DNA from: Saprospira grandis str. Lewin
GTDB lineage: Bacteria > Bacteroidota > Bacteroidia > Chitinophagales > Saprospiraceae
Direction of reading: 5' to 3'
DNA: 64,000 nucleotides
Assembly: GCF_000250635.1 (NCBI RefSeq)
Contig: NC_016940.1
Coordinates: 1,839,001 to 1,903,000 of the forward strand
Of the stretch, positions 1 through 64,000 are shown in pieces (the first letter of the stretch is position 1; each line of letters begins with the position of its first letter). The translations under genes and the position numbers were made by a program. The notes below the pieces were generated by a model. It saw only the letters and a list, made by a program, of their open reading frames with translations, was not told the DNA's origin and searched no databases.

Positions 1-437
1 TCGGTAGTTTCGCTGCTTTTCTTTTTGCGGCGACGGCGAGTGCGTTTTTTGTTAGCTTCTGGAGTAGCTTCAGCGGTTTCGTTGTAATCCACTAGCTCAA
101 TAATAGCTACATCGGCGGCATCACTGGGGCGGAAACCCATTTTGAGGATACGTACGTATCCGCCGGGGCGCTCAGCGATTTTGGGTCCTACTTCATTAAA
201 GAGCTCATTGACAGCATCTTTATTTTGGAGGTAGCTAAAGATAACACGACGAGAGTGCGTAGTATTATCTTTGGCGCGAGTAAGGATAGGCTCAATAAAC
301 TTGCGAAGGGCTTTGGCCTTGGGCAAAGTAGTTTTGATGCGTTTGTGAGTAATAAGGGCGATAGCCATATTACGGAGAAGGGCCTTACGGTGGCCAGATT
401 TGCGGCTAAGGTGGTTAAACTTTTTACCGTGTCTCAT
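1..437 (-). CDS. rplQ: 50S ribosomal protein L17 (partial, cut by left edge)
   Basis: L17 of the large subunit, last gene of the alpha operon. The start is the ATG whose complement lies at 435-437 and reads [11 protein letters not shown], the canonical L17 N-terminus. The C-terminus runs off the window after at least 145 codons. The visible end is a charged tail (an [13 protein letters not shown] stretch, then a run of Arg and Lys), so the protein is longer than a minimal L17 of about 120 residues. It lies 69 bp after rpoA on the same strand. Confidence 0.93.
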
Positions 438-506
438 GATGGTAATTTTAACATCGTAGCACTAAGCGCAGTGGGCTCGGTTACTACAAAAGTGAAAGAT
501 TATAAT

Positions 507-1505
507 TTACTCTTCGTCGAGTTTGTATTTGCTGAGGTCCATACCAAAAGTAAGGCTTTTGTCTTGGAGCAGCTCTTCGATTTCGACTAGAGATTTTTTA
601 CCAAAGTTGCGGAACTTGAGAAGTTCGTGAGTTTCGTACTGCACGAGGTCGGCCAAGGTATTGATTTTGGCGGCCTTGAGGCAGTTATAGGCGCGGACAG
701 AAAGGTCGAGATCTTCCAAAGAAGTTTTGAGCAACTTGCGCATGTGCAGAATATGCTCATCGACGATATTGTCTTCCTTATCGGTTTCATCGGGAAACTT
801 GATATTCTCATCGGTGATGAGCATCAGGTGTTGGATAAGGATTTTGGCGGCTTCTTTGATGGCTTGTTCTGGGTGGATAGCGCCATCAGTTTTGATATCG
901 ATGTTCAATTTTTCATAATCGGTATGCTGGCCTACGCGGCTAGCGGATACAGAATAATGAACATTTTTGATAGGCGTATAAATTGCGTCGATTGGAATAT
1001 AACCGATGGGAGCATCTTTGGGCATATTTTCCTCAGCGGGAACATATCCACGGCCCTTCGTTACGGTAAGTTCCATTTCGAAAGTAATTTCGTCATCGAG
1101 GTTACAGATCACCAAATCGGGGTTAGTAACTTGGAAGACGTTAGTATGTTCGTTGATATCGGAGGCGAGAAGTTGATTTTTTCCAGACACACTGAGGTAA
1201 ATTTTCTCAGAGGTGATATCGGGATCATCTAGAAGGTACTTCAGGCGAAGTTGTTTTAGATTGAGTACGATATCGACAACATCTTCGACCACGCCTTCGA
1301 TAGTAGAGAATTCGTGTTCGGCCCCTTTAATTCTGACGGCAGAAACGGCAAAACCTTCGAGAGAAGAGAGTAAAATTCTGCGTAGAGAGTTACCGATAGT
1401 TTGGCCAAAGCCGGGTTCTAGCGGTTTGAACTCAAAAGAGCCCTCGAAGTCGTCGGCCTTTTGGAGAAGAATTTTATCAGGTTTTTGGAAGTTCAGCAAG
1501 CTCAT
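507..1505 (-). CDS. rpoA: DNA-directed RNA polymerase subunit alpha
   Basis: Alpha subunit of RNA polymerase, 332 residues. The N-terminal dimerisation domain (about 1-230) contains the family stretches LEPGFGQTIGNSLRRILLSS and GYVPAEEN. After a linker, the C-terminal domain (about 255-325) has the helix-hairpin-helix region LSVRAYNCLKAAKINTLADL and FRNFGKKSLVEIEELL, which in this family contacts UP elements and activators. It sits between rpsD and rplQ as in most bacteria. A 135-bp gap with hairpins separates it from rpsD. Confidence 0.98.
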   Translation of the reverse strand: MSLLNFQKPDKILLQKADDFEGSFEFKPLEPGFGQTIGNSLRRILLSSLEGFAVSAVRIKGAEHEFSTIEGVVEDVVDIVLNLKQLRLKYLLDDPDITSEKIYLSVSGKNQLLASDINEHTNVFQVTNPDLVICNLDDEITFEMELTVTKGRGYVPAEENMPKDAPIGYIPIDAIYTPIKNVHYSVSASRVGQHTDYEKLNIDIKTDGAIHPEQAIKEAAKILIQHLMLITDENIKFPDETDKEDNIVDEHILHMRKLLKTSLEDLDLSVRAYNCLKAAKINTLADLVQYETHELLKFRNFGKKSLVEIEELLQDKSLTFGMDLSKYKLDEE

Positions 1506-1583
1506 AAATAAAATAGAGATGTGGCGATTAGATAAAATAATCAGACTAGGAGCCTTATGAAAGTGTAGGAAGGCAACAAAGAA

Positions 1584-1641
1584 AGCTTAGGACGAACCCT
1601 TGGGGGTTGTCCTAAGCTAGCGATCTGCATAAGCTGCAGAT
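1584..1641 (-). promoter_or_regulatory. Paired hairpins between rpsD and rpoA
   Basis: Two inverted repeats fill the rpsD-rpoA gap. The first (1584-1618) pairs AGCTTAGGAC with GTCCTAAGCT and also pairs inner AACCC with GGGTT. On the transcribed strand a T-rich stretch (TTTCTTTGTT) follows. The second pairs ATCTGCA with TGCAGAT at 1623-1641 and touches the rpsD stop codon. This looks like an attenuator or partial terminator that would lower rpoA-rplQ relative to the upstream ribosomal genes. The function is inferred. Confidence 0.5.
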
Positions 1642-2255
1642 TATTTAGAGTAGAGTTCAACGATAAGTTGTTCGTTGATAGGCTCTGGAATTTCGTCGCG
1701 GTTGGGATAAGCAACGAAAGAACCTTCTAGTTTTTCGGCGTTAAATTCTAGCCAGCTATATTTTTGAGCTTCTTTGCTATTGGCAGCAACAGACTCTTGG
1801 ATAGTAACTAGGCCTTGAGATTTACCACGTACGGCTACAACTTCGCCTGGGCGAACAGAGTAAGAGGGTACGTTAGTAACAACACCGTTGACGGCGATAT
1901 GGCCGTGAGTAACGAGTTGGCGAGCTGCGCGACGAGTAGGAGCGATACCTAGGCGGTAGACTACATTATCGAGGCGTGCTTCTAGCATTTGGAGAAGGAT
2001 TTCGCCGGTAACGCCAGATTTGCGGCTAGCGGCTTCAAACATGCGGCGGAACTGGCGTTCGAGCACACCATAAGCATATTTGACCTTTTGTTTTTCCATA
2101 AGCTGTTTACCGTAGTCAGATTTTTGCTTACGGCGTTTAGCTAGGCCATGTTGGCCGGGGGGGTATTTCTTACGCTCGAAATATTTATCATATCCGTAGA
2201 TAGATTCACCAAAAGCTCTAGACTTTTTTGTTTTTGGTCCTCTATATCTTGCCAT
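1641..2255 (-). CDS. rpsD: 30S ribosomal protein S4
   Basis: Primary 16S rRNA-binding protein of the small subunit, 204 residues, the usual length. It begins [20 protein letters not shown] and has the central S4 domain (about residues 94-155) with [20 protein letters not shown]. No zinc-finger cysteines are present at the N-terminus, so this is the zinc-independent form. In E. coli S4 is the translational repressor of its operon; whether that holds here cannot be read from the sequence. Confidence 0.98.
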
Positions 2256-2309
2256 TGTTTCCTAAGATTTAACGGTTGTTTTTTGAATAAAAGCCAATGC
2301 CGGGAGGCA

Positions 2310-2699
2310 TTATACGCGGCGCTTTTTGGGTGGACGACAGCCATTGTGGGGAAGTGGAGTTGTGTCTTGGATAGTAGTTACACGAACACCAGCACCATCG
2401 ATGGCACGAATAGCGGCTTCACGGCCAGAGCCAGGTCCTTTAACGTAGACAACTACGCTACGTAGGCCAAGGTCATAAGCTTCGCGAGCTGCTTCTGAAG
2501 CACAAACCTGCGCTGCATAAGGCGTATTCTTTTTAGAACCGCGGAAACCCTGCTTACCAGCAGAAGACCAAGAGATAACTTGACCTGCTTTATTGGTAAT
2601 ACTGATAATAATATTGTTGAAAGTAGCTTGAATATAAGCACGGCCTTGTGCTTCTACTTTTACATTTTTCTTTTTGACTTTCTTAGATGATTTAGCCAT
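2310..2699 (-). CDS. rpsK: 30S ribosomal protein S11
   Basis: Platform protein of the small subunit, 129 residues. The core [20 protein letters not shown] and the C-terminal THDxTP-type segment (here [20 protein letters not shown]) are diagnostic. It lies between rpsM (38-bp gap) and rpsD (54-bp gap) in standard order. Confidence 0.98.
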
Positions 2700-2737
2700 A
2701 ACTGCCTTGAGATATTAAGCTTGACAAAAAATTAGAA

Positions 2738-3115
2738 TTATTTACCCACTTTCTTCTTGTTCGCAACGGTTTTACGTCTTCCTTTGCGAGTACGAGCGTT
2801 AGTCTGGGTACGTTGTCCACGAACGGGAAGACCACGACGGTGGCGGAGTCCGCGAACACAAGCGATATCCATAAGGCGTTTGATGTTCATCTGTACTTCT
2901 GAGCGGAGTTGTCCTTCTACGAGGAACTCATCAGAAAGGATGTTGCGGATTGCTTTAATATTATCGTCTGACCAATCCTTTACTTTAGTACTTTCATCAA
3001 TTTGCGCTTTAGCAAGGATTTGCTTAGCGCGAGTAGATCCAATACCATAAATATAGGTTAGGCCGATAACACCTCTTTTATTCTTGGGTAGATCAACACC
3101 TGCTATACGAGCCAT
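2738..3115 (-). CDS. rpsM: 30S ribosomal protein S13
   Basis: Head protein of the 30S subunit that contacts tRNA and the large subunit, 125 residues. It begins [20 protein letters not shown], has the helix-two-turn-helix region, and ends in the basic [18 protein letters not shown] tail. It starts 15 bp after rpmJ and is probably co-transcribed with it. Confidence 0.98.
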
Positions 3116-3130
3116 AATATATGTTTTAAA

Positions 3131-3247
3131 TTATCCCTGACGTTGCTTGAACTTAGGGTTCTTTTTGTTAATAATGTAAACTTTTCCTTTGCGGCGGACG
3201 ATTTTGCAGTCGGCCGATCTTTTCTTGATAGAAGGCTTAACTTTCAT
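3131..3247 (-). CDS. rpmJ: 50S ribosomal protein L36
   Basis: A 38-residue protein read directly from the minus strand: it starts [17 protein letters not shown] and ends [10 protein letters not shown] before TAA. Length and both ends match L36. Only one cysteine remains (C14); the other zinc ligands of the zinc-ribbon form are replaced, so this is a C-minus, zinc-independent L36. It is the standard neighbour of infA (17 bp) and rpsM (15 bp). Confidence 0.95.
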
Positions 3248-3264
3248 GATTAAGGTTACTTTTA

Positions 3265-3483
3265 CTACTTGTAGCGATAGATAATACGTCCGCGGCTAAG
3301 GTCATAGGGAGACATTTCGACGGCTACTTTATCACCAGGGAGGATTCGGATGTAGTTCATTCTCATCTTTCCTGAGATGGTAGCAATAATTACGTGTTCG
3401 TTTTCTAGCTTTACGCGGAACATCGCATTAGAAAGCGCTTCAGTAATTTCGCCGTCTTGACGAATAAGATTCTTTTTTCCCAT
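3265..3483 (-). CDS. infA: Translation initiation factor IF-1
   Basis: A 72-residue single OB-fold protein that binds the ribosomal A site during initiation. It has the family segments [20 protein letters not shown] and [20 protein letters not shown] and ends GRIIYRYK. It is positioned between secY and rpmJ as in the conserved spc/alpha junction. No map (methionine aminopeptidase) gene lies between secY and infA here. Confidence 0.98.
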
Positions 3484-3564
3484 TAGACTGTTTTTTCGGA
3501 CTGCAAATATCTTTAAATTCTTGGTAAATACCTAATTATTAGACTGTTTATTCAAGCTGATGTT

Positions 3565-4980
3565 TTAACCAGCGGGATTTTCCGTAGTAGATGTAGCATC
3601 TACGGCGGGGTTTTCTCTTCGGCCTCTGAGGCGTCCACCTTGGATAAATCCGCCATAAGAGTTCATGGCTAGGTGGCCTTCAATTTGCTGTAGGGTATCG
3701 AGGACTACGGCTACCATAATGAGTAGTGAAGTACCTCCGAAGAAGATAGCAAATCCGAGGTCAATTTGGAGTACGCCAGCTGCGATACCGGGTAAGATAG
3801 CGATAGCGCCGAGGGCGATAGATCCGGGAAGAGTAACACGAGAGGCGACCTTATCAATATGCTCTACGGTATCGGCCCCAGACTTGACGTTAGGGATGAA
3901 AGCATTTTGGCGTTTCAGTTGGTCTGCATGTTGCTGTGGGTTAACGATCAGCGCGGTGTAGACATAAGTAAAGATAACGACCAAAAAGAAGAAGAGGACA
4001 TTGTAAGGGATAGAGGTAAAGTCTGCCAATTGGCCCCAGATAGTATCTGCGCCTGCGGGAGCTCCGAGGAAGCCAGCGATGGCACCGGGAACAAACATGA
4101 GGGCTTGGGCGAAAATGATAGGCATTACTCCTGCTGCATTAAGTTTGATTGGAATATGGTCGAGGCCAGACTGGCCACCCATAGCGGCGACGCGGCTAGC
4201 GCCATCGGCACGGCCCACCATATGTTTAGCAAACTTAATTTGGATTTTGCGAACAGCTTGAACCAGAGCGACTGAAGCTAGAACGACAAGAGCGAAGAGG
4301 GCGAGTTCTACGATAAAGATTACCGGGCCACCGGCCATTGCGCTAAACTTGAGGTTCATTTCTCCGACAAAAGCCTGAGGGAGGGTAGCGATAATACCTG
4401 CAGTAATGAGTAGCGAGATACCATTTCCGATACCTTTATCGGTAATGCGTTCTCCTAGCCACATACAGAATACGGTACCTGCGGTCAGGATAATAATGTT
4501 AGAGAACCAGAAAATGGGTAGACCTACTTCACTAGAGATAGCTTCTGGGAAAGAGGCATGCATATAGTTGAGGTAGGCAGAGCCTTGCACTAGGGTAATT
4601 GCTATAGTGATATAGCGAGTAATTTGGTTGAGTCGGCGTTGGCCGGCTTCTCCATCTTTTTGCAATTTCTGAAAGTAAGGAATTGCGAATCCGAGTAATT
4701 GGACGATAATTGATGCCGAGATATAGGGCATAATACCTAGGGCAAAAACGGCAGCGTTAAAGAAGGCCCCACCTGAGAAGGTGTTGAGTAGGTCTAGCAG
4801 GCCGGGAGCATCATCTCCTCCGCTACTGAGTTGTTTTTGAATTTCGGCGGTATCGATACCGGGAAGAATGACGAAGCTACCGAAGCGGTAGACTGCAAGC
4901 AAACCTAGGGTAAGCAAGATTCTGTTCTTGAGCTCTGGGATAGCCCAGATCTCTTTCATTTTTTCTATAAAGGATTTCAT
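3565..4980 (-). CDS. secY: Protein translocase subunit SecY
   Basis: Channel-forming subunit of the SecYEG translocon in the inner membrane, 471 residues with the expected ten hydrophobic segments. Recognisable stretches include FGSFVILPGIDTAEI near the N-terminus, MWLGERITDKGIGNGISLLI, and the cytoplasmic-loop motif LKRQNAFIPNVKSGADT. The C-terminus is extended by a polar tail (residues about 445-471). It is separated from rplO by 494 bp that hold a terminator, a dispersed repeat and hairpins, so it may have its own promoter. The ATPase partner SecA is encoded at 57775-61107. Confidence 0.98.
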   Translation of the reverse strand: MKSFIEKMKEIWAIPELKNRILLTLGLLAVYRFGSFVILPGIDTAEIQKQLSSGGDDAPGLLDLLNTFSGGAFFNAAVFALGIMPYISASIIVQLLGFAIPYFQKLQKDGEAGQRRLNQITRYITIAITLVQGSAYLNYMHASFPEAISSEVGLPIFWFSNIIILTAGTVFCMWLGERITDKGIGNGISLLITAGIIATLPQAFVGEMNLKFSAMAGGPVIFIVELALFALVVLASVALVQAVRKIQIKFAKHMVGRADGASRVAAMGGQSGLDHIPIKLNAAGVMPIIFAQALMFVPGAIAGFLGAPAGADTIWGQLADFTSIPYNVLFFFLVVIFTYVYTALIVNPQQHADQLKRQNAFIPNVKSGADTVEHIDKVASRVTLPGSIALGAIAILPGIAAGVLQIDLGFAIFFGGTSLLIMVAVVLDTLQQIEGHLAMNSYGGFIQGGRLRGRRENPAVDATSTTENPAG

Positions 4981-5130
4981 GGATCAGCTCTGTTATAGTC
5001 TAAAAGAGGTGTCTAGATTGACTTTTGCGGCCCCTAAATTAAGAGAATTATTTTAGGGAAGGAAATAAATAGCGCTTAGTGGGGCTTTATATCTGCGAAA
5101 AAGGACAAAAAGGGGTATAAAAGCCCTAGT

Positions 5131-5165
5131 AACCCCTAGCCTATTCTGAAAAATAGGCTGGGGTT
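5131..5165. promoter_or_regulatory. Strong hairpin in the secY leader region
   Basis: AACCCC-t-AGCCTATT pairs with AATAGGCT-GGGGTT across a short loop, followed on the plus strand by TTTTT. No plus-strand gene ends nearby, so on the minus strand it would fold in the 5' leader of secY. A second pairing, GGGCTTT with AAAGCCC, lies just beside it at about 5080-5126. It could be a regulatory leader or a decayed terminator. Confidence 0.4.
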
Positions 5166-5264
5166 TTTATCCTGGGCAGCAAAGCTTTTGGCTAATGCGG
5201 CTATTATAAGTAAGTATTTCTCCCTGTTTTGGGGGTTTTCTGTTTTTGCGGAGCGGTAAGCAAT

Positions 5265-5386
5265 GGCCTAGCTGCCTGAAGCAGTGTGGCGGAGCCACAG
5301 ACCGAGGCGCTAAAAGCGCTGAGGGCCGAGCAGGCTTGCGAGCTGCGCAAGGGAGCGGCCGCTGAAAGCGGCAGGCCCCAAAAAAA
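5265..5386 (-). repeat. GC-rich dispersed repeat, copy 1 (type A)
   Basis: Copy in minus orientation lying between rplO and secY, with its A-rich end (GGCCCCAAAAAAA) toward the rplO stop. Read on the minus strand it has the core CAGCTCGCAAGCCTGCTCGG, a hairpin with arms AGCGC/GCGCT, then GGTCTG and a hairpin with arms GTGGC/GCCAC. This is one of about 20 copies in the window. The other flanking sequence of the 4981-5474 gap shows no gene. Confidence 0.85.
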
Positions 5387-5425
5387 CCTTAATAAGGGGA
5401 GCTAAAGCATTAGACACTTGGGGTA

Positions 5426-5457
5426 CAAAAAAGAAGGAGAAAGTAGAATTTCTCCTT
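5426..5457 (-). terminator. Rho-independent terminator after rplO
   Basis: On the minus strand AAGGAGAAA pairs with TTTCTCCTT around a 6-nt loop and is followed by CTTTTTTG. An outer GGTACAA/TTGTACC pairing flanks it. It lies just after the rplO stop and probably ends the S10-spc transcript before secY. Confidence 0.7.
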
Positions 5458-5474
5458 TTAGGCTTGTACCGATT

Positions 5475-6164
5475 TTAGCCGAGCAGAGAGACTGCTGCGC
5501 CTAAGGCTTCGATTTGAGTTTTGACTTCATCGTCTACCTTAGTAGCTTGGAGGTCAAATTTAGTTTTGAGGCTACCTTCAGCGATAACGTGCAACTTATC
5601 ATCTTCATTTAGGTGCTTAAAGTGCTCGGCCAATTCTTTGGCGCCTACGGCAGAGAGCTTAGCAGCTTCTGCGACACCTTGGATTTGGTTAGCTTTAACG
5701 ATAAGCATGCAGCTTCCTCCTTTTTCTTCGATAGCTGTTTTGGCAGCTTTAGAGAAGCGGAAGGCAGAAACTTGAAGAGCGGCAGTTAGTTCACCTTGAG
5801 CGAGGACCTTGAACTGTTCGTTCTTTTTGATGAGGCCAGCAGCGACTAGCGTATTGATATCGACAGTAGTCGTATTCATTTTGTTGGCTGCATCTTGGAT
5901 GTCGTTCAAATTTACTACAGTGAAGCTATCGGGTTGGTAAGATTGATAGCGGCGGGCAGTATTTTTGAATCCGCGTTTAGGCAAGCGCATTTGGATAGGC
6001 ATTTGACCACCTTCATGGCCTCTTTTGCTTTTATATCCAGAGCGAGATTTTGCACCTTTATGACCGCGAGTAGAAGTTCCACCACGGCCTGAGCTAGTCC
6101 CACGTCCGACGCGTTTGCGATTCTTTACGGCACCGTTAGCGGGTTTGAGGTTACTCAGTTTCAT
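5475..6164 (-). CDS. rplO: 50S ribosomal protein L15 with duplicated C-terminal half-domain
   Basis: Late-assembly large-subunit protein. Residues 1-155 are a normal L15: basic Gly-rich N-terminus with KNRKRVGRGTSSGRGGTSTR and GHEGGQMPIQMRLPKRGFKN, then the globular domain. The protein does not stop near 150 but runs to 229 residues. Residues 190-228 align without gaps to 117-155: FKVLAQGELTAALQVSA against LHVIAEGSLKTKFDLQA, and KTAIEEKGG against KTQIEALGA. By my count 11 of 39 positions are identical. This looks like an internal duplication of the C-terminal half. The surface of the ribosome it would occupy is unknown. Confidence 0.95.
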   Translation of the reverse strand: MKLSNLKPANGAVKNRKRVGRGTSSGRGGTSTRGHKGAKSRSGYKSKRGHEGGQMPIQMRLPKRGFKNTARRYQSYQPDSFTVVNLNDIQDAANKMNTTTVDINTLVAAGLIKKNEQFKVLAQGELTAALQVSAFRFSKAAKTAIEEKGGSCMLIVKANQIQGVAEAAKLSAVGAKELAEHFKHLNEDDKLHVIAEGSLKTKFDLQATKVDDEVKTQIEALGAAVSLLG

Positions 6165-6205
6165 TATGTGAAATGTTTTACTGATGAGAAAAGGAGGAGC
6201 TTAAA

Positions 6206-6385
6206 TTAGAGCTCTTCTACTTTTAGCAAGTGTTTAACTTTATTGATCATTCCGGCTACCTGAGGAGTTACAACTTGCTCAGAAGACTGATTGATTTTGC
6301 GCAGACCTAGGGCTACCATAGTTGCCTTTTGGTCTTTAGGACGATCGATAACACTTTTAATTTGCGTGATACGTACTTTTTTCAT
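6206..6385 (-). CDS. rpmD: 50S ribosomal protein L30
   Basis: A 59-residue small large-subunit protein read directly from the minus strand. It starts MKKVRITQIKSVIDRPKDQK and ends KHLLKVEEL before TAA. The KxTLxxLGL-like segment appears as KATMVALGLRKINQSV. It lies between rpsE (20 bp) and rplO (41 bp), as expected. Confidence 0.95.
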   Translation of the reverse strand: MKKVRITQIKSVIDRPKDQKATMVALGLRKINQSSEQVVTPQVAGMINKVKHLLKVEEL

Positions 6386-6405
6386 GATATCAGAGAGGTT
6401 AAGGA

Positions 6406-6921
6406 CTATCCGTTAAAAACTTTTTCGAGTTTGATTCCTCTAGTTTTAGCTACTTGAGCTGGCGTACGTAGTTTTTGCAAAGCGTCGATAGTAGCTTTGA
6501 TTACGTTATGAGGGTTAGAAGAACCGAGAGATTTGGCGAGTACGTTATGGACGCCGGCTACTTCTAGGACGGCGCGCATAGCACCACCAGCGATTACCCC
6601 TGTACCGTCGGCAGCGGGGCGGATAAGTACTTTACCTGCGCCAAACTTACCGTGTTGTTCGTGCGGGATAGTTCCGTTTAGTACGGGCACTTTAACGAGA
6701 TTCTTTTTAGCTTCATCTGCGGCTTTAGTGATAGCTGCAGAGACTTCGCGGGCTTTACCGAGGCCGTGGCCTACTTGTCCGTTTCCGTCTCCAACTACAA
6801 CGATAGCGGCGAAGCTGAAGGTACGGCCTCCTTTGGTCACTTTAGAGACACGGTTGAGGGCGACCAATTTATCTTGGAATTCAGTATCTACTGGCTTTAC
6901 GCGATTAGATTTCTTTGCCAT
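6406..6921 (-). CDS. rpsE: 30S ribosomal protein S5
   Basis: Small-subunit protein important for decoding accuracy, 171 residues. The double-stranded-RNA-binding N-domain contains [20 protein letters not shown] and [10 protein letters not shown]. The C-domain contains [20 protein letters not shown] and the SSNPHNV motif. It is a standard spc-operon member. Confidence 0.98.
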
Positions 6922-6948
6922 GGTTAATATTGGTTTTCGCTAGATGAT

Positions 6949-7329
6949 TTAGAATTGAAGGAGCTCATTGCTACCATCTTCTTTTTGTGCACCGCGAGCG
7001 CCTTCAGCGAGGGCTTTGATGCGGCCGTGGTAGAGATAGCCACCACGATCGAAGACAACCGTGTTGATCCCTTTTTCCATTGCTTTTTTAGCGGTTAGGG
7101 CACCAACGAGGCGAGCTTTTTCAGATTTATTGACATTTTGGCCATCAATTCCGTCTTCTTTAGAGCTAGCGGAGACCAAGGTTGTGCCAGCGATATCATC
7201 GATAAGCTGGACATATATATGAGAGTTGCTTCTGTATACTGTCATGCGTGGGCGCTCGGCAGTACCTTTAAGCTTTTTGCGGATTCTTCTGTGAATGCGC
7301 TGACGACGAGTCATTTGTTTTGAAGCCAT
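6949..7329 (-). CDS. rplR: 50S ribosomal protein L18
   Basis: 5S rRNA-binding protein, 126 residues. The basic N-terminus ([20 protein letters not shown]) and the segment [20 protein letters not shown] are characteristic. It lies between rplF and rpsE in standard order. Confidence 0.98.
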
Positions 7330-7388
7330 AATAGAGAGCTATAAAACTGTTCGCAAAAAATGAAAAAATTAGATGAAGGAGGCTGCGA

Positions 7389-7943
7389 TTATTTGGCAGC
7401 GGTTTTACCGGCTTTTCTACGGATTTGTTCTCCTTTGAAGCGTACACCTTTACCTTTGTAGGGTTCGGGTTTGCGGAAGCTACGGATTTTGGCAGCTACT
7501 TGGCCGATAAGTTGTTTATCGAAAGACTCTAGAGTCACCAAGGGGGGCGTACCTTTTTTGGTTTCTGTAGTTACACTTACTTCTTCTGGGAGGTAGAACA
7601 TAACGGGGTGAGAGTAACCTAGGGCCAATTCTAGGAGTTGGCCTTTATTGCTAGCGCGGTAACCCACACCATGCAATTCCAGTTCTACTTTATAGCCTTG
7701 AGAAACTCCTTCAATCATGTTAGCGATCAGCTGGCGATAGAGGCCATGCATAGCTTTATGACGTTTTTGCTCGGTAGCGCGAGATACTAGTACCTGACCA
7801 TCTTCAATTTTGGCAGAGATACCAGAAGAGGCAATTTCTTGAGAGAGTTGGCCTTTAGCGCCTTTAACCTCTACGAGATTACCTTTGATATTAACTTCTA
7901 CGCCCGCTGGAATTTCAATAGGCAGTTTTCCTATACGAGACAT
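7389..7943 (-). CDS. rplF: 50S ribosomal protein L6
   Basis: Two-domain large-subunit protein near the factor-binding site, 184 residues. It begins MSRIGKLPIEIPAGVEV and ends with the conserved IRSFRKPEPYKGKGVRF segment followed by a basic tail. It is a standard spc-operon member. Confidence 0.98.
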   Translation of the reverse strand: MSRIGKLPIEIPAGVEVNIKGNLVEVKGAKGQLSQEIASSGISAKIEDGQVLVSRATEQKRHKAMHGLYRQLIANMIEGVSQGYKVELELHGVGYRASNKGQLLELALGYSHPVMFYLPEEVSVTTETKKGTPPLVTLESFDKQLIGQVAAKIRSFRKPEPYKGKGVRFKGEQIRRKAGKTAAK

Positions 7944-7983
7944 GCTATTATTTTTTAAATCTTATTAAATCTGAGAAAAGGGC

Positions 7984-8388
7984 TTAGTAGATATAGAAGA
8001 GTACTTCACCACCTACATTCTCTTCACGAGCTTTTTTGTCTGTGATTACCCCTTTAGAGGTAGAGATGATTGCCAAGCCTAGGCCGTTAATTACGCGGGG
8101 TAGCTCATCGGCCTTCACATAGTGACGGAGGCCTGGGCGGCTAATGCGCTTCATTTTACGAATAACGGGTTGCTTAGAAGAAGCATCGTATTTGAGAGCG
8201 ATTTTAATAACTCCTTGTTTGTTAGAAGTTTCTTCAAACTTGTAACGGAGGATATAGCCCTGATCATAAAGAATTTCAGTAATTCTTTTTTTCAGATTAG
8301 AGGCTGGAATTTCGACGACGCGATGTTTAGCCATCTGGGCATTGCGGATTCGAGTTAGGTAGTCCGCAACAGGATCTGTTACTGCCAT
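7984..8388 (-). CDS. rpsH: 30S ribosomal protein S8
   Basis: Central-domain 16S rRNA-binding protein, 134 residues. It has [18 protein letters not shown] at the N-terminus and the C-terminal [20 protein letters not shown] signature. In E. coli S8 is the spc-operon repressor; its target site is not identifiable here. Confidence 0.98.
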
Positions 8389-8485
8389 GATTGCAATGTT
8401 ATCGCTAAAATTATCTCAGTGAAGAGAGATCTTTTAGCTGATGAATAAATTTTGAATTCTAGTTCGAAAGCGTAGAGAGTGAAAA

Positions 8486-8755
8486 TTACCAGCTAGCCTT
8501 GGTTACACCAGGAATTTTGCCAGCTAGAGCCATTTCGCGGAACTTCACACGGCAGAGGCCAAATTGGCGCATATAGCCTTTGGGGCGTCCGGTTAATTTG
8601 CAACGGTTGTGCAAGCGGACTTTAGAAGAGTTTTTGGGCAACTTATCTAGTTCGTCCCAACGACCTTCTTTTTTGAGTTGTTCGCGGCGAGCGGCATATT
8701 TTTGCACTAGGCGCTCTCTTTTCTTTTCTCTTGCGATTACGGATTTACGGGCCAT
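8486..8755 (-). CDS. rpsN: 30S ribosomal protein S14
   Basis: Small-subunit head protein, 89 residues. It is the long, zinc-independent form: it lacks the CxxC pairs of the short form and has the [20 protein letters not shown] region. Its start is 2 bp from the rplE stop, which implies translational coupling. Confidence 0.98.
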
Positions 8756-8757
8756 AA

Positions 8758-9312
8758 TTAGCTTTTAGTTTTAAAGGGTAGTCCAAGAAGAGTGAGTAAT
8801 TCTAGAGATTCCTCATCTGTTGGAGCCGAAGTGACAAAAGTGATATCCATACCTGTGATACGAGGAATTTTGTCCAAGTTGATCTCAGGGAAGATAATTT
8901 GTTCTGTTACACCTAGGGTGTAATTACCTCTACCATCAAAGCTTTTGTTGCTAATACCGCGGAAGTCACGTACACGAGGGAGAGCAACATTGATTAGGCG
9001 ATCGAGGAATTCATACATATTGGTGCCACGTAGAGTTACGCGAGCGCCGATAGGCATACCTTCACGGAGTTTGAAGTTTGAGATAGACTTCTTGGCTCTA
9101 GTTTTCACGGCACGCTGACCAGTGATAAGAGTTAGCTCCTCGACAGCATTATCAACCAACTTTTTGTCAGAGGTAGCCATTCCTACACCTTGGCTTACGC
9201 AGATTTTCTCCAACTGGGGTACTTGCATGATGCTTTTGTACTGAAACTTTTCTTTCAGCTTAGCAACCACCTCTTCTTGGTATTTCTGCTTTAATCTAGG
9301 TTGATAGCTCAT
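8758..9312 (-). CDS. rplE: 50S ribosomal protein L5
   Basis: 5S rRNA-binding protein of the central protuberance, 184 residues. Signature segments are [20 protein letters not shown] and the later [20 protein letters not shown]. It is tightly packed with rplX and rpsN (2-bp gaps). Confidence 0.98.
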
Positions 9313-9314
9313 TA

Positions 9315-9644
9315 TTAAATAACTTGATTTGTTTTCTTAGAAATGCGGACCTTTTTGCCGTCTTGAATTTCCATTTTCACCTTGCTAGCTACGCCTTCAG
9401 CGTCTACGAGCATAAGGTTAGAAACGTGAAGAGAGGCTTCTTTTTCGATGATGCCACCTGCGCGTTCGTTAGTAGCGCGGATATGTTTTTTCACCTTATT
9501 GAGGCCTTCTACAATTGCACGTTGCTCTAGAGGAAAGGTTTTTACTACTTTACCAGTATTGCCTTTTTCGTCTCCAGAGATCACTTTTACGGTGTCTCCC
9601 ACTTTAACGTGTAGTTTCACCTTAGTTTGCTTTTTGTTTGCCAT
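9315..9644 (-). CDS. rplX: 50S ribosomal protein L24
   Basis: Assembly-initiating large-subunit protein, 109 residues, with the KOW motif near residues 14-40 ([20 protein letters not shown]). It is separated by 2 bp from both rplN and rplE. Confidence 0.97.
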
Positions 9645-9646
9645 GA

Positions 9647-10015
9647 TTATAGTACTTCAGGAGCGAGTGAAACAATTTTCATAAAGTCGCGCTCGCGCAA
9701 CTCACGGGCTACTGGGCCAAAAATACGAGTTCCTCTTGGCTCTTCCGAGGCATTGAGGAGAACAACTGCATTGTCATCAAAGCGAATATAAGAACCGTCT
9801 TGGCGACGAATTTCTTTCTTCGTGCGTACGATTACCGCCTTAGAAACAACGCCTTTTTTTACCTGACCGCCAGGAGCTGCATCCTTTACCGTAACTACAA
9901 TGATGTCACCGATAGAGGCATAACGACGTTTAGAGCCACCAAGCACCTTAATACAAAGTACTTCTTTGGCTCCCGTGTTATCAGCTACTCGCAGTCTACT
10001 TTCTGCTTGTATCAT
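9647..10015 (-). CDS. rplN: 50S ribosomal protein L14
   Basis: Large-subunit interface protein, exactly 122 residues as in most bacteria. It begins [19 protein letters not shown] and contains the [20 protein letters not shown] signature. Confidence 0.98.
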
Positions 10016-10027
10016 GATAAAATATAA

Positions 10028-10294
10028 TTATTTCGCACGTTCAATAATCTCAACCAGTCTCCAGCGCTTCTTTTTGCTCAAGGGTCGAGTTTCCATAATG
10101 CGAACGACATCGCCTGTGTTGCAGTCGTTCTTCTCATCATGAGCGCTAAACTTCTTGGTCGTTTTTACAAACTTACCATAGATGGGGTGCTTCACCCGGC
10201 GCTCAACAGAAACAGTGATGGTTTTATCCATCTTGTTGCTGGTCACGATACCTACACGTTGCTTGCGCAGATTGCGTGTTGATTCTGTTGCCAT
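10028..10294 (-). CDS. rpsQ: 30S ribosomal protein S17
   Basis: OB-fold 16S rRNA-binding protein, 88 residues. It has [20 protein letters not shown] and the C-terminal [20 protein letters not shown] signature. It lies between rpmC and rplN. Confidence 0.98.
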
Positions 10295-10321
10295 TAGATT
10301 AGATTTAAAATTTTTCTATTC

Positions 10322-10573
10322 CTATTTCTTCTTTCTACGAGCCCGGATGCGATCCCGCTTGAGGTCGCCAGCTTCTTCTAGCTGCTTCAATTCACGAGCA
10401 CGAAGCTCCGTCTTGATTCTCGCAATGTTCTTACGAGCCAGCTTAAGATCGCTAGGACGGGCCAAAGCAGAAACATTGTGCTGATAAACCATCTCGTGCA
10501 AAGCAGTCTCTGCTTGCTCAAGGGCTTCTCTCAGCTGCTCGTCTGTCATAGACGTTGCCTTAATCTTGTCCAT
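10322..10573 (-). CDS. rpmC: 50S ribosomal protein L29
   Basis: Helical-hairpin protein at the peptide-exit rim, 83 residues. It carries the family pattern LREALEQAETALHEMVYQHN and KLARKNIARIKTELRAREL. A basic C-terminal extension (about residues 66-83) makes it longer than the usual 63-70. It lies in operon with rplP (14 bp). Confidence 0.96.
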   Translation of the reverse strand: MDKIKATSMTDEQLREALEQAETALHEMVYQHNVSALARPSDLKLARKNIARIKTELRARELKQLEEAGDLKRDRIRARRKKK

Positions 10574-10587
10574 TACCTATAAATCTA

Positions 10588-11010
10588 TTATTGTTCTACA
10601 TAATCGTTGCGCACGACAAACTTCATCTTGACGGGCAACTTTTGAGCCGCTAGGCGCAAAGCCTCTTCAGCAATAGATCGCTTAACTCCATCGATTTCAA
10701 ATAGAACACGACCTGGCTTAATTACAGCAACATAGTGAGACAAAGCTCCCTTTCCCTTACCCATACGTACTTCGTTGGGCTTCTTAGTGATAGGCTTATC
10801 GGGGAAAATTCGGATCCATACCTTTCCTTCACGTTTCATATAGCGAGTCATCGCAATACGAGCCGCCTCAATCTGACGGTTGGTAATCCAACCCTCTTCC
10901 AAGGTTTTAATGCCGAATGTCCCGAAAGAAATTTTAGAACCGCGATGGGCAATACCTTTGATACGGCCCTTCTGCTGCTTGCGGTATTTGGTTCTTCTCG
11001 GTTGTAACAT
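10588..11010 (-). CDS. rplP: 50S ribosomal protein L16
   Basis: Large-subunit protein near the A site, 140 residues. It begins [20 protein letters not shown] and has [20 protein letters not shown] followed by [11 protein letters not shown], the L16 signatures. A 129-bp gap without a gene lies between it and rpsC. Confidence 0.98.
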
Positions 11011-11139
11011 TATTAATGTATTGTGCTACGTTCAAATAAAATTAGCCCTATTTGGCCTCCCCTATACTCATAAGGAAGGCCAAAAGTGGCTGCAAAAATA
11101 AGTTTTTTCTTGCAAAACTCCTTATTTACAGGAGGTTTT

Positions 11140-11904
11140 TTAAGACTTTCTGCCACGACGGTTGTCACGACCACCACGACGGTTGTCACGACCACCACGG
11201 CCACCACGACGATTATTGTCGCGTCCACCGCGTCCGCCACGTCCGCTACGGCTCTGCTGAGTAGGGAACAAGTCTACTTTGTCATAAATCTCTCCACGAC
11301 AAATCCATACTTTTACCCCAATCTTACCATATACAGTCTGTGCCTCAACAATAGCATAGTCAATGTCCGCACGGAAAGTATGCAAAGGAGAACGCCCCTC
11401 TTTATACTCCTCAGAACGAGACATATCTGAACCATTCAAACGACCAGACAAACGCACTTTGATACCCTCGGCACCTGCACGCATAGTTGATTGAATAGAC
11501 ATTTTTGTTGCCTTACGGTAATTGATGCGCGCCTCCAACTGCTTAGCGATAGTCTCACCAACAATCTGTGCGTTCAACTCAGGCTTGCGAATTTCGAAAA
11601 TGTTGATCTGCACTTCTTTGCCCGTCAACTTCTTCAACTCCTCACGAATGCGATCAACCTCTTGACCACCCTTACCGATAATAATACCAGGACGTGATGT
11701 ATGAATAGTTACAGTTACGCGCTTGAGCGTACGCTCAATCACAATACGTGCAATACCACCTTTCTCTACGCGAACACGTAGATAGGCACGGATCTTCTCA
11801 TCCTCTACTACTTTCTCCGCATAGTCCTTGCCGCCAAACCAGTTAGAATCCCAGCCGCGTACAATCCCTAGACGGTTACCTATTGGATTAGTTTTCTGTC
11901 CCAT
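11140..11904 (-). CDS. rpsC: 30S ribosomal protein S3 with RGG-type tail
   Basis: mRNA-entry-channel protein of the 30S head, 254 residues. The KH domain carries [20 protein letters not shown], and the C-domain has [20 protein letters not shown] and [18 protein letters not shown]. The last 40 residues (about 215-254) are an Arg/Gly/Asp/Asn-rich repeat tail built from units such as [13 protein letters not shown], encoded by short tandem DNA repeats at 11150-11255. Such tails often bind RNA; the role here is inferred. Confidence 0.97.
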
Positions 11905-11922
11905 AAGTTTTGACTTAAGATT

Positions 11923-12348
11923 TTAATCGTTTGATGCTTCAATTTCTTCTGCCACTTCTTCCTCTACTACAAAATCAGTAGGAAGAGCTACGGTATTCTC
12001 TACCACCAAACTTACGTGACAAGAATGTTTACGAATACGGTGCGCACGACCATGTGGCGCAGGCTGAAAACGCTTGAGCTGAGGCCCTTGGTCTACCCAA
12101 ATAGCCTTCACGACCAAGCCATACTCATCTGCCTCCTCACCAGTCAATACAGACCAGTTCGCTACTGCAGATAATAGCATCTTCTCCAAATGACGAGCAC
12201 CTTCCTTACGGGTAAATTTTACAATACCCAAAGCCTTTGATACAGGTAGACCACGGACAATATCCGCAGACAAACGCATCTTGCGCGCAGACATCCGACA
12301 GCCTTTCAACTTCGCCGTCGCCTGTACCGTCTCATTATTATATTGCAT
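11923..12348 (-). CDS. rplV: 50S ribosomal protein L22
   Basis: Exit-tunnel protein, 141 residues. It has the CRMSARKMRLSADIVRGLPV segment and the tunnel-loop region KRFQPAPHGRAHRIRKHSCH. The C-terminus is extended by an acidic tail (VVEEEVAEEIEASND, residues about 127-141). It is in operon with rpsS and rpsC. Confidence 0.97.
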   Translation of the reverse strand: MQYNNETVQATAKLKGCRMSARKMRLSADIVRGLPVSKALGIVKFTRKEGARHLEKMLLSAVANWSVLTGEEADEYGLVVKAIWVDQGPQLKRFQPAPHGRAHRIRKHSCHVSLVVENTVALPTDFVVEEEVAEEIEASND

Positions 12349-12389
12349 GACTTTATGCTGCTTTTATTTTATTAAAATTAGATCCTGGG

Positions 12390-12659
12390 CTATTTCTTTC
12401 TGTTTCCAGAATGCCCGCGATAAGTACGTGTAGGAGCAAACTCTCCCAACTTATGACCTACCATATTCTCTGTTACATATACGGGTACAAATGTACGACC
12501 ATTATGCACAGCGATGGTCTCGCCTACCATCTGAGGAATAATCATAGAAGAACGTGACCAGGTCTTGATCACCCCTTTCTTCTTTGAACTCTTCGCCTTG
12601 ATCAATTTTTTGATCAACTTGTGGTAAACGTATGGTCCTTTTTTCAGTGAACGTGCCAT
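12390..12659 (-). CDS. rpsS: 30S ribosomal protein S19
   Basis: 30S head protein, 89 residues. It begins [18 protein letters not shown] and has [20 protein letters not shown] and the later [16 protein letters not shown]. Its start codon lies 2 bp after the rplB stop. Confidence 0.98.
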
Positions 12660-12661
12660 AT

Positions 12662-13501
12662 CTATTTCTTATTTTTACCTGTTTTTCTACGCGTGATGAT
12701 AAACTTATCTGAGTACTTCTTGGTCTTGCGCGTCTTCTGTCCCTTGGCCATAATGTTGCCACGAGAACGAGGATGACCTCCAGAAGCACGGCCCTCACCA
12801 CCACCCATGGGGTGATCTACAGGGTTCATGGCTACACCACGTACTCGAGGACGACGGCCCAACCAACGCTTGCGACCAGCCTTACCCAATACCTGCAAAC
12901 CATGGTCAGGGTTAGATACTGTACCCACTGTAGCTCTACACTCAGACAAAACCAAGCGCGTCTCACCAGAAGGCATCTTAATGATCGCATACTTGCCATC
13001 ACGACCAGCCAAAGTAGCAGAAGTACCTGCACTTCTTACTAATGTGGCTCCCTTACCAGGACGAGTCTCAATAGCATGAATAGTTGTTCCCAAAGGAATT
13101 TTGCTCAAAGGCAAACTGTTCCCCAAGTTAGGAGCAATCTCTACCCCAGACAATAGAACATCGCCTACCTTCAATTTGTGAGGCGCCAAAATGTAGCGCT
13201 TCTCTCCATCAGCGTATACCAACAAAGCAATAAAAGCTGTACGGTTAGGATCATACTCAATGCTCTTTACAGTAGCAGGAATCCCATCCTTGTTACGCTT
13301 AAAGTCAATTACACGATAACGACGCTTGTGTCCACCACCTCTGTGACGAACAGTCATGCGTCCTTGTCCATTTCTACCCCCAGACTTCGAGCTCTTACGA
13401 ATCAGGCTCTTCTCTGGCTTGTCTGTGGTCACTTCCGCAAAAGTGTTCCCAAGCCGAGTTCTAGTACCAGGCGTAATCGGATTATACTTCTTAACTGGCA
13501 T
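12662..13501 (-). CDS. rplB: 50S ribosomal protein L2
   Basis: Peptidyl-transferase-centre protein, 279 residues. It carries [30 protein letters not shown] and the C-terminal signature [20 protein letters not shown] 237-bp gap holding a dispersed repeat precedes it on the transcribed strand, which is unusual between rplW and rplB. Confidence 0.98.
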
Positions 13502-13568
13502 GTTAAACTACGAATTTATCAGTTTCGCAAACTATAGGTGAATAATATAATTTCCAGACTATTCTATC

Positions 13569-13710
13569 TTTTTTGGGGCCTGCCCTCGCTTCGCTCAGGC
13601 CGTTCCCTTCCGCAGCTCGCAAGCCTGCTCGGCCCTTTCGGGCTGCCGGCAAAGCCGGCACCGCTACAGGCAACTAGGCCTGCGGCGGCTCCGCCGCCTG
13701 CTTTACGCAG
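13569..13710 (+). repeat. GC-rich dispersed repeat, copy 2 (type A)
   Basis: Plus-orientation copy inserted between rplW and rplB, inside the S10 gene cluster, with its T/A-rich end about 70 bp from the rplB start. It has the core CGCAGCTCGCAAGCCTGCTC, the stems GCCGGC/GCCGGC and GGCGGC/GCCGCC, and the distal CTAGGCC end. Confidence 0.85.
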
Positions 13711-13738
13711 AAAATAAAATGTCTGTCTCTCTTAAACT

Positions 13739-14101
13739 CTAGGCTTCTGCAGCCTCAGTTTCATTTCCATCTACTTCTTCCAACTCCTCTTCCGTGTCAA
13801 TACCGTAGAAACCTTCAATGAACTCTCCCTCTGCAACAGTAACAACTGCTTTCTTATAAGGGCTAGTACGTCCACTTACCATACGTCCCTTTACTACGCG
13901 TGATTTACGCTTACCCGGGCGAATAGAAGTGTTTACGTCGTCTACAGTTACACCAAACTGCTCCTCAACCGCTTTCTTGATCTCAATTTTGTTAGCGTCC
14001 ATTGCCACCACAAAAGTGTACTTCGTAGAAATTGGGTTGTCAGCCAACTCAGTGCTCTTCTCAGAAAGAAGCGGCTTAATGATGATTGCTTTCTTTGCCA
14101 T
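13739..14101 (-). CDS. rplW: 50S ribosomal protein L23 with acidic tail
   Basis: Exit-tunnel rim protein that docks SRP and trigger factor, 120 residues. It has LLSEKSTELADNPISTKYTF and IEIKKAVEEQFGVTVDDVNT. The last 30 residues, containing EEELEEVDGNETEAAEA, are a strongly acidic extension absent from the usual protein of about 95 residues. It lies 30 bp after rplD. Confidence 0.97.
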   Translation of the reverse strand: MAKKAIIIKPLLSEKSTELADNPISTKYTFVVAMDANKIEIKKAVEEQFGVTVDDVNTSIRPGKRKSRVVKGRMVSGRTSPYKKAVVTVAEGEFIEGFYGIDTEEELEEVDGNETEAAEA

Positions 14102-14131
14102 TTTAGCCGTTTTTTAGCAAGCTTTATAATA

Positions 14132-14941
14132 TTATTTAGTCAAAAGAGCTGTAATAGCAGCCAATGCACTCTCCGTAATTACCAAGCATTCTGCATTCAT
14201 TGTCTCATAAACATTCAAGTCACGAGCATTGATTACATCAGCCTGAGAGAGGTTGCGGGCAGATAAGGCCACATTTGTGAACACCTCATCATAAACCTTA
14301 TCCTGCTCCTCTAGCGTTTTTTCATACTCCGCTACAGTCGCTTCATAAGCTTTCAAATCCGCTACATAAGCCTGATTAAACTCTTTTTGCTGAGCCGCTT
14401 TACGTCCACGGCCCTTTTGCAAACGAGGAGCCTTAGGTGCTGCAGGCGCTACAGGAGCATCTACCAACAACAAACTCTTCTTGTCCGCAATATTCAAAGC
14501 CTCCAAAAACTTGATGTAGTTCTTGGTCTTAGCCGCATCAAACTTCAAGTCCTCAACCACCAAAATACGGTTGTCTTGGGCCTTGTTGCTCAAAGCAGCC
14601 TTACGAGCCAAACGGCCAACTTTTTTGTTTAGCTTAATGCCATAGTTACGTGGGCGGGGACCAAATACACGTCCTCCCCCTCTAAACAAAGGGTTCTTGA
14701 TGCTACCCTTACGCGCTCCACCCGTACCTTTCTGGCGGTGTAGCTTGCGCGTAGAACCTGCAATCTCTGCACGTTCTTTAGACTTATGGGTGCCCTGGCG
14801 CTGATGAGCAAGGTACTGCTTTACAGCCAAGTAAACTACGTGCTCGTGATTTTCTTTCAGCTCCAAACCAAAGACATCACTAGAGAGTTCTACCTCTCTA
14901 CCCAAGCCTTTTCCGTTGATATCTAATACTTCTAGTTTCAT
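14132..14941 (-). CDS. rplD: 50S ribosomal protein L4 with large insertion
   Basis: Exit-tunnel protein, 269 residues against about 200-210 normally. The tunnel loop RKLHRQKGTGGARKGSIKNP (about residues 65-84) and the C-terminal VALSARNLSQADVINARDLN region are normal. Between them residues about 163-222 are an insertion: an Ala/Pro-rich start (PVAPAAPKAPRLQKGRGRK) and then a probable helix (ADLKAYEATVAEYEKTLEEQ). It lies 1 bp from rplC. Confidence 0.96.
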   Translation of the reverse strand: MKLEVLDINGKGLGREVELSSDVFGLELKENHEHVVYLAVKQYLAHQRQGTHKSKERAEIAGSTRKLHRQKGTGGARKGSIKNPLFRGGGRVFGPRPRNYGIKLNKKVGRLARKAALSNKAQDNRILVVEDLKFDAAKTKNYIKFLEALNIADKKSLLLVDAPVAPAAPKAPRLQKGRGRKAAQQKEFNQAYVADLKAYEATVAEYEKTLEEQDKVYDEVFTNVALSARNLSQADVINARDLNVYETMNAECLVITESALAAITALLTK

Positions 14942-14942
14942 T

Positions 14943-15629
14943 TTACTTCTTCACGATTACAATAGAGCCCTTGTGACCAGGAATAGCTCCTTTGATTAGC
15001 AAAATATTTTTCTCAGGAAACATTTTCATTACGCTGAGCTTCTTCACAGTTACACGCTTGCCACCCATACGGCCAGCCATACGCATACCTTTGAATACCT
15101 TTGCAGGGTAAGAACAAGCTCCAATCGCTCCAGGTGCACGTCCGCGGTTGTGCTGACCGTGCGTACGCATACCCACACCAGCAAATCCGTGGCGTTTTAC
15201 AACACCCTGAAATCCTTTTCCTTTTGAAGTACCTACTACCTGTACTGTATCGCCTTCAGCAAATACCTCCTCGGCAGTTAGGGTTTCGCCAAGCGCTTTC
15301 TCTGTATAAAATTCTCTGAATTCTACCAAGTGACGAGGGTAAACTGTTACCTCTTGTCCACGCTTGTTTTGTTTTACAGCACTTGCCGCCTTAGCACCCT
15401 CTTCTTTATGGGCTTTTTGGCCTTCAAAGTGACCTTTCAAAGGTTGGCTAACATTTTTCGATCTGCGCTCGCCGAAGCCTAGCTGCAGAGCATCGTAACC
15501 ATCTGTTTCCTGCGTCTTCACCTGAGTAATGGTGCAGGGCCCCAGCTCTACTACAGTACAAGCAACGTTTGCGCCGCCTTCAGTGTAGATGCTGGTCATT
15601 CCAATTTTTCTTCCAATTAATCCTTCCAC
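14943..15629 (-). CDS. rplC: 50S ribosomal protein L3
   Basis: Large-subunit core protein, 228 residues. It begins [19 protein letters not shown] and has [20 protein letters not shown] and then the [15 protein letters not shown] region. A Lys/Ala/Glu-rich stretch around residues 65-95 makes it slightly longer than usual. It is in operon with rpsJ and rplD. Confidence 0.98.
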
Positions 15630-15670
15630 GGTTCTTTAACTTTTTGGAATTCTAGATTAACAAATTCTGC

Positions 15671-15979
15671 TTACATCAATTTCACTTGGATATCTACCCC
15701 TGAAGGAAGCTCCAGCTTCTCTAGGGCGCTCACTGTCTTAGCAGTAGAGCTATAGATTTCGATCAAGCGTTTGTGAGTACGCAGTTGGAATTGCTCCCGT
15801 GATTTCTTATTCACATGCGGTGAACGCAAAACAGTGAATACCTTCTTCTCGGTGGGCAGCGGAATCGGACCGGTAACAACTGCGCCGGTGTTACGAACAG
15901 TTTGTACAATCTTAGCAGTAGACTTGTCCACGAGATTGTGATCGTAGGAACGTAACTTGATTCTGATTTTTTGATTCAT
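15671..15979 (-). CDS. rpsJ: 30S ribosomal protein S10
   Basis: Small-subunit protein and NusE antitermination factor, 102 residues. It begins [20 protein letters not shown] and has [20 protein letters not shown] and [11 protein letters not shown]. It is the first gene of the S10 cluster and lies 295 bp after fusA, beyond a terminator and a dispersed repeat. Confidence 0.98.
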
Positions 15980-16051
15980 GCCTCTTACATGATTTAAAAA
16001 AATAGATAAATAAGATTTCTAATAGCTGTTGATTTGGGCGCCGGCTGTTTT

Positions 16052-16216
16052 GGCCTAGCGATGTGCAGCAGTGGCGCGAAGCGCCAGACCGAGCATAGCG
16101 AGGGCCGAGCGAACAGCGAGCTGCGACAACCAGCCCCTATAGGGGCGCCAGTTCGACGACCATAGGGAGTAAACGTAGCGCCGCAAGGCGAAGCCGAAGC
16201 GGAGGCCCCAAAAAAA
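16052..16216 (-). repeat. GC-rich dispersed repeat, copy 3 (type A with extra module)
   Basis: Minus-orientation copy between fusA and rpsJ. In addition to the usual core and hairpins it carries an extra module, GTTCGACGACCATAGGGAGT, that recurs in copy 13 and in its attached fragment. The A-rich end (GGAGGCCCCAAAAAAAC) faces the fusA stop. Confidence 0.85.
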
Positions 16217-16221
16217 CAAAA

Positions 16222-16264
16222 AAAAGCCAGCCACCTTCCAGCAAAAGGAAAGCGGCGGCTTTTA
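16222..16264 (-). terminator. Probable terminator after fusA
   Basis: On the minus strand a GC-rich stem pairs an AAGCCGCC-type arm with a GGTGGCTGGCTT-type arm, with inner TTTCC/GGAAG, and is followed by a long T run (T9). It begins just after the fusA stop and probably separates the str operon from the S10 cluster. The pairing is imperfect. Confidence 0.6.
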
Positions 16265-16274
16265 TAATTTATGA

Positions 16275-18407
16275 CTAACCAGCGACACCCTTGGCGTCTT
16301 CGATTACCTTTTTGGCGATTCCCTCAGGAGCCTGAGCATAGTGAGAGAACTCCATGGTAGAAGAAGCACGACCAGAAGTTAGGGTACGTAGTTCAGTGAT
16401 ATAACCGAACATTTCTGATAGAGGTACATCGGCTTTTACAACGATGGCCGCACCGCGAGATTCCTGACCTTTTAGGAGGCCACGACGACGGTTAAGGTCA
16501 CCAATAACAGTACCAGTATACTCTTCAGGAGTGATTACTTCCAATTTCATGATGGGCTCCATGATTACAGGCTTAGTCTGACGAGCAGCCGCCTTGAAAC
16601 CTTCCTTAGCACAAAGCTCAAAAGCGATAGGCTTAGAGTCAACGTTGTGCATAGATCCATCATAAACGCGAACCTTCATAGAGTCCATACCGTAACCAGC
16701 CAATACGCCATTATCCATCATAGACTCAAAGCCTTTAGTGATGGGGTTGATATAAGCCTTATCGATAGATCCCCCTACGATAGCCCACTCAAATTGCAAG
16801 CGTGCCTTACCAGACTTGAACTCTTCGCTTTCGAGGAACTCCTCATCAGCAGGTCCGAGTTCGAACTCCATATCGGCAAATAGACCAGAACCACCAGACT
16901 GCTTCTTCAAGCGTTCGCGGTGAGTAACAGAAGTAGTTAGGGCCTCTTTATAGTTTACTTGAGGAGCACCTTGGTTCACCTCTACCTTGAACTCGCGCTT
17001 GAGGCGGTCCACGATGATTTCCAAGTGCAACTCACCCATACCGCTAATTACGGTTTGAGCAGTTTCCTCATTATATGTAGCACGGAAAGTAGGATCTTCC
17101 TCCATGAGTTTGGCCAAAGCCATACCCAACTTCTCTACATCCTTCTGAGTTTTAGGCTCGATCGCCAAACCAATTACTGGCTCGGGGAAAGTCATACTTT
17201 CCAAAATGATCGGGTTGTCTACAGAACAAAGAGTATCACCAGTTTTGATATCCTTAAATCCTACAGCAGCAGCGATATCACCAGCACCTACCTCAGGAAT
17301 TGCATTCTGTTGGTTAGAGTGCATTTGGTAAAGGCGAGAGATACGCTCCTTCTTACCAGAACGAGTGTTGAGAATGTAAGAACCAGCTTCGAGTACACCA
17401 GAATAGGCGCGGAAGAAAGCCAAGCGACCTACATAGGGGTCAGTGGCAATCTTAAAGGCCAAAGCAGCAAAAGGAGCGTCATAAGAAGCGGGGCGGGGCT
17501 CCTCTTCTTCTGTATCAGGGTTAGTTCCTTTTACTTCCTCTACATCCAAAGGAGAAGGCAAAAATGCACATACTGCATCTAGTACCGCTTGTACCCCTTT
17601 GTTCTTAAAGGCAGAACCACACATTACAGGAATAATGCTCATATCACATACAGCAGAACGAATTGCGGCACGGATTTCTTCAGCTGAGATAGACTCAGGA
17701 TCCTCAAAGAATTTCTCCAACAAAGACTCATCATAATCAGCAACAGCTTCTAGCAATTGCTCACGAGCCTCGGCTACAGTATCCTCCAAGTCAGCAGGCA
17801 TATCTACAACCTCATAAGTCATACCCATATCGTGCTCATTCCAAACGATAGCTTGACCAGTGATAAGGTCTACTACACCTTTGAAATCATCCTCAGAACC
17901 GATAGGCACCTGAAGAGGAACAGCATTGGCACCCAACATGTCGCGCATCTGTTGAACAGTACCGAAGAAATCAGCACCTGTGCGGTCCATTTTGTTTACA
18001 AATGCAATACGAGGAACTTTGAAACCGTCGGCTAGGCGCCAGTTAGTTTCAGACTGAGGCTGTACCCCACTAGAAGCACAGAAAAGGAATACGAGTCCGT
18101 CCAATACACGCAAAGAACGAGACACCTCTACCGTAAAGTCTACGTGACCGGGTGTGTCAATAATGTTTACGTGGTAAGACTTGTCTTTCCAATTCCAACT
18201 GGTGGTCGTCGCTGCAGAAGTAATCGTGATACCACGCTCCTGCTCTTGCTCCATCCAGTCCATGGTAGCTCCACCATCGTGAACCTCACCAATCTTGTGA
18301 GTCAAACCAGTGTAGAACAATACCCGCTCAGTGGTAGTGGTCTTACCGGCATCAATGTGTGCAGCAATACCAATGTTTCTAGTGAATACTAGGTCTTTCT
18401 TTGCCAT
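16275..18407 (-). CDS. fusA: Translation elongation factor G
   Basis: GTPase that drives ribosomal translocation, 710 residues. It has the P-loop AHIDAGKT (about residues 16-23), DTPGHVDF in G3, [10 protein letters not shown] in G4, and domains II-V ending in the [19 protein letters not shown] region typical of EF-G domain V. It is third in the str operon after rpsL and rpsG. The expected tuf gene does not follow. Confidence 0.98.
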
Positions 18408-18455
18408 GACTTTGGTGGCTTTTGAAAAAGGTTAAAATAAAATATATAGAGTTGA

Positions 18456-18929
18456 TTAGCGTGCGAAGTGAGCAAATGCACGGTTAGATTCAGCCATGCG
18501 GTGCGTATCTTCTTTCTTCTTCACAGCCTGGCCTTCACCTTTAGCTGCAGCTAAAATTTCTTGAGAGAGTTTGTTTGCCATCCCTTTACCAGAACGCGCA
18601 CGGGCGTACTTGATCATCCACTTCATGGCAATAGACATCCGGCGACCCGGACGAATTTCTGTGGGAATTTGGAAGGTAGCCCCTCCAATACGACGAGAAC
18701 GCACCTCTACCTGAGGCATTACGTTCTTAAGCGCTTTGTGAAATACCTCCTGAGCAGTTTCCTCACCCTCAGAGCGCTCGCCTACAATGTCCATGGCATC
18801 ATAGAATACACGGAATGCCGTGCTCTTCTTGCCATCCAACATCATCATATTCACGAATCTTGTGATCGTGGTGTCTCCATAGCGCGGATCGGGCTCGATT
18901 TGCCGCACCTTCGGTTTACGTTTTCTCAT
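18456..18929 (-). CDS. rpsG: 30S ribosomal protein S7
   Basis: 16S rRNA head-nucleating protein, 157 residues. It has the N-terminal RYGDTTITRFVNMMMLDGKK segment and QVEVRSRRIGGATFQIPTEI followed by GRRMSIAMKW. It lies between rpsL and fusA in the str operon. Confidence 0.98.
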   Translation of the reverse strand: MRKRKPKVRQIEPDPRYGDTTITRFVNMMMLDGKKSTAFRVFYDAMDIVGERSEGEETAQEVFHKALKNVMPQVEVRSRRIGGATFQIPTEIRPGRRMSIAMKWMIKYARARSGKGMANKLSQEILAAAKGEGQAVKKKEDTHRMAESNRAFAHFAR

Positions 18930-19055
18930 TTCTTAAATTTTAATGTCGTTGCGTGAACTTCGAAAAGTAACTACCCCCTAAGGGCTGGTCCACTCTTCAA
19001 CCCCAGCTTTTCTAGGGTTTACCTCAACAAATAAGGATCTTCGTCTAAGCGCGAA

Positions 19056-19442
19056 TTACTTCTTCTTCGCAGCCTTAGGACGCTTGGTACCATAACGTGA
19101 ACGAGCTTGCTTACGATCGTTTACACCCGCAGTATCCAAAGCACCACGTACAATTGTATAACGTACACCAGGGAGGTCTTTCACACGACCACCACGTACC
19201 AATACGATTGAGTGCTCCTGCAAGTTGTGACCCTCACCAGGAATGTAAGCAATTACCTCGATACCATTGGTCAAACGTACCTTGGCTACTTTACGCAAAG
19301 CTGAGTTAGGCTTCTTGGGTGTAGTCGTGTATACACGAGTACAGACACCGCGTTTCTGAGGACATGCGTCCAACGCTCTGGCCTTGCTCTTCTTGACGAT
19401 AAGCTTCCTTCCGTTGCGTACTAATTGATTAATAGTTGGCAT
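19056..19442 (-). CDS. rpsL: 30S ribosomal protein S12
   Basis: Decoding-centre protein, 128 residues. It carries [19 protein letters not shown] with K43 and K44, and [11 protein letters not shown] with K88 and D89. These are the positions where streptomycin-resistance changes and Asp methylthiolation occur in this family. It is the first gene of the str operon, and a probable promoter lies upstream. Confidence 0.98.
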
Positions 19443-19519
19443 CTAATAATTATTTTTACAGATAAACAGAGACAATAAATAACTGCCCTTAGTTGGACTA
19501 AGGGTTTGCCTAAGCGTTT

Positions 19520-19527
19520 GCAAAGGT
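19520..19527 (-). promoter_or_regulatory. Candidate -7 box of the str operon
   Basis: On the minus strand TACCTTTG fits the Bacteroidota -7 consensus TAnnTTTG about 80 nt before rpsL. A clean -33 TTTG is not seen at the usual distance (TTTTAA occurs there). The surrounding 19443-19633 is AT-rich and has no gene. Confidence 0.5.
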
Positions 19528-19633
19528 AATACTAATTCTAGTTTTATTAAAATGATTTTTAAACTTTTAGGCAGTTTTTTAAACTTTTTAGGGGGCTTTT
19601 TTCAAAAAACGCTTTATAGCTGATTATCAATTG

Positions 19634-19760
19634 CTTTTAGGGGCCTGCGGGCTGCGCCCGCCGCTCCCCTTCAGGGCTCGCAAGTCTGCTCGGCCCTGCA
19701 GCGGCGGCAAAGCCGCCGCTTGGGTCTGGCCTGCGGCCCCCCTTGCGGGCAGCTAGGCCG
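19634..19760 (+). repeat. GC-rich dispersed repeat, copy 4 (type A)
   Basis: Plus-orientation copy upstream of rpsL. Its core is GCTCGCAAGTCTGCTCGG, its first stem AGCGGCGGC/GCCGCCGCT, its second stem GCC/GGC around TG, and its distal end AGCTAGGCCG. The interval 19761-19921 after it shows no gene. Confidence 0.85.
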
Positions 19761-19921
19761 CTCATCCTTTTTCTTCGCTTTTTGGCCCCTTCTTCGGCCC
19801 TTTTTGCATCCAAAACAAAGTTTTTCCTTCCTCTGCTCTCCAAAACTCCTTACACTGCCTTATTTTGCGCTAAAAGCAATCTCCGCCCCTCTCCTACTGC
19901 GGCCAAAGCCAAGCGGCTATC

Positions 19922-20046
19922 GGCCTAGCGATGTGGAGGGGTGGCCGAAGGCCAGACCGAAGCGCGCAGCGCTGAAGGGCCGAGCAGACCTGCGAGCCCC
20001 AAAACGTAGCGCCGCAAGCGCAGCGCAGCGGAGGCCCCAAAAAAAT
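19922..20046 (-). repeat. GC-rich dispersed repeat, copy 5 (type A)
   Basis: Minus-orientation copy whose A-rich end (GGAGGCCCCAAAAAAA) faces, and lies about 27 bp before, the start of the GH3/beta-lactamase gene at 20073. It forms an inverted pair with copy 4, 160 bp away. Confidence 0.85.
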
Positions 20047-20072
20047 ATTCATCGCCTTAAATCATCCTACTT

Positions 20073-23069
20073 ATGCCCTTTCGTCTTGGCTATCTGGCTG
20101 TTATCTCCCTCCTCTTTTTTAGTTTTTTGATGTGCCAATCGAGCCTGCCACCCAACGCGCCCGCTCTTGGCCCCCAGCTTTTTCCTCAAAAAAAGCAATT
20201 GCAAGCCCTAGAAGATCGCATTTTGGCCCAAGAAGAAACTTGGATTAATCAGAAGTGGGAAAGCATGAGCCCCGAAGAGCGACTCGGACAGCTTTTTATG
20301 GTGGCCGCCTACCCTTTGCATGGAAAAAATGATGAAATCCGCATGAAACGGCTCATCCAAAAGGAACATTTGGGCGGAGTGGTGCTCTTTAAAGGCCCAC
20401 CCACTCGAGCTGCTAGCCTTTGCAATAAATATCAAGCCTGGGCGCCTAAGGTCCCCCTTTTGGTGGCCATTGATGGGGAATGGGGCTTGGCCATGCGGCT
20501 AGACTCTATCATTAATTACCCCCGACAATTGCTTTTTGGGGCCCTGCCCGACAATCGCCTGATTTATGATTTTGGCAAAGAAGTGGCCCGACAAGCCCAA
20601 CATATTGGTATTCATATCAATTTTGCGCCAGTGGTTGATATTAACAATAATGCCGCAAATCCCGTGATTGGCGACCGCTCTTTTGGCGAGCAAAAACGCA
20701 ATGTTACGGCCAAAGCCTATCAATATATGCGAGGCATGCAAGATCATGGGCTAATGGCCTGCGCCAAGCATTTTCCGGGACATGGCGATACGGATGTCGA
20801 TTCTCATTACGATTTACCGCAAATCAAACATCCTAGGAGTCGATTGGACAGCCTAGAACTCTACCCTTTTCGGCAGTTGATTCCACAAGGTTTGGGCTCT
20901 ATTATGGTGGCCCACCTCAATATTCCGGCCCTAGACCCTAGAGATAAGCGGCCCACCACCCTTTCTTATGCCACCATCCAAAAGCTCCTCAAAGAAGAGC
21001 TCAACTTTAAGGGGCTCGTCATTACCGATGCCATGAATATGCAAGGTGTGGCCAAGCATTATGGGCCTGGCCAAGCCGATGTAGAAGCCCTAAAAGCGGG
21101 AAATGACATCCTATTAATGTCTCAAAGAGTGGCACAATCTAAAAAAATGATTTTGGCCGCCCTGAAAAAAGGCGATTTGAGCTGGGAGGATCTCGAGCAG
21201 CGCATCCGCAAGATTTTGCGGGCAAAATATAGAGCGGGATTGGCAAATTACAAGCCCGTATCGACCAAAAATGTGGTTAAAAACATCAATAATCAGGCGG
21301 CTCAAGATTTATATAAAAAAATATTGGGGCAGAGTTTGACCCTAATGGCCAATCCCGATAGCCTGCTCCCGCTTCGTCAAATCAAGGGACGAAAACTAGC
21401 GAGTCTTTGCATTGGTTCTGGCCGTAAAAACAGCTTTCAGTTAGAACTACAGCGCTATGGCATTCAGCAGCATTTTTATGCGGGCACAAGGATTTCGGCA
21501 GGACAAGAGCGGCGTTTATTGCAGCAATTGGGGCAGCAAGAAGTTGTCTTTGTAGCCCTTGACCGTCTTCGTAGGAAGCAAAAAGACCGTTTTGGGGTAT
21601 CCACTTCTGTGGAGCGCTTTGTCAAAAAGCTAAGTAAAAAGACCAAGGTGGTCCTTATCGCCTTTGGCAGCCCTTATAGCTTAGGCTACTTTGAAGAAGT
21701 GCCCTACCTCTCTTGTGCTTATGTCAACGATCGCTCGGCCCAAATTCAGGCCGCAAGAGCTATGGTTGGTGCACAATCTTTTATGGGCCAACTGCCTGTT
21801 TCGGCCAGCAAAAAATTAAGAGCGGGCTTAGGCGTAAAAACGCAGATTTTCCGTATGCCCCATGCCGAGAGTCCCGAATCTATGGGCATGCGCAGCGATA
21901 TTCTAAATCAGATTGATAAAATTGCCGAAGAAGCGATTCGCAAAAAGGCCACCCCAGGTTGCCAAATCTTAGTGGCCAAATCGGGAAAAATTGTTTTTCA
22001 CAAGGCCTACGGTCATCATACCTACGCCAAAAGACGTCCACAGCGCTTAGATGATGTTTATGACTTGGCCTCTGTGACCAAGGTAGCCGCTACCACCATG
22101 ACCCTCATGCACCTTTATGAACGGGGCCTAATTGATTTAGATGCTCCATTGGGCCAGTATATTCCTGAGCTCAAGGGCAGCAACAAAGCCAATTTGAAAA
22201 TTCGGGCTGTTTTGGCGCATCAGGCGGGGCTCAAGCCTTGGATTCCCTTTTATGCCAAAACCTTGGATGAGAATAAGCGCCCAATGGATAGCCTCTATCG
22301 CAAAAAGCCGCAAGGTCCTTATCAGCTTCGGATTGCCGAAGGGCTATATTTCCATAGAGATAAGGTAAAGCCCTATTTGTGGGACCGCATTATTGAGCAA
22401 AACCTTCGGGGGCGGACCAACTATAAATACAGCGATTTGGGCTTCTATTTATTTGCTCGTTTGGTAGAAGAAGTAAGTGGACAAACCCTAGATCAATATG
22501 TTCAAGAGCATTTTTATGCGCCTATGGGGCTAGAATACACGGGCTTCAACCCCTTAAATCGAAACATTAGCAAAAGCCAGATTATTCCCAGCGAAGAAGA
22601 TAAATACTACCGCTACCAAAAGGTCCAGGGCGATGTGCATGATATGGGGGCGGCTATGCTAGCTGGGGTTTCTGGACATGCGGGACTATTTTCTCAGGGC
22701 CAAGAGCTGGCCGCCATTTATCAGCTTTGGCTCAATGGAGGCAGCTATAAGGGCCGTCAATACCTCAAAGAGAGCACAATTGCCCTATTTACCAAGCAAT
22801 ATAGTGCTCGCTCTCGCCGAGGCTTGGGCTTTGATCGCAAAGAAATTACCGATCCCAACGCTTCCATTAATGTAGCCAAACAAGCATCGCCCAATACTTT
22901 TGGGCATCTGGGCTTTACGGGCATTGGCGCTTGGGCCGACCCCGACAATGAGTTGATTTATATATTTTTATCCAACAGAACTTATCCAGATAGCGAAAAT
23001 ATGCAGCTTATCCGCTTAGATATTCGGACTAGAATTCATGAGCTTTGTTATCAGGCTTTGGGGGAATAA
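20073..23069 (+). CDS. Fused GH3 beta-N-acetylhexosaminidase / beta-lactamase-family lipoprotein
   Basis: Two enzymes in one chain of 998 residues. The GH3 NagZ-like part (about 50-380) has KHFPGHGDTDVDSHYDLP (about 232-249), the His/Asp pair of this family, and ITDAMNMQG (about 315) with the nucleophile Asp. After a GH3 C-domain-like stretch, the C-terminal part (about 625-998) is a serine beta-lactamase/DD-peptidase fold with SVTK (S about 667), YSD (about 786) and HLGFTG (about 943). A hydrophobic N-terminus ends in Cys21 (FLMCQSS), a possible but atypical lipobox. The likely role is peptidoglycan recycling or remodelling in the periplasm. The substrate of the second domain is unknown. Confidence 0.92.
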   Translation: MPFRLGYLAVISLLFFSFLMCQSSLPPNAPALGPQLFPQKKQLQALEDRILAQEETWINQKWESMSPEERLGQLFMVAAYPLHGKNDEIRMKRLIQKEHLGGVVLFKGPPTRAASLCNKYQAWAPKVPLLVAIDGEWGLAMRLDSIINYPRQLLFGALPDNRLIYDFGKEVARQAQHIGIHINFAPVVDINNNAANPVIGDRSFGEQKRNVTAKAYQYMRGMQDHGLMACAKHFPGHGDTDVDSHYDLPQIKHPRSRLDSLELYPFRQLIPQGLGSIMVAHLNIPALDPRDKRPTTLSYATIQKLLKEELNFKGLVITDAMNMQGVAKHYGPGQADVEALKAGNDILLMSQRVAQSKKMILAALKKGDLSWEDLEQRIRKILRAKYRAGLANYKPVSTKNVVKNINNQAAQDLYKKILGQSLTLMANPDSLLPLRQIKGRKLASLCIGSGRKNSFQLELQRYGIQQHFYAGTRISAGQERRLLQQLGQQEVVFVALDRLRRKQKDRFGVSTSVERFVKKLSKKTKVVLIAFGSPYSLGYFEEVPYLSCAYVNDRSAQIQAARAMVGAQSFMGQLPVSASKKLRAGLGVKTQIFRMPHAESPESMGMRSDILNQIDKIAEEAIRKKATPGCQILVAKSGKIVFHKAYGHHTYAKRRPQRLDDVYDLASVTKVAATTMTLMHLYERGLIDLDAPLGQYIPELKGSNKANLKIRAVLAHQAGLKPWIPFYAKTLDENKRPMDSLYRKKPQGPYQLRIAEGLYFHRDKVKPYLWDRIIEQNLRGRTNYKYSDLGFYLFARLVEEVSGQTLDQYVQEHFYAPMGLEYTGFNPLNRNISKSQIIPSEEDKYYRYQKVQGDVHDMGAAMLAGVSGHAGLFSQGQELAAIYQLWLNGGSYKGRQYLKESTIALFTKQYSARSRRGLGFDRKEITDPNASINVAKQASPNTFGHLGFTGIGAWADPDNELIYIFLSNRTYPDSENMQLIRLDIRTRIHELCYQALGE

Positions 23070-23361
23070 ATAAAATGCGATTTAATGGAATTATTTTCAA
23101 AAAGTTTGTATTTTTAAAGCATCAACACCCGCCTCGCCTCTCGAAGCTGTCTATATTTTTAATTTTTATAAGGTTATTGCCTCCGGACTTTCAACCTGTT
23201 CATTTAAAGATTAGGCTTCTGATGCGCACTTTTGGCGGGTTTTTTTATGCCCTAACGATATCTCTGCCCTTACTCCACCTTTTGGCTCCATTAAAACCAG
23301 AGCAACTCTCACAAATGGGCTTCCCAAATAATTGGCGCACTGAAAAGCTATGGGGGTAGCT
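23070..23361. other. Gene-poor interval downstream of hipS
   Basis: This 292-bp interval lies between the GH3 gene and the convergent hipS stop. No conserved coding sequence was found on either strand. In particular there is no HipT/HipA kinase remnant, and the space is too short for one. A 104-codon open frame on the plus strand (23045-23359) has no recognisable features. Confidence 0.6.
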
Positions 23362-23694
23362 TTAAACATCCTCTACATCTTTTAAAGTAATCGCTCCAGT
23401 AGCATCTTCTACCGCCAAACGCAATAAGAGCCCAAAATCATCATCCTCATCAATTTTTAAATCCCGACAAAGACGTTTTCGAAAGCCTCCCTCTGGCAAA
23501 ATGCTAAAGAAATAAGCAAAAAGGTGCTCTGACCGATATTCCTGCTGACTTTTCGGCATCCTAAAAATTATACTGGGCCGCAAAGGATCTGCAAACCAAG
23601 CATCCCGATAACGAAAACCAAAACTGCCATCTTTTTCCTGCCAAATATCAGCCGCCTCTTCTCCCTTAAATAAAACTGTCGCTTTTCGCATCAC
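23362..23694 (-). CDS. hipS: HipA N-terminal-domain protein (HipS-like)
   Basis: A 110-residue protein matching only the N-terminal subdomain of HipA kinases: PSIIFRMPKSQQEYRSEHLF, AYFFSILPEGGFRKRL and a C-terminal EDATGAITL (the GAI/GA block of that domain). In HipBST systems this piece is a separate protein, HipS, that neutralises the kinase HipT. Here no kinase gene follows. Its start overlaps the hipB 3' end by 29 bp, so the pair is co-transcribed. Confidence 0.8.
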   Translation of the reverse strand: MMRKATVLFKGEEAADIWQEKDGSFGFRYRDAWFADPLRPSIIFRMPKSQQEYRSEHLFAYFFSILPEGGFRKRLCRDLKIDEDDDFGLLLRLAVEDATGAITLKDVEDV

Positions 23695-23902
23695 TATCTA
23701 TTGTTCTAATTTCAAAGTTCAATCTCAACCCCATTGTATCCCCCACTAAAAATAAGGTCCTGAGCGTTGGATTTGCCTTCCCTAATTCCAGTTGCTTCAA
23801 AGCCCTTAAACTTACACCAGCTATTTCCGCTAACTCTTCCTGCGTCAATTTAAGCTGCTTTCGCCTCGATTTAAGCTGCTTGGCCAAATGTATCCACTCC
23901 AT
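23666..23902 (-). CDS. hipB: HipB-like XRE-family DNA-binding protein
   Basis: A 78-residue Cro/CI-type helix-turn-helix protein. The segment LKLTQEELAEIAGVSLRALK followed by QLELGKANPTLRTLFLVGDTMG is the recognition motif of HipB antitoxins. It overlaps the HipA-N-like gene and would autorepress the pair. A 16-bp imperfect palindrome lies 17 bp upstream. Confidence 0.85.
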   Translation of the reverse strand: MEWIHLAKQLKSRRKQLKLTQEELAEIAGVSLRALKQLELGKANPTLRTLFLVGDTMGLRLNFEIRTIDSDAKSDSFI

Positions 23903-23918
23903 TTTTTCGCATTTAATT

Positions 23919-23934
23919 GTGCACTATAATACAC
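23919..23934. promoter_or_regulatory. Candidate HipB operator palindrome
   Basis: GTGCACTATAATACAC is an imperfect palindrome; 12 of 16 positions agree with its own reverse complement. It lies immediately upstream of hipB, where an autoregulatory operator is expected. It differs from the E. coli HipB site (TATCC-N8-GGATA). Confidence 0.4.
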
Positions 23935-24005
23935 TAAATAGCAAAAACCTAACCATTCCAAGCAGAAAAACCAACAAAAGTGCATTTAAAAACACTTTCA
24001 CTATT

Positions 24006-24165
24006 TCTTTTTTGGGGCTGCCCCGCCCTGCGGGCGGGTCGGGCCATTGCGCAGCTCGCAGGTCTGCTCGGCCCTGCGGCGCTACGCGCCTTGGTCTGCC
24101 GCCTGCGGCGGCCCTGCTACAGCCCCTCAGCCGATTCGCTGGCTGAATAGCCAGCGAGAGGGCCG
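24006..24165 (+). repeat. GC-rich dispersed repeat, copy 6 (type B)
   Basis: Plus-orientation type B copy (GGGGCTGCCCCGCC start, CCTCAGCC distal end) between hipB and the metallopeptidase gene. Its stems are GGCGC/GCGCC around TAC and CCGCC/GGCGG, with a further distal hairpin TCGCTGGC/GCCAGCGA at 24136-24157. Confidence 0.85.
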
Positions 24166-24240
24166 TTCGGCTGCGCCATGATCTATCTATACAAGCCTAA
24201 GGCGGCCCTTTCTTCTGGCCAGCAAAAGCTTGGACCCACT

Positions 24241-26313
24241 CTACTTTTTGATGATTTTAGCCCTGCGGCCCAATTCTATTTGTCCCTCTTCGGCCATTAG
24301 CGCTCCCCCTTTTTCAATGATAATTTTAGCTTTGGGTCCCAAAATGATTTTGGCGCCCTTTTCTAGTTTCAGTTGGCAATCTTTAGCAATATAAAGTCTA
24401 GACTTTTTGGCCAAATAACAGCTGCTCCCCTGCTCTAAAGTCAAAACCGTAGGCCCCACAAAGCTGCCATTTGCTTGTTGGCGACTCCGATTGGCGGTGC
24501 CTGAAGGACGCAATTGCAAAACTTGTTTTTTGGCCAAAATGAGGTCTACTCGCTCATCTTTGCTGCAATTGGGCAAAATAATTTCTCCAGCCCAATCTTG
24601 GCCCTCCTCTAACTCAATGGCTTTGCGCTCAATTTCTAAAATATAGCGCTGGTTTTCTGTGGCCAAAACCTTAATATGTAGATCCTGCAAGCGGTAAGGC
24701 GCCTGAAGATCCTTTCTAAAGTCATATTTGGGGTAATGGACCAAAGCGGGGTTGCCCCCCGCCCAAAGTTGATCGCCTGGACCAAAGGCTTGGTTTCGGT
24801 AGCCTTGAGGCAAAGGTGCTACCGCCTGCATGCCAAAACTTTGGTAGAGTTCGCTATAGCCGCCCGTATCATTTTGCTCATAAATAATGGGCATGCCCTC
24901 ATTTCGGGCGCCATTATAATTGCGGTTGTAAGCAATTCGGCCATCTTGATTCAAATCGGCCCGAAAAAAGAAAAAGGGATTGGTCCCACTGACCGCATTG
25001 GGCCTTAATCGCTGAAAGCGATAAAGCGGATTGCCCCAAGCATTGCGTTTAGGCTCTTCTTGAATATAAGTATAATCGTAATTTCCAGCCGCATTAATGG
25101 GATAAAGCGCATTGCAAGCTGGCGAAAGCGCCCGAACAATTTGTTGCAGGCTATCGATGCCCGTATCATCTACATAAGCGTAGAGTCCTGCTGGGGTACC
25201 GCTCAGTTGCAATTGGCCCAGCTGCTGCCCAGCCCAAGCGTGTTCATCAAAGGGATGTAGTTTTTGGTGCAGCTCTAGCCAAAGCCATTGACCCTGGCCC
25301 TGCGGCAGCCGAATGCGGATCGCCTCCTGTTCTGTACAAAAATCGCCTAGGGCCAAAACCTCTTTTTGGCCAAAATCTAGCTCTAGGCTGCGCAAATTGG
25401 GCAAATAGCCCATATACCAAGCTTCCCAGGCATTAAAAAGCTGAAAAATGGGGATAGTGCTGGTGGCGCCCCAGCCAATAGCGGGCCGTCTAAAATAATC
25501 GCCTACTGTTTGATTGGCCCCAAAAAAGTGGGGCGCATTAAAGAGGCTATGGGCCAATTCGTGGACAAACACATTGGAGCCCCACATCATGGTAAACCCT
25601 TGTTGGATGCTATAGCCTTGGTAGCTTTCGAGCCCAATGCTGCCAGGGCTAGCAAAACCACCCCCAGAGCCCAGCCAGCGGTTCATGCCAGGGGCGGGTT
25701 GCTGGCTCCAATTTGGCGAATAGCGATAGACAAAAATGACATAATCGATTAAGCTATCGGGGGCTGTATTTTGGTTATCGAACTGGAAATTGGGGCGATT
25801 TGTTCTTTGGTCCAAATGGCTAAGGGGCAAATTGGGGTTGGCGGCCATCATGGCAAAAAGGGCTTTGCGGTTCATATCGGACCAACTGCGGCCGCCGCTG
25901 GGGTTGATGCCCACAGCAGCGGCTTGGCCGCTACTATCCTTAAAAACCTCTACCGTAAATTGAAACTGCCCTTGAGATTGGAGAAAAAAGAGCGAAGAGG
26001 CATTGAAACCCATTTTGCTTAAATTATCGGCTTCAAAATCGCTACTATCATTGGCCATAAAGCTGGGGCAGCGGCCTGTTTCGGGGTCAATAGGATTGGG
26101 CAGCATATTGGGGTTTTGGCTATCCCATTGGGCCAAATAATGGTCTTGATTTTTAAAATTGGGATTCGTTTGGGGCTGATCCGTAAAATAGACGGGAACC
26201 AAAAGCGCTTTGAGTTGGCCTTTGGGGGTAAAGACTCCTCCGTAGGGGGCGTAGGGGCCTTTTTGGGCCAAAAGGAAAAGCGGGAAAAAGAGGAAGAATA
26301 AAGATAATCGCAT
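24241..26313 (-). CDS. Secreted zinc metallopeptidase (M6-like)
   Basis: A 690-residue protein with an N-terminal signal peptide (MRLSLFFLFFPLFLLAQ). The catalytic HELAHSLFNAPHFFG (HExxH at about 251-255, with a possible third His seven residues later) marks a gluzincin/M6-like secreted peptidase. The preceding region resembles M6 proteins: VPVYFTDQPQTNPNF, and a PDSLIDYVIFVYRYSPNWSQ stretch. The last 60 residues are short hydrophobic-polar repeats ending in lysines (KGAKIILGPKAKIIIEKGGA) and may form a beta-solenoid cap or an anchoring tail. No T9SS type A signature is obvious. Substrate unknown. Confidence 0.75.
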   Translation of the reverse strand: MRLSLFFLFFPLFLLAQKGPYAPYGGVFTPKGQLKALLVPVYFTDQPQTNPNFKNQDHYLAQWDSQNPNMLPNPIDPETGRCPSFMANDSSDFEADNLSKMGFNASSLFFLQSQGQFQFTVEVFKDSSGQAAAVGINPSGGRSWSDMNRKALFAMMAANPNLPLSHLDQRTNRPNFQFDNQNTAPDSLIDYVIFVYRYSPNWSQQPAPGMNRWLGSGGGFASPGSIGLESYQGYSIQQGFTMMWGSNVFVHELAHSLFNAPHFFGANQTVGDYFRRPAIGWGATSTIPIFQLFNAWEAWYMGYLPNLRSLELDFGQKEVLALGDFCTEQEAIRIRLPQGQGQWLWLELHQKLHPFDEHAWAGQQLGQLQLSGTPAGLYAYVDDTGIDSLQQIVRALSPACNALYPINAAGNYDYTYIQEEPKRNAWGNPLYRFQRLRPNAVSGTNPFFFFRADLNQDGRIAYNRNYNGARNEGMPIIYEQNDTGGYSELYQSFGMQAVAPLPQGYRNQAFGPGDQLWAGGNPALVHYPKYDFRKDLQAPYRLQDLHIKVLATENQRYILEIERKAIELEEGQDWAGEIILPNCSKDERVDLILAKKQVLQLRPSGTANRSRQQANGSFVGPTVLTLEQGSSCYLAKKSRLYIAKDCQLKLEKGAKIILGPKAKIIIEKGGALMAEEGQIELGRRAKIIKK

Positions 26314-26379
26314 AGAAAAATGTATTTTAGCTAGCTATACAATAAGCTCAAGAGAAGAAAAATTGGCTAGGCCTTAGCT

Positions 26380-26498
26380 GGCCTAGCGATGTGCAGCAGT
26401 GGCCCGAAGGGCCAGACCAAAGCCCGAAGGGCTGCAGGGCCGAGCGAACAGCGAGCTGCGGAACGTAGCGCCTGCCGCAGGCAGGAGGCCCCAAAAAA
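26380..26498 (-). repeat. GC-rich dispersed repeat, copy 7 (type A)
   Basis: Minus-orientation copy ending GGAGGCCCCAAAAAAT only about 10 bp before the histidine kinase start at 26508. Its distal TAGCGATGTGCAGCAGTGG end, stems GGCCC/GGGCC and the core are typical. Confidence 0.85.
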
Positions 26499-26507
26499 TA
26501 AAAAAAC

Positions 26508-28844
26508 ATGAGAAGGTTAAGATACATCTTGTACTGTTGTTTGTGGGCTTCTGTTTTGCTGGGGCAAGACAGTTTAGTTTGGGAGCAAGAGTTGGACCTC
26601 TATTTGGCCGAGGCGGATGCCTTATATCGGAAAGATCGGCGGAAGGCCATGGATATTTTGAGATTTGCGGAGAGCAAGGCCAAAGGGTTCAAAGACAGTC
26701 TTGCTTTGGCTCGAATTTACAACAACATGGGGCATAGTTATCGGCATTGGGGCTATACCTATCGGGCGGCGGAGCTATTTAGGAACAGCTACATTTTGAT
26801 GAAAAATGCGGGTAAAGAAGAGTCTGCAGGTTTTTCATTGATTGACATTGGCAACCTATACTACGACCTCAAAAAATATGAAGAAGCCCGGCCCTACTAT
26901 GAGGGGGCCATTGCCATTTTTGACCCCAAAAAGGAGGCTGGGGCAAGGGGTATAGAGACCTGTTATAACAACTTGGCCTTATTGGCTGAGGAGAAGGGGG
27001 ATTATTCTGAAGCCGAGCAATATTTTCGGAAAGCGCTAAGGTCTAGAGAACAATTTCAGGACTCCTTTTTACTGGCTCATTCCTACTTTTATTTGGGGCG
27101 TTTAGCCTTGGTCCAGAAAAGGGGGCCGCAAGCCGAGCAATTTGCCCGAAACTCTATGGAGCATCGTTCAGGCGGGCAATGGGCAGGGCGTTACGACCTA
27201 GAGTTTTTGCCCATTGCCCAGCACTACATTTTGGGAGAAGCCTTTCATTTGCAGCGGCAGATGGACAGTGCCGAGCATCATTTTTTACGCTCTATAGAAT
27301 TGGCAGAGCCCTATCCGCAGCTGAGTCCCTACTTCTTAAAATCCTACTACAGTCTAGGGCTACTTTTTAGAGAAAAAGGCGATAAAAAAGAGGCCGAAAA
27401 GCTTTGGAAAGCCGCCTTAAAGAAAAGCCAAGCCCTTTCCTTTTTTGATGAAAAAGAGTTGCTTTGGAAAGCCCTCATCTCCTTATATCGAGAAGAAGAA
27501 AACTATGCGGCCATGGCGGCGGCCTACGAACAGCTCTACGATTTGGTCAAGCGGCAGACGCCAGGAGCCTCCGAGAGCATGTTGCGTTTTCATGCCGAGT
27601 GGCGAAACTACAACAGCCGAGAAAAGCTAGCCCAGCAAGAGCAGGCCTTGGCCCAAGAGCAGAAAGAGCAGCGCATACAGTGGTGGATTTTATCGGTTAT
27701 TGCTTGTTTGCTGGTTCTGCTGGCAGTATTTGTGGTTTTGCTCAATAAGAAAAGCCGAGAAGTGAGTCAGAAAAACATCAGTTTGAGTGAGCAAAACCGC
27801 ACCATTGCGAGCAAGCAGCAAATTATTAGTGAAAATGCGGAAGAGCTAAGAGAACTGAACGAGACCAAAGACCTCTTATTTTCGGTCATTGCCCATGATT
27901 TGCGGGGGCCATTTAACAGCTTGACTGGTTTTTCTAAGCTCATGCAAACCTACATCCAAAACAACCGTTGGCAAGAGCTCAAAACCTCCTTTCAGATTTT
28001 AGATGAATCCTCTCAGCAAGCCTATTGGATTTTTGAAAACCTCTTGGGTTGGATACAAGGGCAAACAGGCAAACTAGAAGCTGAAAACCAAGACATTGAT
28101 ATTCGGCCCATTGTAGAAGAGAGCTTGCGTTTGCTCAGCAGCATGCGTTTACTTAAAAACCTAAACATTTACCAGGACTATGTATCGGCCTACGCCAAGG
28201 CCGATCCCTATATGCTACGAACCGTTTTGCGCAACCTACTGACCAATGCCATTAAGTTTTCCTCGGAAGGGGGAAATATCTATATTCGTAGTTGGGAGGA
28301 GGGAAATCTATTGTATATTGAGGTAGAAGATGAGGGCGAAGGCATGAGCAAAGAAGCCATTCGTAAGCTCTTTCAGACCCAAAAGCTACAGACCAAAAGT
28401 AAAAGCGTTTCGGGTTTGGGACTGATCTTAGCCAAGCAGTTTACCGAATGTATGCAAGGGCAAATTAGCATTGAGAGCCAAGAGCAAAAAGGCAGTATTT
28501 TCCGCCTTAGCCTTCCGCTTGGCGAACAAGCTCAGGTGCCCGTTCCAGAAAGCATGCAGCCCCATAAGCAAACGGCCATTGCCCCCTCTCCGGCCACAGA
28601 TGCCCAAAGCTTTATGCAAGAGCATCTGCTTCAGTTGAAAAACTGCCTTGCGCCTTACCTAAGCGAGCTCAACAGCCTCACTGTTTATGAAGCCTCCGCT
28701 TTGCGAAAAATAGTCGCAGAACTACAAGCCAAAACAGAAAATGAATTGGCCCTACAACAATGGTGCAGCCTTCTACAACAGGCTATTTATAATAGCGACC
28801 AGCCCCTTTATGAACAACTAACTACTCCTCTTTATGCCCTCTGA
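26508..28844 (+). CDS. TPR-containing membrane sensor histidine kinase
   Basis: A 778-residue kinase. After a signal peptide (MRRLRYILYCCLWASVLLGQ), a periplasmic TPR array (about 40-340) has repeats such as ARIYNNMGHSYRHWGYTYRA and YNNLALLAEEKGDYSEAEQY. A membrane segment (about 385-408) and a coiled coil follow. The HisKA H-box is IAHDLRGPFNS (His about 463), the N-box LRNLLTNAIKFSSEGG (about 575), and the G-boxes DEGEGMSK and SGLGLILAKQF. A tail of about 100 residues follows the ATPase domain. The downstream response regulator overlaps by 11 bp and is its evident partner. The signal sensed is unknown. Confidence 0.92.
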   Translation: MRRLRYILYCCLWASVLLGQDSLVWEQELDLYLAEADALYRKDRRKAMDILRFAESKAKGFKDSLALARIYNNMGHSYRHWGYTYRAAELFRNSYILMKNAGKEESAGFSLIDIGNLYYDLKKYEEARPYYEGAIAIFDPKKEAGARGIETCYNNLALLAEEKGDYSEAEQYFRKALRSREQFQDSFLLAHSYFYLGRLALVQKRGPQAEQFARNSMEHRSGGQWAGRYDLEFLPIAQHYILGEAFHLQRQMDSAEHHFLRSIELAEPYPQLSPYFLKSYYSLGLLFREKGDKKEAEKLWKAALKKSQALSFFDEKELLWKALISLYREEENYAAMAAAYEQLYDLVKRQTPGASESMLRFHAEWRNYNSREKLAQQEQALAQEQKEQRIQWWILSVIACLLVLLAVFVVLLNKKSREVSQKNISLSEQNRTIASKQQIISENAEELRELNETKDLLFSVIAHDLRGPFNSLTGFSKLMQTYIQNNRWQELKTSFQILDESSQQAYWIFENLLGWIQGQTGKLEAENQDIDIRPIVEESLRLLSSMRLLKNLNIYQDYVSAYAKADPYMLRTVLRNLLTNAIKFSSEGGNIYIRSWEEGNLLYIEVEDEGEGMSKEAIRKLFQTQKLQTKSKSVSGLGLILAKQFTECMQGQISIESQEQKGSIFRLSLPLGEQAQVPVPESMQPHKQTAIAPSPATDAQSFMQEHLLQLKNCLAPYLSELNSLTVYEASALRKIVAELQAKTENELALQQWCSLLQQAIYNSDQPLYEQLTTPLYAL

Positions 28845-29676
28845 GTACCAATATAGTCTTCTGATTGTAGACGATAACCCCCAAAATCGTCTGCTTGCTG
28901 TAGAACAACTCATGCAGCAAGAAGAAACCTATAAGATTTTAGCCGCACCCTCTGCAGCCATCGCCGACAAACTACTAGAACGCTACGCCATTGACCTTAT
29001 CTTGCTCGATTGGGAAATGCCCGGCACCAATGGCATTAGCTTTTTGCAAAAACTCAAAGCCCACCCCCAACAACAAAATATTCCCGTCATTATGTATACC
29101 GGCATCATGACTAGCCCCGAATCTTTGCGGGAGGCCCTAGATGCTGGGGCCGCCGACTTTCTGCGCAAACCCGCAGACCCCATAGAGCTACTCGCCCGCT
29201 GCCGATCTATCCTCAGCCGAGACCAATATTATAAGGCCCTTATACAAGCCGAAGAAGAACGCTCTCGCTTTAAGCTGCAAGAACTCTCGGCTAGCCTGAT
29301 CCAAATTGCTCAGCAAAAGCGATTGCTCAAAGAAATTTTAGATGAACTAGAACAACTGGAAAGCCATGGGCCCCTGCTCCAACTCCAACAAAAAATTAAA
29401 CATAAACTCAAAGTAGAAGGCAATTGGAGCGAACTGCAAAACCGCATCCAACTCCTACATCAGGAGTTTATCAAAAAACTAGAAAGTACCCACCCCAATA
29501 TCAGCCAAGAAGAACTCATCTATTGTACCCTGATTTATATGGGCCTAGACCAAAAGGAAATTATGGATATTCTAGACATCTCTCCAGAGTCTGCCCTCCG
29601 CAATAGATACCGCCTAAGACAAAAAATGCAACTGCACAGCCAAGAACGTTTAGAAGAATATTTGAAAAATATTTAG
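28834..29676 (+). CDS. Response regulator with C-terminal helix-turn-helix
   Basis: A 280-residue protein. The receiver domain (1-125) has the acidic pair D13/D14, phospho-acceptor D59 in ILLDWEMPGTNG, Thr89 in MYTG and Lys112 in LRKPADP. A coiled-coil linker (about 130-215) leads to a C-terminal helix-turn-helix (about 225-275) with LIYCTLIYMGLDQKEIMDIL and ESALRNRYRLRQKM, resembling the LuxR-like HTH of Bacteroidota TPR regulators. It is translationally coupled to the kinase gene. Confidence 0.9.
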   Translation: MPSEYQYSLLIVDDNPQNRLLAVEQLMQQEETYKILAAPSAAIADKLLERYAIDLILLDWEMPGTNGISFLQKLKAHPQQQNIPVIMYTGIMTSPESLREALDAGAADFLRKPADPIELLARCRSILSRDQYYKALIQAEEERSRFKLQELSASLIQIAQQKRLLKEILDELEQLESHGPLLQLQQKIKHKLKVEGNWSELQNRIQLLHQEFIKKLESTHPNISQEELIYCTLIYMGLDQKEIMDILDISPESALRNRYRLRQKMQLHSQERLEEYLKNI

Positions 29677-29682
29677 AAAAAG

Positions 29683-29713
29683 TTGTGAGATCTCAAATAG
29701 CTTGTTATATTTG
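29683..29713 (+). promoter_or_regulatory. Promoter of the tRNA-Glu cluster
   Basis: TTG at 29683-29685 and TATATTTG at 29706-29713 are spaced 20 nt apart and fit the Bacteroidota -33/-7 consensus (TTG and TAnnTTTG). Transcription would start about 29720, shortly before the first tRNA. Confidence 0.75.
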
Positions 29714-29735
29714 CATCCGCTACAACGAAAGTTAT

Positions 29736-29807
29736 GGCCCATTCGTCTATCGGTTAGGACGCCAGGTTTTCATCCTGGAAAGAGGGGTTCGATTCCCCTA
29801 TGGGCTA
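29736..29807 (+). tRNA. tRNA-Glu (TTC), copy 1
   Basis: A 72-nt cloverleaf. The acceptor GGCCCAT pairs with ATGGGCT (a G-U at position 1-72). The anticodon stem is CCAGG/CCTGG with loop TTTTCAT, giving anticodon TTC. The T-arm is GAGGGGTTCGATTCCCC. The CCA end is not encoded. It is identical to the next two genes. Confidence 0.97.
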
Positions 29808-29838
29808 CTTTTTTAGTTCTTTTTTTGAACGCCATTAT

Positions 29839-29910
29839 GGCCCATTCGTCTATCGGTTAGGACGCCAGGTTTTCATCCTGGAAAGAGGGGTTCGATTCCC
29901 CTATGGGCTA
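29839..29910 (+). tRNA. tRNA-Glu (TTC), copy 2
   Basis: Identical in sequence to the gene at 29736-29807. The 31-nt spacer before it contains T runs and GTTC-T7-GAAC, which can form a small hairpin between the tRNAs. Confidence 0.97.
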
Positions 29911-29944
29911 CTTTTTTTAGTTCTTTTTTTGAACGCCATTTTAT

Positions 29945-30016
29945 GGCCCATTCGTCTATCGGTTAGGACGCCAGGTTTTCATCCTGGAAAGAGGGGTTCG
30001 ATTCCCCTATGGGCTA
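29945..30016 (+). tRNA. tRNA-Glu (TTC), copy 3
   Basis: Third identical copy. The 34-nt spacer before it differs from the first spacer only by a few extra bases, so the 103-106 bp unit was probably duplicated recently. Confidence 0.97.
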
Positions 30017-30023
30017 CGCTTCC

Positions 30024-30061
30024 GACCTCAGTCAGCTTTATGTTGGCTGGGGTCATTTTTT
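30024..30061 (+). terminator. Terminator of the tRNA-Glu cluster
   Basis: GACCTCAGTCAGC pairs, with wobbles, to TTGGCTGGGGTC around a short loop and is followed by TTTTTT at 30056-30061. It starts 8 nt after the third tRNA. Confidence 0.75.
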
Positions 30062-30063
30062 GT

Positions 30064-30813
30064 TTAGGGGTAGCTGCTCCAAGGCCGAGGCGGGTTTTTC
30101 TTGCTGGGCGGCCTACAAAAATGGTCCATATAAAAAAATAGGCATTTTTTGCCCAAGGCCAATAGCTGCTCTTCCTCTGTTTTTGGGCCCTCTATGGGCT
30201 TAAAATAGCGGCGAACATGCCGTCTAAAATTCTTACTTTTGGAGAGCTCGGCCCGAATGGCCATATAAGTAGCCCCCGAGTTGGCATAGCTCAGATGTTG
30301 CAGCCAACGCAGCTCCCACTTTCGCCAAACGCCATCTACCTTACAATTGGCGCCCAAGCTATTCAGGGCGCGCTCTACGGGCCGCATATTGCCATAATGC
30401 ACCTTTACATGCATGCAAATATTGGCCGTTGCTTGATGCGGAATAGTTGGGGCCCAAATATCTTCCCAAAGTCCTTCTAGCACCGCCGCCGCCTGCTCAT
30501 AACTAAAATTACTGAGCTCTTCTTTGGTCACGGGCCGGCCCAGATGCAAGCTAGCCGCACAAGCACTAATATCTCTAAATGTGCCTACCAACTGCCCTTG
30601 CCCTGCCCGACAACTGGTCCAGTTGCTGCCATCTTTAGGGTTGGGGTTCTGCATGCCGTTATTGCTGGCCTTGGTCAGTTTGGCCCGAAAAGGCGTTTGC
30701 ATATAGGTCTCAAAACTGGCCTGCGGAAAAAACACTCGCAGCAATCCTTGCCCCCACATCCATTGAGGCAAGAGAAATAAAGCTGCACAAATAATAAGTT
30801 TAGGGGAAATCAT
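30064..30813 (-). CDS. Secreted protein, faint resemblance to GH108 muramidases
   Basis: A 249-residue protein if started at 30813 (MISPKLIICAALFLLPQWMWG, a signal peptide). A longer frame to 30936 exists only because it reads into repeat copy 8, so I reject that start. The central region (about 60-190) includes VTKEELSNFSYEQAAAVLEG, LWEDIWAP and MRPVERALNSLG. Its arrangement recalls the later half of GH108/secretion-activator lysozyme-like proteins, but the usual catalytic Glu motif near the N-terminus is not visible. I cannot assign a function with confidence. Confidence 0.6.
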   Translation of the reverse strand: MISPKLIICAALFLLPQWMWGQGLLRVFFPQASFETYMQTPFRAKLTKASNNGMQNPNPKDGSNWTSCRAGQGQLVGTFRDISACAASLHLGRPVTKEELSNFSYEQAAAVLEGLWEDIWAPTIPHQATANICMHVKVHYGNMRPVERALNSLGANCKVDGVWRKWELRWLQHLSYANSGATYMAIRAELSKSKNFRRHVRRYFKPIEGPKTEEEQLLALGKKCLFFYMDHFCRPPSKKNPPRPWSSYP

Positions 30814-30821
30814 AAGTTTTG

Positions 30822-30948
30822 TTTTTTGGGGCCTCAGCTGCGCTGCGCTTGCTGCGCTACGTTTCGCAGCTCGCAGGTCTGCTCGGCCCTGCGGCGCTAA
30901 AGCGCCTTGGTCTGGCCCTTTGGGCCACTGCTGCACATCGCTAGGCCG
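30822..30948 (+). repeat. GC-rich dispersed repeat, copy 8 (type A)
   Basis: Plus-orientation copy 9 bp upstream of the secreted-protein start at 30813. Its stems are GGCGC/GCGCC around TAAA and GGCCC/GGGCC around TTT, and the distal end GCACATCGCTAGGCCG is canonical type A. Confidence 0.85.
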
Positions 30949-30993
30949 AGATGAGGCCTGGCCTTAAGGCAAAATAATACGACTTTCTAGCGC

Positions 30994-31380
30994 TTAATCT
31001 AAAACGGGAATAGGGTTGCGGTCCTCATCTATGGCCACAAAACTAAAGCAACCGTTAATGGCTAGCTCTCGGCTGTCTTCATACATTTCTTCTAGGTAAA
31101 TGCGGACATCAATGTCTAGGCTGGTACGCCCTACCTTGCTTACCTTGGCCACAAATTCGGCTAAAGTACCTGCTGGAATAGGATGATTAAAATTTACTCG
31201 ATCCGAGCAAATGGTCACTACTCTTTTTCGGCAAAAGCGGGTAGCGCAGATAAAGGCCACCTCATCCATAAGTTGCAAAGCCGCCCCACCAAAAAGCGTA
31301 TTATAATGGTTGGTGGTATTGGGAAAAATGGCCTTAAATATTCTGGTCGTCGATTGTTCTTTACGTTCTTCTAAAGTCAT
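30994..31380 (-). CDS. Acyl-CoA thioesterase (hotdog fold)
   Basis: A 128-residue single hotdog domain. IFPNTTNHYNTLFGGAALQL and MDEVAFICATRFCRKRVVTI contain the Asn and Asp positions used by YciA/BACH-type thioesterases, followed by SDRVNFNHPIPAGTLAEFVA and VGRTSLDIDVRIYLEEM. It hydrolyses acyl-CoA to free acid in the cytoplasm; the preferred chain length is unknown. The 31381-31571 stretch before it holds no gene. Confidence 0.88.
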   Translation of the reverse strand: MTLEERKEQSTTRIFKAIFPNTTNHYNTLFGGAALQLMDEVAFICATRFCRKRVVTICSDRVNFNHPIPAGTLAEFVAKVSKVGRTSLDIDVRIYLEEMYEDSRELAINGCFSFVAIDEDRNPIPVLD

Positions 31381-31571
31381 TGCTTTTGTTTTATGAACTC
31401 CTGTTCAGCATGAAAGAATAAGACGAAACTAGGCCTTTTTTAGCATTTCTAGTAAAAAGCGGGGGCCTCTGCCCTTAATAAAAAACTAAAGGGCCGCTAT
31501 AAGCGAAGCATTCAGAACAATTTTTGCGGCAAAAGGCTTACATTAGACCAAGGGCCTATTTTGGTCCCTAC

Positions 31572-31711
31572 AGGCCCGAAGGGCCGCAGGCTGAGGGATG
31601 GATAGCAGGGCCGCCGAAGGCGGCAGACCAAAGCGCTGAAAGCGCTGCAGGGCCGAGCGAACAGCGAGCTGCGACACAGCCCGACCCGAGCGAAGCGAGG
31701 GGCAGCCCCAA
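31572..31711 (-). repeat. GC-rich dispersed repeat, copy 9 (type B)
   Basis: Minus-orientation type B copy (GCTGAGGGATGG distal end, GGGGCAGCCCC proximal end) about 24 bp before the TPR gene start at 31735. Its stems are GCCGCC/GGCGGC and AGCGC/GCGCT around TGAA. Confidence 0.85.
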
Positions 31712-31734
31712 CTCATTATGAATCTTGAACGACT

Positions 31735-33558
31735 ATGTATAAGTATCTCTTTTTGGCCCTTTTTATTTCGGCCATCTCTCCTACTTTTGGGCAAAGCTTT
31801 AATAATGCCCAAAAAGCCAGACTTTGCCTACAATATTACCGCAATGGCGAATTTGAAAAGGCGGCAGCTTGCTTTGAGGAGCTGCACAACAAAGACCGCA
31901 GCCACGACTACTACTATGAGCGTTATTTGAGCGCCTTATTTGAATTGGAAGACTATAAAACGGCCGAAAAAGTAATTAAGCGGGCCATCAAGGCGAGTCC
32001 AGAAAAACTAGAACGGCGAGTAGATTATGGGCGGCTTTATGCTCGGCAGCAAAAAATGGAAAAGGCCGAAAAGGAGTATAAGCGGGCCATTAAGGAACTA
32101 ACGGGCAACCAAATTCAGATCAGTCGCTTGGCCAATGCTTTTCAGAAGCAAGACCGGCATGCCGAGATGGTGGCCACCTATGAAAAAGGGGAAAAACTAT
32201 TGGGGCAGCCAGGGATTTTTGCCTATCAGCGGGGAAATGCCCATCGTTTGGCCGGCAATGCCGAGGAAATGGTCAAGGCTTATTTGGATGCCATTGAGGC
32301 CGTGCCAGGTCGCTTGACCAATATACAAGCCTTTTTGCAGCGGTATTTGCCCGAGATGACCGGCAGCTATGACGCACTAAAAACAGAGCTCTTTCGGAGA
32401 AGCCAAAAAGATGCAAACAACAGCCTCTATCCCGAAATGCTCGTTTGGGTTTATGTGCAAGAAGAAGACTTTGAGAGTGCTTTAGTGCAAGCTCGGGCCC
32501 TAGATTTGCGTTTGCAGGAAAATGGCTCTAGGGTCTATAAGTTGGCCCAAATGGCCCTGAATGAAGAGCAATATCAGGCCGCCTTAGATGCCTTTGCCTA
32601 CATTGTGGAGGAAAAAGGCAAAACCTCTATTTATTACATCAATGCCAAAGAGCAAATTCTGTATACCAAGCGCAAGCAGCTCAGCAAGGGCTTTGCCTAT
32701 ACCGAAGAACAACTCCGGACCTTGGAGGGCGAGTATAAAGCCTTTTTGAAGGAATTTGGGCAAAATGCGGGCACCTATGGCATCATGAAACAACTAGCCG
32801 AATTGGAAGCCCTCTACCTCAATGATTTGGATCAAGCCATTCAGATTTTGAAAGTAGCCGTAGAAATGCCTCGTTTGGACCGCAAGCGCCTAGCCGAAGC
32901 CAAAATCCAGCTGGGCGATTACTTCTTGATGAACCAAGAAGTTTGGGAGGCTAGTCTGCTCTATAGCCAAGTAGACAAGGACCAAAAAGATAGCCCCTTG
33001 GGCGAAAAGGCCCGTTATAAAAATGCCAAACTCTCTTATTATAAAGGCGACTTTGAATGGGCCCAAGACCAGCTCGAAATTCTAAAAGGAGCCACCTCTG
33101 AGCTCATCTCCAACGATGCCATAGATGTTTCGGTCTTTATTATGGAGCATTACAATTTGGATACGACGGCCAACAGCATGCGTCTTTTTGCCCAAGCCGA
33201 GCTAAAAATCTTTCAGCATCGCTTTGAAGAAGCCTTCTCGCAGATGGATAGCATCAAATTGCTTTATAAGGGGCATGGACTAGAAGACGACATCCATTTT
33301 GCCAGGGCCAAGGTCTTTTTGCAAAAACTAGATTATAGCAAAGCCCTAAGCGAATTGGAGCAAATTGTGGCCAACTACCCCGAGGGCATTTTGGTCGATA
33401 ACGCCCTCTTTCAAATGGCCCAAATTTATGAAGAGCGACTCAATCAACCAGAAAAAGCCATGCCCCTCTACGAGCAAATCCTCATGGAGCATATGGGCAG
33501 CTACTTTACCGTAGAAGCCCGAAAACGCTTTAGGAAATTGCGTGGCGATGGCGTATAA
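31735..33558 (+). CDS. Exported tetratricopeptide-repeat protein
   Basis: A 607-residue protein with a signal peptide (MYKYLFLALFISAISPTFG) and TPR-like helical repeats along its length. Clear units are LCLQYYRNGEFEKAAACFEE, RYLSALFELEDYKTAEKVIK and, near the end, MAQIYEERLNQPEKAMPLYE. The C-terminal repeats resemble the YbgF/outer-membrane-lipoprotein TPR group used in envelope assembly. No enzymatic domain is visible. A terminator follows directly. Confidence 0.88.
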   Translation: MYKYLFLALFISAISPTFGQSFNNAQKARLCLQYYRNGEFEKAAACFEELHNKDRSHDYYYERYLSALFELEDYKTAEKVIKRAIKASPEKLERRVDYGRLYARQQKMEKAEKEYKRAIKELTGNQIQISRLANAFQKQDRHAEMVATYEKGEKLLGQPGIFAYQRGNAHRLAGNAEEMVKAYLDAIEAVPGRLTNIQAFLQRYLPEMTGSYDALKTELFRRSQKDANNSLYPEMLVWVYVQEEDFESALVQARALDLRLQENGSRVYKLAQMALNEEQYQAALDAFAYIVEEKGKTSIYYINAKEQILYTKRKQLSKGFAYTEEQLRTLEGEYKAFLKEFGQNAGTYGIMKQLAELEALYLNDLDQAIQILKVAVEMPRLDRKRLAEAKIQLGDYFLMNQEVWEASLLYSQVDKDQKDSPLGEKARYKNAKLSYYKGDFEWAQDQLEILKGATSELISNDAIDVSVFIMEHYNLDTTANSMRLFAQAELKIFQHRFEEAFSQMDSIKLLYKGHGLEDDIHFARAKVFLQKLDYSKALSELEQIVANYPEGILVDNALFQMAQIYEERLNQPEKAMPLYEQILMEHMGSYFTVEARKRFRKLRGDGV

Positions 33559-33562
33559 ATAG

Positions 33563-33594
33563 AAAGCCCACAGCTTTTGGCTGCGGGCTTTTTC
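33563..33594 (+). terminator. Terminator after the TPR gene
   Basis: AAAGCCCaCAGC pairs with GCTGcGGGCTTT around TTTTG, followed by TTTTC. It lies 5 bp after the stop and is a clean rho-independent structure. Confidence 0.8.
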
Positions 33595-33639
33595 ATTACA
33601 AATCCTAAATATACTTATGCTTGTTCTTATATTCTTTGC

Positions 33640-34224
33640 TTAGCGGCTAGCTTGTAGCCCCTGCTCCAAATTGCTGGGCAAAGTCGTCAATTCGCCTTTT
33701 TGGTTCAAGTTGTACCATTGGCCATCTTTTTTGACCATAGCCAAGCCATTTTGGCCAAAACTGCGGACCGCTTCAAATTCTGCAGCCACAATCAAAGCGC
33801 CCTGCTCATTGATAAAGCCCCATTTTCCATTGATCTGAACCGCAGCAGCAGCCTGCTCAAAACGGCCCACCCAATCAAAGCGGAAACTGCTAATCTTGCG
33901 CCCCTGCTTATTGATAAAGCTCCATTTGTTGCCCTTGCGAATAGCCGCATAGCCATTCTCAAAGGGGCGAATTTCCTCATAGCGAGGAGCAATGATTTCT
34001 ACGCCCTGTGCATTGACAAGGCCGTATTTATTGTATAATTTGGTCAAAGCTACTCCCTCTTGATAGGCAGAAACTACCTCGGCCCCACTGGCCGTTTCTT
34101 CCCCAATAGCCGTGATTTCAATAGCCAAATCCTCATTGCTGTATAGGGCCCAACTAGCCTGAGCAGAAACGGACTGAAAACCGATAAATAAACTAAGGGC
34201 GAAGAAGAAATTACGAAAATTCAT
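33640..34224 (-). CDS. WG-repeat protein, exported
   Basis: A 194-residue protein with signal peptide (MNFRNFFFALSLFIGFQSVS) and about four WG repeats: YNKYGLVNAQGVEIIAPRYE, KGNKWSFINKQGRKI, NGKWGFINEQGALIVAAEFE and DGQWYNLNQKGEL. These repeats are common in Bacteroidota and may be binding scaffolds. It has its own promoter at 34297-34327. Confidence 0.85.
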   Translation of the reverse strand: MNFRNFFFALSLFIGFQSVSAQASWALYSNEDLAIEITAIGEETASGAEVVSAYQEGVALTKLYNKYGLVNAQGVEIIAPRYEEIRPFENGYAAIRKGNKWSFINKQGRKISSFRFDWVGRFEQAAAAVQINGKWGFINEQGALIVAAEFEAVRSFGQNGLAMVKKDGQWYNLNQKGELTTLPSNLEQGLQASR

Positions 34225-34296
34225 AAGGGTGAAATTTGAGTTGGAGATATTTGTATCTGTTTATTTTTTGGGAGTTGTTCCTCCCTTTTGTTGACA

Positions 34297-34327
34297 CAAA
34301 GATAGGGCAAGCCCAAAGCTAGGGCAA
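34297..34327 (-). promoter_or_regulatory. Promoter of the WG-repeat gene
   Basis: On the minus strand TTG (34325-34327) and TATCTTTG (34297-34304) are 20 nt apart and match the Bacteroidota consensus. The start codon is about 70 bp downstream. The leader contains a small GGGAG/CTCCC hairpin at 34270-34285. The rest of the 34225-34736 gap is AT-rich and has no gene. Confidence 0.65.
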
Positions 34328-34736
34328 GTTCTCTCGACTTCAAGCCCCATTTTTCCGACCAAAATCCACTAAAAAACATTCATTTACAATGGCTTGCCCA
34401 AAGATAGGCCTTAGATTCTTGGGCCAAAAAGAAGGGTCAAGAAATTTTCGGCCAAAAAGCAGCAAATAGAAATATAAACAAGAAGCCTAGTTAAGTAGTA
34501 CAAAATATTATTTTATTTAAACTTTCATTTTAAGCGGGCTTCCAAATTAACATTGGCTTTACAAGCCTTAATTTTAAGGCTAAATTGGGAGGATATTTGC
34601 TGCAGGAAGAGTGCCAAAAAAGAAAAAAAGGAGCTAGCGCCTAGATTAAACTTTAATTTTGTAATTTTATATTATGCCTAATTTTCATAGGCCTAAGGGG
34701 CCAAAATTTGGGTTTCATCAGTTAAAAATTTGCCTT

Positions 34737-35057
34737 ATGCGTATTCTATCCACTCTATTTTTTTTGTTGCTCTGCCTAAGTTTGTGGGCCCAAAAGTCTG
34801 AAAAACAAGAAGCCTTTGAAAAAGGCCAGCAGATCAAGAGCTCGGCGGTGCAACTAGACAAAAGTAAGCTACAAAGTTTGCGTTCGGCCCCAACTATGCA
34901 AATGTATCAGCAGGGCACTAATCAATCGGTAAAAGCGCCTACGCCTCTGCGGCAGCTGCAAGATGTCAAGCAACGCAGCAGCGAGGATGGTCGCCCCTCT
35001 AAACAAGAAGAGCTGCTTTTGCTCGAACTAAAAAACCAGGCAACGCCCAAAGAATAA
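34737..35057 (+). CDS. Small exported protein, paralog of the next gene
   Basis: A 106-residue protein from the start at 34737 (MRILSTLFFLLLCLSLWAQ, signal peptide); an upstream in-frame ATG at 34674 would bury the signal. The mature part of about 87 residues is polar, Gln/Lys/Ser-rich and probably disordered. Its end, SSEDGRPSKQEELLLLELKN, shares the pattern DGRPS-xx-EE-x-(L/I)-L-x-E with the neighbouring gene at 35255-35575. No known family recognised. Confidence 0.7.
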   Translation: MRILSTLFFLLLCLSLWAQKSEKQEAFEKGQQIKSSAVQLDKSKLQSLRSAPTMQMYQQGTNQSVKAPTPLRQLQDVKQRSSEDGRPSKQEELLLLELKNQATPKE

Positions 35058-35067
35058 TTCTTTTGTA

Positions 35068-35220
35068 TTTTTGGGGCTGCCCTTGCGGCCTACGGCCTTG
35101 GGTCGGGCTCTGTCGTGGCTCGCAGGTCTGCTCGGCCCTGCGCCAGCAAGCTGGCTGGGTCTGCGGCTGCGCCGCCCCACTTTCTATCCCTCAGCCGGCT
35201 CGCTGCGCTCGCCCTGCCCG
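35068..35220 (+). repeat. GC-rich dispersed repeat, copy 10 (type B)
   Basis: Plus-orientation type B copy between the two small paralogous secreted genes. Its first stem is GCCAGC/GCTGGC around AA and its second CGGC/GCCG, different sequences from other copies but still complementary. The core begins with GTGGCTCG instead of GCAGCTCG. Confidence 0.85.
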
Positions 35221-35254
35221 CCCTTATTTTTTTTTGGACCAAAACGACAATATC

Positions 35255-35575
35255 ATGAAATACCTATTTATTGCCCTTTTCCTTTTCGGCAGTTCCGCCA
35301 TTTTTGCCCAACACCAACATAAAACCGCTCCCATTCAAGAAGGCGATCAACTGAAGGTACCTCCCTCTAGCCAACTACAACAAAGTAATCAGGCCCTCAG
35401 CCGCCGTTCGGGCCAAAGAAACGCCAAAAGCAACAACCAACTGCTATTGGGCAAACGCAAACCCAACGATAGTCAAGCCGCCGTTCGGGCCCGCCTAGAT
35501 GGCCGCCCCTCGCCTAGAGAAGAACGCATTTTGGCCGAAGAGCGCAGCAAAGCCCAACAAGCCGTAACCGAGTAA
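35255..35575 (+). CDS. Small exported protein, paralog of the previous gene
   Basis: A 106-residue protein from the start at 35255 (MKYLFIALFLFGSSAIFAQ). A longer frame beginning at 35063 is repeat-derived and rejected. The mature protein is polar and basic (LSRRSGQRNAKSNNQLLLGK) and ends ARLDGRPSPREERILAEER, the same motif as the upstream gene. It has the same length and layout as that gene, with a dispersed repeat between them. Confidence 0.7.
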   Translation: MKYLFIALFLFGSSAIFAQHQHKTAPIQEGDQLKVPPSSQLQQSNQALSRRSGQRNAKSNNQLLLGKRKPNDSQAAVRARLDGRPSPREERILAEERSKAQQAVTE

Positions 35576-35586
35576 GTCTGCGCCTA

Positions 35587-35746
35587 GCAGGGCGCAAAGC
35601 GCCCGCAGGCTGAGGGATGGACAGCAGGGCCCCGAAGGGGCAGACCAAAGGCTTTTGAAGCAAAGCGAAAAAGCCTGCAGGGCCGAGCAGACCTGCGAGC
35701 TGCGATACAGCCCGACCCGCCCAGAGGGCGGGACAGCCCCAAAAAA
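35587..35746 (-). repeat. GC-rich dispersed repeat, copy 11 (type B)
   Basis: Minus-orientation type B copy upstream of sucA and in inverted relation to copy 10. Its first stem has a long arm pair, AGGCTTTT/AAAAGCCT, instead of the usual GC arms; the second is GGCCCC/GGGGC. Confidence 0.85.
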
Positions 35747-35822
35747 GCAACAAATAGCATAGAAAAGAAGCAAAATAAAATCCTCCTCCCCTTCTATCTA
35801 TAAATAGATTTTTATATATTCA

Positions 35823-35839
35823 TTTAGCTATTAGCTAAA
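35823..35839. promoter_or_regulatory. Perfect palindrome upstream of sucA
   Basis: TTTAGCT-ATT-AGCTAAA is a perfect 7-bp inverted repeat 145 bp before sucA. A weak -7-like TATATTTA lies at 35910-35917. It could be an operator or a small hairpin; no function is shown. No gene lies in 35747-35983. Confidence 0.3.
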
Positions 35840-35983
35840 CCCTTGGAAACTGAATAGTTTTTGTGAACAGAAAAGCAAAAAGGGCCTTACTAATAGAAGA
35901 ATGATTTTCTATATTTACAAGATATTGACTAGGCCTAGTTTTAGGGCCTAAATGATTATCAACAACGCATAAAGCAGCTGAAA

Positions 35984-38752
35984 ATGAGCTACTCTTTTAT
36001 TTCCAATGCCCATCCAGGTTATATTGACAACTTGTACAAGACCTATAAGGAGGACCCCGAACAGGTGGCCGAGGGCTGGAAACAATTTTTTGCAGGATTT
36101 GATTTTGCCATTGAGCAGGGGGCCGCAGGGCCTACCGATAGCATTGAAGGCGGGCTGTCTACTAGCCAACTTCAGAAAGAATTTGCTGTATTGGGACTGA
36201 TTCACGGTTATCGTCAGAGAGGACACCTCTTGTCTACAACCAACCCCGTACGGCCCAGACGTTTTCGTTTCCCTAATGTTGACTTGGCCAACTACAACCT
36301 CTCAGAGGAAGATTTGGAGCAAAGTTTTATGGCGGGGGCCGAAATCGGAATGCCCAATGCCAAATTGAAGGATATCCGCAACCGACTAATTGAAGTCTAC
36401 TGTGGCAATATTGGCGTAGAATACAGCCATATTGAACACCGTGACAAACGCATGTGGCTCCGTGACCGCATGGAGCAAAGCCAGCCTCAAAAGGCTTATG
36501 ACCTGAGCATTTCGCAAAAGCGCCGCATTTTGGAGAAGCTCAATGGAGCTGTTGGCTTTGAAAACTTTTTGGCCAAGAAATATGTGGCCCAAAAACGCTT
36601 TGGTCTAGAAGGTGGAGAAACAACTATTCCCGCCCTAGATGCAATCATCTGCAAAGGCGCAGAGGAAGGCGTAGAAGAAGTGGTGATTGGTATGGCCCAC
36701 CGTGGTCGCCTCAATGTTTTGGTAAACATTATGGGCAAAACCTATGACCATATCTTTAGTGAGTTCCAAAACGTCATGCCCGAAGAAACCTTTGGCGATG
36801 GCGATGTGAAATATCACCTAGGCTATGCCTCTAAGTATCCCACCCCTTCTGGCAAAGAGGTCCATATGAAGCTGGTGCCTAACCCCTCACACCTAGAGGC
36901 CGTAGGCCCTGTGGTTCAAGGTTATGCCCGCGCCCAGGCCGATGTTCTTTACACCTCTGACTTTGATAAGATTCTGCCTATTCTCATTCATGGAGATGCC
37001 GCCGTTGCTGGACAAGGAGTGGTCTATGAGGTGGTCCAAATGAGCCAACTAGAAGGTTATTATACTGGTGGAACCATCCATTTTGTCATCAACAACCAAG
37101 TTGGATTTACTACCGACTTTGAAGATGCTCGCTCTTCTACCTATTGTACTGGAGCTGCCGCCTTGGTGCAAGCCCCCGTTTTCCACGTTAATGGAGATGA
37201 TCCCGATGCCGTTATTTTTGCCGCTACCCTAGCCGCTGAATATCGCCAGAAGTTTAATACAGATGTATTTATTGATATGGTTTGCTACCGCAAACATGGG
37301 CACAATGAAGGAGATGATCCCAAATTCACACAGCCCAAACTCTATGAGTTTATCAAAAATCATCGCGATCCTCGCTCGATCTATATCGATCGCCTCATCG
37401 AACAGGGTGCTATCGAAAAAGAAATGGCCGAGCAAATGGATAAAGAGTTTAACACCTTCTTGCAAGAGCGCTTTGACCGAGTAGAACAAAAAGAAGTAGA
37501 CTATACACTTCAGGCCCCAGAAGTAGCCTGGAGCCAATTGCAAAAGAAAACCTCTTGGGAAGATTATCTAAAATCTCCCGATACCGCTATTTCTGAAGAG
37601 CAATTGACCTATATTCTCAACAACCTACAAGAGATTCCCAAGGACTTTAATATGCTCTCTAAGTTTAAGCGGATTCTTAAACGTAGCCAAGGCCATATCG
37701 AAGCCGGCCAATGCGACTGGTCGATGGCCGAGCATTTGGCTTATGGCTCTTTGCTTTTGGAGGGACATCCTGTACGCATGAGTGGACAAGATGTGAAGCG
37801 CGGGACCTTCTCGCACCGCAATGCGGTCCTCTATGATGTAAAAACCAATGAGCAATATAGCCGCCTCAACCACCTAAAAGAAGGAGAACAAGCCGAATTC
37901 CGCATTTTCAACTCTCTACTTTCTGAGTTTGCTGTTTTGGGCTTTGAATACGGTTATTCTTTGGCTTCTCCCGATAGCCTAGTGGTTTGGGAAGCACAGT
38001 TTGGCGACTTTGTCAATGGTGCCCAAACTATTATTGACCAATTTATTACTTCTTCTGAAAGTAAATGGGCACGCATGAGCGGTTTGGTTATGCTTCTCCC
38101 TCATGGCTATGAAGGACAAGGCCCCGAGCACTCTTCGGCTCGCCTAGAACGCTTCTTGCAAGCCTGCGCAGAATACAATATGACCGTAGCCAATGTGACT
38201 ACACCAGCCAACTTCTTCCACCTCATCCGCAGACAATTGGCCCGCCCCTTCCGCAAGCCACTGATCCTGATGTCGCCTAAGAGTTTGCTCCGTCACCCAA
38301 GTTGTATTTCTGATTTTAAAGACTTTACCGTTGGTGGTTTCCAAGAAACCTTTGATGACGCTAGCGTAAAAGATGCCAGCAAAATCAAAAAAGTACTTTG
38401 CTGTACAGGCCGCCTCTACTATGACCTATTAGAGAAGAAAGAGAAAGAAGGACATGAGGATATCGCTATCGTTCGCCTAGAACAGCTCTACCCCTTCCCT
38501 CAGGCACAGGTCAATGAATTGATTAAGAAATATGCCAACGCCAAGTTCTTCTGGGTACAAGAAGAACCCTCAAACATGGGATCTTGGCAATATCTCTTGG
38601 CCTTCTACCGCAACTACGATTTGGGCCTCATCGCCCGCAAATCTAGTGCTTCTCCAGCTACGGGATACAAAAAACAACACAATCAAGAGCTAGAAGATAT
38701 ACTTCAACGAGCTTTTGCACCTATAGAAGAATTGGCGCAAAGCCATAAATAA
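35984..38752 (+). CDS. sucA: 2-oxoglutarate dehydrogenase E1 component
   Basis: Thiamine-diphosphate-dependent decarboxylase of the TCA cycle, 922 residues. The N-terminus (NAHPGYIDNLYKTYKEDPEQ, then VAEGWKQFFAGF) and VIGMAHRGRLNVLVNIMGK are diagnostic. HGDAAVAGQGVVYEVVQMSQ and the Mg-ThDP segment VNGDDPDAVIFAATLAAEYR follow. The C-terminal part has LMLPHGYEGQGPEHSS-type sequence and WVQEEPSNMGSW. The E2 gene sucB is not adjacent: a terminator follows the stop directly, so E1 is transcribed alone here. Confidence 0.98.
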   Translation: MSYSFISNAHPGYIDNLYKTYKEDPEQVAEGWKQFFAGFDFAIEQGAAGPTDSIEGGLSTSQLQKEFAVLGLIHGYRQRGHLLSTTNPVRPRRFRFPNVDLANYNLSEEDLEQSFMAGAEIGMPNAKLKDIRNRLIEVYCGNIGVEYSHIEHRDKRMWLRDRMEQSQPQKAYDLSISQKRRILEKLNGAVGFENFLAKKYVAQKRFGLEGGETTIPALDAIICKGAEEGVEEVVIGMAHRGRLNVLVNIMGKTYDHIFSEFQNVMPEETFGDGDVKYHLGYASKYPTPSGKEVHMKLVPNPSHLEAVGPVVQGYARAQADVLYTSDFDKILPILIHGDAAVAGQGVVYEVVQMSQLEGYYTGGTIHFVINNQVGFTTDFEDARSSTYCTGAAALVQAPVFHVNGDDPDAVIFAATLAAEYRQKFNTDVFIDMVCYRKHGHNEGDDPKFTQPKLYEFIKNHRDPRSIYIDRLIEQGAIEKEMAEQMDKEFNTFLQERFDRVEQKEVDYTLQAPEVAWSQLQKKTSWEDYLKSPDTAISEEQLTYILNNLQEIPKDFNMLSKFKRILKRSQGHIEAGQCDWSMAEHLAYGSLLLEGHPVRMSGQDVKRGTFSHRNAVLYDVKTNEQYSRLNHLKEGEQAEFRIFNSLLSEFAVLGFEYGYSLASPDSLVVWEAQFGDFVNGAQTIIDQFITSSESKWARMSGLVMLLPHGYEGQGPEHSSARLERFLQACAEYNMTVANVTTPANFFHLIRRQLARPFRKPLILMSPKSLLRHPSCISDFKDFTVGGFQETFDDASVKDASKIKKVLCCTGRLYYDLLEKKEKEGHEDIAIVRLEQLYPFPQAQVNELIKKYANAKFFWVQEEPSNMGSWQYLLAFYRNYDLGLIARKSSASPATGYKKQHNQELEDILQRAFAPIEELAQSHK

Positions 38753-38762
38753 CGTAACTTTA

Positions 38763-38789
38763 GGGGCCGCAATACTGCGGCCCTTTTTT
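38763..38789 (+). terminator. Terminator after sucA
   Basis: GGGCCGC (38764-38770) pairs with GCGGCCC (38777-38783) around AATACT and is followed by TTTTTT. It ends the sucA transcript. Confidence 0.85.
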
Positions 38790-38808
38790 ATGTATGCACC
38801 TTTGCCCT

Positions 38809-39363
38809 ATGTCTATACTCTTTACCTTCATCGTATTGATTGCCGTCTTGGCCCTAGTCGCCGCCGTTTTCGCCTTTATGCTGCCCCAATCTTGGCGCAT
38901 CGAAGAGGTGGCCCAACTAGCCGCTAGCCCCAAAGAACTATTGGCCCTCTTCCAAACACCAGCCAATTGGCCCAATTGGTCGGCCTGGACCAAAGAACAA
39001 GGCTACTCCTTCTCTTTTGAAGGCCCAGAAGCAGGCCCCGGCGCTATGATGTTCTGGAAAAGCAAGCAGATTTCTGCCAAACTTATTATTACCCAAGCCA
39101 ACGAACAACAAATCAATTTTGAACTGGAGGTGGACCGCTCCCCACTCAAAATTCAAGGCATTATGGCCCTAGACAATAGTATTCCAGACTATACCCAACT
39201 CGCTTGGCGCCTAGAAGCCGACCTCCCACATAATAGCAAAGATCCCCTCGGACGATACCAAGCTTATTTTCTCAAAAATTACTTTAAGACTAGCCTTCTT
39301 TATAGCCTCCAACGCCTAGAAGCCGATTATGGCTTTTTTGAAGAGGAAGAAGAGGAGGAATAA
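38809..39363 (+). CDS. SRPBCC-fold (polyketide cyclase/START-like) membrane-anchored protein
   Basis: A 184-residue protein starting at 38809 (MSILFTFIVLIAVLALVAAV, one membrane segment); the ATG five codons earlier abuts the terminator. The soluble part (about 30-180) looks like an SRPBCC domain: WRIEEVAQLAASPKELLALF, PANWPNWSAW, and a C-terminal helix FLKNYFKTSLLYSLQRLEAD. It ends in an acidic EEEEEEEE-type tail. The ligand is unknown. Confidence 0.72.
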   Translation: MSILFTFIVLIAVLALVAAVFAFMLPQSWRIEEVAQLAASPKELLALFQTPANWPNWSAWTKEQGYSFSFEGPEAGPGAMMFWKSKQISAKLIITQANEQQINFELEVDRSPLKIQGIMALDNSIPDYTQLAWRLEADLPHNSKDPLGRYQAYFLKNYFKTSLLYSLQRLEADYGFFEEEEEEE

Positions 39364-39407
39364 AACTAGTCAATTGGGCCAAGGCCCTACAATCAGATCT
39401 TATTTAT

Positions 39408-40502
39408 ATGCAGTTATCTAACGACTATGTCTTTATTATGGCTGGGGGGCTCGGCACTCGATTTTGGCCCGCTAGCCGCCATAGCTTACCCAAACAGTTT
39501 CTAGATGTTTTGGGCGTGGGCCAAACGCTTCTCCAATTAACCGTCAAGCGCTTTGAAGCCTTTATCCCTAAGGAAAATATCTTTATCGTTACTTCTGAGG
39601 AACACGGCCAATTGGCCCTAGAGCAATCTGGCCTCGCCCCTCAGAATATCATTATGGAACCCGCCCGCAAAAATACAGCGCCTTGTATTGCTATGGGGAT
39701 GCGCTTCCTAGAGCAAATTAACCCCCAAGCCCGGGTGATCCTCGCTCCCTCCGACCACCTGATTCTCAATGAGGCAGAGTTTGTTAAAAAACTACAGGAA
39801 GGTCTCGATTTTGTCGGCCAAAATGAGGCGCTTCTCACTCTCGGCATCCAACCCCACTACCCCAATACGGGCTACGGCTATATTCATTTTGATGCCCAAG
39901 CTCAGGGAAATATCTCTAAGGTGAAGCAGTTTACCGAAAAACCCCAGCTAGAAAAAGCTAAGGCCTTTTTGGCCGGTGGCGAGCATCTCTGGAATGCAGG
40001 CATCTATCTCTGGTCGGTCCAAAGCATCCAAAAAGCGTTGGCCAAACATAGCCCCAGCCTCTATCAAGCGTTCCAAAATTATAATGGCCAACTCCAAAAT
40101 AAATTGGCCATTCCTCAGGGCAGCGCAGCCATCTATGAGCAAATAGAAAGCATTTCTATTGACTATGCCGTGAGCGAAAAAGCTGATAATATCTATACCC
40201 TACCCGCCGATATCGGCTGGTCTGATGTGGGCACCTGGCAGGCCCTCCAACAAGTGGCCCCCAATAAAGATGAGGATAATAACCTGGTCCTGGGCCTCGA
40301 TAAAAAGCAATGCCAACTGAGCAATAGCAAAAATAATCTGCTCTATAGTAGCCAAAACCGCCCCGTCATTCTCTACGATCTAGACAATATGCTGGTGGTC
40401 GATGAGCCTCAATTGCTCCTCTTGGCCCCCCTCTCCGCAGAACAACATATCAAGGAGATTCGCCAAGCAGCCGTAGACCAATGGGGCGAGGATTTACTCT
40501 AA
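39408..40502 (+). CDS. manC: Mannose-1-phosphate guanylyltransferase
   Basis: A 364-residue nucleotidyltransferase making GDP-mannose from GTP and mannose-1-phosphate. The N-terminal signature MAGGLGTRFWPASRHSLPKQ and the later VKQFTEKPQLEKAKAFL and LWNAGIYLW match the GMP family. The protein lacks the C-terminal isomerase domain of bifunctional enzymes. It supplies GDP-mannose for polysaccharide or glycosylation. No neighbouring polysaccharide genes are present. Confidence 0.93.
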   Translation: MQLSNDYVFIMAGGLGTRFWPASRHSLPKQFLDVLGVGQTLLQLTVKRFEAFIPKENIFIVTSEEHGQLALEQSGLAPQNIIMEPARKNTAPCIAMGMRFLEQINPQARVILAPSDHLILNEAEFVKKLQEGLDFVGQNEALLTLGIQPHYPNTGYGYIHFDAQAQGNISKVKQFTEKPQLEKAKAFLAGGEHLWNAGIYLWSVQSIQKALAKHSPSLYQAFQNYNGQLQNKLAIPQGSAAIYEQIESISIDYAVSEKADNIYTLPADIGWSDVGTWQALQQVAPNKDEDNNLVLGLDKKQCQLSNSKNNLLYSSQNRPVILYDLDNMLVVDEPQLLLLAPLSAEQHIKEIRQAAVDQWGEDLL

Positions 40503-40510
40503 ACTATTGC

Positions 40511-40672
40511 TTTGGGGCCCGCGGCCGGCTAGGCTTCGCCTAGGTCGGCCGCCGCTATGCTGCGGGGCTCACAGGTCTGTTCGGCCCTGCGGCGGCTTTG
40601 CCGCCTTGGTCTGGCGCTGTGCGCCACCCCTCCGCAGCGCTGGGCCTGCGGCGCTTCGCGCCTGCATAACGC
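40511..40672 (+). repeat. GC-rich dispersed repeat, copy 12
   Basis: Plus-orientation copy after manC. The core is slightly diverged (GGGGCTCACAGGTCTGTTCGG). The stems are GGCGGC/GCCGCC around TTT and GGCGC/GCGCC around TGT, with an extra CTAGGC/GCCTAG stem near the start. Confidence 0.8.
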
Positions 40673-40717
40673 AAAAAATAACGGCCCAAATAGCTAGAGA
40701 TTCGGCCCTGCCCACTG

Positions 40718-40752
40718 AAAAAGGCGCAAAACCTAAGTTTTGCCCCTTTTTT
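40718..40752 (+). terminator. Terminator downstream of manC
   Basis: AAGGCGCAAAAC pairs with GTTTTGCCCCTT around CTAA, then TTTTTTT. It lies beyond repeat copy 12. Confidence 0.75.
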
Positions 40753-40816
40753 TAGGCCCATTTGTTAGCATTTTGTTAAAAATAGAAAAAACGCAACAAA
40801 ATGAAAAAAGGCAAAA

Positions 40817-41131
40817 GTTAGGTCCAGAACTAAACCAGTTGTGTCTGGAGCTAAACCAGTTAGGTCCAGAACTAAACTAGTTGTGTCTGGAGCTAAACCA
40901 GTTAGGTCTGGAGGTAAACCAGTTAGGTCTAGAGCTAAACTAGTTAGGTCTGGAGCTAAACCAGTTAGGTCTGGAGGTAAACCAGTTAGGTCTAGAGCTA
41001 AACTAGTTAGGTCTGGAGCTAAACCAGTTAGGTCTGGAGGTAAACCAGTTAGGTCCAGAACTAAACCAGTTGTGTCTGGAGCTAAACTAGTTAGGTCTGG
41101 AGGTAAACCAGTTAGGTCCAGAGCTAGGGCT
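40817..41131 (+). repeat. 21-bp tandem repeat array
   Basis: Fifteen head-to-tail units of 21 bp with no spacers; the last is degenerate. Each unit begins GTTAGGTCTGGAGCTAAAC or a close variant. Four unit variants occur, and units 6-8 (40922-40984) equal units 9-11 (40985-41047), a 63-bp higher-order period. One plus frame is open and would encode a VRSGAKP-type heptapeptide, but it has no ATG before the array. Probably non-coding. Confidence 0.95.
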
Positions 41132-41683
41132 GTTCAGGATTTTGTGTATTAGAATAAAATTTGGGCCTTTAGCTGCTTAGGATTTGGCCAATCATCGCCT
41201 AGGGACAAGCCGGGACTGTTCAGGATTTTGTGTATCAGAATAAAATTTGGGCCTTTAGCTTGTTAGGATTTGGCCAGTAGTCGCCTAGGGACAAGCCCCT
41301 AGGCTAACCCAATGGAGTCAGCCCTCTGCGAGGGCATCAACTGTTGATATACAAGACATTGTTCAGTTATTATCGCAGAGAAGAACCTTATCCAAAGGCC
41401 CTCTTTAGAGGGCTGTCTGAAAAAGCTAGCCTAGGGGCTTGTCCCTAGGCAGCAAAAAGGAGAAACACAAAATTTTAAACAGTCTCGACAAGCCCCTAGG
41501 CTAACCCAATGGAGTCAGCCCTCTGCGAGGGCCTCAACGGTTGATATACAAGGCCGTGTTCAGTTGTTATCGCAGAGAAAAACCTCATCCAAAGGCCCTC
41601 TTTAGAGGGCTGTCTGAAAAAGCTAGCCTAGGGGCTTGTCCCTAGGCAGCAAAAAGGAGAAACACAAAACTTTAAACAGACTC
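41130..41683. mobile_element. IS-like non-autonomous element cluster with nested inverted repeats
   Basis: Two left-end copies of about 87 bp, both starting CTGTTCAGGATTTTGTGT, lie at 41130 and 41217. Two central blocks of about 196 bp end in ACACAAAATTTTAAACAG-type sequence at about 41483 and 41680, an imperfect inverse of the left end. Inside each block a 17-24 bp perfect inverted repeat (41283-41306 with 41427-41450; 41487-41503 with 41624-41640) encloses two GCCCTC/GAGGGC hairpins and a TCAAC/GTTGA hairpin. No transposase is encoded. It reads as tandemly duplicated MITE-like elements. Confidence 0.7.
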
Positions 41684-41883
41684 AGCGGCGGCAAAGCCGC
41701 CGCATGGCCGAAGGCCAAACGGCCACAACAAGCCCTTTAGGGCGCAGTTCGACGACCAACGGGAGTAACCGATGGGCAGCAGTGGCCGCAGGCCAGACCG
41801 AAGCCCAAAGGGCTGAAGGGCCGAGCGAATAGCGAGCTGCGAACCGTAGCGCCGACGAGCATAGCGAGGCGGAGGCCCCAAAA
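41684..41883 (-). repeat. GC-rich dispersed repeat, copy 13 (long type A)
   Basis: Minus-orientation long copy. It carries the extra module GCAGTTCGACGACCAACGGG, also seen in copy 3, then the distal GGCAGCAGTGGCC, the core and GGAGGCCCCAAAACAAC. It directly abuts the IS-like cluster. Confidence 0.85.
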
Positions 41884-41887
41884 CAAC

Positions 41888-41984
41888 AGCGAGCTGCGAA
41901 CCGACAACAAGAACTTTAGTTCGTAGTTCGATGACCGAAGGGAGTAACCGCCGCTACCATATATTCTGCGGAGGCCCCAAAAAA
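41888..41984 (-). repeat. Truncated dispersed repeat fused to copy 13
   Basis: A second, shorter module in tandem: AGCGAGCTGCGAACCGACAA, then GTTCGATGACCGAAGGGAGT, then TGCGGAGGCCCCAAAAAAC. It lacks the two-hairpin centre, suggesting recombination within the core sequence. Confidence 0.75.
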
Positions 41985-41987
41985 CAA

Positions 41988-42020
41988 AAAAGGAGCAGTA
42001 AAAAAATTACTACTCCTTTT
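41988..42020 (-). terminator. Terminator after ccmF
   Basis: On the minus strand AAAAGGAG-TAGTAA pairs with TTACTG-CTCCTTTT and is followed by a T run into the repeat end. It lies 20 bp after the ccmF stop. Confidence 0.75.
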
Positions 42021-42039
42021 GCGCTCCATCAGTTAAAGA

Positions 42040-44550
42040 TTAGATCTCTAGCTTTTTGGATTTTATTTTTCCCATCCGTTGAAACATGCCCATCAGCAGG
42101 CCGATCATCATCATGATGGAGCCGATCCAGACCCAATTGATGCCGGGGAAGACCAGGGCTTGGACCACCACATAGGCTTTTTCGGGACTATGGCTACGGA
42201 CATCAAACTGCATTTTCATCCGATCTTTGCTTTCGGGCAATACCTGAGCAAAACGGAAATCGAGGCCCAATTCCTTTAGCTCAAAAGGAATATTAAGGGG
42301 CCGATTATCTCGGATGTACAAAAAGGGTTTGGCCAAATAAAAGCTATCCGAATTGAGCTCGTAGACCTTGAGAATGGCCGTAATGGGAATATCGCCCTCC
42401 TGAAACTTATAGGCCTCATTTTGGGGTAATTCGGTCCCAATTTGATCAAAAACGACATAATGACCAGGCGTGAAAAAGGTATCGCCCTGCTCAATAATAT
42501 GCGACTCCCATTTGGCGGCTTCTTCCTCTTCTTTGCTGGCCTCTGGGTCTTCAAAAGCCCAATGCGGAATGGCCAAGGTAAAGATATCTTTCTCGAAATA
42601 ATGCCGGGTGTTGGGATTGGCCGCACGGAACTTAAACTTGCCCTTGGGCAAAGAATCCCGAATCACATTGGGCGAGGTAATAAACTCCTCAAGGATGTTG
42701 CCTGCAGGGTCCTTTTTGGTAAACTTCAGCTCAAAAAACTGCTGATTTCCCTCGGCCCAATCGCGGCTGTATTCTACCGTATAACCATCGGCAATAGGGA
42801 CCGGCTGTCCCTTGACCACCAAAACATTCTTATTGGATTGCGGATTGATATCATTGACCTCAATAGAGGTAAATCCCTCTGAAATGGGCCGTTTGAGTGC
42901 CCCAGAAAAGACCACCCCCACCATCAACAAACCAAAACCAATATGGGCCACAGGCGCTCCCGCCACCTTAATATTGCCCCGGAGGACCGAAACGATATAG
43001 TCTAAATTCGTAATCACGGTAAAAATTCCACTGCCCACCAGCAACCAATATTGCCAAGCCACAATAGAAGACCAAAGCATCAGGGGAACGGTAATTACAA
43101 CCGACAAAACAAGGGCAAGGCCTAAATGCAAGCCCAAAAAGCGGCCAAAACTAGCCGAAATCTCTCGGCTGCGATAGCGCAAAAGCACCGAAATTCCCGA
43201 CAAAAAGCCAATCAATACGCCAATCCACAATTGGTAGCGGTTATGATGGGCCACCTCATCTTCGGGAGGGGCAATATTGGTAATATCGCCACCGCCAACA
43301 AGGGCAGAAAAGGCATCGGCCAATTTGTTCCAAACGGGAATAGAGGTAGTGGCCGTAATCAAAATCGAAGAAAACAGCAGGACCAAAGCCCCTACAAACA
43401 TCCAAAACTCTCTGGAGTAGCTGCTCTCTTCTTTTTCTACGCTAGGAATCTCTTTTTTGGCCTTAACATAAAGGACCAAAGGCCAAATACTCACGGCTCC
43501 CATAAAGAGAATGAGTTGCCACTCTAGGCCCATTTCGGTAAAAGCATGCACCGAAGTTTCACCCAAAACCCCCGAGCGCGTCAAGAAAGTCGAGTAGACA
43601 ATCAAGATAAAGCTCAGAATAAAAAACAGATAAGTCGAGCGTATCGAATGCGGGCTATTGCGGGCCACCAAAGCCGTATGCGTACCCGCCAACATAATAA
43701 TCCAAGGAACCAAAGAGGCATTTTCTACGGGGTCCCAGGCCCAATAGCCCCCAAAGCTCAAGGCCTCATAGGCCCAGGCGCCCCCCATCAGAATACCCGT
43801 ACCGAGAATAGCGCCAGAAAAAAGCGACCAAGTCAGGGCCGGCTTAATCCAAGCCTTATGCTCTTTGGTCCAAAGTCCCGCAATCGCAAAGGCAAAAGGC
43901 ACTAAGGTCGAGGCAAAGCCCAAAAAGAGGGTAGGCGGATGAATAGTCATCCAATAGTTTTGCAAAAGCGGATTCAGGCCCGTACCCTCAATCGATTGCA
44001 AATAATTGGGCATATTAAAAATGGGGGCCTCATGCACATTGCGCAGCAGCACAAAGGGGTTCGAGCCGATGCGGTCGTCTCCCTCGCCAAAATAAAAGCC
44101 CAAAATCATAGAGGTCAAAAAGGCCTGCACCAGCCCAAAAACGGCCAATACGGGCGCCTCCCATTTGTCTTTTCGGCTCATCAGGACAAAGCCCAAAACC
44201 ACATGCCAAAACATCCAGAGCAAAAAGCTGCCCTCTTGGCCCTCCCAAAAGGCCGAAAAAATATACTGAAAGGGCAGGCTATCGGAGGTATGCCCCCAAA
44301 CGTATTCATACTCATAATAACGAGCAATCATAATGTAAAACAACAGCCCAATCACGCCCAAAATACTCAGGCCATGAATGCCAAAGCCCCAGCGGCCAAT
44401 CCGTTTCCAATCTCTACTTGTGGCCAAATCTGCTCGGCTATTAGTGGCCCCAGCATAGGCCCAAAGGGCCAACAGGCTACTCACAAATGCCAAAACAATC
44501 AGGCCGTGCCCAATGATTCCTGGCCACAAATGTTCTCCTTCGTAATTCAT
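42040..44550 (-). CDS. ccmF: Cytochrome c maturation heme lyase CcmF
   Basis: Polytopic membrane protein of system I cytochrome c assembly, 836 residues. The tryptophan-rich heme-handling motif reads GGYWAWDPVENASLVPWI (about residues 265-285). Earlier segments YNYVW-like (YYEYEYVWGHTSDSLPFQYI) and FSAFWEGQEGSFLLWMFWH are typical. About 14 hydrophobic segments are followed by a periplasmic C-terminal domain (about 545-800) and a last membrane segment. It would ligate heme delivered by CcmE to apocytochromes. It starts 45 bp after ccmE. Confidence 0.94.
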   Translation of the reverse strand: MNYEGEHLWPGIIGHGLIVLAFVSSLLALWAYAGATNSRADLATSRDWKRIGRWGFGIHGLSILGVIGLLFYIMIARYYEYEYVWGHTSDSLPFQYIFSAFWEGQEGSFLLWMFWHVVLGFVLMSRKDKWEAPVLAVFGLVQAFLTSMILGFYFGEGDDRIGSNPFVLLRNVHEAPIFNMPNYLQSIEGTGLNPLLQNYWMTIHPPTLFLGFASTLVPFAFAIAGLWTKEHKAWIKPALTWSLFSGAILGTGILMGGAWAYEALSFGGYWAWDPVENASLVPWIIMLAGTHTALVARNSPHSIRSTYLFFILSFILIVYSTFLTRSGVLGETSVHAFTEMGLEWQLILFMGAVSIWPLVLYVKAKKEIPSVEKEESSYSREFWMFVGALVLLFSSILITATTSIPVWNKLADAFSALVGGGDITNIAPPEDEVAHHNRYQLWIGVLIGFLSGISVLLRYRSREISASFGRFLGLHLGLALVLSVVITVPLMLWSSIVAWQYWLLVGSGIFTVITNLDYIVSVLRGNIKVAGAPVAHIGFGLLMVGVVFSGALKRPISEGFTSIEVNDINPQSNKNVLVVKGQPVPIADGYTVEYSRDWAEGNQQFFELKFTKKDPAGNILEEFITSPNVIRDSLPKGKFKFRAANPNTRHYFEKDIFTLAIPHWAFEDPEASKEEEEAAKWESHIIEQGDTFFTPGHYVVFDQIGTELPQNEAYKFQEGDIPITAILKVYELNSDSFYLAKPFLYIRDNRPLNIPFELKELGLDFRFAQVLPESKDRMKMQFDVRSHSPEKAYVVVQALVFPGINWVWIGSIMMMIGLLMGMFQRMGKIKSKKLEI

Positions 44551-44595
44551 CTTCCCTAAATCAACTTACTAAAATAGAAAGCTCTTCAAGCCTCC

Positions 44596-45012
44596 TTATT
44601 TACTTACTACCTGCCTTGCTTTTTGGCTCTGCAGCGCCTGGTCCTGATACTTAGACGGACATTTTAGCTGCATATCATGCGCAATAAATTGACTGCCCTG
44701 CATCCGACCCGTCAATACAATCTGCTCCGAACGCTCAAAATCTTGCGGCTTGGCCATCTGCGCCACCACCTTTTTGATCGTCCCCTGCTCATCTTCCATA
44801 TAAAAAGAAAAAGCATTGGCATCTTTTTCCGGATTATACACAATCGGGCGGGCATCATCGACCACCAACTGCCCCACAATCTGATGGTTGCGGTCTATTT
44901 CTTTCATAGCTACCGAAAAATCACCATAACTTTGGTAATCGCTAGCCTGCGTAATCAATACTCCAATAGCGGCGGCAATGACAATCAAAGCCAAAATTTG
45001 CATCTTTTTCAT
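44596..45012 (-). CDS. ccmE: Cytochrome c maturation heme chaperone CcmE (CxxxY type)
   Basis: A 138-residue periplasmic heme chaperone with an N-terminal membrane anchor (about 4-22) and an OB-fold (about 30-115): NHQIVGQLVVDD, FSFYMEDEQG and IVLTGRMQGSQFIAHDMQLK. Where the classic protein has heme-binding HxxxY, this one has C118-P-S-K-Y122, the CxxxY variant; H112 lies just before. It is co-transcribed with ccmF. The ccmABC genes are not in the window. Confidence 0.9.
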   Translation of the reverse strand: MKKMQILALIVIAAAIGVLITQASDYQSYGDFSVAMKEIDRNHQIVGQLVVDDARPIVYNPEKDANAFSFYMEDEQGTIKKVVAQMAKPQDFERSEQIVLTGRMQGSQFIAHDMQLKCPSKYQDQALQSQKARQVVSK

Positions 45013-45044
45013 ATCCTATCGTTTTTATCTCTACTATGATTTTG

Positions 45045-45200
45045 TTTTGGGGCTGCCCCGCCTTTTAGGCGGGTCGGGCTGTATCGCAGCTCGCAAGTCT
45101 GCTCGGCCCTGCGCCGCCTTTGGCGGCTGGGTCTGGCCCTTCGGGCCACTGCTGTCCATCCCTCAGCCGATGGGCCTTCGGCCCAGGCGGCTGCGCCGCC
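45045..45200 (+). repeat. GC-rich dispersed repeat, copy 14 (type B)
   Basis: Plus-orientation type B copy about 33 bp upstream of the ccmE start. Its stems are GCCGCC/GGCGGC around TTT and GGCCC/GGGCC around TTC, and its distal end CCATCCCTCAGCC is canonical. No gene lies in the rest of 45013-45323. Confidence 0.85.
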
Positions 45201-45323
45201 CAAATTGGCCCACAAAAGTACAATTTTTTAGGCGTTGGGCCAGTTCATCCCCTCATCTTTAAATCCTTGTTAAGTACAGCAAAACCCCTAAACAGGGCCA
45301 TTTGCCCCAATAGATTAACCATT

Positions 45324-46808
45324 ATGCGCTATTTGACGTTTATCTTCTTCTTTTCCTTTAAGCTATTTAGATCTTATCTAAATTATGTTTTTTTGCTGAT
45401 TCCTACGGTGATTTGGGCCCAAAAGAGCCAAATAGACGCTCAAGTTTTGGGCAAAGAACAAGTTTGGCAAGCTCAAACTCAAGCCAAGGAGGGCCAAGTT
45501 TCTTTGAGCCTGCAATCCTCTAGCGGAAAAAGCTGGTCTTTTGAGGGCAAAAATTTGGCTTGGCGGGGACTAGTTGCGGGGACAGCCGGCCAAGTTTTTG
45601 GGGCCTTGCAATTTCAAGATAGTTTATGGAGAACGGATAGTTTACTGGCCCAATCGGCCAAGCAAAGCCTGCTTATTTTTGGCCTAGATACTGCTGGAAA
45701 TTGGCTTTGGGAGCAAAGTTGGTCGCCCAAGGGCAGCAATAGCCTTTATCAATTGGCTTTGGGCCAAGAGCAACTCTATTTGTCGGGCAGTTTTAATGAT
45801 AGTTTACTTTGGCAGGGCCAAAATTTGTATGGAGCGGGAATGAGTCAGGCCTTTTGGGCCAAAGTCAGTACAAAAACGGGAAAACTTTTAGCTTGGGGAG
45901 CTGGCCCAAAAAGTCGAGAAAGCTGGGGCCGCGCCATTTTGCCCTTAGGCAAGCAGCTCATTTGGGCCATAGAGTATAGAGACAGCCTAATGATAGAGCA
46001 GCAACTGCTCTTTAATAATCCCGTACACTCTGATTTTCTGCTTTTGCAGCTCGATAGTTTGGGCCAAAGCAAGAAGCTTTGGCCTTGGCAGGGTGTTTTT
46101 TCCGATCGGCCAGCTTTGCTCTTGGCCCACCCTCAAAAAGCAGATCGCTTTATGGTCTTGGGGCATTTTACGGGTTTGTTGGGACCAAAATCGGCTCCTC
46201 CCCTCTTCAAAACGGCCTATAAATACTATGATTACTTTTGGGCCGAGCTAGATACGGCTGGGCAAATTTGGGCCAAGGGGCAGAGCAACAGCCCAAGCAA
46301 TATTTATATCCAAGCGGCTTATTGGGGAGAAAGAGGTTTATTTCTGGGCGGCTATTTTCAGGACTCCCTACAGCTGGCCGACAGTACTTATTTGGCCCAG
46401 GGCAAGCCCTATTCACCCTATTTGGTCCATTATGAGGGCGAACAAATGGAGCAATTAACTTTGCCTTGGGCGGAGGGCCGTTTATTGAGCATTTTGCCGC
46501 AGCCCAAGGGCTTACAATTGGCGGGCGAAGCTGCTGGGCGGGCCAAAATAGAGCGGGCAGCTTGGCCTGCGGCCAAGCTGCCCTTATTGGTCCAGATCGA
46601 CTTAATTGTGGAAGGGCCCAGAACTTGGCGGGCTGCTCAGCCTATTGATAAATGGACCTTATACAACTTGCGGGGACAAAAAGTAGCAGCGGGAGAAGGA
46701 GCAAAGATTCAGTTAGGGCCAGAAATAGCTGCGGGCGTTTACAGTTTGCATTTGCAATGGGGGCAAAACCTAGCGGTAGAGCGTTTAGAAATATTGGAAA
46801 AGCGCTAG
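45324..46808 (+). CDS. Secreted beta-propeller-like protein with T9SS sorting domain
   Basis: A 494-residue protein from the start at 45324 (MRYLTFIFFFSFKLFRSYLN, signal sequence); the longer frame from 45120 comes from repeat copy 14. The body has recurring SBBP-like units such as YLSGSFNDSLLWQGQNL, MVLGHFTGLLGPKSAPP and FLGGYFQDSLQLADSTY. The end (about 445-494; WTLYNLRGQKVAAGEGAKIQ, then AAGVYSLHLQWG and VERLEILEKR) is a T9SS type A sorting domain. It is exported to the cell surface or released. Role unknown. Confidence 0.85.
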   Translation: MRYLTFIFFFSFKLFRSYLNYVFLLIPTVIWAQKSQIDAQVLGKEQVWQAQTQAKEGQVSLSLQSSSGKSWSFEGKNLAWRGLVAGTAGQVFGALQFQDSLWRTDSLLAQSAKQSLLIFGLDTAGNWLWEQSWSPKGSNSLYQLALGQEQLYLSGSFNDSLLWQGQNLYGAGMSQAFWAKVSTKTGKLLAWGAGPKSRESWGRAILPLGKQLIWAIEYRDSLMIEQQLLFNNPVHSDFLLLQLDSLGQSKKLWPWQGVFSDRPALLLAHPQKADRFMVLGHFTGLLGPKSAPPLFKTAYKYYDYFWAELDTAGQIWAKGQSNSPSNIYIQAAYWGERGLFLGGYFQDSLQLADSTYLAQGKPYSPYLVHYEGEQMEQLTLPWAEGRLLSILPQPKGLQLAGEAAGRAKIERAAWPAAKLPLLVQIDLIVEGPRTWRAAQPIDKWTLYNLRGQKVAAGEGAKIQLGPEIAAGVYSLHLQWGQNLAVERLEILEKR

Positions 46809-46823
46809 GGTGTTGGTCCAAAA

Positions 46824-46970
46824 GGCGCGCAGCGCCTTGGCTGAGGGATGGTAGGGGGTGGCCGAAGGCCAGACCGAGCTTTTGAGCGAAGCGAAAAAGC
46901 GAAGGGCCGAGCGAACAGCGAGCCCCCGCACAGCCCGACCCGCCTGCAAGGCGGGGCAGCCCCAAAAAAA
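46824..46970 (-). repeat. GC-rich dispersed repeat, copy 15 (type B)
   Basis: Minus-orientation type B copy between convergent genes. Its first stem uses AGCTTTT...AAAAGC arms around GAGCGAAGCG, unlike the GC arms of most copies. Its A-rich end faces the dnaN terminator. Confidence 0.85.
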
Positions 46971-46974
46971 GAAA

Positions 46975-47001
46975 AGCAGTAAACTCGGGGAGCTTACTGC
47001 T
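46975..47001 (-). terminator. Terminator after dnaN
   Basis: AGCAGTAA-a-CTC pairs with GAG-c-TTACTGCT around GGG. On the minus strand it is followed by TTTTCTTTTTTT. It lies about 24 bp after the dnaN stop. Confidence 0.8.
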
Positions 47002-47024
47002 GTATATTTTAACCTATTTATGGC

Positions 47025-48143
47025 CTAGTAATTCAAAATCACGGGCATCACGAGCATGAGTAAATCTTCGCCGGGATTTTCTTCTTCTTGGCGGAGAACG
47101 CCGGCTCGGTTGGGAGACTCAAGATGCAGCAAAACATTATCGCCACCGATCACATTGAGCATTTCGACCAAAAACTTGGCATTAAAGCCGATGCTTAGGG
47201 TTTCGCCTTCATAGTAGCAGGGCATTTTTTCAGAAGCCTTATTGGAGAAATCGATATCTTCTGCTTCAATTTTGAGGTGTTCCTCAGAGATGGTCAGCTT
47301 CACTTGGTTGGTCACCTTATTGGCATAATTGGCGATCCGTTTGAGTGAATTGAGAAAATCTTGGCGCACCACCCGCATAGTTTTCGAGTTATTTTGGGGG
47401 ATCACCGAATTATAATCGGGATAGCGGGCATCGATTAGGCGGCAGATAATAATCTGGTTGGCATAATAGAAAAAGGCATTGCTGCGGCTAAAGGCGATGC
47501 GGACATTGCCGTTATGGTCAGAAAGGCCATTTTTGAGTAGGTTCAGGGCCTTTTTGGGGAGGATCAGGCTAGTATCGGTAGTGGGTTCAATTTCGGTAAA
47601 GCTATACTTCACCAACTTATGAGCATCGGTAGAGACGAAAGTAACGCCCTGGGGGTTAATTTCGAGCAAAACCCCAGTCATAGCGGGGCGGAGCTCATCA
47701 TTACTAGCGGCAAAAAGCGTTTTATTGATTCCTTCTAAGAGGAGTAATGCGGGCATTTCGATTTCCTCGGCGCTATCGGCTTGCGGCAACTTGGGATAAT
47801 CGTCGCCATCTTCGCCGGCCAATTGGTACTGTCCAAAAGCCGAAGTAATCGTTATGGCAAAATTATTGGGATCTACTTGAAAGCTAAGAGGTTGCGTGGG
47901 CAACTGTTTGAGTGTATCGAGCAAAATTTTTGCAGGAACGGCCACAGCCCCTTCCTCTTCGGCATTAACTTCGAGTTCTGCCTGCACGAAGGTTTCTAGG
48001 TCGGTAGCGGTAATACGCAAGCGGCCATCTTCAAGTTGGAAGAGGAAGTCTTCCAGAATAGGTAGCACTGGGTTAGAGCCTAAAGCTCCATTAACGAGCT
48101 GGAGCTGTTCTTTGAGCTCTGCAGAGGATAGGGTAAAACGCAT
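47025..48143 (-). CDS. dnaN: DNA polymerase III sliding clamp (beta subunit)
   Basis: A 372-residue three-domain clamp. The N-terminus (MRFTLSSAELKEQLQLVNGA), TDLETFVQAELEV, the TGVLLEINPQGVTFVSTDAH segment with HKLV, and the C-terminal DNVLLHLESPNRAGVLR with LLMLVMPVIL identify it. It is not next to dnaA, unlike the classic arrangement, and stands alone between convergent and divergent neighbours. Confidence 0.97.
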   Translation of the reverse strand: MRFTLSSAELKEQLQLVNGALGSNPVLPILEDFLFQLEDGRLRITATDLETFVQAELEVNAEEEGAVAVPAKILLDTLKQLPTQPLSFQVDPNNFAITITSAFGQYQLAGEDGDDYPKLPQADSAEEIEMPALLLLEGINKTLFAASNDELRPAMTGVLLEINPQGVTFVSTDAHKLVKYSFTEIEPTTDTSLILPKKALNLLKNGLSDHNGNVRIAFSRSNAFFYYANQIIICRLIDARYPDYNSVIPQNNSKTMRVVRQDFLNSLKRIANYANKVTNQVKLTISEEHLKIEAEDIDFSNKASEKMPCYYEGETLSIGFNAKFLVEMLNVIGGDNVLLHLESPNRAGVLRQEEENPGEDLLMLVMPVILNY

Positions 48144-48378
48144 ATTTTTCTGTAATGAAAATTTGATAAAATTTGGGCGTAATATACAAAAAGCTAGTCG
48201 AATTTGCCTGTTATGGCCCTATAAAGAAATAGGTAGTAAACAAATATTTCAAATAATCCATTAACTTAGGACAGCCAAAACAGCGCATAACAACTAGACT
48301 GACTTCTGTTCCTTATAAATAGGAAAAGTGATGGGTCATTAAATTCTACTTTATAATCACTATTAAATGTTAACAACT

Positions 48379-48840
48379 ATGAACTGGACAGCATCCATTC
48401 GTTGGGGCCTAATGAGCCTCTTTCTCGTTTTTTCTCTGGCCCTATCGGCCCAAGTTTCTGTAGATGGTAAAACCTGCGTAGGGACCTGGAAAACCATTGA
48501 TGATGAAACAGGCAAAGCCCGCTCTTATGTAAAAATCTATAAAGAGAACGGCAAATACTACGGTAAAATCACCAAACTGCTCAACCGCACAGCCGATGAA
48601 GACAAAGACCCTATCTGTGAGGTTTGCCCAGGCAACCGCAAAAACAAGAAGGTGGTCGGTATGACTATTATTGATGGTATGGAGAAAGAAAGTAAGCGCT
48701 ATGCTGGCGGAAAAATCCTTGATCCTAAAAAAGGAAAACTCTATTCTTGCACGATTTGGCTAGATAATGCCAACACCCTCAAAGTAAGAGGTTGGTGGGG
48801 CATGTTCTACAGAACCCAAACTTGGCATCGCGTAGACTAA
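48379..48840 (+). CDS. DUF2147-family exported protein
   Basis: About 153 residues with signal peptide (MNWTASIRWGLMSLFLVFSL). The mature domain has the family pattern: GTWKTIDDETGKARSYVKIY, YYGKITKLLNR, DPICEVCPGNRKNKKVVGM, GKILDPKKGKLYSCTIWL and KVRGWWGMFYRTQTWHRV. An ATG four codons earlier (48367) is an alternative start. A periplasmic lipocalin-like fold is suspected for the family; its function is unknown. Confidence 0.88.
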   Translation: MNWTASIRWGLMSLFLVFSLALSAQVSVDGKTCVGTWKTIDDETGKARSYVKIYKENGKYYGKITKLLNRTADEDKDPICEVCPGNRKNKKVVGMTIIDGMEKESKRYAGGKILDPKKGKLYSCTIWLDNANTLKVRGWWGMFYRTQTWHRVD

Positions 48841-49036
48841 TATTGGTAATTGAAAACGAGAGTAAATAAAAAAGGGTTGGGTAAATTCAATACTTTTTTA
48901 CAAAATAAAATTTTGAAAAAATATTCTATAGCCTGCAACATTTGTTAGCAGGCTATCGTTTTTACTATATACACCGAATATAATTCTATTTGCTTAAAAT
49001 AGTTGAATATACTCCACACACTTAATTCCAACCACC

Positions 49037-49276
49037 ATGAAGCAATTATTTACTACTCAGGACCTTCTACTTTACCTCTACGATGAGCTCGATTGTTTGG
49101 AATCTATGGCCTTGCAAAAAGCCCTAAAAACAGATGTTGCCCTACAAACAGAACTGCAGCAATTGAAAAACGGCCAAGCTCAGTTAGCAGATTGTTTCTT
49201 GGAGCCCGAGCAGGATATCCTAGATAATATCTTAGACTATAGCCGCCTCTCTCATTTAGAGACAGAGCTTCATTAA
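49037..49276 (+). CDS. Small acidic helical protein of unknown function
   Basis: A 79-residue protein: MKQLFTTQDLLLYLYDELDC opening, then a helical Gln/Leu-rich middle (KTDVALQTELQQLKNGQAQL) and an acidic end. The opening resembles the first helix of anti-sigma zinc-finger proteins (a LLxYLYDEL pattern), but there are no zinc ligands and no membrane segment. A bidirectional terminator follows, supporting a real gene. No family assigned. Confidence 0.6.
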   Translation: MKQLFTTQDLLLYLYDELDCLESMALQKALKTDVALQTELQQLKNGQAQLADCFLEPEQDILDNILDYSRLSHLETELH

Positions 49277-49302
49277 AGCAGAAATACAGTACTTTCATAA
49301 AA

Positions 49303-49332
49303 AAGCCTAGTTTACTTTGGTAAACTAGGCTT
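49303..49332. terminator. Bidirectional terminator
   Basis: AAGCCTAGTTTAC pairs perfectly with GTAAACTAGGCTT around TTTG, flanked by A and T tracts. It sits between the convergent genes ending at 49276 and 49356 and can serve both. Confidence 0.85.
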
Positions 49333-49355
49333 TGCTTATTGTATGGTCCTTACGT

Positions 49356-50399
49356 TTAGTCTTGCGACAAAATGCCCATAATTTCATTGAGCTGTGGCTC
49401 CAAAATGATTTCGGTCCGGCGGTTTTTGGCCTTCCCTTCTGTAGTATCATTAGAAGCCTTAGGCGCATGTTCTCCACGGCCAGCAGCCGTAATTCTGGCC
49501 GGATCTACTTGGTTTTTAATCAAGACCTGGCTCACCGCCAAAGCCCGATCGGTAGAGAGGTCCCAGTTCATTTTGGCATCTCCGTCAGAGTCGGTATGGC
49601 CCTCAATCAAGATAGACAAATCTTTGTTGCGATTGAGTACGCCAGAAAGTGTTTCTAGGGCCGACACACCACGGCGGTCTACTCTTGCACTCCCTGAAGA
49701 GAACAGTAATTTTTGACTCAAAGACACATATACTTTTCCATCTCGGATTTCTACATCCAAGTCGCCCGCATCCTTAAAGCCTTTTAGGGCTTCTAACAAT
49801 TTGGCTCTTAAAGCATTGGCCTTGGCATCTCTTTCGGCAATAGCGGCTTCTAGCTCCTTTACGCGGCGTTCGCGAGCCGCCAAATCCGCCTCCAATTCCT
49901 TTTTGTATTTCTCCAAATCGGTAATATTGGCATCTTTTCCTTGCAGCTCTTTGCGCAATTGCTCCAAACGCTCTTGCTCGGCCTTAAGTTCTCTTTCTCG
50001 ACGCTCCAATTCTCGGCGCTTGATACTCAATTCTTCAGATAGTTCTCTTTTCTTAGAGGCCGCTTCTTCTTTCAGTTTTTCATTCAGGGCCAAGAGCTTA
50101 TCATAAGAAGCCTGCAAATCTTTATTCAATCGTTGTTGTTGATTGTAGCGCTCTTGCAAAAGCTCATAATCAGAGGTCAATTCCTTATGCGAGGCCTTGA
50201 GCTTACTCAACTCTCCCTGAACGCTGCTCAATTCTTCCTGAATTTCTTGGCGCTTGCGCTCTGCTTCCGAGGCATTTTTCTCGGCCGCTTCTTTGGCGCT
50301 TACCTCCTCTTTGTAGCGGCGGCTAGACACGCAAGAGCTGAGCCCGCCTATCATCAAAAATAGTAGGGCTACAGCAACTAAGTAGTTTCTTCGCAACAT
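49356..50399 (-). CDS. OmpA-family lipoprotein with long coiled coil
   Basis: A 347-residue lipoprotein: the lipobox LSSC follows a hydrophobic stretch (VALLFLMIGGLSSC, Cys23). Residues about 35-210 are a nearly continuous coiled coil rich in Glu, Lys and Leu. The C-terminal OmpA domain (about 215-335) has LLFSSGSARVDRRGVSALET, ILIEGHTDSDG and RALAVSQVLIKNQVDPARIT, which bind peptidoglycan in this family. It probably tethers the outer membrane to the wall. It has a degenerate paralog at 50592-51353. Confidence 0.92.
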   Translation of the reverse strand: MLRRNYLVAVALLFLMIGGLSSCVSSRRYKEEVSAKEAAEKNASEAERKRQEIQEELSSVQGELSKLKASHKELTSDYELLQERYNQQQRLNKDLQASYDKLLALNEKLKEEAASKKRELSEELSIKRRELERRERELKAEQERLEQLRKELQGKDANITDLEKYKKELEADLAARERRVKELEAAIAERDAKANALRAKLLEALKGFKDAGDLDVEIRDGKVYVSLSQKLLFSSGSARVDRRGVSALETLSGVLNRNKDLSILIEGHTDSDGDAKMNWDLSTDRALAVSQVLIKNQVDPARITAAGRGEHAPKASNDTTEGKAKNRRTEIILEPQLNEIMGILSQD

Positions 50400-50431
50400 A
50401 AATTATTTATTTTTTAATGAAGTAAATCCTG

Positions 50432-50585
50432 TTTTGGGGCCTCCGCTGCGGCTTCGCCTTGCGGCGCTACGTTTCGCAGCTCGCTATTCGCTCGGCCCTG
50501 CGGCGCTTGCAGCGCCTTGGTCTGGCCCTTCGGGCCACTGCTGCACATCGCTAGGCCGTTTTGGCCTGCGGCCAAAGTTGGCCGC
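50432..50585 (+). repeat. GC-rich dispersed repeat, copy 16 (type A)
   Basis: Plus-orientation copy between the two OmpA-type lipoprotein genes, 33 bp upstream of the 49356-50399 gene start. Its stems are GGCGCT/AGCGCC around TGC and GGCCC/GGGCC around TTC, and its distal end GCACATCGCTAGGCCG is canonical. Confidence 0.85.
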
Positions 50586-50591
50586 TTCCGC

Positions 50592-51353
50592 CTAAGGTTT
50601 TCCTTTGGGGTAAATGTACAAATAGAGCGGAATATCATCTTCTTGGGCCCAAGCCCCCACATAAAGTCGCTCCAAAGGCAAATCAAGTAGACGCAGTTTT
50701 ATCGCTACAGAATTCGCTCGAGTATTGGCTTGAGCCAAGCGAGCCTTGGCTTTTGTTCCCTTATCTGCGGTGGCTCTAAGCTCTAGCGCCCAGTTTTCCT
50801 CTTCGCTCAAAAGAGAAGCCAAATCCGTTAAAAAGGGAAGCGCTGAGCTATGCACCGAGTTTTTACCCTTAAAAAGTAGGCTGTCGGGACAAGCAATTTT
50901 AAGGGCTTGGCTGGCCGCAATTCGCTCAAATTCTAGGCCCTTATAGGCTTTCATTTGCTTGAGTATGCGTTCTTCTGCTTGGACCAATTCCGTTTTTTTG
51001 CGCACTTCTTTTCCCAATTGGGCCTGAAACATTTGTAGGGCTTTTTCGCTTTGGGCCAATTGCTGCTCGCAGGCTGTTTTGGCCTTTTGCGTTTCGGCGA
51101 GTTGCTGCAAACTATTTTGCCTTGCTTTTTCGGCCTGTTCTTGGGCCGCCACAGCCTGCTCCAACTGCTCTTTTTGCTGCTGCTGCTTGCTTTTTTCTTC
51201 TCTAAGCAATTGGGCCAATTGGCTACGGCTGCTATCTAGCTGCAACTGCAATACCTGCCGATTGCTTTCTAGTAGTTTATACTTTTTGCTACTGCCACAG
51301 GCGCCAAGCAATAGCATCAGTAAAAAGCAACAGCCATAATAAGATAAACGCAT
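50592..51353 (-). CDS. Degenerate OmpA-like lipoprotein
   Basis: A 253-residue protein from the start at 51353 (MRLSYYGCCFLLMLLLGACG, a good lipobox, Cys19); the longer frame to 51452 overlaps rlmB and is rejected. A Gln-rich coiled coil (about 30-150) leads to a domain placed like OmpA: LPFLTDLASLLSEEENWALE, then LRATADKGTKAKARLAQANT. There the peptidoglycan-binding pattern (GHTD...NxxLSxxRA) is mostly lost. It appears to be a diverged paralog of its neighbour. It lies 20 bp after rlmB and is likely co-transcribed. Confidence 0.8.
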   Translation of the reverse strand: MRLSYYGCCFLLMLLLGACGSSKKYKLLESNRQVLQLQLDSSRSQLAQLLREEKSKQQQQKEQLEQAVAAQEQAEKARQNSLQQLAETQKAKTACEQQLAQSEKALQMFQAQLGKEVRKKTELVQAEERILKQMKAYKGLEFERIAASQALKIACPDSLLFKGKNSVHSSALPFLTDLASLLSEEENWALELRATADKGTKAKARLAQANTRANSVAIKLRLLDLPLERLYVGAWAQEDDIPLYLYIYPKGKP

Positions 51354-51373
51354 AAGCGATAAGTTTAAACTTT

Positions 51374-52126
51374 TTAGAGTTGACGACGGGCATATTCGGC
51401 AGCGACGGTGGTGGCTGCGCAAGCCACATTTAAAGACTCTACGGCATTCCACATCGGAATATGGCAGTATTCATCTATATATTGGGCCAGATGCTCCCCT
51501 ACGCCCTCGGTTTCATTGCCCATAATAAATATGGCCCGATCGGCAAATTGGGTTTGGTAAAAATTACTGCTGCCACCTCCCGCTAAGGCATAGACCTTAA
51601 AGCCGGCTGCCTTGGCCATTTTTAGGGCGGGGCCTAGGCGTTCGCAGCCCACAATTTGGCTTTTGAACAGCACCCCAGCAGAAGCTTTTACCACAAGTGG
51701 GCTAAGCTTGGCGCTGCCTTTTCGGGGCAAGAGCAAAGCTAGACCAAAAGCCGTAGCCGAGCGAATAATCAGGCCCAAATTGCCCGGAGTGGTTACCCCA
51801 TCTAGGGCCAAAAAAGCCATTTTACTAGGCAGTGGGCCTTGAAAAAAATCGCTAAAATCATCCATAGCGCTATTTTCTACATCCACCACAATTCCTTGAT
51901 CTTGCTTAGGATTTTTAGAAATGCGGTGCACCTCTTCGCCCTTTACTCGTTCTGCCTCTAGGCCCAATTGCTTCAGTTTTTTGAGAATAGCGGCAATAGT
52001 GGGGCCTTTGGCCTTTTTATCGAGGCGGATGCTATGAATTTTGGGCAGGGGATTTTGCTCGAGCAGCTCTAAAACAGGCTTGCGTCCATACACGCTGATA
52101 AAGCGATCTCTAGGATGTTTTGGCAT
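51374..52126 (-). CDS. rlmB: SpoU-family rRNA 2'-O-ribose methyltransferase (RlmB/TrmH type)
   Basis: A 250-residue SAM-dependent SPOUT methyltransferase. An N-terminal L30e-like substrate-binding domain begins FISVYGRKPVLELLEQ. The catalytic trefoil knot has LDGVTTPGNLGLIIRSATAF, then IFIMGNETEGVGEHL and IPMWNAVESLNVACAATTVA, the three SpoU motifs. It most likely methylates 23S rRNA; the exact nucleotide cannot be told from the sequence. Confidence 0.88.
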   Translation of the reverse strand: MPKHPRDRFISVYGRKPVLELLEQNPLPKIHSIRLDKKAKGPTIAAILKKLKQLGLEAERVKGEEVHRISKNPKQDQGIVVDVENSAMDDFSDFFQGPLPSKMAFLALDGVTTPGNLGLIIRSATAFGLALLLPRKGSAKLSPLVVKASAGVLFKSQIVGCERLGPALKMAKAAGFKVYALAGGGSSNFYQTQFADRAIFIMGNETEGVGEHLAQYIDEYCHIPMWNAVESLNVACAATTVAAEYARRQL

Positions 52127-52189
52127 ATTTTCATTTCTTATTTAGGGAGCCAAAGTTACGGCATTTTTATGAGATTGCTTTGAATTTCT

Positions 52190-52348
52190 GCGGCGGACAG
52201 GCGGCGAAGCCGCCGCAGGCCTAGCTGCCTGTAGGGGTGCCGCGCAGCGGCAGACCGAGCCGCCTTGGGCGGCGAAGGGCCGAGCAGACCTGCGAGCCCC
52301 GAAAGGGAGCGCCGCAAGGCGCAGCCGAGCGGAGGCCCCTTAAAAAAA
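52190..52348 (-). repeat. GC-rich dispersed repeat, copy 17 (type A)
   Basis: Minus-orientation copy upstream of the isc operon. It shows stems GCCGCC/GGCGGC and TGCCGC/GCGGCA, with a further GGCGGC/GCCGCC stem at its distal start. Its end is slightly altered (GGCCCCTTAAAAAAA). The remaining 52349-52506 carries the iscS promoter region. Confidence 0.85.
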
Positions 52349-52455
52349 TCATAAAAAAAGGACTTCTAAGCCCTTAGGAGGCTCAAAATAAAAAATAGCT
52401 GTCACTAGCAGAGAAAAAAGGGGGCAAAGACAAACAATTAATCCTAGAAGTCTGT

Positions 52456-52481
52456 TATCTTTGTGATTAGATTGAATCTAA
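52456..52481 (+). promoter_or_regulatory. isc operon promoter with palindromic operator
   Basis: TATCTTTG (52456-52463) fits the Bacteroidota -7 box. Immediately downstream TTAGATT-G-AATCTAA (52467-52481) is a perfect 15-bp palindrome covering the expected transcription start. This placement suits a repressor site. No isc regulator gene is in the window. Confidence 0.55.
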
Positions 52482-52506
52482 ATAGAAAGGACAAAAAATA
52501 ACTGCT

Positions 52507-53727
52507 ATGAGCGATAAAAGACTTGTGTATCTGGACAATAGCGCCACCACTCCTGTAGACCCTAGAGTTTTGGAAGAAATGTTGCCCTATTTTCAGGATA
52601 AATTTGGGAATGCGGCCAGCCGCAACCACTCCTTTGGCTGGGTAGCTGAGGATGCAGTGGACCAAGCACGCGAGCGCATTGCTAAATTATTGGGGGCCGA
52701 CCCCCGTGAAATTATTTTCACTTCTGGTGCCACCGAGGGCGTTAATCTAGCCATCAAAGGGGTAGCCAATATGTACCGCCGCAAAGGAAACCATATTATT
52801 ACGGCCAAAACAGAGCATAAAGCGGTTTTGGATACTTGTAAAGCTTTGGAGCGCCAAGGCATGGAAGTCACTTATTTGGATGTGAACCGTCAGGGCTTGG
52901 TTGACTTGGAGGAATTGCGTGCAGCTATTAAGGATACAACCATTTTGGTGGCCCTTATGTTTGCCAATAATGAAATTGGGACCATTCAGCCCGTAAAGGA
53001 AATTGCCAAAATCTGTGCAGAGAACAAAACGCTTTTCTTTAGCGATGCCACTCAGGCCGTGGGGAAAGTACCTGTAAATGTAAAAGATATGGGCATTCAT
53101 ATTTTGGCCTTTAGCGGACACAAAATTTATGGCCCCAAAGGCGTAGGTGCACTTTATGTGAGCCGCAAAAACCCTAGAGTTAAATTGACGGCTCAGATTG
53201 ATGGCGGTGGACATGAAAGAGGGATGCGTTCTGGAACCCTAAACGTGCCTGCTATTGTTGGTTTGGGTAAGGCCTGCGAATTGGCCGGCGAAGAAATGGA
53301 AGCGGAAACGGTTCGCTTGCAAGCTTTGCGCGATAAAATTGACCATGAATTGTTGCAAATGGAAGAGGTGGTCTTGAATGGCGCCAAAGAAAGCCGCTTG
53401 CCTCAATTGACGAATATTTCTTTTAAGCATGTGGAAGGGGAAGGACTCATGATGACCTTCAATGAAAATATTGCCCTTTCTTCTGGTTCTGCTTGTACTT
53501 CGGCCTCTTTGGAGCCCTCTTATGTACTCAAAGCACTAGGATTGGGAGATGATTTGGCGCATTCTTCTTTGCGCATCAGCTTGGGTCGCTTTACTACAGA
53601 AGAAGATGTAGATTATGCGATTGAGCGCATCCGCGACGGAGTAAACCACATGCGTTCTTTATCTCCTATCTGGGAAATGTACCAAGAAGGAATTGATTTG
53701 GACTCTGTAGAATGGTCTGAACACTAA
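52507..53727 (+). CDS. iscS: Cysteine desulfurase IscS
   Basis: A 406-residue PLP enzyme that transfers sulfur from cysteine to IscU. It begins [20 protein letters not shown]. The PLP lysine is K206 in [10 protein letters not shown], and the catalytic cysteine is C330 in [22 protein letters not shown] and the C-terminal [20 protein letters not shown] match the IscS group rather than SufS. It is first gene of iscS-iscU-iscA. Confidence 0.97.
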
Positions 53728-53761
53728 AATTTGTTTGAAAACTGCTTAAACTGCATATATT

Positions 53762-54148
53762 ATGGCTTATTCTGAAAAATTGCTCGATCACTTCAAGAAC
53801 CCTCGTAATGTAGGCACCTTGGACAAGAATAAAAATACGGTAGGTACTGGCCTTGTTGGCGCTCCTGAATGTGGCGACGTCATGCGTCTCCAAATTGAGG
53901 TAAGCGAAGATGGCATTATCCAAGAAGCCAAGTTTAAAACCTTTGGTTGTGGCTCTGCTATTGCCTCTTCTTCTTTGGCCACCGAATGGCTCAAAGGAAA
54001 GTCAGTAGATGAAGCTGCTTCTATTGATAATATGGCTATCGTGGAAGAGCTTGAGCTTCCTCCCGTAAAAATTCACTGCTCTGTTTTGGCTGAAGATGCC
54101 ATCAAGGCAGCCATTAAGGATTATCAAGAGAAAAATGCCAAGGCCTAA
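53762..54148 (+). CDS. iscU: Fe-S cluster scaffold IscU
   Basis: A 128-residue scaffold on which [2Fe-2S] clusters are built. It begins MAYSEKLLDHFKNPRNVGTL and has the three conserved cysteines in GAPECGDVM, TFGCGSAIASSS and KIHCSVLAEDAI. The HscA-recognition motif reads LPPVK (E. coli LPPVK). It lies 34 bp after iscS; hscA and hscB are absent from the neighbourhood. Confidence 0.97.
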   Translation: MAYSEKLLDHFKNPRNVGTLDKNKNTVGTGLVGAPECGDVMRLQIEVSEDGIIQEAKFKTFGCGSAIASSSLATEWLKGKSVDEAASIDNMAIVEELELPPVKIHCSVLAEDAIKAAIKDYQEKNAKA

Positions 54149-54172
54149 TTTTGGCCCAAAAATAATTGTACT

Positions 54173-54499
54173 ATGATTTATGTAGCCGATAGCGCCAAGG
54201 AAAAAATCCAAGAAATTAAGGAGCAAGAGCAACTCAGCGATGAGTTTTTCATCCGGGTTTCTGTGACTAGCGGAGGATGCTCTGGCCTTAGCTACAAAAT
54301 GGATTTTGACAATGAGTCGCAAACCGAAGATCAGGTCTTTGAAGATAAGGGCGTAAAGGTGGTTACAGACCTCAAGAGCTTTCTTTATCTTTTTGATACG
54401 ACCCTGCACTTTTCGGGCGGGCTCAATGGCAAGGGGTTTTATTTTGAAAACCCCAATGCTGCTAGAACCTGTGGCTGTGGCGAAAGTTTTTCGCTCTAG
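54173..54499 (+). CDS. iscA: A-type Fe-S carrier (IscA/ErpA family)
   Basis: A 108-residue A-type carrier with the three cysteines in the expected pattern: one in TSGGCSGLSYKMDF and a CxC near the end in RTCGCGESFSL. It carries iron or clusters between IscU and target proteins. The family members IscA, SufA and ErpA cannot be separated by sequence alone; I use iscA because of the operon. A terminator follows. Confidence 0.9.
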   Translation: MIYVADSAKEKIQEIKEQEQLSDEFFIRVSVTSGGCSGLSYKMDFDNESQTEDQVFEDKGVKVVTDLKSFLYLFDTTLHFSGGLNGKGFYFENPNAARTCGCGESFSL

Positions 54500-54521
54500 T
54501 TGCTCGGAATAATGTGATGAC

Positions 54522-54555
54522 AAAAAAAGCCCCGCCTTTCGGCGGGGCTTTTTTT
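54522..54555. terminator. Bidirectional terminator after iscA
   Basis: AAAAAGCCCCGCC pairs perfectly with GGCGGGGCTTTTT around TTTC, with A and T runs on both sides. It serves iscA and the convergent protease gene. Confidence 0.9.
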
Positions 54556-54568
54556 GTACCCTTTGGGC

Positions 54569-56080
54569 TTATTTCAAGGCCTTTACGGCCTGCATAGGCT
54601 GAATCAATGGGCCTGTTTTTTGGCCATCGGCTGTTTGTTTTCCTGTTTTTGCCAATAGCTCATAGGCTTCTTTGGTCGTCAGTTGCGGATGAAGCGCTCG
54701 CAAAAGCCCCAAGGTTCCCGCCACATAAGGCGTAGCCATAGAGGTCCCACTCATATTATCGTACTTAGAATTGGGCATGCTAGAATAAATATCTACCCCA
54801 GGAGCCGCCAATCCATAATTAAGGTGCTGCACCTCATTAGAAAAGCTCGCTTTCCGCAGTTGGGGGTCCAAGGCCGAAACCGTAATTACCCCATTTACAG
54901 AAGCGGGTACAATTCGACGGGCATCAAAACCATTGTTTCCCGCAGCAACAACCACAATACCGCCTTTTTTATTCACATAACGCACGGCTTCTTCATAGGC
55001 CTTTTGACGATCATCGCTAGATGGGCCACCTAAAGACATAGAAACTACATCGGCTCCTTTGTCGGCCGCCAAGAGCATGGCGTTAATGATTCGACGCTGC
55101 GTAGTTCCTCCTGAGCGAGGAAAAACCTGAATGCTACTTAGCTCCACAAAATCAGAAGAGGGAAAAGCCGAGGCCACGCCCTTGCCATTATTAGAAACGG
55201 CAGCGGCAATTCCTGCGCAATGCGTTCCATGGCCCTGAACATCCTTATCATATTCGCTACTCACAGAGCGATATTGGTCCTTAATATCTTCATGCTTGGC
55301 ATCTACGCCTGTATCCAAAATAAAGATGCGCGCCTTTTTCTTGGGGCGGATCCCTTCTTCCTGCAAGAAGCGGTGCAGCCCATTATAATTCAAAGCTTCA
55401 TAGGCCCACATTTTGGCAATGCCAGGATCATTGAGCAAAGGTTGTTTGGGCGAGCGACTAATTGCGGCAGCGCTTTGGGGCTCCCAAAGTTGCAAAATCT
55501 CATTTTCCTCCAAACTTTCTACCCCTTGCAACCCTTTGAGCTCCTCTTCAATCTCTGTCAATTGGTCCAAAGCTGATTCTGGAATATTCAAGGCATAAAA
55601 ATCATCTAAATCCGTTTGCTCTGGGTTTTGCAATTTAAATGCGGGCTCATAGCTAAAGCCATATTTGGCCGCCAATTTATCTAGCAATTTGGGCGTTTGC
55701 CCCTCCTCCAACTCAATCAATAGCTCTGATTGTGGATCGAGGTTTTCGGCAGTGGCCTTTTGGCCAAAAAACAAATTGAGGCCCTGCACATCTAGCTGAT
55801 AAAGGCCAAAAACACTGGCCCCTAAAAGAGAGAGAAAGGCGATTTTATTATTGGAGAAAATATTGAGCACAAAGGCTCCCCCAAACAAAATAAAGAGATA
55901 AACCACTAGCCGAATGTAGCCAAAGGTGCTTGGCAAAACCAGATGGTAAGCCAAGAAAATCAGAAAAGAGGCGATAAAACTAGGGCCAAAATATTTGCGA
56001 ATATGGGCCTCCTCCTTAAAGAGCAACCAAAGCGACAAAGAGGCAAAGGTCCAAATGAAAATCAATCCTATCCAACTCAT
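54569..56080 (-). CDS. Membrane-anchored subtilisin-like serine protease (S8)
   Basis: A 503-residue protein. The N-terminal about 110 residues are four hydrophobic segments (for example WIGLIFIWTFASLSLWLLF). A propeptide-like region (about 125-210) follows, then the S8 domain with Asp in IFILDTGVDAKHED (about 256), His in GHGTHCAGIAAA (about 285) and Ser in SGTSMATPYVAGTLGLL (about 445); the oxyanion Asn is in VVAAGNNGFDA. Most secreted subtilases have only a signal peptide, so a polytopic membrane anchor is unusual. Substrate unknown. Confidence 0.9.
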   Translation of the reverse strand: MSWIGLIFIWTFASLSLWLLFKEEAHIRKYFGPSFIASFLIFLAYHLVLPSTFGYIRLVVYLFILFGGAFVLNIFSNNKIAFLSLLGASVFGLYQLDVQGLNLFFGQKATAENLDPQSELLIELEEGQTPKLLDKLAAKYGFSYEPAFKLQNPEQTDLDDFYALNIPESALDQLTEIEEELKGLQGVESLEENEILQLWEPQSAAAISRSPKQPLLNDPGIAKMWAYEALNYNGLHRFLQEEGIRPKKKARIFILDTGVDAKHEDIKDQYRSVSSEYDKDVQGHGTHCAGIAAAVSNNGKGVASAFPSSDFVELSSIQVFPRSGGTTQRRIINAMLLAADKGADVVSMSLGGPSSDDRQKAYEEAVRYVNKKGGIVVVAAGNNGFDARRIVPASVNGVITVSALDPQLRKASFSNEVQHLNYGLAAPGVDIYSSMPNSKYDNMSGTSMATPYVAGTLGLLRALHPQLTTKEAYELLAKTGKQTADGQKTGPLIQPMQAVKALK

Positions 56081-56108
56081 AGTTAGTATTTTACAGTAAA
56101 AAATGGGG

Positions 56109-56324
56109 CTAAAGTACTTTCAACTCGAGGATCTCGATGGGGGTTCCCCACATTTGCACAGAAAAATAATCTTCTGCCTCCTTGGCCATAATTTCTAGGC
56201 GCAAACCCGCTTTTGCATACTTTTGGTCCAAATTTGTGGGCAAGTATTCTTGGCCCTGATCATCTTTGAGGCCCCAAAATCCACCAGATAGTGGGACATG
56301 AATGACGGTTACAATTAGTTTCAT
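56109..56324 (-). CDS. Conserved small protein of unknown function
   Basis: A 71-residue protein beginning MKLIVTVIHVPLSGGFWGLK, with a middle DDQGQEYLPTNLDQKYAKAG and an end VQMWGTPIEILELKVL. The GGFWG and MWGTPIEI pieces look like a small conserved beta-barrel family I cannot name. The layout suggests an intact gene, 28 bp before the protease gene. A dispersed repeat precedes its start. Confidence 0.6.
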   Translation of the reverse strand: MKLIVTVIHVPLSGGFWGLKDDQGQEYLPTNLDQKYAKAGLRLEIMAKEAEDYFSVQMWGTPIEILELKVL

Positions 56325-56338
56325 AGTTCTGTTTTATA

Positions 56339-56500
56339 TTTTTTTTGGGGCTGCCCCTGCGCTTCGCTTGGGTCGGGCTGTGTCGTGGCTCGCAAGTCTG
56401 CTCGGCCCTGCAGTTTTTTCGCTACGCTCAAAAACTTGGGTCTGCGGCTTTGCCGCACCACTGTCCATCCCTCAGCCGCTCCACCGAGGAGCCAGCTAAA
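56339..56500 (+). repeat. GC-rich dispersed repeat, copy 18 (type B)
   Basis: Plus-orientation type B copy 14 bp upstream of the 71-residue gene. Its first stem is AGTTTTT/AAAAACT around a long loop and its second CGGC/GCCG. The pairing survives although the arms are AT-rich. Confidence 0.85.
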
Positions 56501-56526
56501 GGCTTTGGGCTTCGGCCCTTTTGGTT

Positions 56527-57000
56527 TTATTGGGCGGCCACAATATCCCTTATAATTTTGAGATGATGATTCGTATGAATGGCTACAAACTTAATGCCTT
56601 GGTTTCTTCTAAGGTGGCCAAAAAAAGGATGGTCGAAATAAGCTTTTTCTGCTTGTTTTTGGACCAATTGCAGCAGGGCCTCGCTTTTTTCCAATAAGCT
56701 AGGCAACTGACTAAGGTCTATGGCTTCTCGGTTGTTAATCATCTTTGGGGCCTTGGCTTTTCCTCTGGGAATTTTGCCCGTGGCCAAAATCAGTGATTTA
56801 GAGGGGCTAAACTTGGGTTTAAACTGAGCGGGATCGCTATCGACAATGGCTTGCAACATAGCAATAGCTGCCTTAAGCGAGTGCTCAATATGCCAATCTA
56901 CCCCTCTTTCCGATACCTCAGGGGCCAAAAGCGGCCCTTGCTCCAAATAGCTGGCTAAATCCTTTAGGCTCTGCTGAGCCATATCTACTTCTTTTTTCAT
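56527..57000 (-). CDS. DUF1569/DinB-superfamily protein, paralog 2
   Basis: A 157-residue helical protein. The C-terminal motif FDHPFFGHLRRNQGIKFVAI followed by HTNHHLKIIRDIV contains the His ligands typical of DUF1569/DinB four-helix bundles. VDWHIEHSLKAAIAMLQAIV supplies another His. It is about as long as, and closely similar to, the gene 24 bp upstream. DinB-fold enzymes are often metal-dependent thiol transferases; the activity here is unknown. Confidence 0.8.
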   Translation of the reverse strand: MKKEVDMAQQSLKDLASYLEQGPLLAPEVSERGVDWHIEHSLKAAIAMLQAIVDSDPAQFKPKFSPSKSLILATGKIPRGKAKAPKMINNREAIDLSQLPSLLEKSEALLQLVQKQAEKAYFDHPFFGHLRRNQGIKFVAIHTNHHLKIIRDIVAAQ

Positions 57001-57024
57001 AAAAAATTCCAGATTTGAGGGAGA

Positions 57025-57504
57025 CTAATTAGCTTGAGCGGCTAAAATATCTTGAATAATCTTGAGATGGTGATTCGTATGAATAGCCACAAACCTCAGG
57101 GCTTCATTTCGTTTCATATGGCCAAAAATGGGATGATCGAAATAACTTTTTTCGGCCTTGTTTTGAGCGCCCAGCAGCAAGTTTCTCAATTTTTCGATCA
57201 TTTCGGGGACTTTGCCTAATGAAATCTCCCCTTTGTTATTTAAAATATCTGGCGAGACGGCCCGCCCTCTAGGAATTCGCCCCATTCGGAGAATCAGGGT
57301 TTTAGTAGGGCTAAATTTGGGTTTAAACTGAGCGGGGTCACTTTCTTCTAATGCATCAATAATTAAGATTGCTGCTTTTAGGCTATGTTCTATATGCCAA
57401 TCAATGGCTCTAGCCGATACCTTTGGCGCTCCGATTGAGGCATGAGGCAAGCTGGCCTCTAATTGGTCTACAGCGCTCTTGATCAGCTGAATTTGTTTTT
57501 CCAT
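57025..57504 (-). CDS. DUF1569/DinB-superfamily protein, paralog 1
   Basis: A 159-residue protein sharing with its neighbour AIDWHIEHSLKAAILIIDAL, FKPKFSPTKTLILRMGRIPR and FDHPIFGHMKRNEALRFVAI, then HTNHHLKIIQDIL. The tandem pair arose by gene duplication. Metal-binding His positions are intact in both. Confidence 0.82.
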   Translation of the reverse strand: MEKQIQLIKSAVDQLEASLPHASIGAPKVSARAIDWHIEHSLKAAILIIDALEESDPAQFKPKFSPTKTLILRMGRIPRGRAVSPDILNNKGEISLGKVPEMIEKLRNLLLGAQNKAEKSYFDHPIFGHMKRNEALRFVAIHTNHHLKIIQDILAAQAN

Positions 57505-57540
57505 AACGTTCTTTGCTTAGATTTTGTAATCATGGAGATA

Positions 57541-57715
57541 GGCGGGGGCGAAGCCTTTTTGGCCCGCAGGGCCTTTTTGTCGAGCCGGCCCAGCGCTGCG
57601 GAGGGGTGGCCGCAGGCCAGACCGAGCCGCTGAAAGCGGCGAAGGGCCGAGCAGACCTGCGAGCCCCGCAGCATAGCGGCGGCCGCCCATGGGCGGCCGC
57701 GGGCCCCAAAAAAAA
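57541..57715 (-). repeat. GC-rich dispersed repeat, copy 19
   Basis: Minus-orientation copy between secA and the DUF1569 pair. It has stems GCCGCT/AGCGGC and TGGCC/GGCCA, and a very strong extra palindrome, GCGGCCGCCCATGGGCGGCC, next to its A-rich end. Confidence 0.85.
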
Positions 57716-57744
57716 GCCCACTTACAAGAAAGATACTTATAAGT
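57708..57744 (-). terminator. Terminator after secA
   Basis: On the minus strand ACTTATAAG pairs with CTTGTAAGT (one G-U) and is followed by GGGC and eight T. The T run merges with the A-rich end of repeat copy 19. Confidence 0.7.
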
Positions 57745-57774
57745 GAGCGATTTATGGGTATAAACTAAATCAAA

Positions 57775-60700
57775 TTAGTTTTTGCCGTGGCAATGCTTGT
57801 ATTTTTTGCCGCTACCGCAGGGGCAAAGATCGTTGCGACCGACCTTATTTTCTACACGGCGAGGGGCTACTCTAGGAGCGGGGCCTTGAGGTTGTTGCGC
57901 AGCCTGTTTTTGGGCCTCCTCTTTCGCTTTTTGCTCTTCGATATTGCTGTGTACCTCCTCGAAGTACTCCTCTTCTTCTACCTCCTGTGCTTCTTGGATT
58001 TGGCTTTCCTGTTGGATAGGAATTAGGCCACGGAACAAGAAAGAGCAAACCTCTTGATTGATTCGGCTACGGAGTTGGGCAAAAAGCTTGCGCGACTCAA
58101 TTTTGTAGACCACCAAGGGGTCTTTTTGGGCAAAAGAAGCATTTTGGACCTGATCCTTGAGCTCATCCATATCGCGGAGGTGCTCCTTCCAATTAGAATC
58201 GATAAGGGCCAAAGTGATTGAGCGTTCGATTTGGTTAATCAGGCTCTTGCCATTAGTTTTCACGGCCTGTTCCATATCGGCATTGATTTCCAGGGCCTGG
58301 ATACCGTTAGTAAAGGGGATAGCAATTTTTGTAAAGTTATTGCTTTCGTCCTCATAGATCCGTTGGATAAGCGGCAAAATAGCCTGAGCGATATGCTCGA
58401 ACTTGCGGTTATAGGCGGCAAAAAGCGGGGCCGACAGTTGGTCCGTCAAATCATTGGGATCTGTCGTATAGAGCTCTTCAGCTGTAATTTGTGGATCGAT
58501 ACCAAAGTTTTGGATCATGGCCTGTTCGAAGCCCTCATAATTGCGTTCATTTTGATATTGAGCGATCAATTCATAGAGCAAATCGAGGAACATATCGTTG
58601 AGGTCAATCGCTAGGCGATCGCCTTCTAGGGCATTATTACGGCGGCGGTAAATTTCTTCCCGCTGCATATTCATTACATCATCATATTCGAGTAGGCGTT
58701 TACGAATACCGAAGTTATTCTCTTCCACCTTCTTTTGTGCTCTTTCGATCGACTTGCTAATCATGGGATGTTGCAAAACATCGCCTTCTTTATGGCCTAG
58801 GCGGTCCATCATTTTAGCGATACGATCGGAGCGGAAAAGGCGCATCAGTTTATCTTCTAGAGAAACATAAAACTGAGAAGAACCTACATCTCCTTGACGG
58901 CCGGCACGACCACGGAGCTGGCGATCTACCCGGCGAGAATCGTGGCGTTCTGTACCAATAATGGCCAAACCGCCCAATTGTTTCACCTCATCGCTTAGTT
59001 TAATATCGGTACCACGACCGGCCATGTTGGTGGCAATGGTCACCTGTCCACTCTTACCCGCTTCTGCTACTACATCGGCCTCGCGGGCGTGCTGTTTAGC
59101 GTTAAGTACATTATGCGGAATTTTGCGGAGGCTAAGCATACGGCTCAAGACCTCTGAGCTTTGGACCGAAGTTGTACCGACAAGGATAGGTCGGCCAGCT
59201 TCACGCATCTTTATCACCTCTTCAATGATCGCATTATACTTTTCGCGTTCTGTCTTATAGACCAAATCGTTACGGTCATCACGGGCGATTGGGCGGTTGG
59301 TGGGAATAATCACCACATCCAATTTATAAATATCCCAAAGCTCCTGTGATTCCGTTTCCGCTGTACCGGTCATCCCTGCCAGTTTGTGGTACATTCGGAA
59401 GAAGTTCTGTAGCGTTACGGTAGCATAAGTTTGGGTAGAGTTTTCGATCTCTACATTTTCCTTAGCTTCTAGTGCTTGGTGTAGGCCGTCCGAATAGCGG
59501 CGGCCATCCATAACCCGGCCCGTTTGCTCATCGACAATTTTCACCTTGCCCTCTACAACAATATATTCATCTTCTTTATGGAAGAGTGCATAAGCCTTAA
59601 GCAATTGGCGCATAGCATGCAGGCGCTCACTTTTGGCGGCAAAAGCCTGAATCAACTCATCTTTTTTGAGCTGTTTGTCTTCGGGGCTGAGGCTGCTATT
59701 ATTATCTACTTGCAAGAGTTTATCATTGATATCCTCCATAACAAATAGGTGCTTATCAGAGCCTCCCTTACCCAATAAATCTGTTCCTCGGTCGGTCAGT
59801 TCTACACTGCGGTTTTTCTCTTCGATCACAAAAAACAGTTCAGCATCGGCTTTGTGCATATGCTTACTTTGTTCGGCCATATAATGCGCCTCTGTTTTCT
59901 GTAGAATTTGCTGCATACCGGGTTCACTCAAAAACTTAATGAGTGCGCGGTTTTTGGGTAGACCACGATAGGCGCGGAAAAGATCGAGTCCTCCCCCACC
60001 CTCTTCGGGTCCAGTATCGCCAGCGGCAATTTTTTGTTTAGCCGAGCGGATGAGTTGAACGACCAATTTCTTTTGGGCATTCATAATATGCTCTACAGCA
60101 GGCTTGAGGCTCAAAAATAGCTCTGCGCGATCATCTTTGGGCGTTGGGCCAGAAATAATGAGTGGTGTACGGGCATCATCAATCAAGACCGAGTCCACCT
60201 CATCAATCATGGTATAATGAAACTTACCTTGTACTTTTTCATCTACCTTATGGACCATATTATCTCTTAGATAATCAAAACCAAATTCGTTATTGGTTCC
60301 ATAAGTTACATCACAACGGTAAGCCGCCTTGCGTCCATCAGAATGCGGGCGATGCTTATCAATACAATCTACAGTAAGGAAAAGGAAGCTCAACAAGGGC
60401 GCCATCCATTCGGCATCCCGTTTAGCTAGATAATCGTTCACGGTAATAATATGCACCCCTTCACCGGCCAAACCATTCAGGTAAGCGGGCAAAGTAGCCA
60501 CTAGGGTTTTACCTTCCCCCGTCGCCATCTCGGCAATTTTACCTGAGTGCAAAACGGCACCACCAATAAGCTGCACATCGTAGTGGATCATATTCCAGAC
60601 CACCTCATTTCCAGCAGCCATCCAGCGGTTTTTCCAGATTGCCTTATCTCCATTTAGTTCTAGCGGACGGACCTCATCATTGATCCAATTCCCCACCACC

Positions 60701-61107
60701 TCATGATCAAAATCAGTAGCGGTCACCTCTAGGGTTTCTTCTTCTGTAAAACGGCGAGCCGTTTCTTTAACTACAGCAAAAGCCTGAGGCAAGAGATTTT
60801 CTAGAATTTCCTCTAGGCGCTGATCGCGGTCCTTTTTCAATTGGTCCACTTCCTTATAAAGATCTTCTTTTTTGAAGATATCTTCGGTAGAGACCGCCTG
60901 CTCTTGCAGCTTTTCAATCTCTACATCAATATCTGCCAAATAATCTTTAATGGCCGCTCTAAATTCAATTGTTTTATGACGGAGCTCGTCATGGCTCAAG
61001 CTCTTGAGCTTGGCGTACTCCTCGTTAATTTGGGCCACTACAGGGCGCAACTCTTCAATATCGCGCTCTTGCTTGTTCCCAAATATCTTTTTTAAGAAAC
61101 CAAACAT
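57775..61107 (-). CDS. secA: Protein translocase ATPase SecA
   Basis: A 1110-residue motor that pushes preproteins through SecYEG. Walker A lies in EMATGEGKTLVATLPAYLNG (about residue 200), the DEAD-type box in HYTMIDEVDSVLIDDARTPL (about 300), and the second helicase domain has TIATNMAGRGTDIKL and RQLRGRAGRQGDVGSS. The C-terminal zinc motif CPCGSGKKYKHCH binds SecB or ribosomes in this family. An insertion-rich region and acidic linker make it longer than the about 900 residues of E. coli SecA; this length is common in Bacteroidota. Confidence 0.98.
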   Translation of the reverse strand: MFGFLKKIFGNKQERDIEELRPVVAQINEEYAKLKSLSHDELRHKTIEFRAAIKDYLADIDVEIEKLQEQAVSTEDIFKKEDLYKEVDQLKKDRDQRLEEILENLLPQAFAVVKETARRFTEEETLEVTATDFDHEVVGNWINDEVRPLELNGDKAIWKNRWMAAGNEVVWNMIHYDVQLIGGAVLHSGKIAEMATGEGKTLVATLPAYLNGLAGEGVHIITVNDYLAKRDAEWMAPLLSFLFLTVDCIDKHRPHSDGRKAAYRCDVTYGTNNEFGFDYLRDNMVHKVDEKVQGKFHYTMIDEVDSVLIDDARTPLIISGPTPKDDRAELFLSLKPAVEHIMNAQKKLVVQLIRSAKQKIAAGDTGPEEGGGGLDLFRAYRGLPKNRALIKFLSEPGMQQILQKTEAHYMAEQSKHMHKADAELFFVIEEKNRSVELTDRGTDLLGKGGSDKHLFVMEDINDKLLQVDNNSSLSPEDKQLKKDELIQAFAAKSERLHAMRQLLKAYALFHKEDEYIVVEGKVKIVDEQTGRVMDGRRYSDGLHQALEAKENVEIENSTQTYATVTLQNFFRMYHKLAGMTGTAETESQELWDIYKLDVVIIPTNRPIARDDRNDLVYKTEREKYNAIIEEVIKMREAGRPILVGTTSVQSSEVLSRMLSLRKIPHNVLNAKQHAREADVVAEAGKSGQVTIATNMAGRGTDIKLSDEVKQLGGLAIIGTERHDSRRVDRQLRGRAGRQGDVGSSQFYVSLEDKLMRLFRSDRIAKMMDRLGHKEGDVLQHPMISKSIERAQKKVEENNFGIRKRLLEYDDVMNMQREEIYRRRNNALEGDRLAIDLNDMFLDLLYELIAQYQNERNYEGFEQAMIQNFGIDPQITAEELYTTDPNDLTDQLSAPLFAAYNRKFEHIAQAILPLIQRIYEDESNNFTKIAIPFTNGIQALEINADMEQAVKTNGKSLINQIERSITLALIDSNWKEHLRDMDELKDQVQNASFAQKDPLVVYKIESRKLFAQLRSRINQEVCSFLFRGLIPIQQESQIQEAQEVEEEEYFEEVHSNIEEQKAKEEAQKQAAQQPQGPAPRVAPRRVENKVGRNDLCPCGSGKKYKHCHGKN

Positions 61108-61185
61108 GCTAAGGTATAAAGTTTATAATCTGTAAATCAGAAAGGGGTTATCCCTTCCTGCCGTCTGCTCTGAGCAAAACTCATA

Positions 61186-61218
61186 CAAAAATACAACTTA
61201 AATAAAGAAGTTGCGCAA
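61186..61218 (-). promoter_or_regulatory. Candidate secA promoter
   Basis: On the minus strand TATTTTTG (61186-61193) fits TAnnTTTG, with TTG (61216-61218) 22 nt upstream. The start codon of secA is about 79 bp downstream. Confidence 0.5.
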
Positions 61219-61336
61219 TTAATGGCCGCAATTATAGCTCAAGGCCCTCATTATAGGGACTTTAGGCTTTTTTTATTTTATTTCCCTTGGCATAACCAAC
61301 TGACAATCTGTCAGTTTTATTTTAATTTAACTGCTA

Positions 61337-61459
61337 TTTTGGGGCCTCCGCCTCCCTTCGGTCGTCGGCGCTACGTTTCGCAGCTCGCTATTCGCTCGGC
61401 CCTGCGGCCTAACGGCCTGGGTCTGCGGCTGCGCCGCACTGCTTCACATCGCTAGGCCT
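61337..61459 (+). repeat. GC-rich dispersed repeat, copy 20 (type A)
   Basis: Plus-orientation copy between the araC-type gene and secA. Its stems are GGCC/GGCC around TAAC and CGGC/GCCG around TGC, and its distal end CACATCGCTAGGCC is canonical. No gene lies in the rest of 61108-61484. Confidence 0.85.
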
Positions 61460-61484
61460 AATGAGCAGCCTGCTCCTCGCAGCA

Positions 61485-62375
61485 TTAACGGCCCTGTTTC
61501 TCTTTCCGAAAACGAGAGGGCGTTTTTTGATAGCGCCGCTTAAATAAGCGATTAAAATAAGACAGGCTATTAAAACCACTATCTAGGGCAATGTCCCCAA
61601 TCTTTTCTTCGGTCTGCAACAAAAGACTAGCCGCCAATTTTAAACGCTCTTCCTGAATAAAATCATTGGGCGATTGCCCTAGCTCTGCCTTAAAGGACCG
61701 ATAAAAATGAGCTTCACTCATACAAGCTTTTTTGCTCAATTCCCCAACGCTGAGCTCTTCTCTCAAATGCTGGCGGATGTACTGGACCAACTGCGCCAAC
61801 CGACTGTCCTCCTCCCCTATTTTCACCTCATTTTCTTGCTGCAATACCCGCAACAACAACTCTTTTAAGGCCATTCCCACAAATAAATCCTTAGAAGGAT
61901 GCCCCTCCGTAAATAAAAAGATGAGCCGCTGCAAAATCTGCTGCACCGCCAAGGAATGCGTAAAATGAAAATTCCCCGACTGAAAAGACCAAAGTAGACC
62001 ATCTTCTCGAGGACGCTCCCTATTCAGCCAATCTAGTTCCTGCTGTACCATATCCTCATCCAAAGCCAAAGCCAAACATTTGGTGGGCTGATGCATATTG
62101 GCCTCCGGAAAATCAATGCGCATCAATTCATTGGGCGGCAAAAGCACCGACTCCCCAGGCAAAAAGCAAAAGGGCGCCTTATCTCGCAAATGCATCCGCT
62201 TCTTCCCCATCAACATAGCCGCCAATACCGGCTGCCGAAACTGCAATTCTACCGCCTCTGCCATCTGATGCGTCTCAAAAATATGAAGCTCCGCCTGGGC
62301 CGCCGCAAAACTGTTTTGCTGCTCGACTAAAGTATGGAGTGGACGCCCAGCCCGATAGTTATCTGGTAATAGCAT
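61485..62375 (-). CDS. AraC-family transcriptional regulator
   Basis: A 296-residue regulator. The N-terminal part (about 15-185) is a cupin-like AraC_N ligand-binding domain, and the C-terminal about 100 residues carry two helix-turn-helix motifs: LSKKACMSEAHFYRSFKAEL and GDIALDSGFNSLSYFNRLFK, then RRYQKTPSRFR. It is divergently transcribed from the aldehyde dehydrogenase gene across a 280-bp intergenic region, so that gene is its likely target. The effector is unknown. Confidence 0.9.
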   Translation of the reverse strand: MLLPDNYRAGRPLHTLVEQQNSFAAAQAELHIFETHQMAEAVELQFRQPVLAAMLMGKKRMHLRDKAPFCFLPGESVLLPPNELMRIDFPEANMHQPTKCLALALDEDMVQQELDWLNRERPREDGLLWSFQSGNFHFTHSLAVQQILQRLIFLFTEGHPSKDLFVGMALKELLLRVLQQENEVKIGEEDSRLAQLVQYIRQHLREELSVGELSKKACMSEAHFYRSFKAELGQSPNDFIQEERLKLAASLLLQTEEKIGDIALDSGFNSLSYFNRLFKRRYQKTPSRFRKEKQGR

Positions 62376-62565
62376 AGGAGTTGATTTTGATGTGGAGAGG
62401 AATTTTGAATTAGCTGAACAGTAGAGAACAAGCAGATGTTGCAGCCAAATAAAAATAAAGCTATTTCCTTAATCTACAGTTTTTTTGTGGGCATAGCGAA
62501 TTGAAATTGATAGGATTGTTCAAGTATTTGATAGAAAGCTACAAAAAGACCCCAAATTTATAAAT

Positions 62566-62573
62566 TACCTTTG
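62566..62573 (+). promoter_or_regulatory. Candidate -7 box of the aldehyde dehydrogenase gene
   Basis: TACCTTTG fits TAnnTTTG about 83 bp before the ATG at 62656. A clear -33 TTG is not seen at the usual distance, which is compatible with an activator-dependent promoter. The rest of 62376-62655 shows no gene. Confidence 0.45.
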
Positions 62574-62655
62574 GCTAGTCAACAGTAAAACTATTTGCTA
62601 ACAATCAGTTTAAGAAAAGCTTCCGCTTTTGCTAAATTGAACAACCAACAACAAC

Positions 62656-64000
62656 ATGCAAGAAACAAATGTAATGGATGAAGTCCTAAAAGCTCCCGAC
62701 TTCAAACCTCAATACGAAAACTTTATCAACGGAGAATGGGTAAAACCTACCAATGGCGAGTACTTCGAAAATGTATCTCCCGTAGACGGTAAAAGCTTTA
62801 CGCTTATCCCCCGCTCTACCAAAGAAGATATTGATAAGGCCGTAGCCGCCGCCTGGGCCGCCGCTCCAGAATGGAACAATAGCTCGGCCACTTTCCGTAG
62901 CAATATTCTACTCAAGATTGCCGACCGTATGGAGGAAAATCTTGAACTACTCGCTCGTACCGAAACTTGGGACAATGGTAAGGCCATTCGCGAAACTCGC
63001 GCAGCCGATATGCCCCTAGCTATCGACCATTTCCGCTATTTTGCTGGCGTTATCCGCGCTGAAGAAGGTAGCATGAGCGAACTCGATGCTAATACAGTTT
63101 GTATCAATGTCCAAGAACCCCTAGGCGTAGTGGCCCAGATTATTCCCTGGAACTTCCCGCTCCTTATGGCTGCTTGGAAAATCGCTCCCGCTCTAGCCGC
63201 TGGTAACTGCGTAGTCCTTAAACCCGCAGAGCAAACTCCTGTAGGTATCCTAATTCTAATGGAGCTTATTCAAGATATTTTACCCAAAGGCGTGCTGAAT
63301 GTAGTCAACGGTTTTGGCGTAGAAGCAGGTAAACCCCTAGCTTCTCACCCCGATGTACGCAAGGTGGCCTTTACCGGAGAAACGACTACCGGTCAGCTCA
63401 TTATGCAGTATGCTTCTAAAAACTTGATTCCCGTTACTTTGGAATTGGGCGGTAAGTCGCCCAACGTTTTCTTCGCTAACGTGATGGCAGAAGATGATGC
63501 CTTCTTCGATAAATGCCTAGAAGGGGCCGCTATGTTTGCCCTCAACCAAGGAGAAGTTTGTACTTGCCCCTCCCGCATTTTGGTCCAAGAAAGTATCGCC
63601 GATAAGTTTATCGAACGCCTAATCGAACGCGTCAACGCCATTAAGATGGGCCACCCCCTAGATCCTAACACCATGATGGGCGCACAAGCTTCTAACGATC
63701 AATACGAGAAAATCCTCAACTATATCAAAATTGGTAAAGAAGAAGGTTGCGAAGTCTTGGCAGGTGGCGCCGCCGCTGCAGTAGATAGCCTCTCTGGTGG
63801 ATACTATATCCGCCCCACTATCCTAAAAGGACACAACAAAATGAGAGTCTTCCAAGAAGAAATTTTTGGCCCAGTCGTTTGTATTACCACCTTTAAGGAT
63901 GAAGCCGAAGCCGTAGAAATTGCCAATGATACCCTCTACGGACTAGGCGCTGGCGTATGGACACGCGATATGCACCAAGCTTACCAAATCTCTAGAAAAA
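62656..64000 (+). CDS. NAD(P)-dependent aldehyde dehydrogenase (partial, cut by right edge)
   Basis: At least 448 residues are visible and the 3' end is missing. It has [40 protein letters not shown], the catalytic Glu263 in [10 protein letters not shown] and the nucleophile Cys302 in GEVCTCPSR, and then [10 protein letters not shown]. The EVCTCPSR context matches the AldB/ExaC acetaldehyde dehydrogenase group, which oxidises acetaldehyde to acetate. The divergent AraC gene probably regulates it. Confidence 0.93.

Follow-up and report, generated by a model that had tools for sequence, protein, structure and literature searches.

A dispersed repeat between the genes of Saprospira grandis, a marine predatory bacterium, keeps a multi-branched pairing of one strand through wide sequence change, and most copies keep their sites even as hairpins are replaced. 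The repeat is real, and its signal is stronger than an initial annotation of this DNA saw. We regard it as about an even call whether the copies belong to a dispersed, non-autonomous folded-DNA repeat that was amplified and whose stems are exchanged among copies with pairing preserved, following a REP-like logic without being REP.

The window, that is, the whole 64,000-nucleotide stretch analysed, had been estimated to hold about 20 copies, and a covariance model of them had been proposed. Built from 60 copies, the model matches 20 in the window (Table 1). These include the seven named initially (starting at 24014, 30828, 35073, 40514, 50436, 56347 and 61341), whose stems before GGTCTG pair as claimed. 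The description of every copy as a core like CAGCTCGCAGGTCTGCTCGG followed by GGTCTG proved too strong, because some copies carry a shorter core (CTCGC TNNTCG CTCGG), and GGTCTG is absent from the one at 13575-13680. Core matches with up to 3 mismatches numbered 12 in the window versus 0 in 100 shuffles. The repeat is mostly 110-135 bp long (up to ~170), and 154 copies in a 464-kb genome sample extrapolate to ~1,460 per genome. Of the 112 Saprospiraceae genera sampled, 21 (counting Saprospira) contain relatives with the same architecture and different stems. On two Saprospira plasmids, the best covariance-model match falls under no listed feature of an incomplete gene table.

Table 1 Copies of the repeat in the window and parts of the reference copy
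Feature	Position	Strand	Basis	Remarks
Reference copy	24014..24132	+	covariance-model match; parse and pairing	T-run before copy
Reference copy, P1 arms	24016-24020 / 24128-24132	+	parse	
Reference copy, H1 hairpin	24022-24038	+	parse	
Reference copy, J1	24041-24050	+	parse	
Reference copy, P4 arms	24051-24054 / 24114-24117	+	parse	
Reference copy, core	24055-24074	+	parse	
Reference copy, H2	24075-24092	+	parse	
Reference copy, GGTCT	24093-24097	+	parse	
Reference copy, H3	24098-24112	+	parse	
Copy	5265..5379	-	covariance model	L15-like / SecY gap of ribosomal-protein operon, same sense
Copy	13575..13680	+	covariance model	L23 / L2 gap, antisense to operon; without GGTCTG
Copy	16052..16209	-	covariance model	S10 / EF-G gap; extra mini hairpin repeat in J1 strand
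Copy	19640..19759	+	covariance model	
Copy	19922..20038	-	covariance model	
Copy	26380..26492	-	covariance model, site comparison	G001 has replaced interior, P4 GCAG/CTGC to AGGG/CCCT
Copy	30828..30947	+	covariance model, site comparison	P4 GCAG/CTGC; same site in G001 GGGG/CCCC
Copy	31589..31709	-	covariance model	
Copy	35073..35196	+	covariance model	
Copy	35608..35740	-	covariance model	
Copy	40514..40646	+	covariance model	long H1
Copy	41762..41879	-	covariance model	3' end joined to second dispersed repeat
Copy	45049..45168	+	covariance model, site comparison	P4 GCAG/CTGC; in G001 GTGG/CCAC
Copy	46839..46963	-	covariance model	
Copy	50436..50557	+	covariance model, site comparison	H2 replaced in G001
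Copy	52218..52339	-	covariance model	
Copy	56347..56477	+	covariance model	AT-rich H2 AGTTTTT/AAAAACT
Copy	57587..57707	-	covariance model	
Copy	61341..61458	+	covariance model	

Seven helices make up the element: the hairpins H1, H2, H3 and the core hairpin, and the long-range helices P1, P3 and P4. P1 is an end helix around H1 and the long stem P3/P4, which bears mismatches and in turn encloses the core hairpin, H2 and H3. P1 pairs the ends of the element (GGCCT/AGGCC, GGCTG/CAGCC, GGCCC/GGGCC, GGCTT/AAGCC); three of its five positions were fixed by how the 3' arm was found (NNGCC), leaving two positions as the free test. P4 joins the four bases before the core to the four bases after the second hairpin, and occurs as GCAG/CTGC, GGGG/CCCC, AGGG/CCCT, GTGG/CCAC, GCCG/CGGC, GCGG/CCGC and CTGG/CCAG. 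H2 and H3 are the two hairpins noted initially; the pairing of P1 and P4 is the larger signal and had been missed. P3 holds conserved mismatches, and the unpaired joints are conserved across genera.

The P4 arms lie ~60-75 nt apart. In a first set (168 copies kept of 175 parsed), they were fully paired in 161, versus 50.7 on average and 68 at most in shuffles; in the larger set, 329 of 347 were fully Watson-Crick (shuffles: mean 99, maximum 121). Only 1 of 1,388 P4 cells in Saprospira was of the wobble type, compared with 4 of 82 for four tRNAs encoded by the same genome. Over the whole structure, 88.9% of cells were paired versus 32-50% with one arm slid by 1-3 columns. Two-sided cells numbered 304 in Saprospira (106 shuffled) and 400 in other genera (100 shuffled); one of five covariation measures, further pair types, was not above shuffles (33 versus a mean of 35.8). 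The slid arms, the P4 shuffles and the core counts reject chance or GC composition as the source of the pairing, the outcome that would have undone the initial claim. Single copies folded alone were weakly better than their own shuffles (z +0.05 to -3.1 in six folds of three copies), and it is covariation, not energy, that carries the structural support.

Linkage was profiled in 149 of the 168 copies, which were also used for loops and energies. Normalised mutual information was 0.99 between the P4 arms and 0.98 for J1-J2, versus 0.15, 0.21 and 0.36 between P4 and the core, H2 and H3 that lie between its arms, each just above the maximum of 300 shuffles (0.11, 0.19 and 0.35). Linkage thus tracks pairing more than distance, which supports the selection on folding proposed initially as far as pairing is concerned. 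Shared descent accounts for some of the background linkage (P1-J1 0.61, J1-P4 0.27).

We compared orthologous sites between G000, the genome of the window, and its relatives, whose flanks are 91-94% identical (94.1% for G000/G001). Most sites are conserved: of the 36 entries parsed in G000, one of them a duplicate (copy 135658, also parsed from a false core at 135623), 33 were paired in G001. After four of the 33 were dropped for a misread core or over-long H2, 29 site pairs remained. In 13 of them the two genomes share the same H2, and in 12 it differs in length or at several pairs; 8 show exactly one replaced hairpin together with an unchanged P4. P4 itself differs in 10 site pairs, 8 of which have both arms changed, and full pairing is retained in 7. 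Within the genus, hairpins largely change by being exchanged as whole units, rather than through compensatory mutations arising step by step. One-armed single-pair changes numbered 1, 2 and 1 in three comparisons. Exchange does not always leave stems perfect: in 2, 1 and 2 site pairs of these comparisons a single P4 arm changed, and several-pair changes left some pairs broken in 5 (G000/G002) and 4 (G001/G002). In several cases the replaced interior is one contiguous stretch, as at window 26380-26492.

Changed H2 recurred elsewhere in 1.34 Mb of G000 in 10 of 18 cases, against 6 of 13 for unchanged H2, and only 5 of the 18 G001 versions were found in that sample, so donor copies are not proven. 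The extra mini hairpin repeat of the copy at 16052..16209 is missing from the corresponding site of G001 and of G002. Two copy-holding operon stretches (298 and 265 unaligned nt here) measure 56 and 44 nt in G004, which we read as a gain of copies in the lineage. No clean new insertion with target duplication was seen in these comparisons; one copy of G002, missing from G000 and G001, had no clear boundary or target duplication.

It is probably not the initially written strand but its complement that folds, and the loops and folding energies point to DNA better than to RNA. Triloops were TNC (GNA on the complement) in 233 of 318 cases in Saprospira versus 3 GNA, and in 28 of 57 versus 0 in other genera, where every hairpin with a stem of at least 4 was counted, alternatives included and G124 left out. 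With DNA parameters the complement was more stable in 137 of 149 Saprospira copies and 44 of 48 from other genera; RNA parameters favoured it less strongly (96 versus 53 and 36 versus 12). Departures outside P3 were equally rare in Saprospira set A1 (G-T 4, A-C 4), and wobble was not rare outside Saprospira (G-T 16, A-C 18, P3 and G124 left out). G-T was absent from P3, where A-C occupied 33 of 420 cells in A1 and 30 of 489 in other genera; the P4 of other genera had 7 A-C and 0 G-T. This A-C excess counts against the DNA reading, since on complement-strand RNA these cells would be G-U. Between the two options left open initially, RNA or DNA hairpin, the equally rare departures outside P3, the DNA energies and the unbiased gene orientation favour DNA.

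Copies are mostly intergenic and lie in both orientations. Placement drew on the 149 core matches of the 464-kb sample, which are not the same set as the 149 parsed copies; 13 of them lacked a neighbouring gene on one side and stayed unplaced. In tandem gene gaps, 38 had the same sense as the genes and 41 the opposite, and three copies lie inside a ribosomal-protein operon in both senses, which makes a terminator or leader role unlikely. Among the 121 of 149 parsed copies with gene calls on both sides, a terminator-like stem before a T-run occurred in 20 of 60 facing a gene end and 5 of 61 facing a gene start; T-runs of at least 4 accompanied 38 and 49, respectively. Being frequent in both settings, the T-run goes with the site or the element generally rather than forming part of a terminator. 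It also precedes the element, which, together with the orientations and the operon copies, speaks against a Rho-independent terminator. No strand bias along the chromosome was seen in the sample (172 versus 175 copies).

No mobilising enzyme was found and no host function identified. In G000, the sole Y1 transposase gene has a different repeat family at its borders, and no Y1 gene was found in G017, G070 or G076, giving no support to a RAYT as mobiliser. Nor was there support for a group II intron or retroelement, which would need a reverse transcriptase in the genome: G000 has one RVT_1 gene, and none was found in the copy-bearing draft assemblies G017 (at least 29 copies; no Y1 either) and G063 (at least 30 copies). 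Phage carriage was rejected. An exact core match in the filamentous-phage-like contig L129 reached 17 bits (E 0.042), and two further pattern matches had no covariance-model match; all were treated as chance.

We propose that the folded form would be complement-strand single-stranded DNA with C(GNA)G loops. Its shape may have been recognised by a hypothetical single-strand-acting enzyme that once spread the repeat, often beside T-runs. Copies could then swap short stretches through the conserved joints by gene conversion or template switching, and those with unpaired arms would be removed or converted back. This explanation needs no host benefit, and none is shown. In a bolder form, which is possible although we lean against it, hairpins would be exchangeable cassettes and joints their crossover points, swaps among over a thousand copies would outpace flank mutation, and an enzyme reading single-stranded DNA shape would enforce long-range pairing, such that shape rather than sequence is inherited.

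Selection could instead act on a structured RNA from the complement strand, either regulatory or a small non-coding RNA gene in very many copies. The strand asymmetry under RNA parameters, the conserved joints and the A-C cells of P3/P4 would fit such an RNA. We nevertheless consider it unlikely given the unbiased orientation to genes, the two senses within one ribosomal operon, the near absence of wobble in Saprospira P4, and loop complements that are GTCA or GTTA rather than GNRA. Nor is there a credible match to a known RNA family: Rfam 15 matched only tRNAs in the window, and a search with loose settings over seven loci of other genera returned 12 weak matches, one of them over an element (HOTTIP_3, 17.9 bits; gathering 50). 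A REP/RAYT system, in which an IS200-like transposase would have moved the copies as REPs, agrees with their intergenic position, hundreds of copies and folded single-strand logic, and with GTAG beside H1 on the complement in 133 of 347 Saprospira copies and 32 of 48 from other genera, the remaining copies carrying other joints. The Y1 findings speak against it, as do a size and branching unlike the 20-50-nt REPs described in PMC8266576, and we hold it improbable.

Template switching during replication could make imperfect inverted repeats perfect and create covariation with no need of selection, in keeping with the rarity of one-armed single-pair changes and of P4 wobble in Saprospira. Such correction is a very doubtful source of the pattern, as P3 keeps its mismatches, stems are swapped for different stems and not merely perfected, joints are conserved across genera, and arms 60-75 nt apart change together across weakly linked modules. 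Least probable of all is that pairing simply follows from linear gene-conversion tracts which by chance span both arms. The contiguous interiors and the weak, above-shuffle linkage between P4 and the modules it encloses would fit such tracts, but this linkage is far below that between the P4 arms, the common single-hairpin swaps would separate the arms without constraint, and pairing is kept also in genera where few copies were found. 

We found no description of this repeat, or of hairpins being swapped with pairing kept, in the open literature, in line with the initial annotation. With its hundreds of copies, the repeat offers natural replicates of a folding DNA in which sequence turns over and shape is kept. 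They make testable how structure persists under rapid exchange, selection on folded single-stranded DNA in chromosomes, and concerted evolution of dispersed repeats; the covariance model covers a repeat that occurs across a bacterial family and was unannotated where checked.

As described in PMC8266576, REP/REPIN elements with their RAYT (TnpA-REP) are similarly intergenic, present in hundreds of copies, and imperfect palindromes with conserved mismatches that fold as a single strand. The Saprospira repeat is several times longer and multi-branched, with an end helix, interchangeable hairpins and no cognate transposase found adjoining. Its seven helices over mostly 110-135 nt and a Y1 gene not flanked by it speak against REP membership. 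BIME, ERIC and BOX are likewise short, non-coding dispersed repeats with hairpins. They differ from the Saprospira repeat with its covariation over 60-75 nt, orthologous single-hairpin swaps and occurrence in many genera with different stems. In integron attC sites, too, one strand folds with free sequence, conserved shape and conserved mismatches; unlike attC, the repeat has no recombinase boxes recognised by eye and its copies are scattered. GC clusters and double-hairpin elements of mitochondria are also GC-rich hairpin repeats between genes, although organellar. To our knowledge, they show no comparable multi-branched covariation. Mobile GC clusters and double-hairpin elements of yeast and fungal mitochondria are the subject of PMC4478555 and PMC2800124. 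Single-strand origins of rolling-circle plasmids carry the CS-6 motif TAGCGT, according to PMC4598088. The repeat differs from them in being chromosomal and of very high copy number, and TAGCGA is missing in 185 of 347 Saprospira copies. Like these origins it would act as a folded single strand, and TAGCGA, a weak likeness at six bases, lies on the complement of 41 of the 48 copies from other genera.

On the strand written in the initial annotation, a T-run comes first, then GGGGC with the end helix P1, followed by hairpin H1, the joint strand J1 and the 5' arm of the long-range helix P4. Directly after this arm comes the core, CTCGC(AGGTCTG or TNNTCG)CTCGGCCC, which bears a small hairpin, and then H2, GGTCT, H3, the 3' arm of P4, the joint strand J2 and the 3' arm of P1. 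J1 and J2 pair with each other to form the helix P3, whose mismatches are conserved. Most model matches span 110-135 bp, and the longest reach about 170 bp. Among open papers on repeats, hairpins and covariation in Saprospira or Saprospiraceae and on dispersed repeats in Bacteroidetes, the titles and abstract openings contained no description of this element, and the terms "repeat" and "palindrom" are absent from the text of the WH type-strain paper.

Of 168 copies, 161 had P4 fully paired (shuffles: mean 50.7, maximum 68), as did 329 of 347 in a larger sample (shuffles: mean 99.0, maximum 121). P1 was paired in all 347, with four letter states and with three of its five positions fixed by the arm-locating procedure. 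In an alignment of Saprospira copies, 88.9% of cells were paired, compared with 73.3% after shuffling and 32-50% with slid arms, and two-sided changes numbered 304 versus 106 in shuffles. Further pair types (33) were not above shuffles (35.8), and pairing in P3 was low (72.9% of cells) because its mismatches are conserved. Normalised mutual information reached 0.99 between the P4 arms and 0.98 between J1 and J2. Linkage between core and H2 was at shuffle level, and that of P4 with the core (0.15), H2 (0.21) and H3 (0.36) was in each case slightly over the highest of 300 shuffles. Linkage of P1 with J1 (0.61) and of J1 with P4 (0.27) shows some common descent of types. Linkage tracks pairing, and the contrast between paired arms and other modules is hard to obtain by descent alone.

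The genome (G000) comprises a 4.35 Mb chromosome, on which the window lies, and a second contig of 54.9 kb. The core 20-mer matched 12 times in the window versus 0 in 100 shuffles, and 828 times genome-wide when up to three mismatches were allowed. In 464 kb, a covariance model trained on 60 copies identified 154 copies, including 20 within the window. Extrapolation from this sample, which consists of stretches picked by position (two on the second contig) and includes some cut copies, gives approximately 1,460 copies per genome. According to self-trained gene calls, 133 of the 149 core hits in the 464 kb were intergenic (79 in tandem gaps, 30 convergent, 24 divergent), 13 had no gene on one side and three lay inside called genes. 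The tandem-gap hits were divided between same (38) and opposite (41) sense. The ribosomal-protein operon in the window contains three copies, one antisense. At two of these places, 298 and 265 nt are unaligned in G000 versus 56 and 44 nt in G004, another sampled genome, so either the Saprospira line acquired these copies or G004 lost them.

We compared copies site by site with two genomes of the same genus, G001 and G002. Of the 36 G000 entries parsed over roughly 140 kb of collinear sequence (one a double parse), 33 had a same-place counterpart in G001 and 28 in G002. A like-sized gap was present at two of three and seven of eight unpaired sites, making a parser-missed copy likely there. One G002 copy is absent from both G000 and G001. 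Flanks were 94.1% (G001) and 90.9% (G002) identical to G000, and the first 20 kb overall aligned at 97% and 95%. Among 29 filtered G000/G001 pairs, H2 was identical in 13 and differed only outside the stem in three; one showed a both-arm change at a single pair, and the remaining 12 differed in length or at several pairs. In eight of the 29, exactly one hairpin was replaced and P4 was unaltered. P4 was altered in 10, on both arms in eight (seven retaining full pairing) and on one arm in two. The corresponding both-arm changes numbered five (four fully paired) in 24 G000/G002 pairs and seven (four fully paired) in 23 G001/G002 pairs, with one and two one-arm changes; several-pair hairpin changes with some pairs broken numbered five and four. 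As for putative donors, changed H2 recurred elsewhere in the G000 sample in 10 of 18 cases versus six of 13 for unchanged H2, and the G001 versions of changed H2 were present there in five of 18. A mini hairpin repeat inserted in one copy (table) also replaces parts of other copies.

TNC accounted for 233 of 318 triloops in 149 parsed copies and GNA for three (28 of 57 and none in other genera). On the complement the TNC loops read C(GNA)G, a very stable type of DNA hairpin loop. The complement was the more stable strand in 137 of 149 copies with DNA parameters and in 96 with RNA parameters (44 and 36 of 48 in other genera). Outside P3, wobble-type departures in the alignment were balanced (four G-T, four A-C); P4 in the larger Saprospira sample had one in 1,388, and four tRNAs of G000, for comparison, had G-T at 4 of 82. 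In P3, A-C filled 33 of 420 cells in the alignment and, for other genera, 30 of 489, with no G-T in either, and P4 in other genera had seven A-C and no G-T. The other genera's helices except P3, combined and leaving out genome G124, are not wobble-free (16 G-T, 18 A-C). The A-C excess in P3, that in P4 of other genera, and the wobble in the remaining helices of those genera count against a pure DNA reading. Isolated folds barely beat shuffles.

Pairing and sites are conserved, and the best-supported reading is a folded-DNA repeat. It would have been spread in the past by a putative single-strand-acting enzyme and, judging from the patterns of change, would now evolve chiefly as copies trade short stretches with one another while pairing is enforced. 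We do not claim REP membership because neither the size nor a cognate transposase fits. The GCCTAGGGACAAGCCCCTAGGC repeats around the Y1 gene (table) are a REP-like family distinct from the element.

Coordinates of individual features (L-numbers denote DNA stretches examined)
Stretch	Coordinates	Strand	Feature
Window	16052-16209		Element copy with mini hairpin repeat (TACTCCC...GGTCGTCGAACTG...TTGTTG) inserted in J1; G001 and G002 lack this repeat at the corresponding site
Window	24014-24132		Element copy at which H2 alone differs in the site-by-site comparison
Window	29736-30016		Three near-identical tandem tRNA genes, spacing 103 and 106 bp; first typed tRNA-Glu
Window	40753-41172		21-bp tandem repeat array, about 20 units
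Window	41283-41650		GCCTAGGGACAAGCCCCTAGGC palindrome (up to two changes), which occurs at three places in the window
L026 (G000)	8600-10100		Repeats in tandem and inverted arrangement that contain GCCTAGGGACAAGCCCCTAGGC, in some cases after GTAGTC
L026 (G000)	9154-9582	minus	Y1 (IS200-like) transposase gene, the only one found in G000
L054 (G000)	11938-13410		DDE transposase gene (Pfam DDE_Tnp_1) in an insertion inside one element copy; insertion absent from G001 and G002
L055 (G000)	about 7440-7980		Element and flank in tandem duplication, unit about 215 bp; extra units absent in G001 and G002
L108 (G063)	5110-5217; 7399-7512		Weak model matches; core differs (GTACGGTAGCCTAGCCG), outer architecture same

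The exact core pattern was found in eight of 60 genomes, own genome counted, with 485, 463 and 831 matches in three Saprospira genomes, none in two further genomes placed in Saprospira, and one in G055, where the middle is unrelated. Under strict filters and with a ceiling of 30 scored candidates per genome, the model gave matches in 23 of the 120 Saprospiraceae genomes examined, which represent 21 of 112 genera (Saprospira counted). In a phylum sample with 12 candidates scored per genome, two of 296 were positive, namely G000 and another member of its family. A stricter pattern matched at least 120 stretches in named genomes, and the titles among the matches listed were Saprospira, Saprospiraceae, Saprospirales or Chitinophagales. 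The 70 distinct matches in other genera retain the architecture with different stems, including ATAG/CTAT, TTAG/CTAA and ATGG/CCAT in P4, GCATC/GATGC and GCGTA/TACGC in P1, and a core pair changed from GC to AC/GT or GT/AC. Their cells were paired at 86.0%, versus 65.8% shuffled and 31-49% slid, in a model-fitted alignment that is biased towards the model. The two matches in G063, another sampled genome, are possibly a sister subfamily. In G124, which belongs to a different genus, the 16 top-scoring copies retrieved (L086-L101) are almost alike, at 117-118 bp, and many of them share additional sequence beyond both ends, resembling the outcome of a recent amplification burst.
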